From Mesostigma viride (Eukaryota > Streptophyta > Mesostigmatophyceae > Mesostigmatales > Mesostigmataceae), in the NCBI GenBank assembly GCA_009746045.1, contig RPFO01000418.1, forward strand, positions 2,295,334 to 2,359,333: a stretch of DNA of 64,000 bases, read 5' to 3'. The translations under genes and the position numbers were made by a program. Below the pieces are notes generated by a model. It saw only the letters and a program-made list of their open reading frames with translations, did no database searches and was not told where the DNA came from. Position 1 is the first letter of the stretch; each line of letters starts with the position of its first letter. Positions 1 through 64,000 of this stretch are shown piece by piece.

Positions 1-3751
<3,751 letters not shown>

Positions 3752-4372
3752 CCGCTTGACACACATGCACATTACCAGGCCTCACCGGTGAAGGAAACAA
3801 ACCTTATTTAGAGGACTCTACTACTCCGCTGGACACACATGCACACAACCAGGCCTCACCGGTGAAGGAAACAACCCTTATTTAGAGGACTCTACTACTC
3901 CGCTGGACACACATGCACACAACCAGGCCTCACCGGTGAAGGAAACAACCCTTATTTAGAGGACTCTACTACTCCGCTGGACACACATGCATATAACCAG
4001 GCCTCACCGGTGATGGAAACAACCCTTATTTAGAGGACTCTACTAGAGGACCACACGAATGCGCATCCACCAAGAAGACACACATGCACATAACCAGGCC
4101 TCACCGGTGATGGAAACAACCCTTATTTAGAGGACTCTACTAGAGGACCACACGAATGCGCATCCACCAAGAAGACACACATGCACATAACCAGGCCTCG
4201 CCGGTGATGGAAACAACCCTTATTTAGAGGACTCTACTAGAGGACCACACGAATGCGCATCCACCAAGAAGACACACATGCACATAACCAGGCCTCACCG
4301 GTGATGGAAACAACCCTTATTTAGAGGACTCTACTAGAGGGCCACACTAATGCGCATCCACCAAGAACACTG
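3752..4372. repeat. Two-form minisatellite, 74 bp then 97 bp units
   Basis: Units share the cores ACACATGCACA, CCAGGCCTCACCGGTGA and CTTATTTAGAGGACTCTACTA. Copies start near 3758, 3832, 3906 and 3980 with 74 bp spacing. From 4077, 4174 and 4271 the spacing is 97 bp because an extra segment (AGGACCACACGAATGCGCAT) is present in each unit. The array therefore changed unit length once and then kept amplifying the longer form. Confidence 0.95.
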
Positions 4373-4624
4373 TTCTGCACACCAAGAAAGTTAAGATAGC
4401 GACACATGAAAAAAAGAGTGAGACATGATGAGCCTGGGGCCGCGGCCGCGCATGGGGCACGCAAGCCATGTGGACACTGGGGCCACAAATATAGATAGGG
4501 CCAGTGAGACAGGATGACGCTGGAGCTGCAGATACAGATAGGGCACGCGAGGCATGCGGACACGGCCAAGATATAGGATAACCGTGGGACCAGGCAGAAG
4601 GGTTCAGATTCCACACTCATAGGG

Positions 4625-4720
4625 CACCAAGACACTGTCAAGCTAGCCACAAGACACCAAGACACGCCCGGGGCTACTCACAAGGCACCGAGACACGCCC
4701 GGGGCTACTCACGAGTTTTC
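4625..4720 (-). repeat. Tandem copies of a 5' splice-site-like junction
   Basis: On the minus strand, the likely donor CTC|GTGAGTAG at 4713/4712 is followed 31 bp later by a second CTT|GTGAGTAG at 4682/4681, inside a shared GAGTAGCCCCGGGCGTGTC context. More decayed copies follow: TTGTGGCTAG near 4645 and CTATGAGTGTGG near 4615. This resembles the donor echo arrays seen in the CC2D2A introns. Confidence 0.6.
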
Positions 4721-6776
4721 TTGACTGCCGCCGGCCCCTGCCCCCCCCCTTGCGCGCGTACTTGGCCGCGTTCTCGTGCCGGATGCGCGAGATCACTTCC
4801 TGCACGTGCGCCGCGGTACGGCCGCCAGAGCCACCGCCGCTGCGGCCACGCGCATCCGTAGGGGAACCGAACCGACCCTTCTGGGCCGATGAGACAACCC
4901 CCAGGGATGCCCCCACCCCTGAGGACACGACCGCAGGCTGTCTCTTGGCCCCCGACGATACGCCTGGCGTCCTGACAGACGCCACCGCCACCTCTGATGG
5001 CAGCGCGCCTGGCGTGCCATGCATATGTTGGTCGCTATCGGCCCCACCGGGGTCATCCAGCCCATCATTCAGACCATCATCGGTGCTTGGAGGGCCTTGT
5101 GCGCCCTTGGCCACGGATTTCACGTGCGGGACGCGCACGGTAGTGCCCGTTTCCTCAGCCCCCACTGGCATGCGCGGCGTCCGGTGCGGAGACAGCTCAC
5201 CTTCCGGAGTCAGGGCGGCGCCTGCGTCCACCCCCCCGAACGCCCCCTGTCGTGACGGCGACAAGTCGCGCGCGTCCCTATGCTGAACGCTGGCAGCGCC
5301 ACGCCGGGCCGATCCGCGGGCGCCAGCAGAAACCCGACGGGACTCGGCTCGTTCGTCCGCCACGGAGGCAGGGATGGGCGACACATCCCCTCCTTCGGTA
5401 CCCCCCCGGCTTCTCCTCCTCCGCAGCGGGTTCCCTCCGGACGGTCCCTCACCAGGAGTCCTTTCCCCCTCCGCCAAGCCAGCAAGCTTTCCCCCGTCCG
5501 CGGTTGCTATTCCCGCGACCTCCCCCCCCTCCAGCGTGGTCCCCGCGGGTCGTCCCGCGCTCTCTTGTCCAATACGACGCTGCAGCTCCTTCACGCGGGC
5601 GGACGGCGGGTGGCCCCCAGATGGGTGTTGGCCCGCGGTGGGCTGATTGGCCCGCATGAGGGGTGACCGGGAGCGAGACATGCCTGGCTTGACCCCCCCC
5701 AATGGACCCGTCCCCAATCGCCTTGTCCTCTCCGGGGAGGCCCTCGCCCTCTCAACGGAGGCCCCAGCATCCTCTGGTACGCGCCTTGCCCTCTCCGGGG
5801 TGACGCCTGACGGCCGTTGTATGCGCCTCGCTCTCTCCGGGGATGCGGCAGGCCGACGTGGCGGTGTGACGTCCGGCGGGCGTTGCCGCGGAGGCGTGAC
5901 AGGGGAAGGCCGTTGCCGCGGTGGCGCGGTGGTCGCGCGCGGCCTGGGCGCGGGCGTGGGCGTGTCCTCCGCCCCGGGCTTGGCCGCGGGGGGGTCGACT
6001 CGGCCCCGGTTGGCCAGCGCGAGGGCCATGTTGGCCCGCTTGATGCGCTCGATCAAGGCCTCGCGCGTCGCGGGGGGCATCTTGCGGGGGACCGTGCGGG
6101 GGGCGTCGGCCTCCGTCGCCAAACCCCTCATGCTGGCGTCCAGAACCGCATGATGCCCGTTGCTGCCAGTGCCCTTGTCCGGGGCCACATGGTCATCATG
6201 GTTGTAATCGTTGTCGTTGCTCTTGTCCTTGTTATTGCGTACCGCACGGCCCAAGCACCGTGGCCGTGCGCGCTTGCCGGCCATGCCAGGGGGCGCCAGG
6301 GACGCAACACCGGCCGCCTCCAGGGGCCCCGCCGCTGCCGCGCCATTCGCGGGAGGGGGCTGGGTGCCGGGGCCAACTTGGCTCGCTTCCGCGGGCGCTG
6401 CGGCGGTCCCCCCTTTGTACCCTTTCGCCTTGCCCGCCCCGGCCTGTGTCGCCTGCGCTTGGTCATGGGCATCGGGGATGGGCAGCGCGGGCGCCGTGTG
6501 CGTGATGAGCTTGTTGAGCCGGCGGCGCGCGTCTACTAACAGCCGCACCGACTCTCGCAGCTGATTGGCCGCCGCGGTCAGGGACTCGTTGGGCTGTGCG
6601 GCGGGCAGGGCGGGCGGGAATGCATAGCAACGGCCTGGCAGGAACGGCGCGGGGCCTGCCGGCGTTCTATTAATCGCAGGGCTATTGTTAGCATTGGCCC
6701 CTGCCTGGGCCAGCAGCTGCTCGATCTGGCGGCTCGCCTCGTGCAGCGCGAGGGTGGCCTTGCTGAACGTGGCCAT
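4674..6776 (-). CDS. Long, low-complexity, probably disordered protein; function unknown
   Basis: I do not recognise this gene. An ATG at 6776 opens a 700-codon frame of GC-rich sequence. The first ~110 residues look the most ordered: they contain two amphipathic-looking segments, ASRQIEQLLAQAG and AANQLRESVRLLVDARRRLN. The middle is rich in Pro, Arg, Gly, Ser and Ala, with repeated PERARR and PPRQRP motifs. The C-terminal part has a basic segment (VQEVISRIRHENAAKYARKG, then GGRGRRQSRK). A consensus donor (CTC|GTGAGT) lies in frame at 4713/4712 after exactly 688 codons, phase 0. The last 12 codons to the stop at 4674 are therefore probably intron read-through, and one or more 3' exons are missing from this model. 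The Arg/Ser/Pro composition would fit a nuclear or RNA-associated scaffold, but that is only inference. The reading frame could also be a composition artefact of GC-rich DNA, though its length and clean ATG argue against this. Confidence 0.55.
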   Translation of the reverse strand: MATFSKATLALHEASRQIEQLLAQAGANANNSPAINRTPAGPAPFLPGRCYAFPPALPAAQPNESLTAAANQLRESVRLLVDARRRLNKLITHTAPALPIPDAHDQAQATQAGAGKAKGYKGGTAAAPAEASQVGPGTQPPPANGAAAAGPLEAAGVASLAPPGMAGKRARPRCLGRAVRNNKDKSNDNDYNHDDHVAPDKGTGSNGHHAVLDASMRGLATEADAPRTVPRKMPPATREALIERIKRANMALALANRGRVDPPAAKPGAEDTPTPAPRPRATTAPPRQRPSPVTPPRQRPPDVTPPRRPAASPERARRIQRPSGVTPERARRVPEDAGASVERARASPERTRRLGTGPLGGVKPGMSRSRSPLMRANQPTAGQHPSGGHPPSARVKELQRRIGQESAGRPAGTTLEGGEVAGIATADGGKLAGLAEGERTPGEGPSGGNPLRRRRSRGGTEGGDVSPIPASVADERAESRRVSAGARGSARRGAASVQHRDARDLSPSRQGAFGGVDAGAALTPEGELSPHRTPRMPVGAEETGTTVRVPHVKSVAKGAQGPPSTDDGLNDGLDDPGGADSDQHMHGTPGALPSEVAVASVRTPGVSSGAKRQPAVVSSGVGASLGVVSSAQKGRFGSPTDARGRSGGGSGGRTAAHVQEVISRIRHENAAKYARKGGGRGRRQSRKLVSSPGRVSVPCE

Positions 6777-8289
6777 CCGCCAGCTGCCGCGTTCTTGACG
6801 GTGTGTTTATGCTCAGGGTGCTGGGCGCGGGGTTAGCCCTGGGAACCTGCACCTGTCGCCCCAGGTAAGAATCAGACGGCCGGGTTTGGGAATCGCGGAG
6901 AGATGTGCTCTCCCGTCCATAGGCTCGGTCGGCAATAGCCGCCCTAGGTGGTCTGCAATGGCCGCACTAGGTGAAATGCAGGTTACCTGATTGTCGTTTC
7001 GACTGTTCTGGAGGCCAAGCCACCACGCAGGTTGTTTGCTTCGCTGGCAAATGCCACTAATTGCAATACTGCAAAATCTTACAGGCTCTTCCTAGGCGCC
7101 TAATGTGCGATAGCATGCGACAAGTCATGGCGGGTTGCGCGACATGACTGACTCGCATGAAACTTTCATCGAGCACCCTACTGCGCATGAACCTGTGGCC
7201 AGATTACCAAGAAAATGCCTCAACGACAGTGGTCTCAAGCGGTGTGAGACCCATAGCTCGCGATAACTTATTCTGTGAAGGGTGTTCGGGGCATGCTTTA
7301 CCCAAGCTGCGCCCACAAGACGGCAACATTGCCCACACTCACGCTAATTATTCACGCCCTTCACTCTTGATCAAATGCCGACCAGCAGCGTGGCATGGCT
7401 CGCGTTTCCCTCGATTGCCGGTAAACAGCTAAGCCAGCCCCCCACAAAAGAAAACTTTCATGCCATCGTCCGATCGCAAAGAAGACTGGAATCACAGGGG
7501 CAAAAAATTAGGGATACTAGTATTCATAAACTTTGTAGCCAAGGATGACGACCCAAAAGGATAAAGTGCGAAACCCGGCTTTTGACGAACTGACGAGATC
7601 GCGTTCACGATCCAGACATCAAGCCATGGCAAGGTACATGTATTCCCTGAACGTCAGCAGTCAGGCCCATTTTGTAGGCAAAAATTTAACTCCGTCTAGT
7701 ACAGCAAGATGCTGTGCCATTCAAACAACTGCCGGACTCGATTACCGTACAACGGTACAAGCTCGCAAGAATTTCGGACCCCATATCTTTCACCCTCCAA
7801 GTACAGTCATTCACGCCTTAACTTCGTTGGGTTCGAGGTTTTTGAGGGGTCAACCAAACTTAAGGCGTGAACCGACCTTCAGGCGTGAAGGTCTATGTCG
7901 ATACGTGTACTATGTCGATACGTGGTACCTCTTAACCTAACGATATTCCTATTGGTTAATAATAAAAAAAAAACATTTACCCAGAATATACTACTTGTAC
8001 AATGTATTATGTAATTTGAACTAAAGATAATAATTTCAAAAAATCTTCAAATTATGAACTACTTTGAACTTGGAATGTCGAAATCCTATGCGACGCAACT
8101 GAAGGCGTGAACAAAACTAAGCCAACCCAACCAAGGCGTGAATCATCACTCAGGTCCAATGGCTTCCCTGGTCTAATAACGCGCCCTATTAGCCTTTCAC
8201 CTGTCACCGCCACACGTGTGTGTGCCCACCTTCATTAGGATTTGCTGATACTCATTTCCCCTCTCACCTCTTTGGTCCATAATGGGCAG
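6777..8289. other. Intergenic, no gene recognised
   Basis: There are no convincing coding frames. An AT-rich island lies at 7940-8075. The word AAGGCGTGAA, or its complement TTCACGCCTT, recurs at about 7809, 7862, 8101 and 8132, with a variant at 7878. It appears again near 13587, beside the right-hand inverted repeat. Confidence 0.6.
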
Positions 8290-8504
8290 GGGGTTTTGGA
8301 AATCGCATCCGGTGCTGGGCGCACCCGATGACAGATGACAATGACAAGAGGCTACGGTACGCGTCGATAAATACGGGTAACGCTTGCGAAAGGAACGGTG
8401 TGGGCCGATAAATACGGGTAACGCTTGCAGACGCGGCGGCATGAGCCGGAAACATTGTGATCAGGGACGAAACGAACGGAAAGCGCAGCCTACTGGCTCA
8501 TACT
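8290..8504 (+). repeat. Left arm of a ~215 bp inverted repeat
   Basis: The segment from TTTTGGAAATCGCATCC to CTACTGGCTCATACT is repeated in reverse complement at 13331-13545 with very few differences. Each arm contains an internal duplication of GATAAATACGGGTAACGCTTG. The arms enclose about 4.8 kb that could be a transposon or two independent insertions. Confidence 0.9.
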
Positions 8505-8525
8505 CGTGGGTCAAGATGGCGGCCT

Positions 8526-8888
8526 ATGGGCCATACCATGCCAAGGCGGCCGCGTAAAGTGTTTATGAACGGTGATTTTGAACGTGGCGTAAGAAAGAAC
8601 CTGGCCACCACGCCGTTGGTGGTAGAAAACCCTTTAGGTCCTCCACCCCGTGGTCGGGGAAAACAACCACGTAAACAAAGAGCACACCATCCCAACGAGC
8701 CACCCACGTCAAAACGCAAGGTCTCTGCAACTCTTGGTGGAAGCGTTGTCGGTGAGGCTACGGGTACTCCGAAGCGGGCCCGGGCCCGGGGCGGGTTCGT
8801 TGCTTCTCTTGGTCACGGCAACTGCCCTAGCAATGCCGCGTCTGCTCCAAGTGTTGGCAGTGCTTCTTCGCAACCCCAACTCCCATGA
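8526..8888 (+). CDS. Small basic ORF, doubtful, possibly transposon-derived
   Basis: An ATG at 8526 just inside the left inverted-repeat arm opens 120 codons. The product is basic with nuclear-localisation-like clusters (TSKRKV, PKRARARGG) and a Ser/Ala-rich tail. A second short frame at 8885-9070 overlaps its end. I recognise no domain. Position inside the inverted repeats suggests mobile-element origin, but chance ORF is equally possible. Confidence 0.25.
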   Translation: MGHTMPRRPRKVFMNGDFERGVRKNLATTPLVVENPLGPPPRGRGKQPRKQRAHHPNEPPTSKRKVSATLGGSVVGEATGTPKRARARGGFVASLGHGNCPSNAASAPSVGSASSQPQLP

Positions 8889-10889
8889 GCGAATATGAAA
8901 CTGCAACCTCAATGCACCTTCACGAGGTCAATGCCCTCATGGATCATTTGGAGGTATTTGCTGGCAATGTTGCTAGCATGGCAGCGCTTGCTATGTGCAT
9001 TAGGGAAGGTGCAACTTCTATGCACCACAGGCTGCCTACATCCTTTGCGGCACATCCATCTTCACGTTAACAATCCTAAGCGGGACAACATGTGTATCCT
9101 GGCTACATTTCATCTGTGTTTGTTGTAAGTTGGTGCGTTTCCTCGGCAAAACTTCGTATCAACATTGAACATCTTCTTGCCGTAGTGTAATGTGAGTATC
9201 TCAAACATATGTGCCGGGCCATTGTCTTGCTCCCGAACATTTTGCGGTGTTTGGCTTTAAGCCCTATAATGGAATGTTGGAGTTGTGGTGTCCATTGTAG
9301 TGCTTGTTGGCTGCCTCCATGATCGTGAGATGTGGCCTTGAATCTCATGTGTGTATTTTCTTTCAACGATGGACTTGAGTTCTTGGTTTCTTTGCGTTAC
9401 TTATACATGTGGCGCCAACTCCTCCCAAATGTACAAGGCCACCCCCAGACATGCAACCATGCCCTAGTCTCCACACTTGCAGGTGCGGCGCATGGTGGAC
9501 GGACCTACGTGGCGCTGCATGCGACATATCTTCTTGCTGCTGCGGACCGGCTACTATTGCTACACTTATCATCAAGGATGTGGCATATCAGTGGTGCCAT
9601 CATCATAATTCTTGGCAACGTTTGAAGCTCAATCAGCCATCATGGTGTGGACAGTAGGTCTAGTGGCCCTTGCTTGCGATGGAGCCGTGGTGCCATCACT
9701 TCCCCCGGTGGACATCTGTGCTTCCCATCAGTTCCAACGTTCACTACATGTGTTGAGCCGCTCATGTTGACGGTGGTTCAACCATGGTTGAAGCTAGCCT
9801 GAAGTGGCTGGTTTGGCATGTGCCGATTTAGTGGCTAGACGAGTAGTGGGCTCTCAACCCACTCGGGTGCAAAAAGCGAATCTTCACTGGTAGTTTGACA
9901 TGTCCGGCTTTGTTGGTGAAAGCTCGTGTAGGCTGTCCAACTGAGTGGTGGTTTCAATGGCCGCCGCCGCCTCCTCCGGGCCGCTGCCGCCTCCGGGCCG
10001 CCGCTGCTGCCGCCGCCTCCGGGCCGCCGCCGCCGCCTCCTCCTTTGGGCCGCCGCTGCCCCCTCCTCCGGGCCGCCGCTGCCGCCGCCGCCTCCTTTGG
10101 GCCGCCACCGCCTTAGCCGGGCCGCCGCCGCCGCTGGCGTTGGGTAGTGCCATGCATTGTGGTACCAACCCAAGGTTGCTGTGGGAGTTCCCTTAAACCC
10201 TGAGTGCCCCCCCTCAGGATAACATTACTGGATGTTCCCTAGCAACCGCCACCATTAGGGAGGACAGTCAATACTTGCTGACCCACATTTGCTTGACATG
10301 TCAATATGTAACAACCAAATCTGACTTGTTGTTACATCCTGAGTTTTGTAATAGTTTGGGATTTTATTTGAGGCCTTTTGGATGAGTATTGAGCTAGTTA
10401 TGAGGTTTCCCACGTGCAGAGATATTTCGAGACCTGGACTTTGTCAACTGACTTGTTTAGACCCTCATTGGTCGTGGCCTGATCCACGTGGGGTTATTAG
10501 TTGGTCGGTTCTGCCAAGTCTTGCCTAGATATTTTAGGACTCCAATGCTTATCAAGATTCGGTGATTCCACGTCTGGATTATGCCAGGCTGGTTTGTGTG
10601 CTCTTGTGTTACGTGTCTAGTTAGAGGGACGAAAGAATCTTACCTTGTGATGCTGTAACCTGATTGGTCCATTTCAGGCTAACGGTGGAGCATGCTCGAC
10701 ATGCACGTTGAGATTAGGACGTATGGGTTGCCATTGCTGGAACGTTTGTTGTGATCTAATCTAACATGGTACAATAAGGTTCGCATAATTCATCCATCCT
10801 CAAAGCCTCTTGCTCGTTGACCACTTTCAGTTCCACAGAAGTAGTCAAGGATATTACTTGTCTAACTTACTGAGATAACTAGACACAAT
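8889..10889. other. Non-coding stretch with an imperfect GCC-rich patch
   Basis: No gene is supported. Positions 9958-10135 are an imperfect GCC/CCG-rich patch that creates Pro, Ala and Arg runs in several frames. The remainder is AT-balanced sequence without recognised repeats. Confidence 0.6.
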
Positions 10890-10963
10890 TATCAAGGAGA
10901 CAATTATATTTCTTGATCAACGCATCTCTCGATTTCTGGCCTGCGCTGGTTGTCTCCTTGATA
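10890..10963 (+). repeat. Short element bounded by an ATCAAGGAGACAA inverted motif
   Basis: The left end reads ATCAAGGAGACAA and the right end reads TTGTCTCCTTGAT, giving perfect 13 bp inverted termini around about 45 bp. The right part, CTGGCCTGCGCTGGTTGTC, is the core of a motif also found at 12305, 26163, 45970 and in a 45 bp tandem array at 56861-57190. It looks like a family of tiny non-autonomous elements. Confidence 0.7.
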
Positions 10964-11081
10964 TTTCTTGATCAACGCATTGCGGTCCAATGTGGTGTGA
11001 TCAATTGTTTCTTAAGCCGCGGTATGATTGTGTGCACGAGTTTAATTCGTCAACCCCGATGGATTCGATTGACTAGATTAA

Positions 11082-11432
11082 GTGAGACAACTATGCATGC
11101 CTGTCACCAACTACGTTCAGATGTTGCTGGACGACCTAGTGGTCCCAGCCCAGTTTGAGCACCGCATACACTCTCTCTCCCGTCTTTGGACTGTCATGCA
11201 GGACAAGACGCGGTGGAAGAAGATTGTCAAGGCGCACACGCCCGACCCTGTGGGCAAGCCACCTCCCCCAAGCGGAGGAGGCGTTTTGATGAGTAGTGTA
11301 GTTAGGATTTTCTAGATAGCCTAGCGTTAGTATAGTTCGATTACGCGGCTTCCTCCACCCCATCCATCATGGAATATGTGCTACATGACCTCCCCACGGA
11401 GGCATGTTATAATTTAATTTAATTTTTTAACT
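11082..11432 (+). mobile_element. 3' end of a LINE-like retrotransposon (ORF2 C-terminus plus 3' tail), relic
   Basis: A frame ending at 11315 contains SRLWTVMQDKTRWKKIV. This resembles the WxxL(V/I)-type C-terminus of non-LTR reverse-transcriptase ORFs, where a run of Asp/Lys/Arg precedes Trp-(R/K)-x-(L/I)-V. The following tail, from the GGCGTTTTGATGAGTAG region through GGAGGCATGTTATAATTTAA, recurs in reverse orientation at 49905-50080 (interrupted by the hAT-like element) and at 63825-63975. The family assignment is moderate; the repeat relationship is directly visible. Confidence 0.5.
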
Positions 11433-11518
11433 ATGCATGCCTGAGATGGATTAATTAATTTACTAATTAAAATCGTGCTAGCTCCCGTTTGGGAGCTAGT
11501 CATGGAGCATTAATCGCG

Positions 11519-11932
11519 ACGGATGGATGGATGGATGGATGGATGGATGGATGGATGGATGGATGGATGGATGGATGGATGGATGGATGGATGGATGGAT
11601 GGATGGATGGATGGATGGATGGATGGATGGATGGGTGGGTGGGTGGGTGGGTGGGTGGGTGGGTGGGTGGGTGGGTGGGTGGGTGGGTGGGTGGGTGGGT
11701 GGGTGGGTGGGTGGGTGGGTGGGTGGGTGGGTGGGTGGGTGGGTGGGTGGGTGGGTGGGTGGGTGGGTGGGTGGGTGGGTGGGTGGGTGGGTGGGTGGGT
11801 GGGTGGGTGGGTGGGTGGGTGGGTGGGTGGGTGGGTGGGTGGGTGGGTGGGTGGGTGGGTGGGTGGGTGGGTGGGTGGGTGGGTGGGTGGGTGGGTGGGT
11901 GGGTGGGTGGGTGGGTGGGTGGGTGTGGGTGT

Positions 11933-11976
<44 letters not shown>

Positions 11977-12027
11977 GGTGGGTGGGTGGGTGGATGGATG
12001 GATGGATGGATGGATGGATGGATGGAT
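11519..12027 (+). repeat. Compound microsatellite (GGAT)n(GGGT)n(TG)n(GGGT)n(GGAT)n
   Basis: About 28 GGAT units pass directly into about 72 GGGT units, then a TG run, then a short GGGT and a short GGAT block, giving a mirror-like order. The G-rich strand is the plus strand and can form G-quadruplexes in principle. Long Trp/Gly/Val or Pro/Thr/His frames here are artefacts of the repeat. Confidence 0.97.
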
Positions 12028-12304
12028 GGGTGCACACAATCCAACCCGTCTATTCTATCTAGTAACAAACAATCCTATTAGTCTATCTTATCTAGCTAGA
12101 GTGTGCCAGACCCTAGGAGTCTTGCCTAGATATATACTCACTAGTAGATATGCTCTAGTTGTCTCACATCATTGTCTCACTTAATAATTAATATGTGTGA
12201 ATGCACGTAGTTTCACTTGATAATGACCAACTAGTGGCCGGGAGTACCTGTTCACGTGCCCCATTGAGGGCTTATATATGTCGTCGAGGCAAGAAGCAAC
12301 CATT

Positions 12305-12340
12305 TATCAAGGAGACAATGCAACAACCAGCGCAGGCCAG
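12305..12340 (-). repeat. Copy of the ATCAAGGAGACAA / CTGCGCTGG motif
   Basis: This is the reverse complement of the 10936-10963 motif, with an 8 bp insertion (TGCAACAA) in the middle. Together with that copy it brackets the GGAT/GGGT microsatellite. Confidence 0.75.
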
Positions 12341-13330
12341 ATAATTTATACCAAGTCCTCAATTTGCATGATTTTTCAATTGCTCCTTATCCAATTACAA
12401 TTTACAACACATACGCATGAATCATAGAGCTTTGTGTGCTACAACGCAGACAGTTCTGGCGCTCCCGGTCGTCATCTTGCCGACACCGGGCCACTGCGGT
12501 TGTCACCCGGCACCCCTCACCCCACCCCACTGCACAGCAAAAACCTGCTTCCTAGAATTGGCCTGCAGCCGAGAAGGGCGCCAATGCCGTGTAGAAACTC
12601 ATGATGTGAACGGCATGTGGTCAGTGGTCACAAGCGCCAAGGACACCTAGTGGCCTTTACCTGCCCCAAACCACAACATCCCAAGCATGCCTTTATCTGC
12701 GGAGCAGCTGATCCTGAAGTGGCAACCCCGCCCTTACGACACATAACACCGACCATGCCACCATGGGACCTGCGTCCTGCAATAAAATATTTGCCTAAAT
12801 ATCGTCGTCTTGTGCCCGCACGTCCATGGAGGTTGAAATTACTTATTAACATGCGAATATAATCAATCGGAGGCATGAAAATTGTTGCGCACAACCCGCC
12901 GGATTCCCTCCACAGCACAGCCGAAGGAACCAATCTAACAGCCCTGTTTTCTTGACTACTGAGTTTGTCCTACCAGCTAGCACCGCAACGCAATACTAAT
13001 TCGGCCGTTGATCGACATTTCCCCAGCCTACTTGACTGGAACAGATGCCGCTAAATTCTTTCGGTCCGTCAATTCTTTTGGTGTGGAGTTGAATTTATTC
13101 TACTAGGCCAAAGTCCCCCCGCGGCTCGCGCCCTGGCCATGGTGAAATTGGTGATGGACTTAGAAGTTTTCTGCCTTCCATCCTGTGGCGAGGCTCCGCT
13201 TGGCAGTTGACGCGCCAGCATTTTCTTCTGTCATTTGTACTTACGCACCATAAGTTTACGCGCCGGGGCGCGTGCGATCGATACAGTAGACTTAGCAGTT
13301 CGCACAGGCATGTGCGTCGGCGCCCTCCGT
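12341..13330. other. Intergenic, no gene recognised
   Basis: Only short, non-conserved frames are present. I recognise no repeat or RNA gene. Confidence 0.55.
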
Positions 13331-13545
13331 AGTATGAGCCAGTAGGCTGCGCTTTCCGTTCGTTTCGTCCCTGATCACAATGTTTCCGGCTCATGCCGCC
13401 GCGTCTGCAAGCGTAACCCGTATTTATCGGCCCACACCGTTCCTTTCGCAAGCGTTACCCGTATTTATCGACGCGTACCGTAGCCTCTTGTCATTGTCAT
13501 CTGTCATCGGGTGCGCCCAGCACCGGATGCGATTTCCAAAAACCC
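13331..13545 (-). repeat. Right arm of the ~215 bp inverted repeat
   Basis: This is the inverted partner of 8290-8504. Immediately outside it, GTCCATAATTGGCTAATAAA through CCCATTTCCCCGAAA matches 50408-50445 inside the hAT-like element. The left arm's outer flank (TGATACTCATTTCCCC near 8247) matches 50375, so both flanks are related to one element family. The arm ends about 470 bp before the CC2D2A start codon. Confidence 0.88.
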
Positions 13546-14014
13546 GTCCATAATTGGCTAATAAAATATACCCATTTCCCCGAAACCAAGGCGTGAATGA
13601 CTGTACGGTAAGTACATAGAGGCTGAAGCTTCCGTTGCCATGCCACATTGCCACTTGCCATATTCGCGGGAAGCTGAGAGTTTGAACGAAACGAATCGAG
13701 CCCCACATATGGACGTCACTCGCCTGTTTTTGGCTCGCGCGCACGGTTCCCTGCATAGCTTCATCTGGCTGCCTGGGTTTGGGGACGTCGTGCAAGCAGC
13801 CTAATGGACGATTTAAATCTATGGTGCCAGAGTAGTTTGTCTGCACACGGGAATTCGCTGCTGCTTTTTAAAATGTTTTACCAAGGATTATCCGGAATTT
13901 GCGTAGCCCGTTTCCTTCGCTTACCCCACAAAGGCATGGACCTAGAACCAGTGCACTGGCATGGACAGGCACCATGTTGAGCGCTTTGTTATTGACATTT
14001 AAGCCTACCACATA

Positions 14015-15730
14015 ATGGCGCAACGCCGCCCATCCCTTCTGGGACGAAAGCTTGATTTAGACGACGGGGATGACGGGGATGACAGGCAAGCGAGGACGGA
14101 GATGGCTAGACGTGGTGACGATAGAGCCGGTGCCCGCGACGGCGCGCGTAGGCTCGCAACAGAGGACAGGCCACTGCGCACCCAGCGGCCTGAGCGGAGA
14201 GAAGAGGAGCGTCTCCTGTCTAGGCCCTCGACAGCCGGCGACAGGGACGACGAGGACTCGTCTCGTCGGAGGAGACAGCGCGGGACGCAGGGCCGGAACT
14301 GGAGGCAGATGGCGGCCGAGGAGGCGCGAGACGATACCGACCACGAGCTGGAACGAGAGCGGCCCAAGACTCTATTAGAAGCCAAGCGCTTCCAGCAGCT
14401 GCGAGAGGCCGAGGTAGACCCGGGGGCCCCTGGTACGCCCCACTCCCCGGGCAAGAAAGCGTTCTCCATCTTCGGCCGGGGCAGCTTCAAGAGCACGGGC
14501 GCCCGGTTGTCGAAACCGGGCAGCAAGACGGCGGAACGTGACGATGAAGACGTCGGTGTGCTGGAACGTGCGGCGCAGAGGAGGAACTGGGACAAGCGCC
14601 CCAGCCAATCGGGCGACGTCGACGGCGCCCGTGGAGCGCGCAGCCGTGACCGTGCCGGGAGTGTCGATGGCAGCAGGGACCGGGACGGGGATGGGGAGGG
14701 TGATGGGGAGCGGCTGCGTGGGCGGGAGCGTGCGGGCAGTGTGGGGCGGGGCCGGGACAGGGAGAGAGCGAGGGCCGACGATCTGGCGCGTGCACGGGAG
14801 GAGTTCAATCGTGACGACAGCGTGGGGGCGCGCCGGCGGTCGTCCGCTGCTGGCCGTGACGGCGGCAGGACTTACGACGACGACGACGATGCGCGGGACA
14901 GAAGGGCGGGTGATGACGACTTGAGGATCGGGCGGTTTGGATCTGGGCGCATCTCTGGCCAAGAGTCGGTTCATCAGAATAGTCACGACAGCGATGAGGA
15001 CACGCTGGCCTATGGCGGCGCGCGCCGCAAGTGGCCGAGTCGCGAGCAAGTCGCCAAGGAAAGGGGGGAGGATGGGAGCGGGCGGGAGCGGGACTTGCAC
15101 GTGGACAAAGACAGGGAGGACGAGGAGGACGGGAGGGATAAGAGGAAGGAAGGGTCGGGCGAGGAGGAGGACGAGGGCGACGTGGTCCGTGTGAGGTCGT
15201 TTGCGCAGCGGTGGCTGGGCACGGGGAGGGGGCGGGGCGTCGCAGGTACGACGACGCGGCTGTGGCAGCGGGCGATCTCGGGGGTCTCGTCCGCCACCCT
15301 GAGGGGGACCGGGGGTGGGACAGGTGGCGCCACAGGGGGGGACGGCATCCGCCGCCCGTTGCTGCTCGAGCACCCATTCGACGTGGAGGATAAGGACGGG
15401 CCGGGGGTGGGCGGGTCGGGGCCCACGCCCGGGCCATCGCTGGCCAAGACCCCCAGCAGGATGATCCGCCGCACGCCTGCCAGGGAGCAGGCCGGGGGGG
15501 GGGATGCGAAGGAGGGGGGGCAGGGGGACGCAGCGGCGCAGGGGGGGGCGGCCGCGCCGGGGGGGTCGCCCAAGCGAGCGGAGCCGGGGGGCCCCGAGCG
15601 TTTAAGGACTGACCGTGTGAACTTGGGAGATGGCACGGAGGAGTTTGGGAGCCCCCGTGCTGGGTTTATGGGGGGGGCGGGCGCTCCACCGTCGGGCATG
15701 GGCGCGGAAGAGGCCGAGTCCTTCACCAAG
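14015..15730 (+). CDS. CC2D2A: CC2D2A exon 1: disordered, Arg/Asp-rich N-terminus
   Basis: The exon encodes 572 residues dominated by Arg, Asp, Glu, Gly and Ser, with one more ordered patch around [20 protein letters not shown]. It ends phase 0 at TTCACCAAG|GTGAGG, matching the phase-0 acceptor of exon 2. No family signature marks it as CC2D2A, so it could belong to a separate gene ending at the stop at 15772. Confidence 0.7.
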
Positions 15731-18700
15731 GTGAGGGGGGTGGATTTTATGGGTTCAGCCCTTCAGCAGTAGAGGGACTTGGGGTCATCAAGGCGAACCA
15801 TTGCGCGTGATGGAGTCATCACGGTCATCAAGGCTAGCAATGTGAGATTGGCATGAGCATTTCGTCGCCATGGCCACCAAGGCTAGCAGTTCAGGTTTAC
15901 CGGTTGTGCATTTAATAGGGTTTCACCAGTAGTGGCCACCAGGGAAAGTAGTTCAGGTTTAAAGGTTCTGCATTACACAGGGTCGCACCCAACGTGGCCA
16001 CCAAGGTGACCAGTTCAAGGGCTGGAAATGACAGCGCGTATAGGGTCAGCCAGGTGGACCGTTCAAAGGGCTCAAGGTGGAGGGCCTGCGGTCACCTAGA
16101 TGGGGGGCTGGGTGGCTGCCTGCGCTAATTGGTGGCTGCCGCAACCCGAGTGCTGGCTGCTGTGCTGTGCGCCCCTTTCTGCTCTCCTTGTTCGCATCCT
16201 GCTTTCGTTCCTGTCCCCGTGCTGTGGGACAGCACATCTCAGTACAGTGCACTCCGACAGTTATGCAACAGTTAGGCCACGGCGGATTAGCCTGTGAGTG
16301 ACTGAACGGGCTCATGCATGCATTACCCATGAGACAACCATGATGGGTTACATGCCCATGGGTTTGCATGCATGAGTTTGTTTGCTTTCACCCGCCTCCC
16401 CCCTTGCCCGCTTGCTCAACGGCCCGCTTGCGCTCATGCCCGCTTACCCACGTGCCTACTTGACCGTTTTACCATCCCTGGCTGCCACCCACGCCTGCCA
16501 GGTGGCGACGGGCCACCCCGTCGGCGCGGTCTTCGCCATCCCTCTCAGTGAGGCGGCCACGCTAGTGAAACACGCCAGCGACCCCGTGCCGGATGAGAGC
16601 ATCAAGGCGGTGCTGCGCAGCGGGGGGCACGACGCAGGGCTCAGCCTGTACACGGAGGAGGACGGGTACTACGTTCGGCACCGCCCATGGGTGACGGATG
16701 CCAATCTGTGTCGGATGGAACGACGGGTGCTCCATGAGGTGGCCGCGGGGGCGGAGCGGCGGCGTGCGCTGGCTCAGAAAGGGGTCAACCCCCAGGGGTA
16801 CCTCGGCCCTCGCGGCGGTCCGGCCGACGAGAACAACAACGAGAATAATCCTGGCAACGCAACGGACGCGGCCTCGGTGGCCCAATCGCTCGCAGAGAGG
16901 GACGCGCGTAACGCGGCCGCGCTGGCGTCCGTGGTCCCGTCCCCCATGTCGTCCGACTGGCGGCGCGTCCAGCGGGGGTATTGGTTCGCCAGCAACGGCC
17001 GGCTGCACGCGCTTCCCGACGCGACCAAGGGCGGGCTGTCGCGGCCCCCGTACATCTTCAACGAGAACGCCAAGTACCTGAGGAGGGTGCGGGTTGACCC
17101 GAATGCGACCCGCGTGGCCAGGATGGACGTGAGCTATTGGCTGGACGTGGAGATCGTGCGCATCGAGATGGCCGCGCATCGGCTCATGATCCGGGAGGAG
17201 TGCCTGGCCGTGGAGTTGCTGGAAGGGTGGGTGGTGCAGTGGACGCTAGTGCGTGTGCGCTTTTCTCGGGTATGCTTGTGTGTCATTATACGGCAGCAGT
17301 GCCTGGTCGTGGAGTTGCTGGAAGGGTGGGTGGTGCAGTGGACTCTAGTGCGTGTGCGCTTTTCTCGGGTATGCTTGTGTGTCATTATACGGCAGCAGTG
17401 CCTGGCCATGGACTTGCTGGAGGGGTGGGTGGTGGAGTGGGCGCTAGTGTGTGTGAGCTTTTCTCTGGTATGCTTGTGTGTCATTATACGGCAGCAGTGC
17501 CTGGTCGTGGAGTTGCTGGAAGGGTGGGTGGTGCAGTGGGCGCTAGTGCGTGTGCGCTTTTCTCGGGTATGCTTGTGTGTCATTATACGGCAGCAGTGCC
17601 TGGCCATGGACTTGCTGGAGGGGTGGGTGGTGGAGTGGGCGCTAGTGTGTGTGAGCTTTTCTCGGGTATGCTTGTGTGTGTGGTGACGCGTGGAGGAATG
17701 TCTCACACAAGAGCTGTTGAAGGTCTGGGTGGTAGAGCGTAGGGTATTGTATTTGTCTGTTCGAGCATAGGGTATTGCTATTTTTAATGTCCGTTAGTGC
17801 GCAGGGTTTTGTAATGTCTGTGTCTTCCGTGACATCTTGTAAACATGCCTGCCTGTGGTCTGTGTCATTGTATGTGGACAGTGGCTTGCGATGGATCTTT
17901 AGGAGAAGTTAGAACAGGAGCGCGGATGGGAGTGGCAATGCCCCTGTCCTCTGGTTGCGCTTTGTCCCACATGTTCCTGACTCTGGTGTATGTCATGACA
18001 AGGGAGGAGTGGCTCGTGCTGGAGGGCTGTGGGTGGGTGGGTGGGTGGGTGGGTGGGTGGGTGGGTGGGTGGGTGGGTGGGTGGGTGGGGGCGGGCGGGC
18101 GGGCGGGCGGGCGGGCGGGCGGGCGGGCGGGCGGGCGGGCGGCGGGCGGGCGGGCGGGCGGGCGGGCAGGCGGGCGGGCGGGCGGGCGGGCGGGCGGGCG
18201 GCGGCGGCGGGCGGGCGGGCGGGCGGGCGGCGGCGGGCGGGCGGCGGGCGGCGGGCGGGCGGGCGGGCGGGGCGGGCGGCGGGCGGCGGCGGGCGGGCGG
18301 GCGGCGGGCGGGCGGCGGCGGGCGGGCGGGCGGGCGGGCGGGCGGGTGGGTGGGTGGGTGGGTGGGTGGGTGGGTGGGTGGGTGGGTGGGTGGGTGGGTG
18401 GGTGGGTGGAGTATTTTAAGGGCTGTGGGTGGAGTGGCAAGTGTTTCTACTCAGGCCTTTGGTTAAACCTGGCCGAATCTGCCTATCTCAAGCTGTGGGT
18501 GTATTGCCTCACTATCCAACAATTTGGGGAAGGATCTTCCACACACCCTGCTCCCTCCCTGACCCGTCCCCACCCCGTAGGTGCTTTGGCTCACCCACGC
18601 CTCCTTCCTACCCCTTTGCTTCCAACCTTAGCTCCCCCCACGCTTCCCTTCCACCCCCCGCCCCTCGCTTGTGCCTTCTAACACCCCCTGCCACAGCTAC

Positions 18701-21700
18701 AAGGAGTTCAAGAAGAAAGAGCGCGCAGGCCTTGTCGCGTTTTACGCGGAGAAGCTCAAGGGGCTTGAGGCCGGGCTGGCGGACGCCCGTCACGAGCTGG
18801 CGGCGGCGCATCTGGAGACGGACGTGAGTGAGCTGGAGGCGCGCATCAGGGTGATGGAGGCGGAGGTGGAGGAGATGCGGGCGCTGCGGGACGCAGAGGC
18901 GCTGCGCGGCATTGAGATGATCCGGCGGCTGCGCGAGCTGTACGCGATGATCGAGAAGGTGAGGGCGGGGGTGGGGGGAGGTGGGGGTACATTGGGGAGG
19001 GGGGTGGAGAATCGTTTTTATCATCATCTAGAGGAGCTGTGTACGATGATCGAGAAGGTGAGGGGGGGCACATGTAGAGGGGTTTGTAAAGCCATTTTCA
19101 TGGTCATATAGAGGAGCTTCACGCGATGATCGAGAAGGTGAGAGGGTGGGGGGGTGGGGAGGGAGAGGGGCTACACGCAAAGGGGTTAGTAGAAGTACGA
19201 CTTTGCAAGGGAGCTGGACACTGATCGAGAAGATGAAAGGGGAAGGGGGGGGCGAAGGGAGAGAGACTACAAGGTGAAGGGTATGTACAAGTATGACAAT
19301 GTGAGGGCGCTGTACACAACTATCGAGAAGGTGACAGCATTTTCACAATCCAACGCAAGGCAAGGGGGGTGCCTTGCGAAGCCATATGAGGAAGGGAAGG
19401 AAGGTGGGGGTAGCCACATAGAGGGGGGGTTGTCGAACCATTCTCTCGTTGCCATCCAGAGATCTGTACAAGATGGTCGAGAAGGTGAGGGTTTGAGGGA
19501 AGGGGGAGGGGTTATTGGTGAAGGGGTTAGTAGAAGTTTTTTGCTTCATGACACGTGAGGGAGTTATACGGATGATCAGCGAGGCGAGGAGATGAGAGAG
19601 AAATGGTGTGGTTGTGTTTGGGTCCCGAGTACAGGGGTAGCATTATCTCACATGTCTGGGTCAAGGATCTGTACATGATGATCGACAAGGGAGGATGGGA
19701 GGGAAGTTGGCCAGGTGCCAAGAAGGGGGTGCACCACCCCAACTCTTATCCACTAGCCAATGAGCTGTGTGCTATGATTGACAAGGTGAGGGAAGGAAGG
19801 GGCCAAGAGAAAGAACCCAGGGGGGAAGGCAGCAATGTGCAGATCGCTATGGGAATGGTCGAATCCAGGGACGGAAGACAGTCAGAGCTGACGTTTGCAG
19901 ATTGTAATAGATTTGCGCAGAACATGAATTTGTGTCCCGCCCGCCGCCGCCCTCCCCTTCCCCTTGCCCCTCCCCCCCCCCCCCCCCCCCTTTATTTTCT
20001 ATCCTCTTCTTTCTTTTCAGTCCTTTGCCTTATTTCTCCGAAACGCGCTTACCTGACTGTGCTTCTACATTTTGTCATCCTTCGGCAAGCATCTAGACGT
20101 GTCCTGCAAGTATTTCTCAGCTTCTCCATATCCCTCCAGGTTTGTGCTTTTCTTATTGTCGGTACGCAACTTTCCCTACTCACACCCTCCTCCTTTCCCT
20201 GTATTCGCGATGTTCTTCAGTGGGATGAACGTTCCCTACTCACACCCTCCTCCTTTCCCTGTATTCGCGATGTTCTTCAGTGGGATGAACGTTGCCTACT
20301 CACACCCTCCTCCTTTCCCTGTATTCGCGATGTTCTTCAGTGGGATGAACGTTGCCTACTCACACCCTCCTCCTTTCCCTGTATTCGCGATGTTCTTCAG
20401 TGGGATGAACGTTGCCTACTCACACCCTCATCCTTTCCCTGTATTCGCGATGTTCTTCAGTGGGATGAACGTTCCCTACTCACACCCTCCTCCTTTCCCT
20501 GTATTCGCGATGTTCTTCAGTGGGATGAACGTTCCCTACTCACACCCTCCTCCTTTCCCTGTATTCGCGATGTTCTTCGATCCCTGTATTCGCGATGTTC
20601 TTCAGTGGGATGAACGTTGCCTACTCACACCCTCCTCCTTTCCCTGTATTCGCGATGTTCTTCAGTGGGATGAACGTTGCCTACTCACACCCTCCTCCTT
20701 TCCCTGTATTCGCGATGTTCTTCGATCCCTGTATTCGCGATGTTCTTCAGTGGGATGAACGTTGCCTACTCACACCCTCCTCCTTTCCCTGTATTCGCGA
20801 TGTTCTTCGATCCCTGTATTCGCGATGTTCTTCAGTGGGATGAACGTTGCCTACTCACACCCTCCTCCTTTCCCTGTATTCGCGATGTTCTTCAGTGGGA
20901 TGAACGTTCCCTACTCACACCCTCCTCCTTTCCCTGTATTCGCGATGTTCTTCGATCCCTGTATTCACGATGTTCTTCAGTAGGATGAACGTTGCCTACT
21001 CACACCCTCCTCCTTTCCCTGTATTCGCGATGTTCTTCAGTGGGATGAACGTTCCCTACTCACACCCTCCTCCTTTCCCTGTATTCACGATGTTCTTCAG
21101 TGGGATGAACGTTGCCTACTCACACCCTCCTCCTTTCCCTGTATTCGCGATGTTCTTCGATCCCTGTATTCACGATGTTCTTCAGTAGGATGAACGTTGC
21201 CTACTCATACCCTCATCCTTTCCCCTATTCGCGATGTTCTTCAGTGGGATGAACGTTGCTTGTGGGTAAGCTTATGCGTATGCGAACCTCCCTGAAACGA
21301 ACATGACAACATATGCCACCGTGTCATGAACTAGTTTCCAGCTGGTTTGAACCCCCTCCCCCCCCAGGTGTGTGCGGACCATTCACCCTGGTTTTCCGAA
21401 CCTACCTGAACACATGCCACTGTCATGAACCTGTTTTCAAATGTTCTTTCGCCCCCCTTCCCCCCCAGGTGCGGGAGGACCATTCACCCTGTTCATTCAC
21501 AGCTCCCTGAAACGAACATGACAGCCCATGCCACTGTCATGGACCGGTTTTCAACTGGTTTTCGATCGACTTTTTGCCCCCCCCCCCCCCCCCCCCCACA
21601 GGTACGGGCGGACCAAGGCTTCAGCAGCAGCCAGCTCAAGCTGGTCATGAAGAAAGTGGAGCCCGACGCGGACGACAGCATCACTGAGGCGATGGAGCGC

Positions 21701-24700
21701 GAGCGCGAGGCGGAGGAGCTGCAGACGCGGCTGGACCAAGCCGAGAAGGAGCACGGCGCCCATGTGTCACGCGAGCTGCGGGCGTACGAGGCGGAGCTCA
21801 AGGAGTTGGAGGCGCGCGTCAAGGCAGAGGAGGTGCGTGGTTGATTGTAGGGAGGCAGTGTGTATTATTGTAGAGTATAGTGTATACTGTGATAGGACAG
21901 GCCCGGAGGTGAACCGGTGGCGAGCCGTGGGCACTCCATGCATGTTCTACCCAAGTGAGGGCACAACTTGCATTCGACCCGTTTCGATGGCCATAATTTG
22001 TAAACCTTTGGTCGTCACGCCTTGGGTTTCAGGTGCATTGACACATGCCATCTGCTACACTTTTGTGTGTCTGTGAACCTTTGGGCGGCACGCGGTCGGT
22101 TTCAGGTGCATTGACACACGCCATCTGTTATCCATATCCTTCTGTGTGTTTATACGGTGGTCTGTGGCGACCTATCGGTTTATCGCCTATTGGTGGAGCC
22201 TTGCCCCATGTCTACTTGCCTTCAATGAACGATCCTGCACTCTGCTTTTTGGGGGGGGGGCATCGCTTGATCCTTGGCTACTTGTACGTAATGCCCCATG
22301 GCTACTTGTATATAACGAGCCGTCTTCTCCTTCGCCTTTATGACATCGGATCGATACGTCCAGGCCCGCTTTGAGGCCGACTGCGCGTACCGGCGGCAGC
22401 GCCAGCTGGAGGAGCTGCAGGAGGGGCTGCCCACCAACCTCGACAAGTAAGCATCCGATGAGGACCGACTGTCATGACATGATGATCCAGCGCTCATCCA
22501 ACAACATGAACCCTGAAACTTACACCCACTAACCTGGATAAGTAAGCAAATCCGATAAGTATCTTTGGTCATACCATGCTTCTAATAATACTAATTCTAA
22601 TAATACTAATTCTAATAATACTAATTCTAATAGTACTCATTCTAATAATGCTTCTAATAATACATGAAGGATTTACGAGGGCATTCTCCTGTGAATGATT
22701 AGAAAGTGCAGCAAATTGCGGATCGAAGTTACCAGTTGGATAATGGACTCTAGACACAAGGGCGTGAATCGACAGCAGAATGTAAGGAATTCAGCTCCGG
22801 CCTCTGCTGCCCAACTGGTATCCTTGTCGAGGCTGTGCATGTGCACGTGATTCATTTTTTGTTGTATGCTGAACAACAAGCCCCCGCTGGCGTTTCCTTG
22901 AGCATTCCCACCCATTCATGCATATATCCCAATATGTGTCTCATTCGGCACACCCACCCACTGCCTGGACACCTACCCTCTGGCCCGCCTTCCAGGGACG
23001 CGGAGGAAGAGGAGGCGGAGCGTGCTGCGCTGGACGCGCTCAAGCAGCAGCTCGAGGATAAGAAGGTGGAGCCCGAGTGGCCTTCCTTCAACGAGAAGCG
23101 CACGAGAAAGCAGATCCTGGCCGCCATCCGCGCCGACCGGGCCAAGGGGCACCTGGGCAGCCCCTCGCTGGTCCCTGTGCTCGTCGCGGGGCTCCCGCGT
23201 GACGAGGGGGAGAAGCTACCGCCGGGCGAGGCGGCGCGCCGGCGGGACCTGCAGCGGGTGCGGCTGCTGTGCCACCTGTTCGTGAACGGCAAGCCGGTGG
23301 GGCAGACGGAGCCGCGGAGTATCAAGGGGGACCTCAGCCTCGACTGCAAGGAGAGGTTCAGCCTGCAGGTGCGTGGTGGGCCAACCTGCTTTATTATTTC
23401 TGCACAGTGCCCGAAATGCGCAACCATGCTAGTTGTCGCTTTTCTCTCCTGGCCTTGTCCATGGTGGGTTGCGGGGCATGAGGTGGACCACTAGATAAGG
23501 ATGGTCATGTCTGATAAGGTATAGTTAAGTACGGTAAGGAAGGTTAGGTAGATAAGGATGGGCACGCATGATAAGGTATGGTAAGGTTTGCTACGGAGGG
23601 TTTAGTAGTTAAGGATGGCCATGGGGGACTCTCACCTGCAGGTGCATGCTGAAGAAAAGGAGCCAGTGGACATGGTTGCTTTAAAGGGGGCGCGGGACGC
23701 ATTTTTAGAGAAGGTAGTGGTGTGGCTATTATCTTACGACGGTGAAGGAGACGTGCAGCCTGCAGGAATGTGCGGGGGATGGAGGTACAGTATGTTGGGC
23801 CTTCGTCTATGGGATGATGGTGTGTCGTTGGGAGTGGGATGATGTATGAACGAGGAGACGCTCCTCTTGCAGATGCGTGGGTTCGTGCGTGCTTGTCTGA
23901 CGGGTACATCATGGGAGACCTGACATCACTAGTCTTATCACCGCCCACCCACAACGTCTCTTTCATGATCACACATCTCCCATATCCCCTCGTTTCATCA
24001 CAGGTCATCAAGTGGCCGGAGAGCGTGTGCGTGAAGGTCTACGAGAAGGGGCTTCTCTCCAACGCCTTCCTCGGGGAGGTCTTCCTGGGGGTCCCTGGCA
24101 TTGACGGGGGGCCCCTGGCTGACCCGCAGCCCCTCCCCTATCAGTTCACGGGTAATGCCCCCTTCCAGCCGACGTGGCTCGCGGGGGATAACTCGGCCGG
24201 GCTGCACTACACGGCGGGCTCGGTCTACTGCCAGGTGGGTGGCCAGGGCGAACGCTCAGTGGAGAATTGAGGACGTGGGCTTACAGTAGGTACAGGCAGT
24301 TGCAGATGGGAGCTGTTGATTGATGAAAGAAGATGAAATGTGGGCTGGCAGCTGTCCCTCATCGTATTCGATGCAGCAGAATGGTATGGGATATTAGTGG
24401 GCGTGCCGCTTGTTAGGGGGATATTGTGTGTGCTGGACCTTAGTTTTCGGATGTGTATTTGCAGGGTCTTGTTTTTGGATTTTGTTTTTGCTGGATCTGG
24501 TTTTGGGATATTTTACTGTGGGATCTTGTTACGTTTCCCTGAGGCTGGCAGATATCGGCTTGTTCTTGCGTAGAGAGGGGGAAAGCGAAGCGGGGGCCAT
24601 CAGTTTCTGGGATTTTGTCAGTTTTCTGACACAGTGAATTGGCCCGTCGCATGGTTGTGGCAATGTCGCGCAACCAGAGTGGTTGCATAAGTCTGCGGCA

Positions 24701-27700
24701 GTTACCAACTCTGGGTTGTGAACCCGCTGGCGTTGTGCGTACGATTGCGCCAGCTTCAGCCTCCCATTCGCTGCATGGTTTTGCTCCTACGGCTTCGCAA
24801 GGCAACTGCCCAAGCGTTGTGGTGACTAGTATAGTGACCGATGGGTCTAGTACAGCATACTAGTGCTTCGCAAGGCGACCGCCCAAGCGTTGTGGTGACC
24901 AGTATAGTGACCAATGGGTCTAGTATAGCATACTGCGGCTTCACGAGGCGACCCCTGTTGTAGCAGTTGTTGACGCGCTGGCAGGGCATAGGTGGGCGCA
25001 GGTCTTCATAACAAATTAGTAGTGCATCATAGCCCATGGTCCCCGCCCCTCTTCCCTCTCCCCGCTCCTCGCCCCCCTCCCCGCCCCTCTTTCCCCTCCC
25101 CTCCCCTCGCCCCCCTCCCCGCTCGTCGCCCCCCTCCCCGCCCCTCTTCCCTGTTCCCCCCCTCGCAGGTTTCCATCACAAATTGGTCGTGCATCTTGAC
25201 CCATGGCCCACACCCCTCTTCCCCCTCCCCCCCACGCAGGTCCAATGGGGCTCTCGCGCACCGGATGGGACACCACCCGACATGGAAGCGGCGGCCCCCG
25301 CTGCCCCTCCCGTCCCCATCGGCATGCGGCACGCGGCGCCACACCAACGCAAGCAGCTAGGCGCGGCGGGACAGGTAACGCCCACTGTTCTGCCATGAGC
25401 TATCTCACATGATCAGTCTGCGGGTGGGGCATGCCTGGTGGAAAGAAATTTTCTGCTACGTAGGAATACCAATTGTTCTTCGATTCACCTACCACAGGAA
25501 CCTGGAAATCTCTATGGCAATGTCTTTTGTCTAGTCGGGGCCCATAAACTTTCTGGATCCGAATCGTACAACCGAACAGGTAGCGGCTGGGCCAACATAC
25601 GTGGGGAGAGCAGAGGGATTTATTACTGGCATCTGCTCATGCTCTGCGACATTAATGAATGAATTAATTATCACGTAGACTGCGTCACGTGCGTACCAAT
25701 GAAAGAACCTTCAACCCCTATGCACAATGTGAAGGAGGGAGGGCGCCCAAGCTTCTCTCTCTGCCTCAAGTGGGCGGCAGGCCACAGAGCGCTCTCTCCG
25801 CATCATTTTGGTGGTGCAACTGTGGTTGCAATAAAGCTTCGGCATAGCAAAAGCATGGCGGATGCAGTAAGGCTGCCCCGACCACGGTCCAGAGCCCACA
25901 GATAGGCTTTGAACGCATTTAGAGGCGCCAGATTGGGAGAATATACAGGCCTCTCCCGGAGCCTGAGGGTTTTTAGGGACAACCCCCATTCCTGGCATCT
26001 GCTCATGCTCCGCGACATGGTCGACATGCTAGCACATGTTAGGGTGTAGGATTGCCACATGCATGGTCCGTGTTTTCGTTTTTGTGAGCACCTCAGCGCA
26101 ACTGCCATGCAGCGGCACGCGCTACGGCAGTGATGGCACCCACGGCGCAAACCGATGTATAACCAGGCCTGCGCTGGTTGTCTCCTTGACATAACCAGTC
26201 GTTCCCCTACGGTTCTATGTTCCACTGCCCCAAGCATCCACCGGTTGTTCCCCTACGGTTCTATGTTCCACTGCTCCAAGCATCCACCGGTTGTTCCCCT
26301 ACGGTTCTATGTTCCACTGCCCCAAGCATCCACCGGTTGTTCCCCTACGGTTCTATGTTCCACTGCTCCAAGCATCCACCGGTTGTTCCGCTACGACACG
26401 GTATAACCTGGGCTCTATCTAAACGGGTCTACGGGTGCTGGGCGTGCTGTAAGTCAGACCCCTGCAGGTGTGCTGAGCCTAAGACGGATATGGCTGGGGC
26501 ATGCTGCACGCGTTGCCTTGTGTGTATTCCATCGCATCCGTGCAGGTGTCCTCATACAACCTCGTGCAATGGCTAAAGCAGACGGGGATCGACCCCAACG
26601 ACCCGCGCAATGCCGGCGTGCTCGAGCTCATCAAGGTACGTGCTGGGCGCCAGGGTGACCTTGCCATTTCAAATGCTAACCATACGAATAGTTTATAGTG
26701 GTATACTCGTGCACTTACAGAATGCTAGTATTATATAGCGGTATACTAGTACGCTCTACATCATGCTAGTATTATGTAGCGGTATACTAGTACGCTCTAC
26801 ATCATGCTAGTATTATATAGTGGTATAGTAGTACGCTCTACAGCTTAAGTATACAAGTAGTCGAGCCCAACGGCCCGCTTAACTCTGGCGTGCTTGAATG
26901 ATCAAGGGGAGTTGCAGCCGTACCGTAAAATACTCTTGAACGCTGACAAGCCTGCATGTACAAGCCGCACAACATGGAGGCCCCTGCTGCCCCCCCACGC
27001 TACGCTCTTTGCATCAACTGGCTGCTTGTGCCCCGCACGCTCACACATCAACTGTTCTGCACTGCTTGTGCCCGCCCTCCTGCTCTCCCTTCCTGGTCCC
27101 ACGCCTCCGCCCTCCTGCCCTCCCTTCGTGGTCCCACGCGCCCGCCCTCCTGCCCTCTCTTCCCTGCCCCACGCGCCTGCCCTCCTGCCCTCCCTTCCTG
27201 GTCCCACATGCCCAACCGCTTGCCCTCCACAGACGCGGCAGGCGCTGTCCGGCAGCAAGGGCCACCGCATCAACACGGGCGACGAGCTAAACCTGGGCGA
27301 CGGCACCTCCAAGCTGCCCAAGCGCCACCACCTCATCCGCCTGCGGTGGGAGAAGGTGCGCTGTGATGGGGGCACTAGAGCGGCTGTTCTGTCGGTCACT
27401 ATATCTGTTCAGTATACCCCCCAATCCGCCTGCGATTTCGCGAAGGTGCGCTGTTCTGTTGGTTGTTATTGGTGTTGTTGGCGCTGGGGGAAGGTGAGCG
27501 ACCGGTGCCCTAAAAGGGCCGTTCTGTTGGCTGGTTTGGACTTGGCTTGTACTAAATTCCGTGACTCGCTGGGTTTACCTGCCAGGGGAGATGGTGCGCC
27601 AGTTGCGCTAGTCGGTGCGCTAGTTGCATAATGGGGCCGTTCTGTCAGCCACCCTAGCAGGGCGGTGTTTGCGGGAGAAGGTGCACTGGATGGCGGCAAC

Positions 27701-30700
27701 GGCAGGTACGGTCTCCTCTGCTCTCGGTGAGTGAAAGTTGTCGTGCTGCTACATCGGTCACTGTCAAGGGGCTGCTCTGTTGACCCCTACCAGAAGGGCT
27801 CTCATAAGGGCTGTCATATTGGCCACCAACGCTGGGTGACCAACTCCCCGTGCCTGGCCTTGTCCATGCATCCAATCCCCCCCCGTTGAACTCAGTATCC
27901 GATCTCCTCGTATCCAACTGTATCGTTAAAATCAGTATCCAATCGAAATTGAGTTGCCCGTTGAAGCGATGGGTCACACCCCACCTTTGAATCTCGTTTA
28001 CTTTTCCCTTATCCAGGCCCCCCCATGGGGAAAAATTGTTCCCGTATCCGAGGGATCTCCCAGCCCCATCTGCGGGATTCTTCCAGTTATATGCGGTTGT
28101 ATTCCTCCGTGCATTTGCAGGCTTTGTCCTTCAACCCCTTAAGTACCAAACCTCCATTTCCTCCACTTCCTTTACCACCTTCATTTGGCTTCACGCGCAA
28201 TTACCCATGTGGTCTGTCCAAAAATCATATAGACACACAAAGAAAGGGACAGTGACCGGTGTGGTAATCCCCCCCTTTGCAGCCATCGGCCCAGGCTAAT
28301 AATCACACAAGCAGCGACTTCCTCATACTTGCCCTGCTTATCCCCTCTTGCCCCTCACTCTATCGGAAAACCTGCGTGGGAATAATCTGAATTGAACTGA
28401 AATCGCCCCTTCAAATCATGTTACAGCGCTCCGCTCTCCTCTCCTGACGCGGAGGCAGAGAACTGAATGCATCCCCATTTAATGTTCGTCCACGGCCCCT
28501 CCCCTCCACCCCCCATCTTCCCCCACCCCCCCACCCCCCCGCAGGCGCTGCGCACGCGCGTGCAGGTCCCCCTCCTCGAGCGCTACGTGGACGATGCGGT
28601 GCTCAACGAGGCGGTGCCCATGGATGCGGCAGGTGGCGTTGGCGCGGGGCTGTTCGCCGACGTGCAGGCCGCGTCCGCCACGTCGGCGGGTAAGCGAATC
28701 CCAAGAGAATCCCCTGTCTCTTCCCATCCAATTCGAACCTTGACGTGCGAAACCTTGCGAACCTTCACGCGCGAGGCGTGGAACCCCGGAACGCTGAGAC
28801 TTGCAATGTCTAGCCCCCGCTAACTAGTTGTTGTGAACACCTATGTGCCCTGCCTCCTAACAATCCCTGCTCCGCGGCCTGTGCTGTTTAAGTGTGTTCT
28901 AAGCGGGGTGCCGCTATATATCCATGGCCCCAATCAGGACGGCACGCACGGCATCATCCAAGGTGGTGTGCCGCCTTGTCTACAGGAGCTCAGGCCCTGT
29001 TGAGCGCATCCTGTATGGGCGGCCCTACCGTGCGTCCCGCGACGATGTTGCGCTCCCACAACCCGTCACAGCCCTGTTGCACTTCCTTGGCGCATGAAAC
29101 AAAATGCAGCATCCTTGCCCGGTTGTCTGGTCACCACAGCATGTGTGCACAGGGTTACTTAGGAGCACACGCTCATATTTTCTTGTTGGCCCTTGTCTGG
29201 CCCTTGTCGGCCCTTGTCAGCCCTTGTCGGCGCCTTGTCGGCCCTTGGCGGCCCTTGTCGGCGCCTTGTCGGCCCTTGGCGGCCCTTGTCGGCCCTTGTC
29301 GGCCCTTGGCGGCCCTTGGCGGCCCTTGGCGGCCCTTGGCGGCCCTTGGCGGCCCTTGGCGGCCCTTGGCGGCCCTTGGCGGCCCTTGGCGGCCCTTGGC
29401 GGCCCTTGGCGGCCCTTGGCGGCCCTTGTCGGCCCTTGTCGGCCCTTGTCGGCGCCTTGTCGGCCCTTGTCGGCCCTTGTCGGCCCTTGTCGGCCCTTGT
29501 CGGCCCTTGTCGGCCCTTGGCGGCCCTTGTCGGCCCTTGTCGGCCCTTGTCGGCCCTTGTGTGGCCCCTTTATGACATCTTGTGTCACCGGTGCTGCAAC
29601 CGTGCGGACGACTTTCTATAACCGCGCTCCTATTTGCTCATTAACGAATTGTGTCTGGGTGCGTGTGCTGGCCCTGGCCTTCGCCTGGCGCTTGTCTGTG
29701 TGGGTGTGTGGGTGGGCGGGCGGGCGGGCGGGCGGGCGGGCGGGCGGGCGGGCGGGCGGGCGGGGGTGGGTGGGTGGGTGGGTGGGTGGGTGGGTGGGTG
29801 GGTGGGTGGGTGGGTGGGTGGGTGGGTGGGTGGGTGGGTGGGTGGGTGGGTGGGTGGGTGGGTGGGTGGGTGGGTGGGTGGGTGGGTGGGTGGGTGGGTG
29901 GGTGGGTGGGTGTTGGGCATCGTGCCCGCAGGCGTGCGTAAGGTGATGGAGGAGCGCACGCTCAAAGTGCGGGACTTTGCGCAGCGTATTCGGATGAGCG
30001 TCGAGCGCAACCACCGCGGCAGCGAGGCCACCTACGGTTTCAAGGTGAACCAACAAGTTGTTATTATGACTATTAATTTATTAGTATTAACCAGGGGTTG
30101 GGGAGAAACGCCACCTTCGGCTGCAAGGTAAAGGGGGGAGAACGCCACTAAGGTAAAGGGCACAAGGGGTTGGTGAGAAACGCCTTGTACAGTAACAAGG
30201 TGAGGAACGTATAGCTCGTGTGTACATCCTGGAAGACATAACTGGAAAGGATGCGGGGCGTTGGGTGGGAGTGTGGCCAGGTAGAGGGACAAGGTAAAGG
30301 GGGCAGTGTGAGGAAGTCCTACGAATGTTTAGGGACGTGGCATGTCATGGCAGCAATGCCGGGGTCAGGCACACGGGGGGGATCGATGGGTGCTTTATGT
30401 GAGAGGGCATTTGGGGATGAGGAGAGTAGCAGCGCGTTGCATCACGCTTTACGCTGGACAAAGGAGGGGGGAACTAGGAAGAGAGGGCAGCACACATGGC
30501 CCTCACCTGCTCGAAAAGCTCGGTATAACCACCATGTATTTACATACTTGGTGGCTATACCGAGCACTAAATACTTTGCCTCAAAACAGTGGCATGTCAA
30601 TCTCACGAAAGGGTATCACTTTGCATCCGACTTCCTCTGCAATCCGCCAAGTCCCCATTCATCGTAGGAGGCTCAGATCCGCTGCAACATGGACCGCGTG

Positions 30701-33700
30701 CTTCACGCCCATATGGGGGTTTTCGCTGCCTGTGGGGCTTTGGGGACCACTTATTTCCTGCGTTTGGCTCTGGGAACGCAACATTAGGGGATTGCTTGGC
30801 AAAGCCGTAGCATGCTGTGGGAAGTCCCGTGAACTGGACGAGACGTAATTTTACTGCAATGCTGTGATCAGCTTGCATCGATCTGAGCCAAACTAAGCTG
30901 CCAGCATTCACGCGGTCCTCTGCGCTCAGCGACCATCTGCTACAACGGTGCTCGGGCATCTTCCTCTCGTGCTTGCAACGGTGCTCGGGCATCTTCCTCT
31001 TGTGCCTGCAGACGGAGGATGTGGTCAATGACTCCCCGCTGCCAGACTTCAAGCTTGACCTCTCCTTCATCATGGTAATGTGATGGAGGTGTACATTAGA
31101 CATGACTCGCAATTGGGATGTGGGGACCATTGGAGGCTAGTCCAACCAGAGGGACCGTTGGAGTGTAGTCCAACCACAGGGACGATTGGAGTGTAGTCCA
31201 ACCACAGGGACGATTGGAGTGTAGTCCAACCACAGGGACGATTGGAGTGTAGTCCAACCACAGGGACGATTGGAGTGTAGTCCAACCACAGGGACGATTG
31301 GAGTGTAGTCCAAACAGAGGGTCATTTTGTTAGAATTACATACTAAACACATGTGCTCGCCTAGCGAAGCCTTGGCCATCACAGTTATGCATGTGCGAAG
31401 CCTTTGGCATCACAGTTATGCATGTGCGAAGCTTTTGCCATCACAGTTATGCATGTGCGAAGCCTTTGCCATCACAGTTATGCATGTGCGAAGCTTTTGC
31501 CATCACAGTTAGCCCTGTACACCATGGCTTGGGTGTCAGCCCGCCCAGCGTGAGGCCGTGGGCACAGGTCCTGCTATAACGACCAGGTCAATCGCCTTCA
31601 GGCAGCGTGGCTGGGCGGGTGTGAGCTGCAAAGAGGACTGCCACCATGCTGGCACCACACCAAGCACACAGGTAGCCCCTTCTCGTGCCGCGCCACGGTG
31701 GTGCTGGTCTTACATATTTTATTTGACACAACAACACCGTGACTACAAGTGCTGCATTATTACCGTTTTCTTCACTTCTATTGCTGTCATCCGCAGGAGG
31801 CGCTCAAGCCTCGCCGCAAGCTGCGCCCCGCACGTAAGCAGGTCAAGGTGCTGCAGACGCACCCCGACGCGTGCGACGTCAAGGTGAGGCAAAGTCACGA
31901 TTCCTGCCTGTAAGAGCTGTAACACATGTGTAGTTAGCACACGTGCGTGCGACGTCAAGGTGAAGGGGGGCTGAAATCCGTCACGTAGCAGCTATGGATG
32001 CATGTGCTTGCGACGTCCAAAATACGGTGGAACCGTGGTCTTTGCTCATGAAGACGTGGTTAGGTGCCCACATGTCTGCCGCCCCACCCGTAACTGCGGA
32101 CACACCGACCCGACCCCCTGTTGGCCTCACTGCGCATGCCTCTCTGGGGCCTCTCGTGTGCTGTTCTTCCCGCCATGTCGTCGCCATCCCCCCTCCCCCC
32201 ATGTCTTCACTATTCCACCTCCCCATCCCCCCTGGCCCCCCACCACAATCACCATCTCCTGTTCCCCCAAACACACACTGCGCAGGTGTATGTGCAGAAG
32301 GCGTACAACATCTCTGTGCGCACGTCCGTGCTCGACCAGGGGCGGCCTGCCAGGTAATCACCAAGTTACTGTTATGTGGGTGCTAAAGCCATGATAATCT
32401 GAACTTGATGCCGCACTGCCACATATATGCAACGGATTTTTCGCTGTAGGTAGATCACTTAAGAATCACTTAGCAATACACAATCACTTGCTAATAATGA
32501 TCACTTCATAATCACTTCATAGTTTTAAAATACTACTATACATTTATAGGTACGTTGCTACCGAGATAGCTTCAAGGGACATATATGCATGCTGTCTTCT
32601 GTTTTGGTTCCTGGTTCATGTTCAGGGGACAGCTGCTCGGTGCCTCCTGTGGTTCTTGCTCAATACTGCTACTGCTAGTACTAGTACTATTTTATATCCT
32701 CCTCTCTAGTTCTCCAAATGGTACTAAAGAAGTTCTTCTCGCATCTGTAGCATGCCAGCGCATGTCCATCAGGCAGCGCATGTCCATCAAGCGTTTTTTG
32801 CGGGCCAGGAAGGCTACTAGGAGATCTGCACTATGCGTTCGCATCTAGCCCATCATGTCTCCGCATGTACTGCCGCCGCCTGCTGTCTCTTATTCATGTA
32901 TCCCCCCCGAGGTCTATCAAGCTTGCACGGGCGATCGCTTTAGGGGCCAGATCATTGGCCGCCAGATCATTCGAGCACAGGGATGGGACCCGTGTGTTGT
33001 TCGCTCGTAATGCGCTGCGCGTATCATTACGTCAAAGTCAGACCATTGCCAGTCTGCATGCAGGCACTCCTGCGTACCTCTACTGCTTCCATAGCAGCTA
33101 TCCATTTGACCTCCTCTCCACTTTGTCTTGCCGCCTGCCACGCTTCCCACTTCTTGCCTGCCCTTCCCAACCCTTCCCAACCCTTCCCTTCCCTTCCCTT
33201 CCCTTCCCTTCCCTTCCCTTCCCTTCCCTTCCCTTCCCTTCCCTTCCCTTCCCTTCCCTTCCCTTCCCTTCCCTTCCCTTCCCTTCCCTTCCCTTCCCTT
33301 CCCTTCCCTTCCCTTCCCTTCCCTTCCCTTCCCTTCCCTTCCCTTCCCTTCCCTTCCCTTCCCTTCCCTTCCCTTCCCTTCCCTTCCCTTCCCTTCCCTT
33401 CCCTTCCCTTCCCTTCCCTTCCCTTCCCTTCCCTTCCCTTCCCTTCCCTTCCCTTCCCTTCCCTTCCCTTCCCTTCCCTTCCCTTCCCTTCCCTTCCCTT
33501 CCCTTCCCTTCCCTTCCCTTCCCTTCCCTTCCCTTCCCTTCCCTTCCCTTCCCTTCCCTTCCCTTCCCTTCCCTTCCCTTCCCTTCCCTTCCCTTCCCTT
33601 CCCTTCCCTTCCCTTCCCTTCCCTTCCCTTCCCTTCCCTTCCCTTCCCTTCCCTTCCCTCCCTTCCCTTCCCTTCCCTTCCCTTCCCTTCCCTTCCTTCC

Positions 33701-36700
33701 CTTCCCTTCCCTTCCCTTCCCTTCCCTTCCCTTCCCTTCCCTTCCCTTCCCTTCCCTTCCCTTCCCTTCCCTTCCCTTCCCTTCCCTTCCCTTCCCTTCC
33801 CTTCCCTTCCCTTCCCTTCCTTCCCTTCCCTTCCCTTCCCTTCCCTTCCCTTCCCTTCCCTTCCCTTCCCTTCCCTTCCCTTCCCTTCCCTTCCCTTCCC
33901 TTCCCTTCCCTTCCCTTCCCTTCCCTTCCCTTCCCTTCCCTTCCCTTCCCTTCCCTTCCCTTCCCTTCCCTTCCCTTCCCTTCCCTTCCCTTCCCTTCCC
34001 TTCCCTTCCCTTCCCTTCCCTTCCCTTCCCTTCCCTTCCCTTCCCTTCCCTTCCCTTCCCTTCCCTTCCCTTCCCTTCCCTTCCCTTCCCTTCCCTTCCC
34101 TTCCCTTCCCTTCCCTTCCCTTCCCTTCCCTTCCCTTCCCTTCCCTTCCCTTCCCTTCCCTTCCCTTCCCTTCCCTTCCCTTCCCTTCCCTTCCCTTCCC
34201 TTCCCTTCCCTTCCCTTCCCTTCCCTTCCCTTCCCTTCCCTTCCCTTCCCTTCCCTTCCCTTCCTTCCCTTCCCTTCCCTTCCCTTCCCTTCCCTTCCCT
34301 TCCCTTCCCTTCCCTTCCCTTCCCTTCCCTTCCCTTCCCTTCCCTTCCCTTCCCTTCCCTTCCCTTCCCTTCCCTTCCCTTCCCTTCCCTTCCCTTCCCT
34401 TCCCTTCCCTTCCCTTCCCTTCCCTTCCCTTCCCTTCCCTTCCCTTCCCTTCCTTCCCTTCCCTTCCCTTCCCTTCCCTTCCCTTCCCTTCCCTTCCCTT
34501 CCCTTCCCTTCCCTTCCCTTCCCTTCCCTTCCCTTCCCTTCCCTTCCCTTCCCTTCCCTTCCCTTCCCTTCCCTTCCCTTCCCTTCCCTTCCCTTCCCTT
34601 CCCTTCCCTTCCTTCCTTCCCTTCCCTTCCCTTCCCTTCCCTTCCCTTCCCTTCCCTTCCCTTCCCTTCCCTTCCCTTCCTTCCTTCCCTTCCCTTCCCT
34701 TCCCTTCCCTTCCCTTCCCTTCCCTTCCCTTCCCTTCCCTTCCCTTCCTTCCCTTCCCTTCCCTTCCCTTCCCTTCCCTTCCCTTCCCTTCCCTTCCCTT
34801 CCCTTCCCTTCCCTTCCCTTCCCTTCCCTTCCCTTCCTTCCCTTCCTTCCCTTCCCTTCCCTTCCCTTCCCTTCCCTTCCCTTCCTTCTTCCCTTCCCTT
34901 CCCTTCCCTTCCTTCTTCCCTTCCCTTCCCTTCCCTTCCCTTCCCTTCCCTTCCCTTCCCTTCCTTCCCTTCCCTTCCCTTCCCTTCCCTTCCCTTCCCT
35001 TCCCTTCCCTTCCCTTCCCTTCCCTTCCCTTCCCTTCCCTTCCCCCTTCCCAACCCTTCCCTTCCCTTCCCAACCCTTCCCAACCCTTCCCAACCCTTCC
35101 CAACCCTTCCCGACCCTTCCCAACCCTTCCCAACCCTTCCCAACCCTTCCCAACCCTTCCCAACCCTCCCCATTCCTTCCCAATTCCTCCCAATCCCCCC
35201 CAAATCTTCCCATCTTCCCAACCAAAAGGTTTGGCGGGGACGCGGGCGGCCACCCCAGTGAGACCCACCGATCCCCGCGCCGGGGCGGCGCCGGGGCGGG
35301 AAGCCGAGGCGACCGCGCCGACGACCGTGCCGGACCGCTGAGCGGTGGCGGCAGCGTGGACGACGGAGTGTTGGGCGGGGAGCGCGTGAGCCCCTTTGTG
35401 GTGGTCAGCTTTCAGGGGATCACCAAGCGAACGAAGACGAGCGAGGGGCCCAACCCTCAGTGGAATGAGCTGCTCTCGCTGCCCTTCCACCCGCCGAATG
35501 GCAACTACAATCCGACGCTGCTCAAGGTGGGTTGACGGGGGTGGGGGGGTACCGGGTGGGGGGTTGAGGGGTGTGCGGTGAAGGATTGTTATCATAATAC
35601 ATATATTGGTGCTTGTCGCATTTGTGAAACCCCGACGCTGGTCTTAGTGATTGGACGGGGCCAAGAGTGGGGGGTGTTGTGAGAGCATCAATGGTAGGGT
35701 GGGAGGTCTTGGGTTGAATGGGGCGTTAGACCAAGGCGATCACTCCTCAGGTGGTTGGATCGCACTGTCAGAGTCAATATGCAAGGGTTTCTCTTTGCAA
35801 CGGAATCAAACTTTGTTGCCATGGATACTAGGCTGGGGGCGTTGGATCAAAGGATGGTTTATATAAGTGAAGTGAAATGAAGGCATCCCTTCAGAGCACA
35901 CGTTGATGCGATTCTAGACGCTTGCAGAACCTGTTTCAAGGAAATTCTCTTATGAAGGGAATCCATTTTGAAAACCCACTTGCGGATCCCCTTTGTAGCG
36001 AGCTTTCGTTTATAGCCCAATTCAAGAGCTTCAAGAGTGTCCCCTCTGGAAAGTCCTTTTCCCTGGACCCTCCCTATACCCCCCTCTGCACCCCCCTCGT
36101 GAACCACCTTGAACCCCCCCTCTGCACACCCCTCGTGAACCACCTTGAACCCCCCCTCTGCACACCCCTCGTGAGCCACCTTGAAACACCCCTCTGCACA
36201 CCCCTCGTGAGCCACCTTGAAACACCCCTCTGCACACCCCTCGTGAGCCTCCTTGAACCCCCCCTCTGCACACCCCTCGTGAGCCTCCTTGAACCCCCCC
36301 TCTGCACCCCCCTCGTGAGCCACCTTGAAACACCCCTCTGCACACCCCTCTTGAACAACCTTCCTATGGGCGTGCAGAACCTGCAAGATGAGATCCACAT
36401 CTCCCTCTTTGACGAGGTCACGGTGAAGGTGGCGGAGTCGGAGTCCACGCTGGGCGCTGACCCCAACATGAGCGAGTACCGCACGCTGGCGCGCTACCTG
36501 GGCAGCACCAGGTGAGGCTCAACATCTCATCGTGCGCCACTGCCAACACATGAGTGAGTACCGGGGCAGCACTAGGTGAGCAGACCTGCATGTGCTGCTA
36601 TCATGGCACTCCTAACGACCCCGTAGCAAAAAAAAATTACAAAACCCATGTGGTGATGCGTTCCAACCTGCCTTTCCCCACCCCACCCCACCCCACCCCC

Positions 36701-39700
36701 ACATGACGTTCCCCTTGCGCTTGCACACGCCACTATCCACCCCTCTGGCTTTACTACAATCGCACCCGACGATCTACCTCTTTTGGCTGTACAAAGTACT
36801 TCTGTGAGCGCATGAGGTATTGCATTCCCCGTATCCTCTACTCCCACCCCATCCCCCCACCCCATCCCCCCACCCCATCCCCCCCCCCCACCCCCACCCA
36901 CACACGCACACGCACGCACGCGCACACACACACACACACATACACACACACACACGCAGCATCCCCGTCGGCGCCGTCTATCGTTCGCGATTCATCGAGG
37001 GGGCGTTCCGCCTCTCCGTGCCGCTCGTCAACCTCGGCTATTTTTGTCCCGCCGCCGACGGGCCCACGCTCATCTCGCTCCACATCTTGCTCAAGCCTGA
37101 CCTGGTGCGGCCGGTCGAGGTGAGCGAAGTTAGAAACATAAGAGTAGTGTTATGCTGGAGCCCGGAGCTTGTCCTGATACTACCATTGTGACACGGTTGT
37201 ATGCTATATGTCACACGGTTGCGTTGAGCCATGCCGGTCCTAGAACAAAGAATTGTGTGTGCAATATGTTGCACTCCCCACAAACACATTTGGCACATGA
37301 TGTGGCAAGCCTGGTAGTAATGGAGGCATTCGGCTAGACAATGTGTGCTACGTATAGCTAGAAACACTATCGATAGCTAGAAACACTATCGATAGCTAGA
37401 AACACTATCGATAGCTGGAAACACTATGGACACTTTGAACCAGCCATGCGATGGGTTGCCCATGCTAGCCGCAATGGCACTACGGCTTCGCAAAGCAACC
37501 CCCTAGGGGTTGGCTTGCGATAATGTTGCATGCTAGCCGCATTGGCATGCTAGCCGCATGCCAGCTCGTGTCTTCCAGGCTGCGACAGGGAGAAAGAGAA
37601 GGCATGAAACAAGAGTGAACAAGGGACCACTGCGCGCCATGAATGACGGCCTCACAATGCATGGCCTGTGCCCCCTTCATCCTTTTCTTTTCTTCCCATC
37701 CCCCGATATTCCTCCCCTCCCCCCACCCTTGCCCCACCTTTGCCCCGCCCTCGCCCCACCCCCACCCTTGACCCACCCTTCCCCCAAACTTGCCCCACCC
37801 TTGCCGCAACGTCCCCCCACCCCCACCCTTGCCCGACCTCCCCCACCTTGCCCTCCCCCCCCCATCCTTCCCCCAACCTTTCCCCAAACTTCCCCATCTC
37901 ACCTTCCACCGCATCAGACGGTCGAGGAGATGCGCAGCGGGGAGGGCGAGGACCTGACGCGTCATGCAATGCGCTGGCGCCGCGAGCTGCTGGCCATGGA
38001 CCACGTTCGGCCGCGGGTGATCAAGGCGCTGGCTGCAGACATGGACGGCGCCGGCGTGCTGCTGTGCCGATTTGTGTGCCCGCTGCCGCCGCCGCCGTCG
38101 CTGGCGGGCGTCATCGCGGGCGCGCGGAAGGAGACAGTGCTGCGGTCGCTGCTGCGGTTTGTGAGCATGATTCCGTACGCGTCCGATTGGAGCACCTTCT
38201 CCAGCCGAGAGGTGAGCTATCGCGCTAGTGCTGTTGTGCAAATACCGGTGCCAACAATGACGAGGGAGTTTTCTGGGGTAGATAGCGTTCGTGTCTGATT
38301 GGAGCACGTTCTTACCCAAGAGGGGAGAGGTGGCTGATGCCAAGAGCTCTGTGACCACAAGTGCTGTCATGTTGATACTGTAGTGTTGATACTGATACTA
38401 ATATTAGCAAGGAGTGCTGTTACCACAAGTGCTGTCATGTTGATACTGTAGTGTTGATACAGATACTAATATTAGCAAGGAGTGCTGTTACCACGAGTGC
38501 TGTCATGTTGATGCTGTACTGACAAAGAACTGTACATTTGGGATAAACAACCCCCAACTAGAGACCTTATCCAGCCAATAGGTGTGTGTGGGAAGGGGGG
38601 GGGCATAAGCGCTACAATCCTCCTACAATATTGGAATATATTAGTGCAGGCATACTCTAAATCTGTAGATAAAAATACTCTAGCACAGCATAGACAATCA
38701 CTGTGAGGGCAGTTTGTGCTCACAGCTGTCTCATGGCTGCAAAATGAGGGGGCCCGAGATGCTGCGGAAGCATAATGGCCAACAGCTATATCATCAATAC
38801 AATAAATAGCTACCACAATATCATTAACAAAACAAATAGGGTACATAAATAGGGGCACTTACTGTGATACTGCTGATGTCCTCGTCATTCAAGCGGGTCG
38901 TAGCAGAGAGAATCACAAATGAAATCCTCATGTGGATTGCAACCCCCCTTGACTTGTGCCACTTTCCTCTCTGCCCTTACTAGGCCTCGCGAGGGCCCCC
39001 CCTGGTTGGATTGGGGTCGCTGTGCCAAGTTCTAGTAAGCCCTTGTTACCTATCGCTGCCCCCCTGCTATCTATCCCTGCCCCCCCCCCCCCCCCCTCCT
39101 TGCCTGCCCATCCCCAGGACGTGTGGGTGACTTGCCGAGACTTCTTGGAACTGTGCGCGGGCGACCACGAGGAGCACGCGCTGCTTCTGTGCAACCTTTT
39201 CCTCTTCCAAGGGGTGGACGCGTACGTGGTGCTGGGCGGTGGCCTGCACGAGACAGAGGCCGCGTACGTGCTCACCAAGGAGAAGAAGGAGGGCACCAGC
39301 GACGACGTGCTGCGGATTTGGAACGCGACAACGGGGAATGTGGTGGACTGTGCCGACCCGTCCAGCGAGCTGAGGGAGGTGGGTTTGTCGGTCTATAAAC
39401 AGAGTGCTATACCTTATAAACAGTCCTTTACATCTATGCCAGGCGCTAACCTTTGCCGACCCGTCAAGCGAGCTGAGGGAGGTGGGCTTGTCAGTCTATC
39501 AAAAGAACACTGTATAAACACTGTATGCCGAATGCTCACCTTGCCGAGCCGTCCAGCGAGCTGTGCGAGGTGGGTTGCTCATTTATTAGTAGAACCTTTT
39601 TCATGGTGTATACCCTTTACGCACTGGTGTTATTTACTACAGTACAAGGCTTGCTTGCTCATGGTGTATACCCTTTACGTACTGGTGTTATTTACTACAG

Positions 39701-41609
39701 TACAAGGCTTGCTTGCTCATGGTGCATACCCTTTACGTACTGGTGTTATTTACTACAGTACAAGGCTTGCTTGCTGACCCATCCAGACAGCTGAGGGCTG
39801 TGAGATTTCATCATTATAGAACCCCTTCCAAAAACGTTAACCCTTGACGTATACGTACAATGATCGCCTTGCTCATGCCCGTCGTGCTCATGCACATCCG
39901 TTGAGCTTAGGGAGGTGGTTATCTATGTATCTACTGATCCCTTATCTACTGATCCCTTATCTATGTATCTACTGATCCCTTATCTACTGATCCCTTATCT
40001 ATGTATCTACTGATCCCTTATCTACTGATCCCTTATCTATGTATCTACTGATCCCTTATCTATGTATCTACTGATCCCTTACCTTCGTTTATGCACAAAG
40101 CTCGCCTCGCCGACCCAGCTAGAGAGCTGAGGGAGGTGGTCATTCTATGCACAGGACGATGGCTGTTGCTAGTCATGTGCAAAGGTCCTAGGATCCATCC
40201 AGTGAGGTGAGGAAGGCGAAACCTTATACTTGCCCCTAAATTGTATGAATGTTCCAGGCACAGACCCCCTGAAAGAGTGGTATACTATTCGATAGAAATG
40301 AATTTGCATCATTCTAGGTTTGTAGTCCCACATTATGTCTATACTCTACATTCGACAGTCTAATGTGGCATGCCTGGCTGCATGGTGCTTCTCTCACCTC
40401 GCTGGGTCACTTCCCTCACACGTCCCTCGTCCCGCTGTGGACGCTGGGCATATCCCTGGTACCGCTGCGGTGGCTGTTATCTTCAGGTCGGCACCGTGTT
40501 CAACGACAAGAACATCTGGGCCAATATACAGAAGGCCGACCTTCCCTTCGCGGTCAACTGGGACCTGACCATCACCAAGAACTGGCGGCCCTTCTTCCAG
40601 GAGAGCGTGCTCCCGCCGCGCGTCTTGGGCACCGTGCAGGTGAGGGAGGGGCGAGGGGTGCATGAGCCATAAATAGCTCTCGAATCCCTCAGCGTTCAGA
40701 ATTGTCAGTGGTGTTTTGCGCTGGTGTGCCATAAGTGCGGCTCCACCACAATGCTGCCTCCCGTCCCGCTGCCCTCCAGACAGCCGCTGTTCGAGTAGCT
40801 GACCTTGCTCTGACGATGTGCGAGAAACATTATTCATCTCTTGAAACGGAAGAAACGTATTTGTTCCCCCCCGCCCTCAGATGAAAATGCTCTACGTGTT
40901 GTAAATGATGTTCTTCCAGTGTTGTGAGAATACAACCTCCCCCTTGTCAGCCCTTGTTATGCAGACGCAGACGGGCGTGCCGTACAAGTTGCTGCTGGTG
41001 CTCTTGTGGCATGCTGAGTATCTATATTACGAGTATCTACATTATGAGTATCTTTATTACGAGTATCTATTATTTCGAGTATCTATATTATAAATATATA
41101 TAAATATACTATGGCATGCTGAGTATTTATAGAACCTTCCCTTCTGTCCCCCCTTTGATCTCTTTTGTCCTTCTCTTCTTCTGTCCTTTTGGCTCTCAGA
41201 CGGACGTGATGTACAAGTCGCTGCCACCCGGGTTCTACGAGGACCTGGAGGGCACCCTGGAGCGCGATGTGATGGATGCGATCACCAAGGCGCGCAAGCT
41301 CACGTTCACGCACTTCAACCGGCGGTACGTGCGCAAGAGTGCGATAGCATTTCATCCGGTGGTAGGTTCTAGTAAAAGAGCACTTTAACTACCAGTTTGC
41401 TAGAATAGTGGAGCTTTGACCATAGGTAAAGACCTATGAGTTGGAATAGTAGGCTTTAGCCGCTGGTAAGCTTTCCCTTTCTTTATTCATTCCTCTGTTC
41501 TCGCATATACCCATTCACTCGCTCATCCAGTCGCACAAACACATCTATCTATTCATGCGTTTAAGGATATGCCATGCCCTGCATCTGCTAAGACAGGCAG
41601 GCAGGCGGG

Positions 41610-41657
<48 letters not shown>

Positions 41658-41677
41658 CAAGCAGGCAGGCAGGCAAG

Positions 41678-41713
<36 letters not shown>

Positions 41714-44700
41714 CATGCTGCAAGTCAACCACTCCCCAGCTCACTGATCAGCTTCATATGTCCCTAACCCACCCACCCCCTGCAGCTGTAGCCGCATCCT
41801 GCGGGAGCTGCTGCATGACCTGGAGGGCGAGTACACGTCGATCGCGGAAGCGCTCCACGTTACAGTGACCCCTGCAATGCTGTCGCATCGCCGCGCCGCC
41901 GTGGAAGACGAGGCCGAGGAGGCGAACGAAGAGAATCCTCCCGGGGAGTGGCGGATGGGCAACCGGGAGGCGGACGTGGGGGGAAGGGCGGGGGTGAGCC
42001 GGCGGCGTGCCGGAGGGAAGAAGAGGGTCTCTGCGACGCTGGCGGAGGCGCACTACGACGCGCTGGCGCCCGTGCTCAAGAACTACAATGTGGTACGGAG
42101 GCTCCTTTTGCGAATGGAATCTACAATGCGGCGTGGAGGCTTGATGCGTGAGAACAAGAACTATAGCGTGGTGTGGGGGCTTGATGCGTGAGAACAAGAA
42201 CGATAGCGTGGTGTGGGGGCTTGATGCGTGAGAACAAGAACGATAGCGTGGTGTGGGGGCTTGATGCGTGAGAACAAGAACGATAGCGTGGTGTGGGGGC
42301 TTGATGCGTGAGAACAAGAACGATAGCGTGGTGTGGGGGCTTGACGCGTGAGAACAAGAAGTACGATGTGGTGTTGGTACCAGATCAAGGAATGGGAGCT
42401 ACAAGGTGGTATGGGGTCTTGAGGAGCGAATAGAGACCTAGGTGGTGGCAGGCTGAACAAGTGGTTGAGCCCTTCCATCAGGCCTGCGACTGCGTATTCG
42501 GGCAGATAAAGGAATCCGTAATGCCTCTCGTAGCTGCCAGCTGGACTGAGCGCCACAGTTCCCCCGCCGGGATGCGATGCCACGTTGCACTTTATCAATA
42601 CTTGAACTTTCCTGCACTCTTTTGCGGATGTTACCACCGCCTCTTGCTCATGTTGTCGCCACCCTTGGCTTATGCCGCCGCCGTGATGCCCTGCCATGGC
42701 ATCATGTAAAACAGCATCACTGCAAGACTTTGACCTCCAGGGTACAGGTGCCTTGGTGACTTGGAAACTGCTTGAGCTCTACCGTGCAGGCCACCCTTCC
42801 ACGCATTTCTGGCTGATGCCTTTGTCACCACGCTCACGCTTCCGCTTGCTGTGCCATGTATGTCGCCCGATGCCCGCGCTTGCGCTTGCTGTGCCATGCA
42901 TGGCGCCCAAGGCCCGCGCTTGTGCTTGCTGGCTAGGCATGGTTGCCCAATGTTCTGGTGGGGCCACGCTCCCAGTCCATGCATTTGTAGGACACGAGCG
43001 CGCAAGTCCATTCGTTTGGGAGCGCGTGCGCGCCAACAGGACAGCATATGCATACATACTGCGCTGGAAGGATATGCATGCATACTCCACATTATTGCAT
43101 GGCATACTCCCAGGGTCATCCTATTGCGCTCCATGCCTACCTGCTGCGCTGTTGTGCAGGCAAATCAAGAAAGCTGACCTCTATCATATCTAATTGGTGA
43201 GACCGTGAGCCAAGACATTGTGCCGCACTGTCTACTTTCTCTGTGATTAACCACCTGCTTGTTCTACACATGCACTTCTGTTCTATCGCGGTGCCCTGCC
43301 CCGACACGCCTCCCCCCCCCCCCCCTTGCCCCCAGGTGGGCTTCCCCCTCTGCATGTCCTTCACGTGTGTGCTGCCCCCCACACGTGCTTCTCCCCCCCC
43401 CCTCCCCCCCCAACACGCTCTCTCCTGCGCTCTCTCTCTCCTACCTCAACACGGCCCCTCACATCTATATCCTGTGTGTTTTCGTGTTTTGGTGCCTCCC
43501 CCCCCCTCCCCAGGTGGGCTTCCCTCTCTGCATGTCCTTCACCGACATCCCCTCGGTCGCGCGCGCCGTGCTCGACACGGGCATCCACCGCAACTTCTCG
43601 AAGAACGTGGAGTTTGCCATCGCGATGTAAGCGCTGTAATTAGGGTGAATCGTGGGTGGGAACGATGGGAGGGTGGGAACGATGGGAGGATGGGAACGAT
43701 GGGAGGATGGGAACGATCCGCGACTCGTGTTTAGGGCAGGTCGCGGATCTAATCACTCCGCCCTACTGAATTGAGGCGTTTTTCACTACTTTTTCAGGCA
43801 GGTGTGTTTCACTAGTTCGTATTGTTATCTATGGAAGAAGCTTTGTATGGATGCATGCGTGTGTGGAGCTGGAGCCACACATATGTAACGCGCCGTAGCA
43901 TGCCACGTGGCGCGTGTCGTGGCTGGAGCCTTGCATGCACCCCAATCCGCACACACGGAACTGGACGCTAACAGCGCACTCACACCGGTTCGGGCGACAC
44001 CACACCACTCGGCGCAGCAGCATTTAGCTGTATGCAACCAAGGCAACCATTCAATAGACCGACGTGCCGTCGCAAGTTACACCTTGTGGCCCGACCCTAG
44101 TCTGTGACAGATGCCATGCGGCGTGGTCACAAATGACTCATGACGGCTCGGACCCCAATGTGACATGGCCTTTTTGCGTGGGGGTGGGGGTGTGGGTGTG
44201 GGGGAGGATAATTTGCGACAAGGGTGTCTAGGGAAAACGTTTGTGACCGACAACCAAGCTGTTGCAATGTTTACAGTGCCCAGGTCCCGGTCGGTTGGTG
44301 GGATGAGTGTGGCGGTTTGGGTCAATCTTGTCTGTGCTACCATTTGTCGTGCTATTATTTGGCATGCATTTTACGTGAGACCTTCCTCTGCCTCTGCCGG
44401 GTTGCCCTTGCTGGAACGTTGGAAATGTCAAATGCATGGGATGTCTACCATCAATACGCATGGGTTTTCACGCCATGGGCAGCCCCAAGTTAACTCCAGC
44501 TGCCAAATGCCGCGCTTCTATTCAAAGGAAGTCACTTCCTGAGGATGGCTGTCTCCCTCGATGTGTTCCTGCTAGTGTCAACAGATCATCCATGCGTCCT
44601 GTCGAAGATCAGCCATCGCTTCCTGTCGAAAACCTCTGATTTCTGCCGATGTGCCTCTCCCCCTGTCTGCCCCTATTGCCTCGGGTTTTGTCCCATGCAA

Positions 44701-44914
44701 CAACCATGCTCTGGGGTGGACCTTCCTGCCACTGTGTCCTCCCTGCCTCCCGCTTTGTCTTCATCTGACAAAAAAAAAACAATAATTTTGTCGCTTTCGC
44801 GCCCGTTGTGTCTCCGTCGGTTCCCGTGGCAGCTACGTACACCCGCTGGGCGTGACGTTCGCGTTCCCCATCTGGGTCTACGTGTGCACGCTCGAGCGGC
44901 TCCGGTCACTCTAA
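14015..44914 (+). CDS. CC2D2A: CC2D2A ortholog (ciliary transition-zone protein), 25 exons
   Basis: CC2D2A is a component of the MKS module at the ciliary transition zone, where it helps anchor the axoneme to the membrane and gates ciliary entry. I assemble 25 exons: 14015-15730, 16502-17226, 18697-18958, 21602-21832, 22364-22446, 22996-23368, 24004-24234, 25240-25374, 26546-26635, 27233-27355, 28545-28689, 29932-30044, 31012-31074, 31797-31883, 32286-32353, 35229-35526, 36378-36511, 36960-37119, 37918-38211, 39118-39378, 40487-40639, 41200-41324, 41786-42092, 43514-43626 and 44833-44914. They total 6372 nt (2123 aa), and every junction is GT-AG and phase-compatible. The order is: disordered N-terminus (1-572), charged coiled coil (~800-1040), first C2-like region with NGKPVGQT and [12 protein letters not shown] (~1050-1210), LDPNDP-like [10 protein letters not shown] (~1265), second C2 with [11 protein letters not shown] (~1459-1640), transglutaminase-like domain with [17 protein letters not shown] (~1760-1870), and the conserved tail ending near [13 protein letters not shown]. 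An in-frame TAA 15 nt upstream supports the start. Exon 1 is joined by phase and position only, so the N-terminus is the least certain part. Confidence 0.93.
15731..16501 (+). other. Intron 1, with degraded donor-like copies
   Basis: The words ATCAAGGC, CACCAAGGCTAGCAG and CACCAAGGTGACCAG recur at roughly 40-70 bp spacing between 15790 and 16060. They resemble the exon 1 end TTCACCAAG|GTGAGG. The acceptor is CCTGCCAG at 16501. Confidence 0.6.
16502..17226 (+). CDS. CC2D2A: CC2D2A exon 2
   Basis: It encodes residues 573-814, including [16 protein letters not shown] and the motif [11 protein letters not shown], which resembles the N-terminal conserved block of CC2D2A. The donor GAAGG|GTGGGT leaves phase 2, matching exon 3. 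The open frame runs on to 17686 through 99 bp repeats, each carrying the same donor in the same phase, so the true exon end may vary. Confidence 0.85.
17201..17690 (+). repeat. Five 99 bp tandem copies of the exon 2 end plus donor
   Basis: Units begin at 17201, 17300, 17399, 17498 and 17597, each starting TGCCTGG and containing GAAGG|GTGGGTGG or GAGGG|GTGGGTGG. The length of 99 is divisible by three, so frame and donor phase are kept in every copy. Copies 2 and 4 are nearly identical, as are copies 3 and 5, so a 198 bp dimer was duplicated last. Confidence 0.97.
18026..18411 (+). repeat. Intron 2 G-rich array (GGGT)n(GGGC)n(GGGT)n
   Basis: GGGT blocks flank a central GGGC/GGC block of about 255 bp with irregular GGC units. 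The order is mirror-like, as at 11.5 kb. The G-rich strand is the transcribed RNA sense, so RNA G-quadruplexes are possible. Confidence 0.97.
18697..18958 (+). CDS. CC2D2A: CC2D2A exon 3: coiled coil
   Basis: It starts after CCACAG with one base completing a Gly codon (phase 2). It encodes 87 mostly charged helical residues including [13 protein letters not shown] and ends [15 protein letters not shown], phase 0. The heptad-like Leu/Glu/Lys/Arg pattern fits the coiled coil of the family. Confidence 0.9.
18959..19800 (+). repeat. Donor echo array after exon 3 (about eight decayed copies)
   Basis: Copies of GAGCTGTACGCGATGATCGA GAAG|GTGAGG recur with donors at 19058, 19138, 19331, 19485 and 19786. 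More decayed copies lie near 19232, 19590 and 19690. Spacing is about 80-155 bp. Translated, the copies read [40 protein letters not shown] and ELCAMIDK against the real ELYAMIEK. Confidence 0.9.
20163..21258 (+). repeat. Intron 3 minisatellite, ~60 bp unit
   Basis: The unit contains CTACTCACACCCTCCTCC, TTTCCCTGTATTCGCGATG and TTCTTCAGTGGGATGAACGT. About 17 copies are present. Some carry an extra 25 bp partial copy (TTCGATCCCTGTATTCGCGA), showing nested duplication. The long frame through it is due to the 60 bp period. Confidence 0.97.
21340..21601 (+). repeat. Acceptor echo: three copies of the intron 3 3' end plus exon 4 start
   Basis: CCCCCCAG|GTGTGTGCGGACCATT (exon-like start 21369) and CCCCCCAG|GTGCGGGAGGACCATT (21470) precede the real CAG|GTACGGGCGGACCAAG (21602). 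Their upstream context, containing CATGCCACTGTCATG and a long C-run, is also repeated. Confidence 0.9.
21602..21832 (+). CDS. CC2D2A: CC2D2A exon 4: coiled coil
   Basis: Phase 0 at both ends. It encodes 77 residues, including [14 protein letters not shown] and a long Glu/Arg/Lys/Ala helix ending ARVKAEE|GTGCGT. Confidence 0.9.
22364..22446 (+). CDS. CC2D2A: CC2D2A exon 5
   Basis: It starts phase 0 after GTCCAG and encodes [17 protein letters not shown] with GLPTNLD, ending phase 2 at GACAA|GTAAGC. The donor is echoed at 22529-22550 as ACTAACCTGGATAAGTAAGC. Confidence 0.88.
22996..23368 (+). CDS. CC2D2A: CC2D2A exon 6: end of coiled coil and start of first C2-like region
   Basis: It enters phase 2 (AA|G = Lys) after TTCCAG and encodes 124 residues. 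[17 protein letters not shown] is followed by [15 protein letters not shown] and CKERFSLQ, the first strands of the CC2D2A N-terminal C2 region. It ends phase 0 at CTGCAG|GTGCGT. Confidence 0.93.
23369..24003 (+). other. Intron 6 with donor-like copies
   Basis: CACCTGCAGGTGCATG (23635) and GTGCAGCCTGCAGGAATG (23755) echo the exon 6 end TTCAGCCTGCAG|GTGCGTGG. The word GGTAAGGTTTG and relatives (GATAAGGATGG, AAGGTATGG) recur at 23490-23620. Confidence 0.6.
24004..24234 (+). CDS. CC2D2A: CC2D2A exon 7: first C2 region, diagnostic WPES motif
   Basis: It begins [16 protein letters not shown], the best single signature of CC2D2A family membership, and continues [11 protein letters not shown] and [13 protein letters not shown]. 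Phase 0 at both ends. Confidence 0.95.
24790..25200 (+). repeat. Intron 7 repeats, including acceptor echoes
   Basis: GCTTCGCAAGGC..CCAAGCGTTGTGGTGAC units recur three times at 24796-24960. GCAGGTCTTCATAACAAATT (24996) and GCAGGTTTCCATCACAAATT (25165) are copies of one acceptor region. Both are followed by GTGCATC and CCCATGG and a pyrimidine run, upstream of the real GCAG|GTCCAATGGGG. Confidence 0.8.
25240..25374 (+). CDS. CC2D2A: CC2D2A exon 8
   Basis: 45 residues, phase 0 at both ends, Pro/Ala-rich with PPVPIGMRH, which resembles the PVPIGRG block that precedes the DPNDP motif in CC2D2A. Confidence 0.85.
25660..25800 (+). repeat. Copy of the GTCACGTG / GAGGGCGCCC repeat family
   Basis: From GACTGCGTCACGTGCGTACC through AAGGAGGGAGGGCGCCC to CCACAGAGCGCTCT, this matches 52208-52350 (same orientation) and 48500-48645 (inverted). 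It is an interspersed repeat inside intron 8. Confidence 0.85.
26201..26400 (+). repeat. Intron 8 46 bp tandem repeat
   Basis: Units starting GTTCCCCTACGGTTCTATG and ending AAGCATCCACCGGTT begin at 26201, 26247, 26293 and 26339, with a partial at 26385. A copy of the TTGTCTCCTTGA motif lies just before, at 26163-26190. Confidence 0.95.
26546..26635 (+). CDS. CC2D2A: CC2D2A exon 9: DPNDP block
   Basis: 30 residues, phase 0 at both ends: [19 protein letters not shown] then LELIK. It corresponds to the LDPNDPNNA..LIK block of CC2D2A. A decayed copy of its 3' half (AACGGCCCGCTTAACTCTGG, then CGTGCTTGAATGATCAAG) sits at 26865-26906. Confidence 0.93.
26700..26850 (+). repeat. Intron 9 ~55 bp repeats
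   Basis: TAGTGGTATACT, ACGCTCTACATCATGCTAGT and TATTATATAG recur three times. Confidence 0.85.
27233..27355 (+). CDS. CC2D2A: CC2D2A exon 10
   Basis: 41 residues, phase 0 at both ends: [14 protein letters not shown], then [14 protein letters not shown]. This corresponds to the segment where CC2D2A has its FNFVSDEE...RFQLLQLR block. Confidence 0.87.
27356..27690 (+). repeat. Donor echoes after exon 10
   Basis: CGCCTGCGATTTCGCGAAG|GTGCGCTGTTCTG (27427), GCTGGGGGAAG|GTGAGC (27484) and TTTGCGGGAGAAG|GTGCACTGG (27667) echo the real CGCCTGCGGTGGGAGAAG|GTGCGCTGTGATG. Confidence 0.85.
28545..28689 (+). CDS. CC2D2A: CC2D2A exon 11
   Basis: It enters phase 0 after CCGCAG and encodes [20 protein letters not shown], then a small-residue linker. 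It ends phase 1 at GGCGG|GTAAGC. Confidence 0.85.
29190..29562 (+). repeat. Intron 11 decamer array GGCCCTTGKC
   Basis: About 36 copies of GGCCCTTGTC or GGCCCTTGGC, with a few GGCGCCTTGTC variants. The GGC type fills the centre and the GTC type both ends. Confidence 0.97.
29711..29912 (+). repeat. Intron 11 (GGGC)n(GGGT)n array
   Basis: About 13 GGGC units followed by about 36 GGGT units. The array ends 20 bp before the exon 12 acceptor, leaving almost no pyrimidine tract there. Confidence 0.97.
29932..30044 (+). CDS. CC2D2A: CC2D2A exon 12
   Basis: It enters phase 1 (G|GC = Gly) after GCCCGCAG and encodes [20 protein letters not shown] and [12 protein letters not shown], a helix matching the REFV..RIQQSNHRF region of CC2D2A. 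It ends phase 0. Confidence 0.9.
30045..30205 (+). repeat. Donor echoes after exon 12
   Basis: CGCCACCTTCGGCTGCAAG|GTAAAG (donor 30128), ACGCCACTAAG|GTAAAG (30152) and CTTGTACAGTAACAAG|GTGAGG (30199) echo GCCACCTACGGTTTCAAG|GTGAAC. Confidence 0.85.
30940..31011 (+). repeat. Acceptor echo before exon 13
   Basis: CAACGGTGCTCGGGCATC and TTCCTCTYGTGCYTGCA occur twice in tandem. The second copy ends in the functional CTGCAG acceptor at 31011. Confidence 0.85.
31012..31074 (+). CDS. CC2D2A: CC2D2A exon 13
   Basis: A 21-codon exon, phase 0 at both ends: [19 protein letters not shown]. It matches the MVVEEDIPDI-type block of CC2D2A. Confidence 0.88.
31133..31510 (+). repeat. Intron 13: 28 bp and 31 bp tandem arrays
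   Basis: GAGTGTAGTCCAACCACAGG with period 28 repeats about seven times (31133-31320). CACAGTTATGCATGTGCGAA with period 31 repeats five times (31374-31510). Confidence 0.96.
31797..31883 (+). CDS. CC2D2A: CC2D2A exon 14
   Basis: 29 residues, phase 0: [20 protein letters not shown] then ACDVK, equivalent to the LKP.RKERKKV segment before the second C2 domain. Its end, GTGCGACGTCAAG|GTGAGG, is echoed at 31949-31965 and in decayed form at 32007. Confidence 0.92.
32286..32353 (+). CDS. CC2D2A: CC2D2A exon 15: first strand of second C2 domain
   Basis: It enters phase 0 after TGCGCAG and encodes [15 protein letters not shown], matching the V(N/R)AYD(I/V)P(I/V)R strand. It ends phase 2 at GCCAG|GTAATC. 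Confidence 0.92.
33166..35165 (+). repeat. Intron 15 (CCCTT)n pentanucleotide tract, ~2 kb
   Basis: Nearly pure CCCTT from 33166 to about 35045, with isolated CCTT or CTTCTT slips, then CCCAACCCTT variants to 35165. It forms a giant pyrimidine tract immediately before the exon 16 acceptor. The 700-890 codon frames on both strands across it are artefacts. Confidence 0.98.
35229..35526 (+). CDS. CC2D2A: CC2D2A exon 16: core of second C2 domain
   Basis: It enters phase 2. The acceptor is AAAAG at 35228, or alternatively CCCCAG at 35258, which keeps the same phase and removes 10 residues. It encodes a Gly/Asp-rich insert, then [20 protein letters not shown] and [14 protein letters not shown], the strongest match to the CC2D2A C2 domain. 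It ends phase 0 at CTCAAG|GTGGGT. Confidence 0.95.
36080..36360 (+). repeat. Intron 16 ~39 bp tandem repeat
   Basis: CACCTTGAAMCMCCCCTCTG with CACACCCCTCGTGAGC recurs about seven times. An isolated acceptor-like copy, GCTTGCAGAACCTG at 35921, resembles the real GCGTGCAG|AACCTGCAAG at 36378. Confidence 0.93.
36378..36511 (+). CDS. CC2D2A: CC2D2A exon 17: second C2 domain
   Basis: It enters phase 0 and encodes [15 protein letters not shown], matching VFINIFDEV, then [13 protein letters not shown]. It ends phase 2 at CACCAG|GTGAGG. A copy of the end, ATGAGTGAGTACC with GGGCAGCACTAG|GTGAGC, follows at 36548-36581. Confidence 0.95.
36660..36956 (+). repeat. Intron 17 C-rich and (CA)n stretches
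   Basis: CCCCACCCCAT repeats at 36670-36705 and 36843-36895 are followed by an imperfect CACA/CGCA run at 36896-36956 that leads straight into the exon 18 acceptor. Confidence 0.9.
36960..37119 (+). CDS. CC2D2A: CC2D2A exon 18: end of second C2 domain
   Basis: It enters phase 2 (AG|C = Ser) and encodes [20 protein letters not shown] with PLVNLGYF and [13 protein letters not shown]. This corresponds to the PFSTIYFQARIDGTF...PPVLLGY...ITLFITIEPQLV strands. It ends phase 0. Confidence 0.95.
37360..37430 (+). repeat. Intron 18 19 bp repeat
   Basis: AGAAACACTATCGATAGCT occurs three times with a fourth variant. Confidence 0.9.
37918..38211 (+). CDS. CC2D2A: CC2D2A exon 19: entry to transglutaminase-like domain
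   Basis: 98 residues, phase 0 at both ends, ending [17 protein letters not shown], equivalent to VARYVSLIPFLPD in CC2D2A. The end CGATTGGAGCACCTTCTCC is echoed at 38291-38330 as TGATTGGAGCACGTTCTTAC. Confidence 0.94.
38354..38515 (+). repeat. Intron 19 68 bp repeat, three copies
   Basis: ACCACAAGTGCTGTCATGTT with AATATTAGCAAGGAGTGCTG repeats at 38354, 38422 and 38490. Confidence 0.94.
39118..39378 (+). CDS. CC2D2A: CC2D2A exon 20: transglutaminase-like domain core
   Basis: 87 residues, phase 0. [20 protein letters not shown] corresponds to [20 protein letters not shown], and EAAYVLT to TAYVLTW. CC2D2A and CEP76 are known to share this transglutaminase-like fold. The Cys of LLCN is present here, but activity cannot be inferred. 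It ends [15 protein letters not shown]. Confidence 0.96.
39379..40215 (+). repeat. Donor echo array after exon 20 and other tandem repeats
   Basis: Copies of GACCCGTCCAGCGAGCTGAG GGAG|GTGGGT recur near 39459, 39545, 39775, 40109 and 40190. In translation they read [36 protein letters not shown] and DPSSEVRK; a more decayed copy lies near 39895. Between them are a 58 bp repeat (39602-39775, three copies) and a TATCTACTGATCCCT array (39920-40085). Confidence 0.9.
40487..40639 (+). CDS. CC2D2A: CC2D2A exon 21
   Basis: 51 residues, phase 0: [20 protein letters not shown] then [17 protein letters not shown], equivalent to VGCLIGPDNIWFNIQ and INFDVTRPKLWKSFF. Confidence 0.96.
40940..41110 (+). repeat. 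Acceptor echo before exon 22 and a TATTACGAGTATCTA array
   Basis: GCAGACGGGCGTGCCGTACA AGTTGCTGC at 40967 resembles the exon 22 start CAG|ACGGACGTGATGTACAAG TCGCTGCC at 41200. It is followed by about five ATGAGTATCTATATTACG-like units. Confidence 0.8.
41200..41324 (+). CDS. CC2D2A: CC2D2A exon 22
   Basis: It enters phase 0 after CTCTCAG and encodes [20 protein letters not shown], then LTFTHFNRR, matching the TRWNRYC region. It ends phase 2 at CGGCG|GTACGT. Confidence 0.93.
41594..41715 (+). repeat. Intron 22 (GGCA)n array
   Basis: About 30 GGCA units with a few GCAA variants, about 70 bp before the exon 23 acceptor. Confidence 0.97.
41786..42092 (+). CDS. CC2D2A: CC2D2A exon 23
   Basis: It enters phase 2 (CG|C = Arg) after CTGCAG and encodes [13 protein letters not shown], then an acidic and basic insert, then [14 protein letters not shown]. 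It ends phase 0 at GTG|GTACGG, or one codon earlier at AAT|GTGGTA. Confidence 0.92.
42093..42420 (+). repeat. Donor echo array after exon 23, including six 40 bp copies
   Basis: AAGAACKATAGCGTG|GTGTGG repeats at a 40 bp period from about 42141 to 42375, preceded by ATCTACAATGCGGCGTGGAG (42119) and followed by AGCTACAAGGTG|GTATGG (42395). All resemble the exon end AAGAACTACAATGTG|GTACGG. Confidence 0.93.
42421..43332 (+). other. Unique-looking part of intron 23
   Basis: No coding exon is recognised. CTTGTGCTTGCTGGC- and TTGCGCTTGCTGTGCCATG-like words recur at 42840-42960 around GCCCAAGGCCCGC. Confidence 0.5.
43333..43375 (+). repeat. Duplicated acceptor and start of exon 24
   Basis: CCCCAG|GTGGGCTTCCCCCTCTGCAT GTCCTTCAC at 43336 copies the real exon 24 start at 43514 with only one or two mismatches over about 30 bp. 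It then diverges into non-coding sequence. It keeps the [10 protein letters not shown] reading in phase. Confidence 0.93.
43514..43626 (+). CDS. CC2D2A: CC2D2A exon 24
   Basis: It enters phase 0 and encodes [20 protein letters not shown] with [17 protein letters not shown], matching FSGFPLHMPYSEV..LIDAVYSTGVHN...NVEFALAV. It ends phase 2 at GCGAT|GTAAGC. Confidence 0.97.
44833..44914 (+). CDS. CC2D2A: CC2D2A exon 25: conserved C-terminus
   Basis: It enters phase 2 (AT|C = Ile) after GTGGCAG and encodes [20 protein letters not shown] followed by ERLRSL and TAA. This corresponds to the YIHPYPKNVLSVWIYVASL terminus of CC2D2A. Confidence 0.97.
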
Positions 44915-46700
44915 GGGCCCGCCGGTCACTGTGAGGTCTGTGCACCCACCTGATCCACTCACATGGGCTCCGATTCATGCCGTGTTTCGGCGCGGAACCA
45001 GGCGGCCTTGCCATACCCAATGAGTTGGAATGCGAGTCAGTGACGTCGTACGTGCGCTGTGCATTGCAACCCCTTCGGAAACGGCAGACCAGACCAAGAA
45101 CTGTTTTGCTTTTTTTTGGCTGCCTTGCCAGTTTCCCTTGAAAAAATGAAGGCGCTACTCGAGGGCTCTGAGAGAGGCCTGCTCCGTTTGTGCACGCTAC
45201 CTGGTACGAGCAGGGGCGCATATCCACAAAATCTGCCTGCCGCAAGAGCGAGGTGCCCAAGCCCTGGGGCAGAGACAGCATTTCGATGCCTTGGTGCATG
45301 AGATTCATGCCAGCTGTAGACCATTGAGGCTTGGGCAAGTTTGGCAACATTCACTTAGTTGTGGAAGATTTTCAAAGCCGCCTATGCAGAGTTTATGGGG
45401 AAAGGTCTGGAGCTTGGGTTATCATAGAGTAGAGAGAACTTTCAGGCCAGAGAAAGCACATTTGTCCAGCAAGGCATCTTCTTGGCTTCCCGAATGGTAG
45501 CTGTTTGGAGGTGCGTCGGCCTCTCAGCAATTAATTTATTCAATATTTATCCTGGAAGTATAATTCATGCAATCTATACGATTGGAATGCTTTTATCTTG
45601 ATTGATGCTGCCCACGCAGCTTCAAAGCCAGCTCAGAACACTCACTTACCCGTCCGTACATATTAATTAATTAATTAGGAACATCACTCCGTTGGGAGTC
45701 AATGTAGCACATATCCCTGAGAAGAGGCATATGGCTGAGAAGGGTCCGTACATATGGTGTATCCAACCTATAGGGACTGGACCCATATTGAGAATATTCG
45801 ATGTTCTGTCTGTACAACTGGTTACTGAGTAAGTACTTGCGTGCCATAAGCATCCATGGGCATGCCACGGAGTTCTATGCTAAACTCATTAGAAAACAAT
45901 GACACTTTAAAGTTACAATAAAATATTGTCTGCATCATGCCGGGCCATGGCCATATGAAGTGGAACAACTATCAAGGAGACAACCAGCGCAGGCCAGAAA
46001 TCGGGAGAATCCGGACCATGGTAGCTCGAGCCTGCCGTTATCTTTTCCGCGTGTTCGAGTCGTTCAGGATGATGAAGATGAATGGTGATGGAAATGTGTA
46101 TCCTTGTGCATTGAAATTATGGCTGGCTTACGTGTAGAGCGACTAGATGACCTAGACGGTGGGGCCGGAAACAGCATGCTTGCATGGACGCATGGCGATA
46201 CAGTCACTAGAGGGGGATATAATCCTCTGTAAGTAAGTACTTGCGTGTCATGCGCAAAGGCATGCCACGGAGTACTATGCTAATCTCATTAGAAAAAATA
46301 ATTACACAAAAGTTTAAACAAAAATCGTCTGCATCCTCTGGTTACTGGTTATACTTTGTGCTGGTTCATACAGCTAAAAACAAACAAACCATTGTAGGTA
46401 AGTAAGTAAGTAAGTACTTGCGGGTCATGCGCAAAGGCATGCCACAGAGTACTATGCTAATTAATCTCATTAGAAAAAATAATTACACAAATTATTAATT
46501 AATTAATAGACACGTGACTGTGTCGCGTGAGGATAAGTCCTCAGTGGGAGGGGAACATGGGATGGAATGGATGGTGTTACAAGCTATCTAGGTCCTAGAT
46601 TCATCGGAGCCACGAGCCACGAGCCACGAGCGGACATGGCTGACGGCGGAGCTCAGAACTTTTGCGTCCGAGCCCCAAATTCAGTCAGGCTACTTGCGTC
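44915..46700. other. Intergenic with interspersed repeat fragments
   Basis: No gene is recognised. TACTTGCGTGCCATAAGCAT / GGCATGCCACGGAGT / CTCATTAGAAAA blocks recur at 45830-45930, 46225-46345 and 46410-46500. AACATCACTCCGTTGGGAGT to AAGAGGCATATGGC (45680-45740) is inverted at 53184-53245. The TATCAAGGAGACAACC motif occurs at 45970-45997. TTAATTAATTAAT steps mark several fragment edges. Confidence 0.7.
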
Positions 46701-46725
46701 AGATGCGTCTTTTCAAGACGCATCT
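46701..46725. other. Perfect 11 bp hairpin upstream of the LINE ORF1
   Basis: AGATGCGTCTT, loop TTC, then AAGACGCATCT. It lies 36 bp before the ORF1 start and would form a stable stem in RNA or single-stranded DNA. Confidence 0.8.
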
Positions 46726-46760
46726 GCTAGTATAATCGGTTACGGCTGTAACGCAGTATT

Positions 46761-48232
46761 TTGCAAATGCCACCAAAACGCAGCCTTGACAAACATTTTC
46801 AGTTTGAGCTGTCGTCGGCATTCCCGTCGCCAGCAGCACGTGCGACATCAACTCCTGCGGACGCCAACCTTTTTGCGCTGATCGAAGCTCTCCCCCCCGG
46901 TCTGCCTCCCTCGACGCAGTGCTCTACGCCAAATTCGTCGCCCATTCCCAAGAAAACCCGAACTTCCCATACCAAATGGGACGTCCGCCGCTTCGGCGCC
47001 GGCCAGCGGGATTTTTGCATCTTGGAAATCTTTACGCTCACGAAGGAACAATGTGACGATGTTATCAAGTTCCTGGCCCGCCATGACGAACTTTTCCTGC
47101 CTACCCCTGGCGACAAGGTCACCAAGCCCGCCTGGGAATGGCTGCTTCAAGAACCGGAGGCGTACTTGAAGGCAGTCATCATGTGCAGCTACCTGCGCTG
47201 CGACGCCCACGACATCACCCAGATTGGCTACGCTGGCCTCAGGAGCCTCCTGCATGAGCGCAGACGGGCAGCCACAGCAGCTGCAGCATCCCCGCAGAGC
47301 AGCACCTCCCCCAGCACGGACTCCATCCGAGCTGCAGTGGCGGAGCAGCTGGCGCCGATGGCTGAGCAGCTCGCCGCCCTGAACGCGCCTGACGGCCCAC
47401 TCAACACTCTCTCGGCCAAGGTCAACAACATTGAAGCCAGAGTCGCCCTTATTAAGCTCCACTGAGCCTCAGTTTACTGCTACGCAAGAGCACATTGCCA
47501 CCAAAGTTTCCGAGGCCACAGCCACTGTGACCACCCGCCTTAATCAGGTGGAAGGCCGAGTCGGCCAAGGCACCGTGAAACTTGAGGCAGTTGCTGCCAA
47601 GGTAGACGCCCTGGCCACGCAGGTCCCCGAGATCGCCGAGCGCACGGCCACCATCGCCTCCCAACCTGCTGGTAGGGCTAGCGATGACCCCTCGACTCGC
47701 GCCTCCTGGCTGGGCGGACCTGCTCAAGAGCCAGGCATCCTCTACCACGACCGCCATCACCACCAAGCTCCAGGAGCTGGAAGACACGCGCCGCGAGGCC
47801 GCTGACCGCGACCGTCGCCGCTGCCGGGTCATCCTCAGGCGCTTCGACATGCTGCCGGAGGAGACCCCAGACTCTCTTCTCGACGAGCTGAAGAAACAGC
47901 TCTTGGCGTGCATGCAGCTGCCAGGTGCAATACTGCAGGGCGCCTACCGCCTGCCCCATCCACGGGCCAAGGCTGGGCCCCCTCCAGTGGTCCTCACCTT
48001 CAGCGACATCACAGCCCGAGTTCGGTTCCTCTCTCGCCGCAAGAAGCTGGTGAACACCTCCTGGTCGCTTGACGACGACCTGACGCCAGCCCAGCAGCAG
48101 CAACGCCGCGATCAGTGGCCCGACTACATCCGCCACAAGACCAACCCCGAGAAGCCCCAAGTGTACTGGCGGGGCGGGGACCTCTATGTCAACAAGAAAC
48201 TGTGGAAGCCCCCCCGGGCTGCCCCGGGATAG
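46761..48232 (+). pseudogene. Non-LTR retrotransposon ORF1 (RRM-like), broken by two frameshifts
   Basis: Three overlapping frames carry one protein. 46761-47465 gives a Ser/Pro-rich N-terminus, WDVRRFGAGQRDFCILEIF and a helical block. 47431-47805 gives a coiled coil. 47684-48232 gives the RRM-like part with DRRRCRVILRRFDM, GAYRLP, VVLTFSDITARVRFLSRRK, SLDDDLTPAQQQQR and VYWRGGDLYVNKK. The last blocks are typical of LINE ORF1 proteins that bind element RNA. Frame is lost near 47450 and near 47690. No endonuclease or reverse-transcriptase ORF follows, so the copy is dead or 3'-truncated. A sequencing error at either shift is possible. Confidence 0.8.
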
Positions 48233-48299
48233 AGCACTCAAGCTAGTTGTCTAGATGGGGGCCGGGCAATCGATGATGGGATAGCTTTAATAGGCATTA

Positions 48300-48660
48300 C
48301 AGCACTTGAAACGATATTAGCGCACAGCGTTATAGTACCTTCAATTACTGAGCTCTGGCACCTTGTGGCCATCAGCTTGCGCCTTAATTAGCCGACGTCT
48401 TGAGCCCACCTCACATTTGTAGCATAAGCTATGCGTCAGCCTACCTATGGTATTGCACTGGTTGTATTGCACCCACAGTGTTGCGTCCCGGCACCATGCC
48501 GTGGAGAGAGCGCTCGCTCTGTGGCCTAGCTGCCCACCTGCGGCAGTGAGAGAAGCTAGGGCGCCCTCCCTCCTTCTCACTGTGTATATAGGGTTGAAGG
48601 TTCCTTTACTCTGTATTGGCACCCACGTGACGCAGTCACGTGCTTATTAATTAATTAATT
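48300..48660 (-). repeat. Repeat block, inverted copies at 52195-52440 and 53738-53850
   Basis: 48300-48440 (CTTGTGGCCATCAGCTTGCG, GACGTCTTGAGCCCACCTCA) is the reverse complement of 53738-53850. 48445-48660 (GGCACCATGCCGTGGAGAGA, GAGGGTTG-like flank, CCCACGTGACGCAGTCACGT, TTAATTAATTAATT) is the reverse complement of 52195-52440. A third relative of the second part lies at 25660-25800 in CC2D2A intron 8. Confidence 0.88.
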
Positions 48661-49589
48661 AGGTCCTAGTTACAGGGGTGTGGGCACCGCGGCCCGAATC
48701 GCTATGAATGCCATATACGCGGTCACACGCGGAGCCCCCACAGACTTGGGGGTGCATGGTCTCCTTCATCACTACTTGCCATCTATCCTTGCGCACCATC
48801 TGCCTCCAGATTACAGACAACCCAGGAGGCTGCCCGGGCGTGAGCCCGTCACGTCTCTAGAGTGTAGCACATGTCCATGCCGAGTCTATCACGAAAAGTC
48901 CACGGGTGGCGGCCCTGCCGCGCGCGGCCTGGGGCACGCCGGGTCGGTGAGGACAGTATCGCCCAGGCTGGGCGGGCTTGGTGCCAGCTAGTCTATCTGA
49001 TGTATCTACCTGATCTGTGCGGGCCAGGTGCCCGGCTAGGCCCAGGCGCCTGTGCCGGCCTAATAATCTGGGAAACATAGGGCAAATCAGCGTAACTACA
49101 CAAAAGTTTAAACAAATATCAGTCTGCATCATTCCCCAACCATTATCTGCGGCAAGAGTCTCCACATCCTCCGCATGTGCGGCAGTATATGCTTGAGTAA
49201 GCCGTTCCTGGTACGGGTACAGGTCCTCCCCGCGGCGGCGGGCCTGCGCTAGCTACTAAGCGCCAGCCGGGCGGCGACCACCCGGGCGTCGCGCAGGTAG
49301 AGCGGGGCTGGTCGGGTGCGGCGTTGCTCGGGGAGAAGCTTATTAGAGCCAAGCTCCACCGATCGCATGCATGAACAGCATTGCATCACATTGTAGGTAC
49401 ACAACTCGATCTATCAGATCTCACTTGCTGAAAAGGTACATACCAATATATATTCATTTTCCACGAGTACGTGTTTGTCCACGAGTACGTGCTGCCAGCG
49501 TCGTGATCGAAGACGTACGGCCTCGACCTCGAGGGTCAGACCGCCCCATCAGGTTATAGCTGCCCGCACGTGGTCCTCGTATTGGCGGC
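48661..49589. other. No gene recognised
   Basis: AGTTTAAACAAATATCAGTC (49100) matches the family fragment at 46310. Otherwise I recognise nothing. Confidence 0.5.
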
Positions 49590-49895
49590 AGCGCCGGCCT
49601 GTCACTCGCCCTCACTCGCACCGTGGCTGATGTGTTATTCGATCCGCCGCACCCGGGCGCCGACTTTGTCGCGCGACCCATGCGGTCTAGATCCCTCCTG
49701 GGCAGCTAGGCCTGCATGGTGGGCCGGCAGCGATGTTCTAGCATTGCGTGTCGTAGTTTAGTTTGTGCTGTAGTTCGTTGTACCTTGTGCCAGCTGGCGT
49801 GATCCTTGGATGTCCGTGTCAGATTACTAATAATTTCTTCAGGGCTCTTCTTCTTTTCGGGGTTTTCCTTATGTTGCATGCCAATCTCACCTCCG
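49590..49895 (+). repeat. Retroelement 3' fragment, inverted copy at 53860-54130
   Basis: GTCACTCGCCCTCACTCGCA, GACCCATGCGGTCTAGAT, TGTGCCAGCTGGCGTGATCC and CTTTTCGGGGTTTTCCTTAT all recur inverted at 53860-54130. There they lie just downstream of the LINE C-terminal frame, on its strand. Confidence 0.88.
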
Positions 49896-49904
49896 TAATT
49901 TATC

Positions 49905-50080
49905 ATTCTCAATGAAATAATTTAAAAGTTACATTATAACATGCCTCCGCTGGGAGATCATGTCATAGCCGGCACGTATTCCTTGGATGGGTGGAGGTGG
50001 GAGAAGCCGCGTATAATCGCGACCTAATCCTAATTCTAAGCTATCTAGTCTAGAAAACTCTAACTACACTACTCAGCAAA
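49905..50080 (-). mobile_element. LINE-like 3' tail (same family as 11285-11432), split by the hAT-like element
   Basis: ATTATAACATGCCTCCGCTG, GGAGAAGCCGCG and CTAACTACACTACTCAGCAA match the reverse complement of 11285-11430. The match resumes after the insertion at 51985 (TCAGCAAAACGCTCC). Confidence 0.85.
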
Positions 50081-51984
50081 CAGAGTGCAATCATACGCCG
50101 TATAATACGGTATAATACGGTATAATACGTAATACGCTGGCTTTGAGCGTATGATTTTTCATACGTAATACGTTTTAGCGCATAATGACGTATTATACCG
50201 TATTATACCGTATAATGCCGTGTTTTCCGCGTTTTTTTTACGTTTTGCGCGGCTAGGATGCCAGAACGACAGGGCAACGATTTGAAGCAACAGATTTCGT
50301 ATCTCTACTAAGTACTGACCCGTCTGAACTTTCACAATTCGACGCGATCTTATTTTGAAATTGTGGTGCACATTCGCTGATACTCATTTCCCCTCTCACC
50401 TCTTTGGTCCATAATTGGCTAATAAAATATACCCATTTCCCCGAAAAATTGTGGTGCACAGTGCGCGCACCGTGCGGAGGTGGCCATGGCGACGTGCGTT
50501 CCGTTAAAATATGGCTAATCCGGCGGGCGACAGGCGAAAAAATTAAGCCGATGGTTAAAAGTGATGTTCTATTATGATGTTTCATAGCAAGATCTGCACT
50601 ATTTGCAAATTCGCTGCCTTTGTTGGTACAGATTTGCACGGGGGTCTCATCCAACAATTTGGACGCGATGAATAATCTAGCATGTGTGCCTGCGACGGTA
50701 GAACTCGATATTCGTGGGTTATTTTGATGCAGCAAGAGCCGTTTAGTAACGGACACCATGAAAATAACCTAAGCATCTTCGATCTGCGGCCATTTCCTGT
50801 CATTTCTAAAATGATTTCGTTAAGGCCTGCGCGATCCGCGGTTAATCCATCCATGGCTGGCTGGCTTTTCTTGCGCGCCTGGGTAGGAAATAATGCCGGC
50901 CGTGGTACGTTGATTTGCCGCATGTCACCGCCCAGTCTGTTTGCGCTCTTAATGAACCTGGCATGAAACTTTTTGCGCCGTTTCTGGGTTTTTCTTGCTA
51001 TTTTGTTCTCCACTTGTTGCAGTTGTGCTATCAGATTTTCCGCAGCTTTCAATGGTTTTCCTTACGCTGCGTATGCCATGCTTCCTAAAGCTACCCAGAA
51101 TTGATCGGGCAGTTATCTGGCTTTGCTACGCTTCCTGTATGGAGGTTTTCACACGGTAGACATTCTATATTGCGTAGTCAAGGACCCTAGCTGCCTGGGA
51201 GCGGCATCACCGTTGCAAGGAGCTGGCGAGCTCATAGACGCCTGTCATGCTCTTCAGCCTGCTGGAAAACAAGGTTGTTGTATGGAAGGTGAGAATATGT
51301 GAGTTACTTATTATCACATCCCCACCTGTTTAGCCATGTTTAACATGTTGGCCCCTTGCTGGCCCACTGGCCACTGCACGGTCCCCTAGTTATTGCTGGC
51401 CTTTTTACCATATATAATTACTTGCATCAAAGTGAAGGCACCCAAGTAAACATAACCAATATAAAGCCACATATATACAGTTATACACATACACACAATT
51501 ATGCACTGTAGGTGTAAGTTGGCGATGCCATGGTAACCGGAGACGTCCGTCCTATAGTCAGCAAAATTGGTGCGAGAGGTCCCCAGTTCGATTCCGGTCG
51601 GATTCATTTGCAGATCGCGTTTTCCGCGTTTTCCGCGGCCTGGCACTGAACGCAAAGGTTTTCACCTTTGCGGAGTGTCTGATCAGAATACACACAATTA
51701 TGCATGCGCACGTTTACATTCTCAGTATTACATGCAATATATCGATCGTGTCCACAATATCCACCGTATAGAGTATAGCCGAGGGTAGGGCAACCTTGGA
51801 TTATGTCCAAAACAGTGTTTAAAACATGTGGATTGATGGTGGGTGTCTTAAAATGTGTAAAATCAGAGTATTCTGAGTGTGTCCGTACGAAAACGTATAA
51901 TACCGTATTATACCGTATTATACCGTATTATACATTATACTCCACCGTGACCGTATAACGCGTATAACGTACGATTGCACTCTG
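50081..51984. mobile_element. hAT-type DNA transposon, probably non-autonomous, with 8 bp target-site duplication
   Basis: The termini are CAGAGTGCAATC and its exact complement GATTGCACTCTG. They are flanked by TCAGCAAA at 50073-50080 and 51985-51992, an 8 bp duplication as made by hAT transposases. Subterminal arrays of ACCGTATTAT / GTATAATACG (50095-50225 and 51890-51980) form long imperfect inverted arms. Interior minus-strand frames (for example 50582-51052, a basic 156-codon frame) show no recognisable transposase. Confidence 0.88.
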
Positions 51985-52029
51985 TCAGCAAAACGCTCCT
52001 TTCTCTTGGGGCTTTTTTCTCAATGAATC

Positions 52030-52170
52030 TATCTCCGTAATTTATCATTCTCAATGAATATATATTAATTGAGAATGATAAATTACGGATCTCGAGAATG
52101 ATAAATTACGGATAAATTATGGATAAATTACGGATATCTTGAGAATGATAACTGAATTACGGCCCCCGAG
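52030..52170. repeat. GAGAATGATAAATTACGGAT repeats, both orientations
   Basis: TCCGTAATTTATCATTCTCA (52035) and its complement at 52069-52150 form an imperfect hairpin around ATATATATTAATTGAG. The same word occurs at 49893 and 54962. Confidence 0.85.
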
Positions 52171-52194
52171 GTGAGGTTGGCATCAATTAACTAA

Positions 52195-52440
52195 TTAATT
52201 AATAAGCACATGCATGACTGCGTCGATCACGTGGGTGCCAATACAGAGTAAAGGATCCCTTCAACCCTGTATACACAAGGAAGATCGATCGGGAGGGAGG
52301 GCGCCCTGGCTTCTCTCACTGCCGGAAGTGCGCAGGCCACAGAGCGCTCTATCCACAGCATGGCCGGTGCCGGGGCGCAACACTGTGGGTGCAATACAAC
52401 CAATGCAATTAATACCATAGTTAGGCTGCCGCACAGCTCA
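52195..52440 (+). repeat. Inverted copy of the 48445-48660 block
   Basis: It begins TTAATTAATAAGCACATGC and includes CACGTGGGTGCCAATACAGA and AACACTGTGGGTGCAATACA. It is separated by about 3.5 kb from its inverted partner. Confidence 0.9.
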
Positions 52441-52442
52441 AG

Positions 52443-52830
52443 CTAGCTGGAGGCCCACCGTCTTCCCCGCTCGCGGGGTAAGGCGGGGGCGCCTCCGCTG
52501 CTGCTCATCTTTGAGACCCCGGCGGACAAGATTTCGTTTCTCAGATGCCGCAAGCGACTCGAGAAGACCCACTTCACCCTGGACGACGACTTGACCCTGG
52601 CGCAGCAACAACGGCAACGGGAGCTATGGCCCAGCCGTGGCCTGCCTACCTCCAGCTCCGGCAGACCGCAGGGGGAAGCCGGTGTACTGGAAGGGGGCGA
52701 ACATCTACGTACGTCGGCCACAAGCCCTGGCATGCATGCGCACGCGACCCCCGCGGCCCCAGCACCTCCAGACACCCCAGCTTATAAGCATATAGGGGAA
52801 TACAACTCAGTAGTAGTGTAGAATAGTAAG
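52443..52830 (+). pseudogene. Degenerate LINE ORF1 C-terminal fragment
   Basis: The frame reads KISFLRCRKRLEKTHFTLDD then DLTLAQQQRQRELWP, matching FLSRRKKL...SLDDDLTPAQQQQRRDQWP of the ORF1 at 48.1 kb. A frameshift follows: the VYWKGANIYV-like block is in another frame. It is a second, more decayed family member. Confidence 0.75.
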
Positions 52831-53183
52831 ACCGGCCTAGCCACCACGCCGCCAAGGTTGTACATGTACGCTCGATCGTATTATGGGCCCCCTACCAGCT
52901 GATGATAGCATTATTTAGCCATGTACATGTGTGCCTATGATGTGCCACACCCAAGATGATGCCTAGCTATATTTAGTTATGATGTGCCCATGCAGAGAGC
53001 TACTCTCTGCTGAGAAGCCATGCTCTGGCCATTGTTTAGCCATGATGATCGATCTTTCCCCCTATAGATGTCCGCGCCCCTAGGTGCTGGAATACATAGT
53101 GGTGTGCAGGTGCACTTTGTGCACCCAGAGCATGAGTAGTTTACACCAGGCTACCCTTGCAGGAAGTAGCCAAGAGTGTATTA
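52831..53183. other. No gene recognised
   Basis: Short words such as GCCATGATG and TATGATGTGCC recur at 52920-53045. Otherwise nothing is seen. Confidence 0.5.
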
Positions 53184-53251
53184 AAAGCCATATGCCCCTT
53201 CTCAGGGATATGTGCTACATTTACTCCCACCAACGGAGTTATGTTACAATA

Positions 53252-53735
53252 CAATTCAATTCAATTCAATTCAATTCAATTCAATTCAATTCAATTCAAT
53301 TCAATTCAATTCAATTCAATTCAATTCAATTCAATTCAATTCAATTCAATTCAATTCAATTCAATTCAATTCAATTCAATTCAATTCAATTCAATTCAAT
53401 TCAATTCAATTCAATTCAATTCAATTCAATTCAATTCAATTCAATTCAATTCAATTCAATTCAATTCAATTCAATTCAATTCAATTCAATTCAATTCAAT
53501 TCAATTCAATTCAATTCAATTCAATTCAATTCAATTCAATTCAATTCAATTCAATTCAATTCAATTCAATTCAATTCAATTCAATTCAATTCAATTCAAT
53601 TCAATTCAATTCAATTCAATTCAATTCAATTCAATTCAATTCAATTCAATTCAATTCAATTCAATTCAATTCAATTCAATTCAATGCAATGCAATTCAAT
53701 GCAATTCAATTCAATTCAATGCAATTCAATTCAAT
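53252..53735 (+). repeat. (AATTC)n pentanucleotide tract
   Basis: About 87 units of TTCAA/AATTC, then a degenerate CAATGCAATT tail. It is inserted between two halves of dispersed repeats (53184-53245 and 53738-53850). Confidence 0.98.
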
Positions 53736-54006
53736 AGCTCATGCTACAAAGGTGAGGTGGGCTCAAGACGTCGGCTAAGGTGCGAGCTGATGGCCACCGA
53801 GGTCTGCCAGAGCTAATTGAAGGTACTATAACGCTGTGCACTAAAAATCATATTAGGACGAGGTTGGCATGAAACATAAGGAAAACCCCGAAAAGAAGAA
53901 GAACCCTAAAGAAAATAATAGTAATCTGACACGGGCATGCAAGGATCACGCCAGCTGCACAAGGTACAACTAACTACATCATGCAAAACTACGACACGCA
54001 GCAACA

Positions 54007-54725
54007 TCACTGCCGGCCCACCAGGCCTGGGAGAGTCGATCTAGACCGCATGGGTCGCGACAATGTCGGCCCGGGTGCGGCGGGATAACACTTCAGCCAC
54101 GGTGCGAGTGAGGGCGAGTGACATGCAGCTAGGCGCTGCCGCCAATATGAGTTGACCACCTGCGCCAGGGCAGACCACGGGGCGGTCTGACCCTCGAGAG
54201 GTCGAGGCGGTCTTAATTCACTGGCAGCACTCGTGGAAAAACTCCGCCGTCTAGCTTGGGGCCCATGGCCCCGAATTAATTCCTCAATTAAGGACAAAGG
54301 GGATGACCCGGTGGGGGCCCACATTGCCGAGTAGGAGGCAAACTTGTCGCGCTCAGCCACAGCGGCAGCAGCGCCGGCATCCACAGCCGCCCGGAGGATG
54401 TGGCGGCCAGAGAGCGGCCGGCCGAGCCACGGAGACATCGATGAACAGGTGGCCCAACCAGCTGCCCATGGTAGTCAAGCACGGTAATGTCGGGGCGGTG
54501 GTTGGGTGAGTAGAGGGCGGCCCCATCCGCGTCCTCGCACTTGATGGTGGAGTAGGGAAAGACCGACCGAACCATGGCACACACCACCCGGAGGAGAGCG
54601 GTATGGAGACAATCTGGATGTAACGGAACCTTACTTTTCTCTCTTACAGCTTGTCTCACACAAAAATAAAACAGACTGCTTGCATATGTCTGTATCATGG
54701 CCTCGGCCTGTGTGTATAATATCAT
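54007..54725 (-). pseudogene. LINE ORF2 C-terminal fragment with PD-(D/E)XK-like motifs
   Basis: A minus-strand frame from 54725 carries HPDCLHTALLRVVCAMV then YSPNHRPDITVLDYHG. After a frameshift, HLFIDVSVARP follows, and after another, AAAVAERDKFASYS. RPDI...(I/V)DV followed by an Ala-rich AER.K..YS block resembles the restriction-endonuclease-like C-terminal region seen in some reverse-transcriptase ORFs. The downstream repeat at 53860-54130 would be its 3' end. Frame breaks make it a relic. Confidence 0.5.
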
Positions 54726-55162
54726 CCTAGCGCTGCCCTAGCTCTAGATGTACGATGCAATCAGAAGCATCCATGATCGACATGCATGCAACAATCAATT
54801 ACCGAGACGACCAGCACATGTGTGCGCGCTAGCTCGAGCATCAGCCACCGCATGGCGCTCGTGGCACCACACAAACATTGCCCATCGGTCACACATGAGA
54901 CAGCCTTATATGTGATGGCCATATGAGCGTGTGATGGCCGGTGCCTACCATATATTTATTGAGGATGATAAATTACAGATGCCTACCATATATGTAGGCA
55001 CCGGCATCAACAGTGTGTGAATCTCCAAGTTTTCTCTCCAATTATTCAGCGTCATAATACTGCCGCATTACAGCACTTCCGCGGGCCGCCACCGGTGCTT
55101 GCTCAACCTTGCTGTCTCCAATTAAGATCAGGTCAAAACCACCGAGGCGTTAGGGTTAAGAT
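54726..55162. other. No gene recognised
   Basis: AT-rich sequence with CATATATGTAGGCACCGG duplicates near 54945-55010. It likely includes 3' flanking sequence of the amidohydrolase gene. Confidence 0.5.
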
Positions 55163-55511
55163 TTAGGGTGTATGGTCAAAAACCTGGTACAGCTGGTACT
55201 GTAGCTGGTACTGTAGCAAGCTTTTAAGGACGACCCCCCCCTTCATAATCAGCAGCAGGGATGTGTCCGGTGTCTGCAACACCCTGAGGTCCTCCAAGGG
55301 GTTCCCATCCACGAGCAATAAATCCGCGATCGCCCCTTCTTTCACAACACCCAGCTGGCCCTGGTGCCCCAGCAATGCAGCTGCGGTACAGGTGGCGCCT
55401 TGGATGATCGCGCCCGGTGGCTGCACGGCCGACCGGATGCTGAATTCGCTTAGCTGGTGGCGGTGCATGTTGCCCAGCAGGTCGGAGCCGTAGCAGATCT
55501 TCACGCCGCTC
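55163..55511 (-). CDS. Amidohydrolase exon 3
   Basis: It enters phase 2 (AG|G = Arg) after CACCAG and encodes SGVKICYGSDLLGNMH through IADLLLVDGNPLEDL. The last ~20 residues (QYQLQYQLYQ region) come from a short GTACAGCTGGTACTGTAGCT duplication just before the stop. Confidence 0.9.
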
Positions 55512-58500
55512 CTGGTGGTGAAACAGAAACGGAAAAGAAAAGGGAAAAGTATACGTTAAAAAGCAATAAAAACGAAAGAAGATGTTTTACGAAAAGTGAT
55601 GTTGATGTTGGCAGCAACTCCCATGGTGATACCTTGGCCCCGCCACTAGCACTAGTGGGGGTAACCACCCATGCAGCACGTGACACATGATGCGCAGCAA
55701 ATCAAAGTTTTGTCGTTTGAATAAACACACAGCGTGCAGCATTGAGACACAAACATGCACTCAAAAATCCAGGCATCGGCACACACACCTGTGCACATCA
55801 AGGACACAGAGGTGCAGATGGAACCTCCAGGTCCATCAATCACGCCGGTTTTTTAAGCACCCAGGTCTGTCAAGCGCCGAGGTCTGTCCCTCAAGCCGAA
55901 ACTCCTCACAATTTATGATAGCACCGAGGTCAGTATTCATCACAACTAACACTCTTACAGGGGGGTTAGTCACCTAGTCACTAGTATTCTGTTGGTCAGT
56001 GCTACTCACAACTAACAGGGGGGCGAATGGCGATCACCTAACCCCTAGTATTCTGCAGGTCAGTGCTACCCACTATTAAGAGAGGGTTGGCCACATAGTC
56101 TCTAGCCAGTAGTCTGCATGCAGGAGCGCGTTGCTCACAAACAGGCCAGGTCAGTACTATTTACGTCCAGGTCCCTACTGGTTCGTCTATGAAGGGGCCT
56201 ATAATGTCAACGGGGTGCATATGGTCACCTAGTTTCGAGTAGTCCGTGGGTCAGTACTCTTACAATTTAAAAACGGGTAACCACTAGTCGCAGAGAGGAC
56301 TGTACTAGATTTCTTACGCACAAAGATAATGACTGCCGCACAGGGAGGGGACGCAAAACTGCTTGTGCCTGGAAAACTTACTCCTGCTAAGGTGCCCCAC
56401 CCACCTGTGCGCCAGCTCCAGCGCCCTCACGCCCGCGTCCAGCAGATCCGTCACCTTCCTCAGCTGTGCTTCTGGCATCCCCCCCTCGCGCCCCTCGGCC
56501 GCAAGCGCTTTATACGTGGCCAGCGTGGGCACCAGGAATGCACCCTTGTCCACAAACAGCCGCACGCTGCTCTCGTCCAGCAGGTTCCCGTGCTCGATCG
56601 ACCGCACGCCGCATGCCAGCGCACGGTTTATCGCGCGCGCCGTGTACGCGTGAGCCATAACGTGGATGTTGGCAGCGGCGGCCTCCTGTACAGCCGCCAG
56701 AATCTCTTCCTCCGAAAACTGGGTCGAGTCGATCCGGTCGCAGGGGGAGGCCACGCCGCCGGAGACCATGAGCTTGAGGTGGGTGGCGCCCGTGCGGACC
56801 ATGTCGCGGCACGCCTGTGGCGTTGGGGGGGGGGGGGTTGCTATTGGTTCATCTTTGATATCACATACTGGGTATTTCTGGCCTGCGCTGGTTGTCTCCT
56901 TGATATCACATACTGGGTGTTTCTGGCCTGCGCTGGTTGTCTCCTTGATATTACATACTGGGTATTTCTGGCCTGCGCTGGTTGTCTCCTTGATATTACA
57001 TACTGGGTATTTCTGGCCTGCGCTGGTTGTCTCCTTGATATCACATACTGGGTATTTCTGGCCTGCGCTGGTTGTCTCCTTGATATTACATACTGGGTAT
57101 TTCTGGCCTGCGCTGGTTGTCTCCTTGATATTACATACTGGGTATTTCTGGCCTGCGCTGGTTGTCTCCTTGATATCACATACTGGGTATTTCTTGTCTC
57201 ATTCTGTGACATGATGGGTGTATACTGTTAGGATTCTGGCCGGAATTCCTTGCACTACTTGCCACAATTTGATGTGTTCTTTCTGTTTTTGATACGACCC
57301 TTGTGCGCTGGTAGCGAGGAACATCAATTTGCTGACTAGGAGGCCTAAGGTCTTTGTACCTACAAACTAGCGCCGCGCGCTATTCCCCAAGTGTTGATGC
57401 ATGCCATGCCTTGTGTCGACTCATGCACTTGTGTGTGAGGCAACAGTTGTGCTGGTTGGCGGCGCAATTCACATGCACCTTATATTTCTAAATCTACGGT
57501 TGTAGACGATTGTGCTTTTCCACTTAGTGGTGCGTCAAACATTGATGAGTAGTTGCAACGAGTCCAACCCTCGTTGGTCGTCTTGTTGGCTATGGTGAGC
57601 TGAGTCGGTTCACAGTGTGTTTGAGCCTTGTTGGCTGAGCCTAGTTGGCTATGCCTTGTTGGCATCGACCATATTTTCACAATCAATATAAAATACAACT
57701 GTCAAGCATCTGAAGTCAAAACCCTAGATCTTTCCTCCTCTTCCTAGAACTTTAACTCCATGGTTGGTTTGCTAAACTTGTGTCCACGCTGGGTGCCCGC
57801 CCTTTCAGTATAACCCAGTCAGGGGTGCATGCGTATATATGGGGAAGGAGACTATTGTAAAGACAATGCCCATCTAGGTGGGCGTGACAGGAGAACGGGT
57901 AAGAACCACATACTTCATTATTTCTCTTGTCCGTCATCCTAGGGTACGGCTGCCAGCTTTAGGGAATCGCGTACGCACTTATTTACGTTGGGTAAAGTGG
58001 TTTCTTCATTATACTATCTACACTTAACTGCTTTACTTCGTTACACTATCGACACTTTACTGCTTTACTTCATTACACTATTACTTCATTACACTTTCTA
58101 CACTTTACTGATTTACTTCATTACACTATCTACACTTTACGGCTTTACTTCATTACACTTACTTGATTACACTACTGTACGACACTTTACTGCTTTACTT
58201 CATTACACTATTACTTCATTACAATATCTACAATTCCTGGATACGGTTAGACAAAGAGTGCAAGATTTGCCTGTCCGTGCTTGGTGCTCCTGCCAGTAGC
58301 ATGGTTTACTTTTCCTTGCGTAAAAAATCTGATTGGACAAGAAACGTCCGACTCACCTTGCGAACCTCCGGCACGCCGTCACACACCCGGCCCAGGCCGT
58401 GCGCGCATATAAAGGGGGCGTGGTCTTCGGCGGAATGCCGGACATCGCCGTGACCCCCCGTTTGAGACAGCGCGTTCCCGCAGAAAAACAGTCTGGGGCC

Positions 58501-58896
58501 GGTGATGATGCCTTCTTCCACTGCACGTGCCAGCCCGAAATCGGCCCCTCCCGCGTCTCTGACTGTGGTAAACCCCCTGTGCAGCATGCCGGACAGAATG
58601 CTTTCCGCTCTGATGGCTGTGTAACTTGTTGGATGCTGGTACGCGAGCGCATGGAAGTCAGCAGTGAAGGCTGTGACGTGGACGTGGCAGTCAATCAAAC
58701 CCGGCATTAATGTCTTTCCGTGTCCATCGATTATTCTGTCGCCCTCGATTGGGCCATCGCACATGCCTACGATTTTTCCAGCTTCCACGCGGACGCATCT
58801 TGCAGGGGTCAGTTTCTCCGCCTCGACATCCAGCACCCGCACGTTCACGAAGGCGAAGGGGCCGCGGTCCATGTCTTTCCGCTTATGCAGCGACAT
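55163..58896 (-). CDS. Metal-dependent amidohydrolase (imidazolonepropionase / Xaa-Pro dipeptidase-like), three exons
   Basis: Exons in transcript order are 58357-58896, 56405-56814 and 55163-55511. Phases are 0 then 2, giving 1299 nt and 432 aa, the usual size for the family. A beta-sandwich N-terminus with FVNVRVLD is followed by the metal motif MPGLIDCHVHV (H71, H73) and TTVRDAGG. Then come HLKLMVSGGVASP (K194), VMAHAYTARAINRAL (H235), RSIEHGNLLDE (H255) and YGSDLLG (D327), closing with LLGHQGQLGVVKEGAIADLL and the usual terminal strand. The full metal-ligand set His-x-His, Lys, His, His, Asp is present, so it should be an active cytosolic hydrolase of a cyclic amide, lactam, ester or dipeptide. 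The substrate cannot be told. No targeting peptide is obvious. It runs divergently from the flavin monooxygenase. Its introns lack the splice-junction echo arrays seen in CC2D2A. Bacterial-like sequence and few introns would allow acquisition by transfer, but this is inference. Confidence 0.9.
56405..56814 (-). CDS. Amidohydrolase exon 2
   Basis: It enters phase 0 at CCACAG|GCGTGCCGCGAC and carries the Lys, His and His metal ligands. It ends phase 2 at GCACAG|GTGGGT. Confidence 0.9.
56861..57190 (+). repeat. 45 bp tandem array built from the CTGCGCTGGTTGTCTCC motif, in the amidohydrolase intron
   Basis: TCACATACTGGGTATTTCTG or TTACATACTGGG starts near 56861, 56906, 56951, 56996, 57041, 57086, 57131 and 57176. 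Seven copies contain GCCTGCGCTGGTTGTCTCCT. The period is a multiple of three, which creates long spurious frames on both strands. Confidence 0.97.
57215..58356 (-). other. Remaining part of amidohydrolase intron 1
   Basis: Positions 58000-58235 hold degenerate TTTACTGCTTTACTTCATTA units. I see no further exon. Confidence 0.6.
58357..58896 (-). CDS. Amidohydrolase exon 1
   Basis: 180 codons from the ATG at 58896. It contains the His-x-His motif and GHGDVRHSAED and ends phase 0 at GTTCGCAAG|GTGAGT. Confidence 0.9.
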
Positions 58897-59660
58897 TCAT
58901 GATTGTCAGGGCGCTCCGCTGCCTAAGGTGACATGATCTCAGGCTCTATTACTGGAGGGTGTGACGCTGCCTTCGTAATGTTGCTAATTCAAGGTGTCAT
59001 GCAAGCAAACTCGGCTTTTTCTCGACACAGACTGGTCATTAAAACTTACCAGGACGGGAAAAGAACCTAGGGAAGCTCGGTGCAGGGAAGCTGACACTGT
59101 TTTCGCGGCAAATAATAAAATGAAATCCGGATGAAGTTATCTGAACAGTCAAGACTAGAAGCCCTAGCACTTGTGTACAGTAGATGCATGTGCGGCGTGT
59201 GATCCAGCTAACTAACTAACAGTAGCCATGCAAGATTGGAATCTTTCAGGTACACTTGTATGCTGAGTTGAGTTGAGTTTATTCCCGCGCCGGTGGTCCG
59301 ACAGGGTTATAAATAGTGGATCCAAACGGGGATGTCTCATGTCTCGGATCGCATTTCTTCAAGTAGCTGGATGTTATCGAAGGGTGCTATGAAGTACGAT
59401 TTATGAACCAAATTATCCACAGATTCCGGAATCCATACCTGAGAAACGTTAATAACAAATACGTCAATGGGAACATGGCTAGTGAGACGTCCCACACGCG
59501 ATCTAACTCATCGACATACTGCGTGAGGGGACGCCATCGCAACTGCGTGGCCCCGGCCCAAGAGGATCCTCTGGTGGGCGGCTATTTGAGTAGATAAACA
59601 AAAGAAGAAATTTAGCTTCCTGCTGGGTGCTATACCCCAGTATTGGCGTTTCTTTCCGAC
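58897..59660. promoter_or_regulatory. Divergent intergenic region between amidohydrolase and monooxygenase
   Basis: The two ATGs are 764 bp apart on opposite strands, so this interval should hold both promoters and 5' UTRs. No convincing TATA pair or operator is visible. CTAACTAACTAACAG (59208) and TGAGTTGAGTTGAGTTT (59264) are the only short repeats. Confidence 0.5.
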
Positions 59661-60289
59661 ATGGCCAAGGAATGGATTGCGAAGTTTGGCCGCGCGCTGG
59701 AATCCGGCGACACCTCTGCCGCATCCTCCATGTTTGCCGATGATTGCTATTGGAGAGACCTGGTGTGCTGGACGTGGAATATTCTTACCTGTGAAGGGAA
59801 AGGCGAGATCAAAGCCATGCTGGACGCACGGTTGAAGGCGACTGGCCCCTCCAACTGGGAAATTAGTTCCGAGTCCACGGGAGCGGATGGCGTGACCGAG
59901 GCATGGTTTACCTTTGAGACCATCTTGGCTCGCTGCAACGGCGTGCTCCGACTGAAGGAAGGCAGATGCTGGATCATGCTGACCACGATGCAGGAGCTGA
60001 AAGGCTACGAAGAGAAACGGGGACCCACGAGACCGGCGGGCGTGGTGCATGGCGCCATTAAAGGGCGACGGAGCTGGTTGGAGCTCAAGGCGGAAGAGGA
60101 GTCGAAGCTGGGACACAGTGACAGCAGCCAGCCGTATGTGCTTATCGTTGGGGGCGGGCAATGCGGCATCGCTCTGGCGGCCCGCCTGAAAATGCTCAAC
60201 GTCCCGGCCATCATCATCGAGCGCAACGCGCGCCCGGGAGACAGCTGGCGCAGGCGCTACCGTACACTCTGCCTCCACGATCCCATCTG
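59661..60289 (+). CDS. Monooxygenase exon 1 (SnoaL-like domain and FAD motif)
   Basis: 209 codons plus two bases, ending CTGCCTCCACGATCCCATCTG split at TG|GTGCGT. Read-through would stop 40 nt later at 60329. Confidence 0.9.
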
Positions 60290-63200
60290 GTGCGTATACT
60301 TGCGTCGGCAGTGGGTTCGGACGCTCTAAAGTCGGAAACTGCCCACAGCAGCATTCGCGTACAAAAAATTCGGTAAACATAGTGATTCGGGCCATGGCGT
60401 CCGCAACCCTGCAACTAGAGGCTAGATGGACACCCATCCCATTCCATTTCCATTTCATCGAGGATTTATGCTCACGTGACGCAGTCACAGGATAATTGAT
60501 TAATTTGTCATTTGCGTACATTTAAATTTAGCCCACACAGCCGGCACGGGACCAGGCAGCCGGGATGATCATGGTGGGACACCACGGCGCTTTACTAACC
60601 CATCGCTTGAAACTAGCTAGTTGGTCGACCCCTCCTTGGGGCCACGTGGATCTGTTTTATTTGTGGAGCCTTCGTACCAGGGATCCGTTGTGGGGACGGC
60701 ATTGAAATGCTCAGGTAGCCAGGATGCTATCTACTGCCAGGGTGCCAGCTGCTGGCCAGGCTGGCCAGGGACACGCACTTGCGTGCAAAATTAGGCAGCA
60801 GGCACGCTGCGTTCAAAACTAGCCAAGTTTACTGCAGCTAGTGCCCCTTGCGTCACCATCCTAGTGCCCGAGGTGGGCCGATGATATCTACTCTTAACTG
60901 GCGCGGGACTGCTGCACCTCTTGCCGGACTAAATCAGCTAATGCTCCCAAACATTATTTGTTAGGGGCGGGGGTCTGCTCACTACTGGTGTGGTACAACC
61001 CCCACTAATGGTGCGGTACAATCAATCCTTCTCTGACTGTATTTTTAGCCGTACCCACCCCCACAAGTAGCGCACTCGTCCCCCTCTGCGTAGCCGTCCG
61101 CACTTATCCCAAACTGTCCACCCCTACACGGCGGGTGCCACGGGTTCCCTTGGCCTTGAGACCCGCACATGCTCCAGCGCGCCCATGACCTGTCGCATCA
61201 GTTTCGCGCCTCCACCATCGCATTTGCTGGCTATGCATTCTTACCATGTTCTCCTCTCGCGTGTTCTCCTCTGACGTGTGACTGGCTGGTGTACGGGTGT
61301 CTGCGCAGCTTGCATTAGAAATAGGGTGTACTCTGGGCCAACAGCCACAACTTGCCATATGCGCCGCTCGCAGTATAAACAGCTACGAGTGTCCTGCCTG
61401 AGTGCCCTTGCTGCACGCGCCGCTCGCAGTATAAACAGCTACGAGTGTGCTGCCTGAGTGCCCTTGCTGCACGCGCCGCTCGCAGTATAATACTATACAG
61501 CTATCTCTTGTTTATACGCACCCTACAGTGTGCGCACCCTACAGTGTACGAACCCTACAGTGTACTTCCAGGCAGCCTGTAATATTCGTAGCTTGCAGTG
61601 CGCGCAGCATGTACTAGGTAGCAAGTATGCGCCGCCGGCTAGGCTTGGCATGCGATGCAAACCGCATTTCTCCTTTGCGCTCTTCCTGCGCTTGGTGGCG
61701 TCACCCTAGAGGTGCGTGTGAAATGGCAAATATATTGTTACTGTACTTGGCAAATATATTGTTACTGTACTTGGCAAATATATTGTTACTGTACTTGGCA
61801 AATATATTGTTACTGTACTTGGCAAATATATTGTTACTGTACTTGGCAAATATATTGTTACTGTACTTGGCAAATATATTGTTACTGTACTTGCGCGCGT
61901 CCCTGGTCCCTGGCTTCCTTCCTTCCTTGCTGTTACAAGTGCTTTGCTTCCTGTGCTTTCTCTGCATGCGCATGCGCTCTAGTAGGCTGTGCACACACCG
62001 CGCACGATTAACGAAATGAAATGTACCTGCCGAGCAGGGCTGGGTATAGAAGTTATGTGTTTGACTTGATAGAAGTTATGTGTTTGACTTGATAGAAGTT
62101 ATGTGTTTGACTTGATAGAAGTTTTGTGTTTGACTGGATAGAAGTTATGTGTTTGACTTGATAGAAGTTATGTGTTTGACTTGATAGAAGTTATGTGTTT
62201 GACTTGATAGAAGTTATGTGTTTGACTTTATAGAAGTTATGTGTTTGACTTGATAGAAGTCATGTGTTTGACCGCACTGTTGGTTTTGTATCACCCCCCC
62301 CCCCCTCCGCACACCGCCGGGTCCCACCGCAGGTTTGACCACCTGCCCTACCTGCCCTTCCCGGACCACTGGCCTGTCTTCATCCCAAAGGACAAGATGG
62401 GGGACTGGCTCGAGGCGTACACCAGCATAATGGAGCTCAACTACTGGGGCAGCACCGCGTGTACCCACGCCGCCTTTGACGACAGCAACAAGGAATGGGT
62501 CATCACCGTGGAACGCCACGTGGGTCCCGCGTCATCCTCAAATTCTGGCACAGGTCACCCTGGCACAGGCAGTACCCCTCCTGGCGATGCATCACCCCCT
62601 GCCAAGCTGGTCCTTCGCCCAAAGCATCTGGTGATTGCCACAGGGATGTCTGGCTTCCCCAACATCCCCTCGTTCCCGGGGAAGGAGACGTTCCTAGGCG
62701 AGCAGTGCCATTCGAGCCAGTTCACGGGCGAGGGGGAGTATGCCGGCAAGAAGTGCGTCGTGCTCGGGGCCAACACATCCGCGCATGATATCTGTGCGGC
62801 CCTCTGGGAGCAAGGCGCCGCCTCGGTGACCATGGTCCAACGGTCGCCCTCCCTGGTCGCGAAATCAGAGACGCTGTTCGACGTCACGATGTCACCGCTC
62901 TACTCAGAGAAGGCACTCGCAGCGGGCATCAGCGTCGATAAAGCCGACATGATCCTGGGGTCGCTGCCCTACCGCGTCATGCCCTTTGTGCACATGCCGT
63001 TGTACGAGGAGATCCAGAAGCGGGACGCCGAGTTCTACAAGCAGCTGGCAGGGGCCGGGTTCCTGCTGGACTGGGGCGAGGACGCATCGGGGCTGTTCAT
63101 GAAGTACATTCGGCGGGCGTCGGGCTACTACATCGACGTGGGTGCGAGTGAGATGATCATCGACGGCCGGATCGGGCTCAAGAGCGGCGTTAACATCGCG

Positions 63201-63566
63201 GCCGTCAGGGAGAAGAGCGTGGTGCTGACGGACGGCACGGAGCTGCCCGCGGATATCCTGATCTACGCCACGGGGTACAGTTCCATGAACGACTGGGTCG
63301 CGCAACTGATCTCCCCGCAGGTCGCGGACAAGGTCGGCAAGTGCTGGGGCGTCGGGTCGGGCACAGCAAAGGACCCGGGTCCCTGGGAGGGCGAGCTGAG
63401 GAACATGTGGAAGCCAACGGCACAGGAAGGGCTGTGGTTCCAGGGGGGGAACCTGTACCAGTCGCGCCAGTACTCGCTGTACCTGGCGCTCCAGCTCAAG
63501 GCGCGGCACGAGGGGCTGCCAGACGTTGAAGTGTACGGCATGAAGCCAGTGCACCACCTGCGGTGA
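59661..63566 (+). CDS. SnoaL-like / flavin-containing monooxygenase fusion protein, two exons
   Basis: Exons 59661-60289 and 62333-63566 join in phase 2 (TG|G = Trp210), giving 1863 nt and 620 aa. Residues 1-~140 form an NTF2/SnoaL-like domain (MFADDCYWRDLVCWTWNILT). The FAD Rossmann motif is G164-x-G166-x-x-G169 in VLIVGGGQCGIALAARL, with E187 after the second strand. The FMO-type motif FPGKETFLGEQCHSSQF spans about 324-340. The NADPH Rossmann motif is LGANTSAHDI (~354-363), and DILIYATGYSSM is the usual ATGY signature. The tail GLWFQGGNLYQSRQYSLYLA is typical of the SnoaL-FMO group of fungi and bacteria. It should catalyse NAD(P)H-dependent oxygenation (N-, S-hydroxylation or Baeyer-Villiger type). 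The substrate is unknown and YUCCA-like activity cannot be assumed. The ATG at 59661 is chosen because it begins the conserved SnoaL segment. A TTG-start extension at 59643 is unlikely. Confidence 0.9.
61725..61892 (+). repeat. 24 bp tandem repeat, seven copies
   Basis: The unit is GGCAAATATATTGTTACTGT + ACTT, exactly conserved. A multiple of three, hence open in all frames. Confidence 0.98.
62047..62276 (+). repeat. 23 bp tandem repeat, ten copies
   Basis: TAGAAGTTATGTGTTTGACT + TGA with a few substitutions, ending about 55 bp before the exon 2 acceptor. Confidence 0.97.
62333..63566 (+). CDS. Monooxygenase exon 2 (NADPH motif and C-terminus)
   Basis: It starts after CACCGCAG with one base completing Trp210, then FDHLPYLPFPDHWPVF. 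410 codons and TGA. A Gly/Thr/Ser/Pro-rich loop (~275-300) is an insert relative to compact homologs. Confidence 0.92.
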
Positions 63567-64000
63567 CGAGTCTCGGTGCTTTTTTTGATGAAGTGTGGGC
63601 GCTAGCCACGCGAATCTGCGCCCCCTGTGTCTGGGTTTGGTCTAATGGAGCATTCATAACATGCAGAGATGTACGGCCCCTCTAGCCTGGAAACTTCCCC
63701 GTCAGCTGTCCCTTGTTCGCGTCCCAGATGTGGCAAAGAGCTGGTAGCCTCGAGGGCCAAATTGTTCATACGATTGGTGGAACCCCGTACGATTGGTGTA
63801 TATTCTTGATTATACTGGCATAATTGTATAATGATTAAATTTAAAGTTAAATTATGACATTATTCCGTGGGGAGAGCATGTAGCACGCATTCCCCTGCTT
63901 GATGGATGGAGGTGAGCGAAGCCCCGCGAAACCTAACTAAGCTAACTCTAAGCTAATCTAGAAAGAAATCACCATGGAAATACCATGAGCATGGTGCTGC
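63567..64000. other. 3' flank with a third copy of the LINE-like 3' tail
   Basis: 63825-63975 (TTAAATTATGACATTATTCC, GGAGAGCATGTAGCACGCAT, GGAGGTGAGCGAAGCC) matches 49905-50060 and the reverse complement of 11285-11430. It runs off the window. Confidence 0.75.

Follow-up and report, generated by a model that had tools for sequence, protein, structure and literature searches.

The introns of CC2D2A, a cilium gene, in the streptophyte green alga Mesostigma viride raise the question of where repeated copies of an exon end inside the following intron come from, and whether they do anything there. An initial annotation of this DNA had claimed that most introns of the gene start with copies of the exon end plus the 5′ splice site. 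We examined the claim in the window, the whole stretch of 64,000 nt that was analyzed, in which CC2D2A occupies positions 14015-44914 (+ strand) with 25 coding exons and 24 introns.

Serial copies of donor junctions in CC2D2A

A draft protein joined from exons in the window gave two matches, the top one being P0001 (EukProt, jgi Mesvir1, Mv12380). After the addition of three small exons and the adjustment of two ends, the model translates letter for letter into this public protein. Pfam finds a CC2D2A N-terminal C2 domain (CC2D2AN-C2) and a CEP76 peptidase-like domain in the product, so the gene name given earlier stands. The M. viride genome paper describes the introns of this alga as long, with a mean of 1141.9 bp, and assigns 30.1% of intron space to repeats (PMC6947507, section 2.3). 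Most of intron 15 of CC2D2A is taken up by a CTTCC array of 2 kb (33153-35181).

For each donor junction, the last 45 exon nucleotides and the first 15 intron nucleotides were scored together against their own intron and against shuffles. The query outscored the shuffles in its own intron at 14 of the 24 junctions (P < 0.05), with one to eight copies each, whereas the same queries found matches in 31 of 552 tests against other CC2D2A introns (all off-diagonal pairs; a smaller control took 120 nonneighboring pairs). This own-intron versus other-intron and shuffle comparison, which the initial annotation had itself proposed, bears out its claim for CC2D2A. The copy-bearing introns are as follows, each interval being on the + strand.

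Intron 2, 17184..18040 (+): donor 17227; five copies (17326, 17425, 17524, 17623, 18033), four of them within a young 99-nt array with 92% matches between units
Intron 3, 18935..19792 (+): donor 18959; eight degenerate copies at steps of 80-154 nt
Intron 5, 22430..22556 (+): donor 22447; one copy, 22525-22556
Intron 6, 23349..23880 (+): donor 23369; three copies, 23635-23651, 23745-23777 and 23853-23880
Intron 9, 26591..26907 (+): donor 26636; one copy, 26863-26907, the match reaching 64 nt into the exon with a longer query
Intron 10, 27327..27693 (+): donor 27356; four copies, 27416-27454, 27481-27499, 27578-27599 and 27673-27693
Intron 12, 30018..30132 (+): donor 30045; one copy, 30101-30132
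Intron 14, 31869..31963 (+): donor 31884; one copy, 31945-31963
Intron 16, 35512..35660 (+): donor 35527; one weak copy, 35632-35660
Intron 17, 36495..36580 (+): donor 36512; one copy, 36559-36580
Intron 19, 38158..38584 (+): donor 38212; two copies, 38281-38327 and 38554-38584
Intron 20, 39348..40216 (+): donor 39379; six copies, with exon identity mostly lower with distance
Intron 22, 41310..41367 (+): donor 41325; one weak copy, 41347-41367
Intron 23, 42064..42419 (+): donor 42090; eight copies, mostly in a young 40-nt array

The list agrees with the exons named at the outset as clear (2, 3, 5, 10, 12, 14, 17, 19, 20 and 23) and with three of those named as weaker (6, 9 and 16), but exon 1 falls outside the 14 and intron 22 is an addition. 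All 43 donor copies in the 14 introns span the exon-intron junction. When a 30-nt query was slid along the boundary, the proportion of introns with matches was highest at −15..+15 (0.46) and was 0.12 both at −60..−30 and at 0..+45. Serial donor-junction copies in the introns of CC2D2A are thus confirmed. A correlation between copy number and intron length was looked for within this gene, and none was found.

The next two Mesvir1 gene models in the window, an amidohydrolase (55166-58872, − strand) and a flavin monooxygenase (59661-63566, + strand), also have introns. Of the three introns that these two genes provide, one has a donor match at P < 0.05 and none has an acceptor match; the sole donor match (FMO, 61208-61234) is weak and lacks GT at its junction position. 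Among the best 120 matches of the flavin monooxygenase, those named by organism are all bacterial besides the M. viride entry, and for the amidohydrolase a few algal matches (Alexandrium, Cymbomonas) rank ahead of bacterial ones; judging from these matches, transfer of both genes from bacteria is possible. The window starts with a (CAG)733 array (1-2201, 99% matches), and two open frames (46752-48232 and 52443-52821) resemble, by eye, pieces of a retroelement ORF1.

Probable origin by tandem duplication across the donor

Acceptor junctions were scored in the same gene, and matches at P < 0.05 were found in 5 of the 24 introns, compared with 14 of 24 for donors (P = 0.017, Fisher’s exact test). 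There are six acceptor matches overall, and those that span the boundary occur in four introns:

Intron 3, 21353-21381 and 21454-21482 (+): two copies matching the intron’s own acceptor junction
Intron 11, 29139..29175 (+): one copy matching its own acceptor junction
Intron 21, 40968..40995 (+): one copy matching its own acceptor junction
Intron 23, 43318..43364 (+): one copy of the acceptor junction before 43514, with the top score among the six acceptor matches

Tandem copies are also found away from the junctions. With junction arrays and windows of more than 30% microsatellite left out, a tandem copy lies within 500 nt of 0.29 of 195 intron-interior windows and 0.15 of 223 intergenic windows, compared with 14 of 24 donor junctions (P = 0.009, junction versus interior); without this filter, the proportions are 0.46 of 330 interior and 0.22 of 195 intergenic windows. 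Since tandem copies also populate intron interiors, the junction is enriched but not unique. The copies had been described as junction-centered rather than random intron repeats, and every copy does span the junction. The junction copies are the edge of a broader tandem-duplication habit in CC2D2A introns, and detection accounts for at least part of their enrichment over the interior, since the exon serves as a constant reference.

We consider it probable, at about three chances in four, that the copies arose by successive tandem duplications of short units consisting of exon end, donor and intron start, with the upstream donor in use and the copies decaying. Short tandem duplications, mostly of about 75-125 nt and also of 37-40 nt, would build up in CC2D2A introns, and many would cross the 5′ splice site, so that the donor is copied along with the last 15-64 nt of the exon and part of the intron start. 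One such event would leave two donors in tandem. If splicing stays on the original upstream donor, the mRNA would be unchanged and the copy would be turned into intron; such duplications would be tolerated because the upstream donor remains in use. Repeated rounds would push older copies farther downstream, where decay would set in, and exon-derived parts should be recognizable for longer than intron-derived parts because selection holds the exon end while the copies drift. The donor bias would follow from splicing polarity, because a duplication crossing the acceptor would put a wrong AG first and be less tolerated. We infer the use of the first donor in RNA, the order of events and this cause of the bias. 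Consistently, the public P0001 model takes the first donor at every copy-bearing junction. In an alignment with the Astrephomene protein, read by eye, 9 of the 14 copy-bearing junctions are free of gaps out to five residues (exons 2, 6, 9, 14, 16, 17, 19, 20 and 22); for exon 12 a gap falls two residues upstream, and exons 3, 5, 10 and 23 are gapped, unlike or outside the part shown.

The copies lie 37-837 nt downstream of their own donor, and the steps between them are 76-124 nt in 25 of 43 cases and 37-40 nt in 9 of 43. In the young arrays of introns 2 and 23, which hold 13 of the 43 copies, whole units are repeated, intron part included; figures given for old arrays (copy-copy identity, spacers, acceptor scores and donor strength) leave these two introns out. 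Adjacent spacers are alike in 7 of 27 old pairs, versus 2% of 242 cross-intron pairs, a set to which each old array contributed its first two spacers at most. Several copies in intron 3 (18959-19792) are preceded by a common motif of about 15 nt, AGGGGTTAGTAGAAGT-like, which is likely a remnant of the duplicated spacer. Divergence had been said to differ from intron to intron; across six introns in which it was measured, identity between copy and exon end ranges over 0.65-0.97. Identity tends to fall with distance from the exon in introns 2, 3 and 20 (Spearman −0.74, −0.66 and −0.71, respectively), although none of these trends is significant alone.

It is rather unlikely that a process aimed at donors, e.g., breakage that is linked to transcription or structure and strikes where introns begin G-rich, acts beyond background duplication and the splicing filter. 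The excess of junctions over interior windows would fit such a process, as would the narrow peak of the sliding profile and the dimensions of the unit, in which steps cluster near 100 nt. The exon part is 15-64 nt (median 25), and its ratio to the step is below 0.5 in 13 of 14 introns; this counts against the main reading, since with breakpoints placed at random about half of each unit should be exon, although local alignment may understate the exon part. Against targeting, arrays are common in intron interiors too, and the constrained exon keeps junction copies detectable for longer.

Whether donor-crossing tandem duplication is a continuing mode of intron growth throughout the Mesostigma genome is a wider proposition that we regard as possible but well short of probable. 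Old donors would then be carried downstream as datable fossil 5′ splice sites, some still usable, and the 5′-most donor would be set by position rather than strength. The many donor copies in this one gene suggest a way for introns to grow without harm to the protein. Were it genome-wide, introns would hold their own growth record, which can be read against an exon end that does not change; splicing polarity would be a simple reason for growth from the 5′ side; and many natural experiments would be at hand on how the spliceosome chooses among similar donors about 40-250 nt apart.

Probable decay and possible function of the copies

The conservation of old copies was profiled by leaving out each block in turn, such that the scored block plays no role in locating the copy (each block rests on 22-29 copies in 10-12 introns; introns 2 and 23 left out). 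Identity is 0.51-0.77 over −24 to −4 on the exon side (0.75-0.77 at −9..−4), 0.82-0.83 at −3..+3, 0.57 at +4..+6 and 0.32-0.44 farther in (0.38 at +7..+9). Neutral simulations in which the exon and first donor are fixed while the remainder drifts with indels (seven settings) reproduce the shape of this profile. The observed identity at −9..−1 (0.78) is above all seven settings (0.60-0.76), and for the intron part it is 0.36-0.38, among the lowest simulated values, which suggests that the core may be better kept than under neutrality. Comparing copies with each other in old arrays, identity is 0.62-0.65 in the exon part and 0.46-0.52 in the intron part (+11..+40), against 0.47 for random sequence and 0.57-0.62 for the intron part in simulations at similar exon-part identity. 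Exon-copy identity is 0.69 and 0.49, versus at least 0.77 and 0.67 in the simulations. Pure neutrality with equal decay thus reproduces the form of the profile but falls short of the observed difference between core and intron part. Decay without function is the most likely account of the copies, with a core that may decay more slowly than neutral.

A slower-decaying core would be expected if copies were kept by selection, whether as decoys or as regulated donors, accompanied by exonic enhancer sequence, to tune splicing or direct transcripts to decay. Identity peaks at the donor, GT within 2 nt of the junction is kept in 22 of 30 old copies, and 7 of the 30 equal or exceed the score of their own real donor. 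The median real donor score is reached by only 10 of 1466 intronic GTs and, under slightly different leave-one-out scoring, by six junction copies, which are probably most of these ten. Use of a copy as donor is predicted to shift the frame or bring a stop in 35 of 43 cases, as regulation through decay would need, and to keep the frame without a stop in 8 of 43. Nevertheless, −9..−4 is nearly as conserved as the donor and +4..+6 less so, as would be the case if one copy is constrained while the other drifts; the simulations yield the same shape, and GT has been lost in 8 of the 30 old copies. Selection on the copies is quite unlikely. Coding selection was also considered and rejected: changes in intron 3, counted by hand, are about 7:6:11 at codon positions 1:2:3, with no convincing third-position excess.

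It is very improbable that the copies are duplicated micro-exons (acceptor, 24-30 nt and donor) open to inclusion. By eye, several intron 3 copies follow a pyrimidine-rich stretch and AG, but with an acceptor matrix the sequence before the 30 old copies scores like random intron positions (mean percentile 0.47, with three copies in the top tenth), and donor distances fall in all three frames. An assembly or sequencing artefact is more improbable still: tandem arrays such as that of intron 2 are error-prone, but copies elsewhere are diverged and old-array spacers mostly unlike, and assembly error makes no diverged copies.

Comparison with known boundary duplications

Tandem units that each carry a splice donor are reportedly found in a minisatellite of the human 6-16 gene, which is said to have multiple donors in use. 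There the short units form one array, whereas in CC2D2A the copies are gene-wide. GYNGYN tandem donors are likewise neighboring and competing, but lie 3 nt apart and are not duplicated units (PMC1779574). Intron gain by tandem duplication of an AG/GT segment, which is described as leaving the peptide unchanged (PMC4974935), draws the GT and AG of the new intron from two copies, whereas the donor copies of CC2D2A lie inside existing introns. Such gain would place the exon-end copy at the 3′ end of the new intron, where it provides the AG. The CC2D2A copies do not fit this, as none reaches an acceptor; the closest to one, at 23873, stops 130 nt short of the intron end at 24003.

The closest likeness is to the “mirages” of amphioxus, minisatellite-like tandem duplications of exon-intron boundaries in Adh3, globins, troponin C and PGBD5, described in the sections drawn on here as having units of 10-160 bp, with AG/GT signals in many repeats and regular splicing reported for Adh3 and globins (PMC3087553, PMC3902484). 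In those sections, mirages are length-unstable, are found at one boundary of a gene or at a few, on the 5′ as well as the 3′ side, and have units that are 81-100% alike in BflGb6 and imperfect in PGBD5. CC2D2A, analyzed in a single haplotype of one genome, shares the tandem unit spanning the exon-intron boundary, seen in all of its donor copies, and duplication at both 5′ and 3′ boundaries. It differs from the mirages so described in that 14 of 24 donors of one gene are involved, with a donor bias and serial copies that have mostly diverged, and in that the host is a streptophyte green alga. Searches of an open-access library turned up no account of gene-wide donor copies, nor of such copies in Mesostigma. 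The earlier interpretation, a recurrent process that duplicates across the donor, is supported in part, with successive tandem duplication as the best reading. The kind of structure is known; its density, its bias toward donors, the series of ages and the lineage are new, and what had been described at a few lancelet loci is now seen at the base of the plant lineage.
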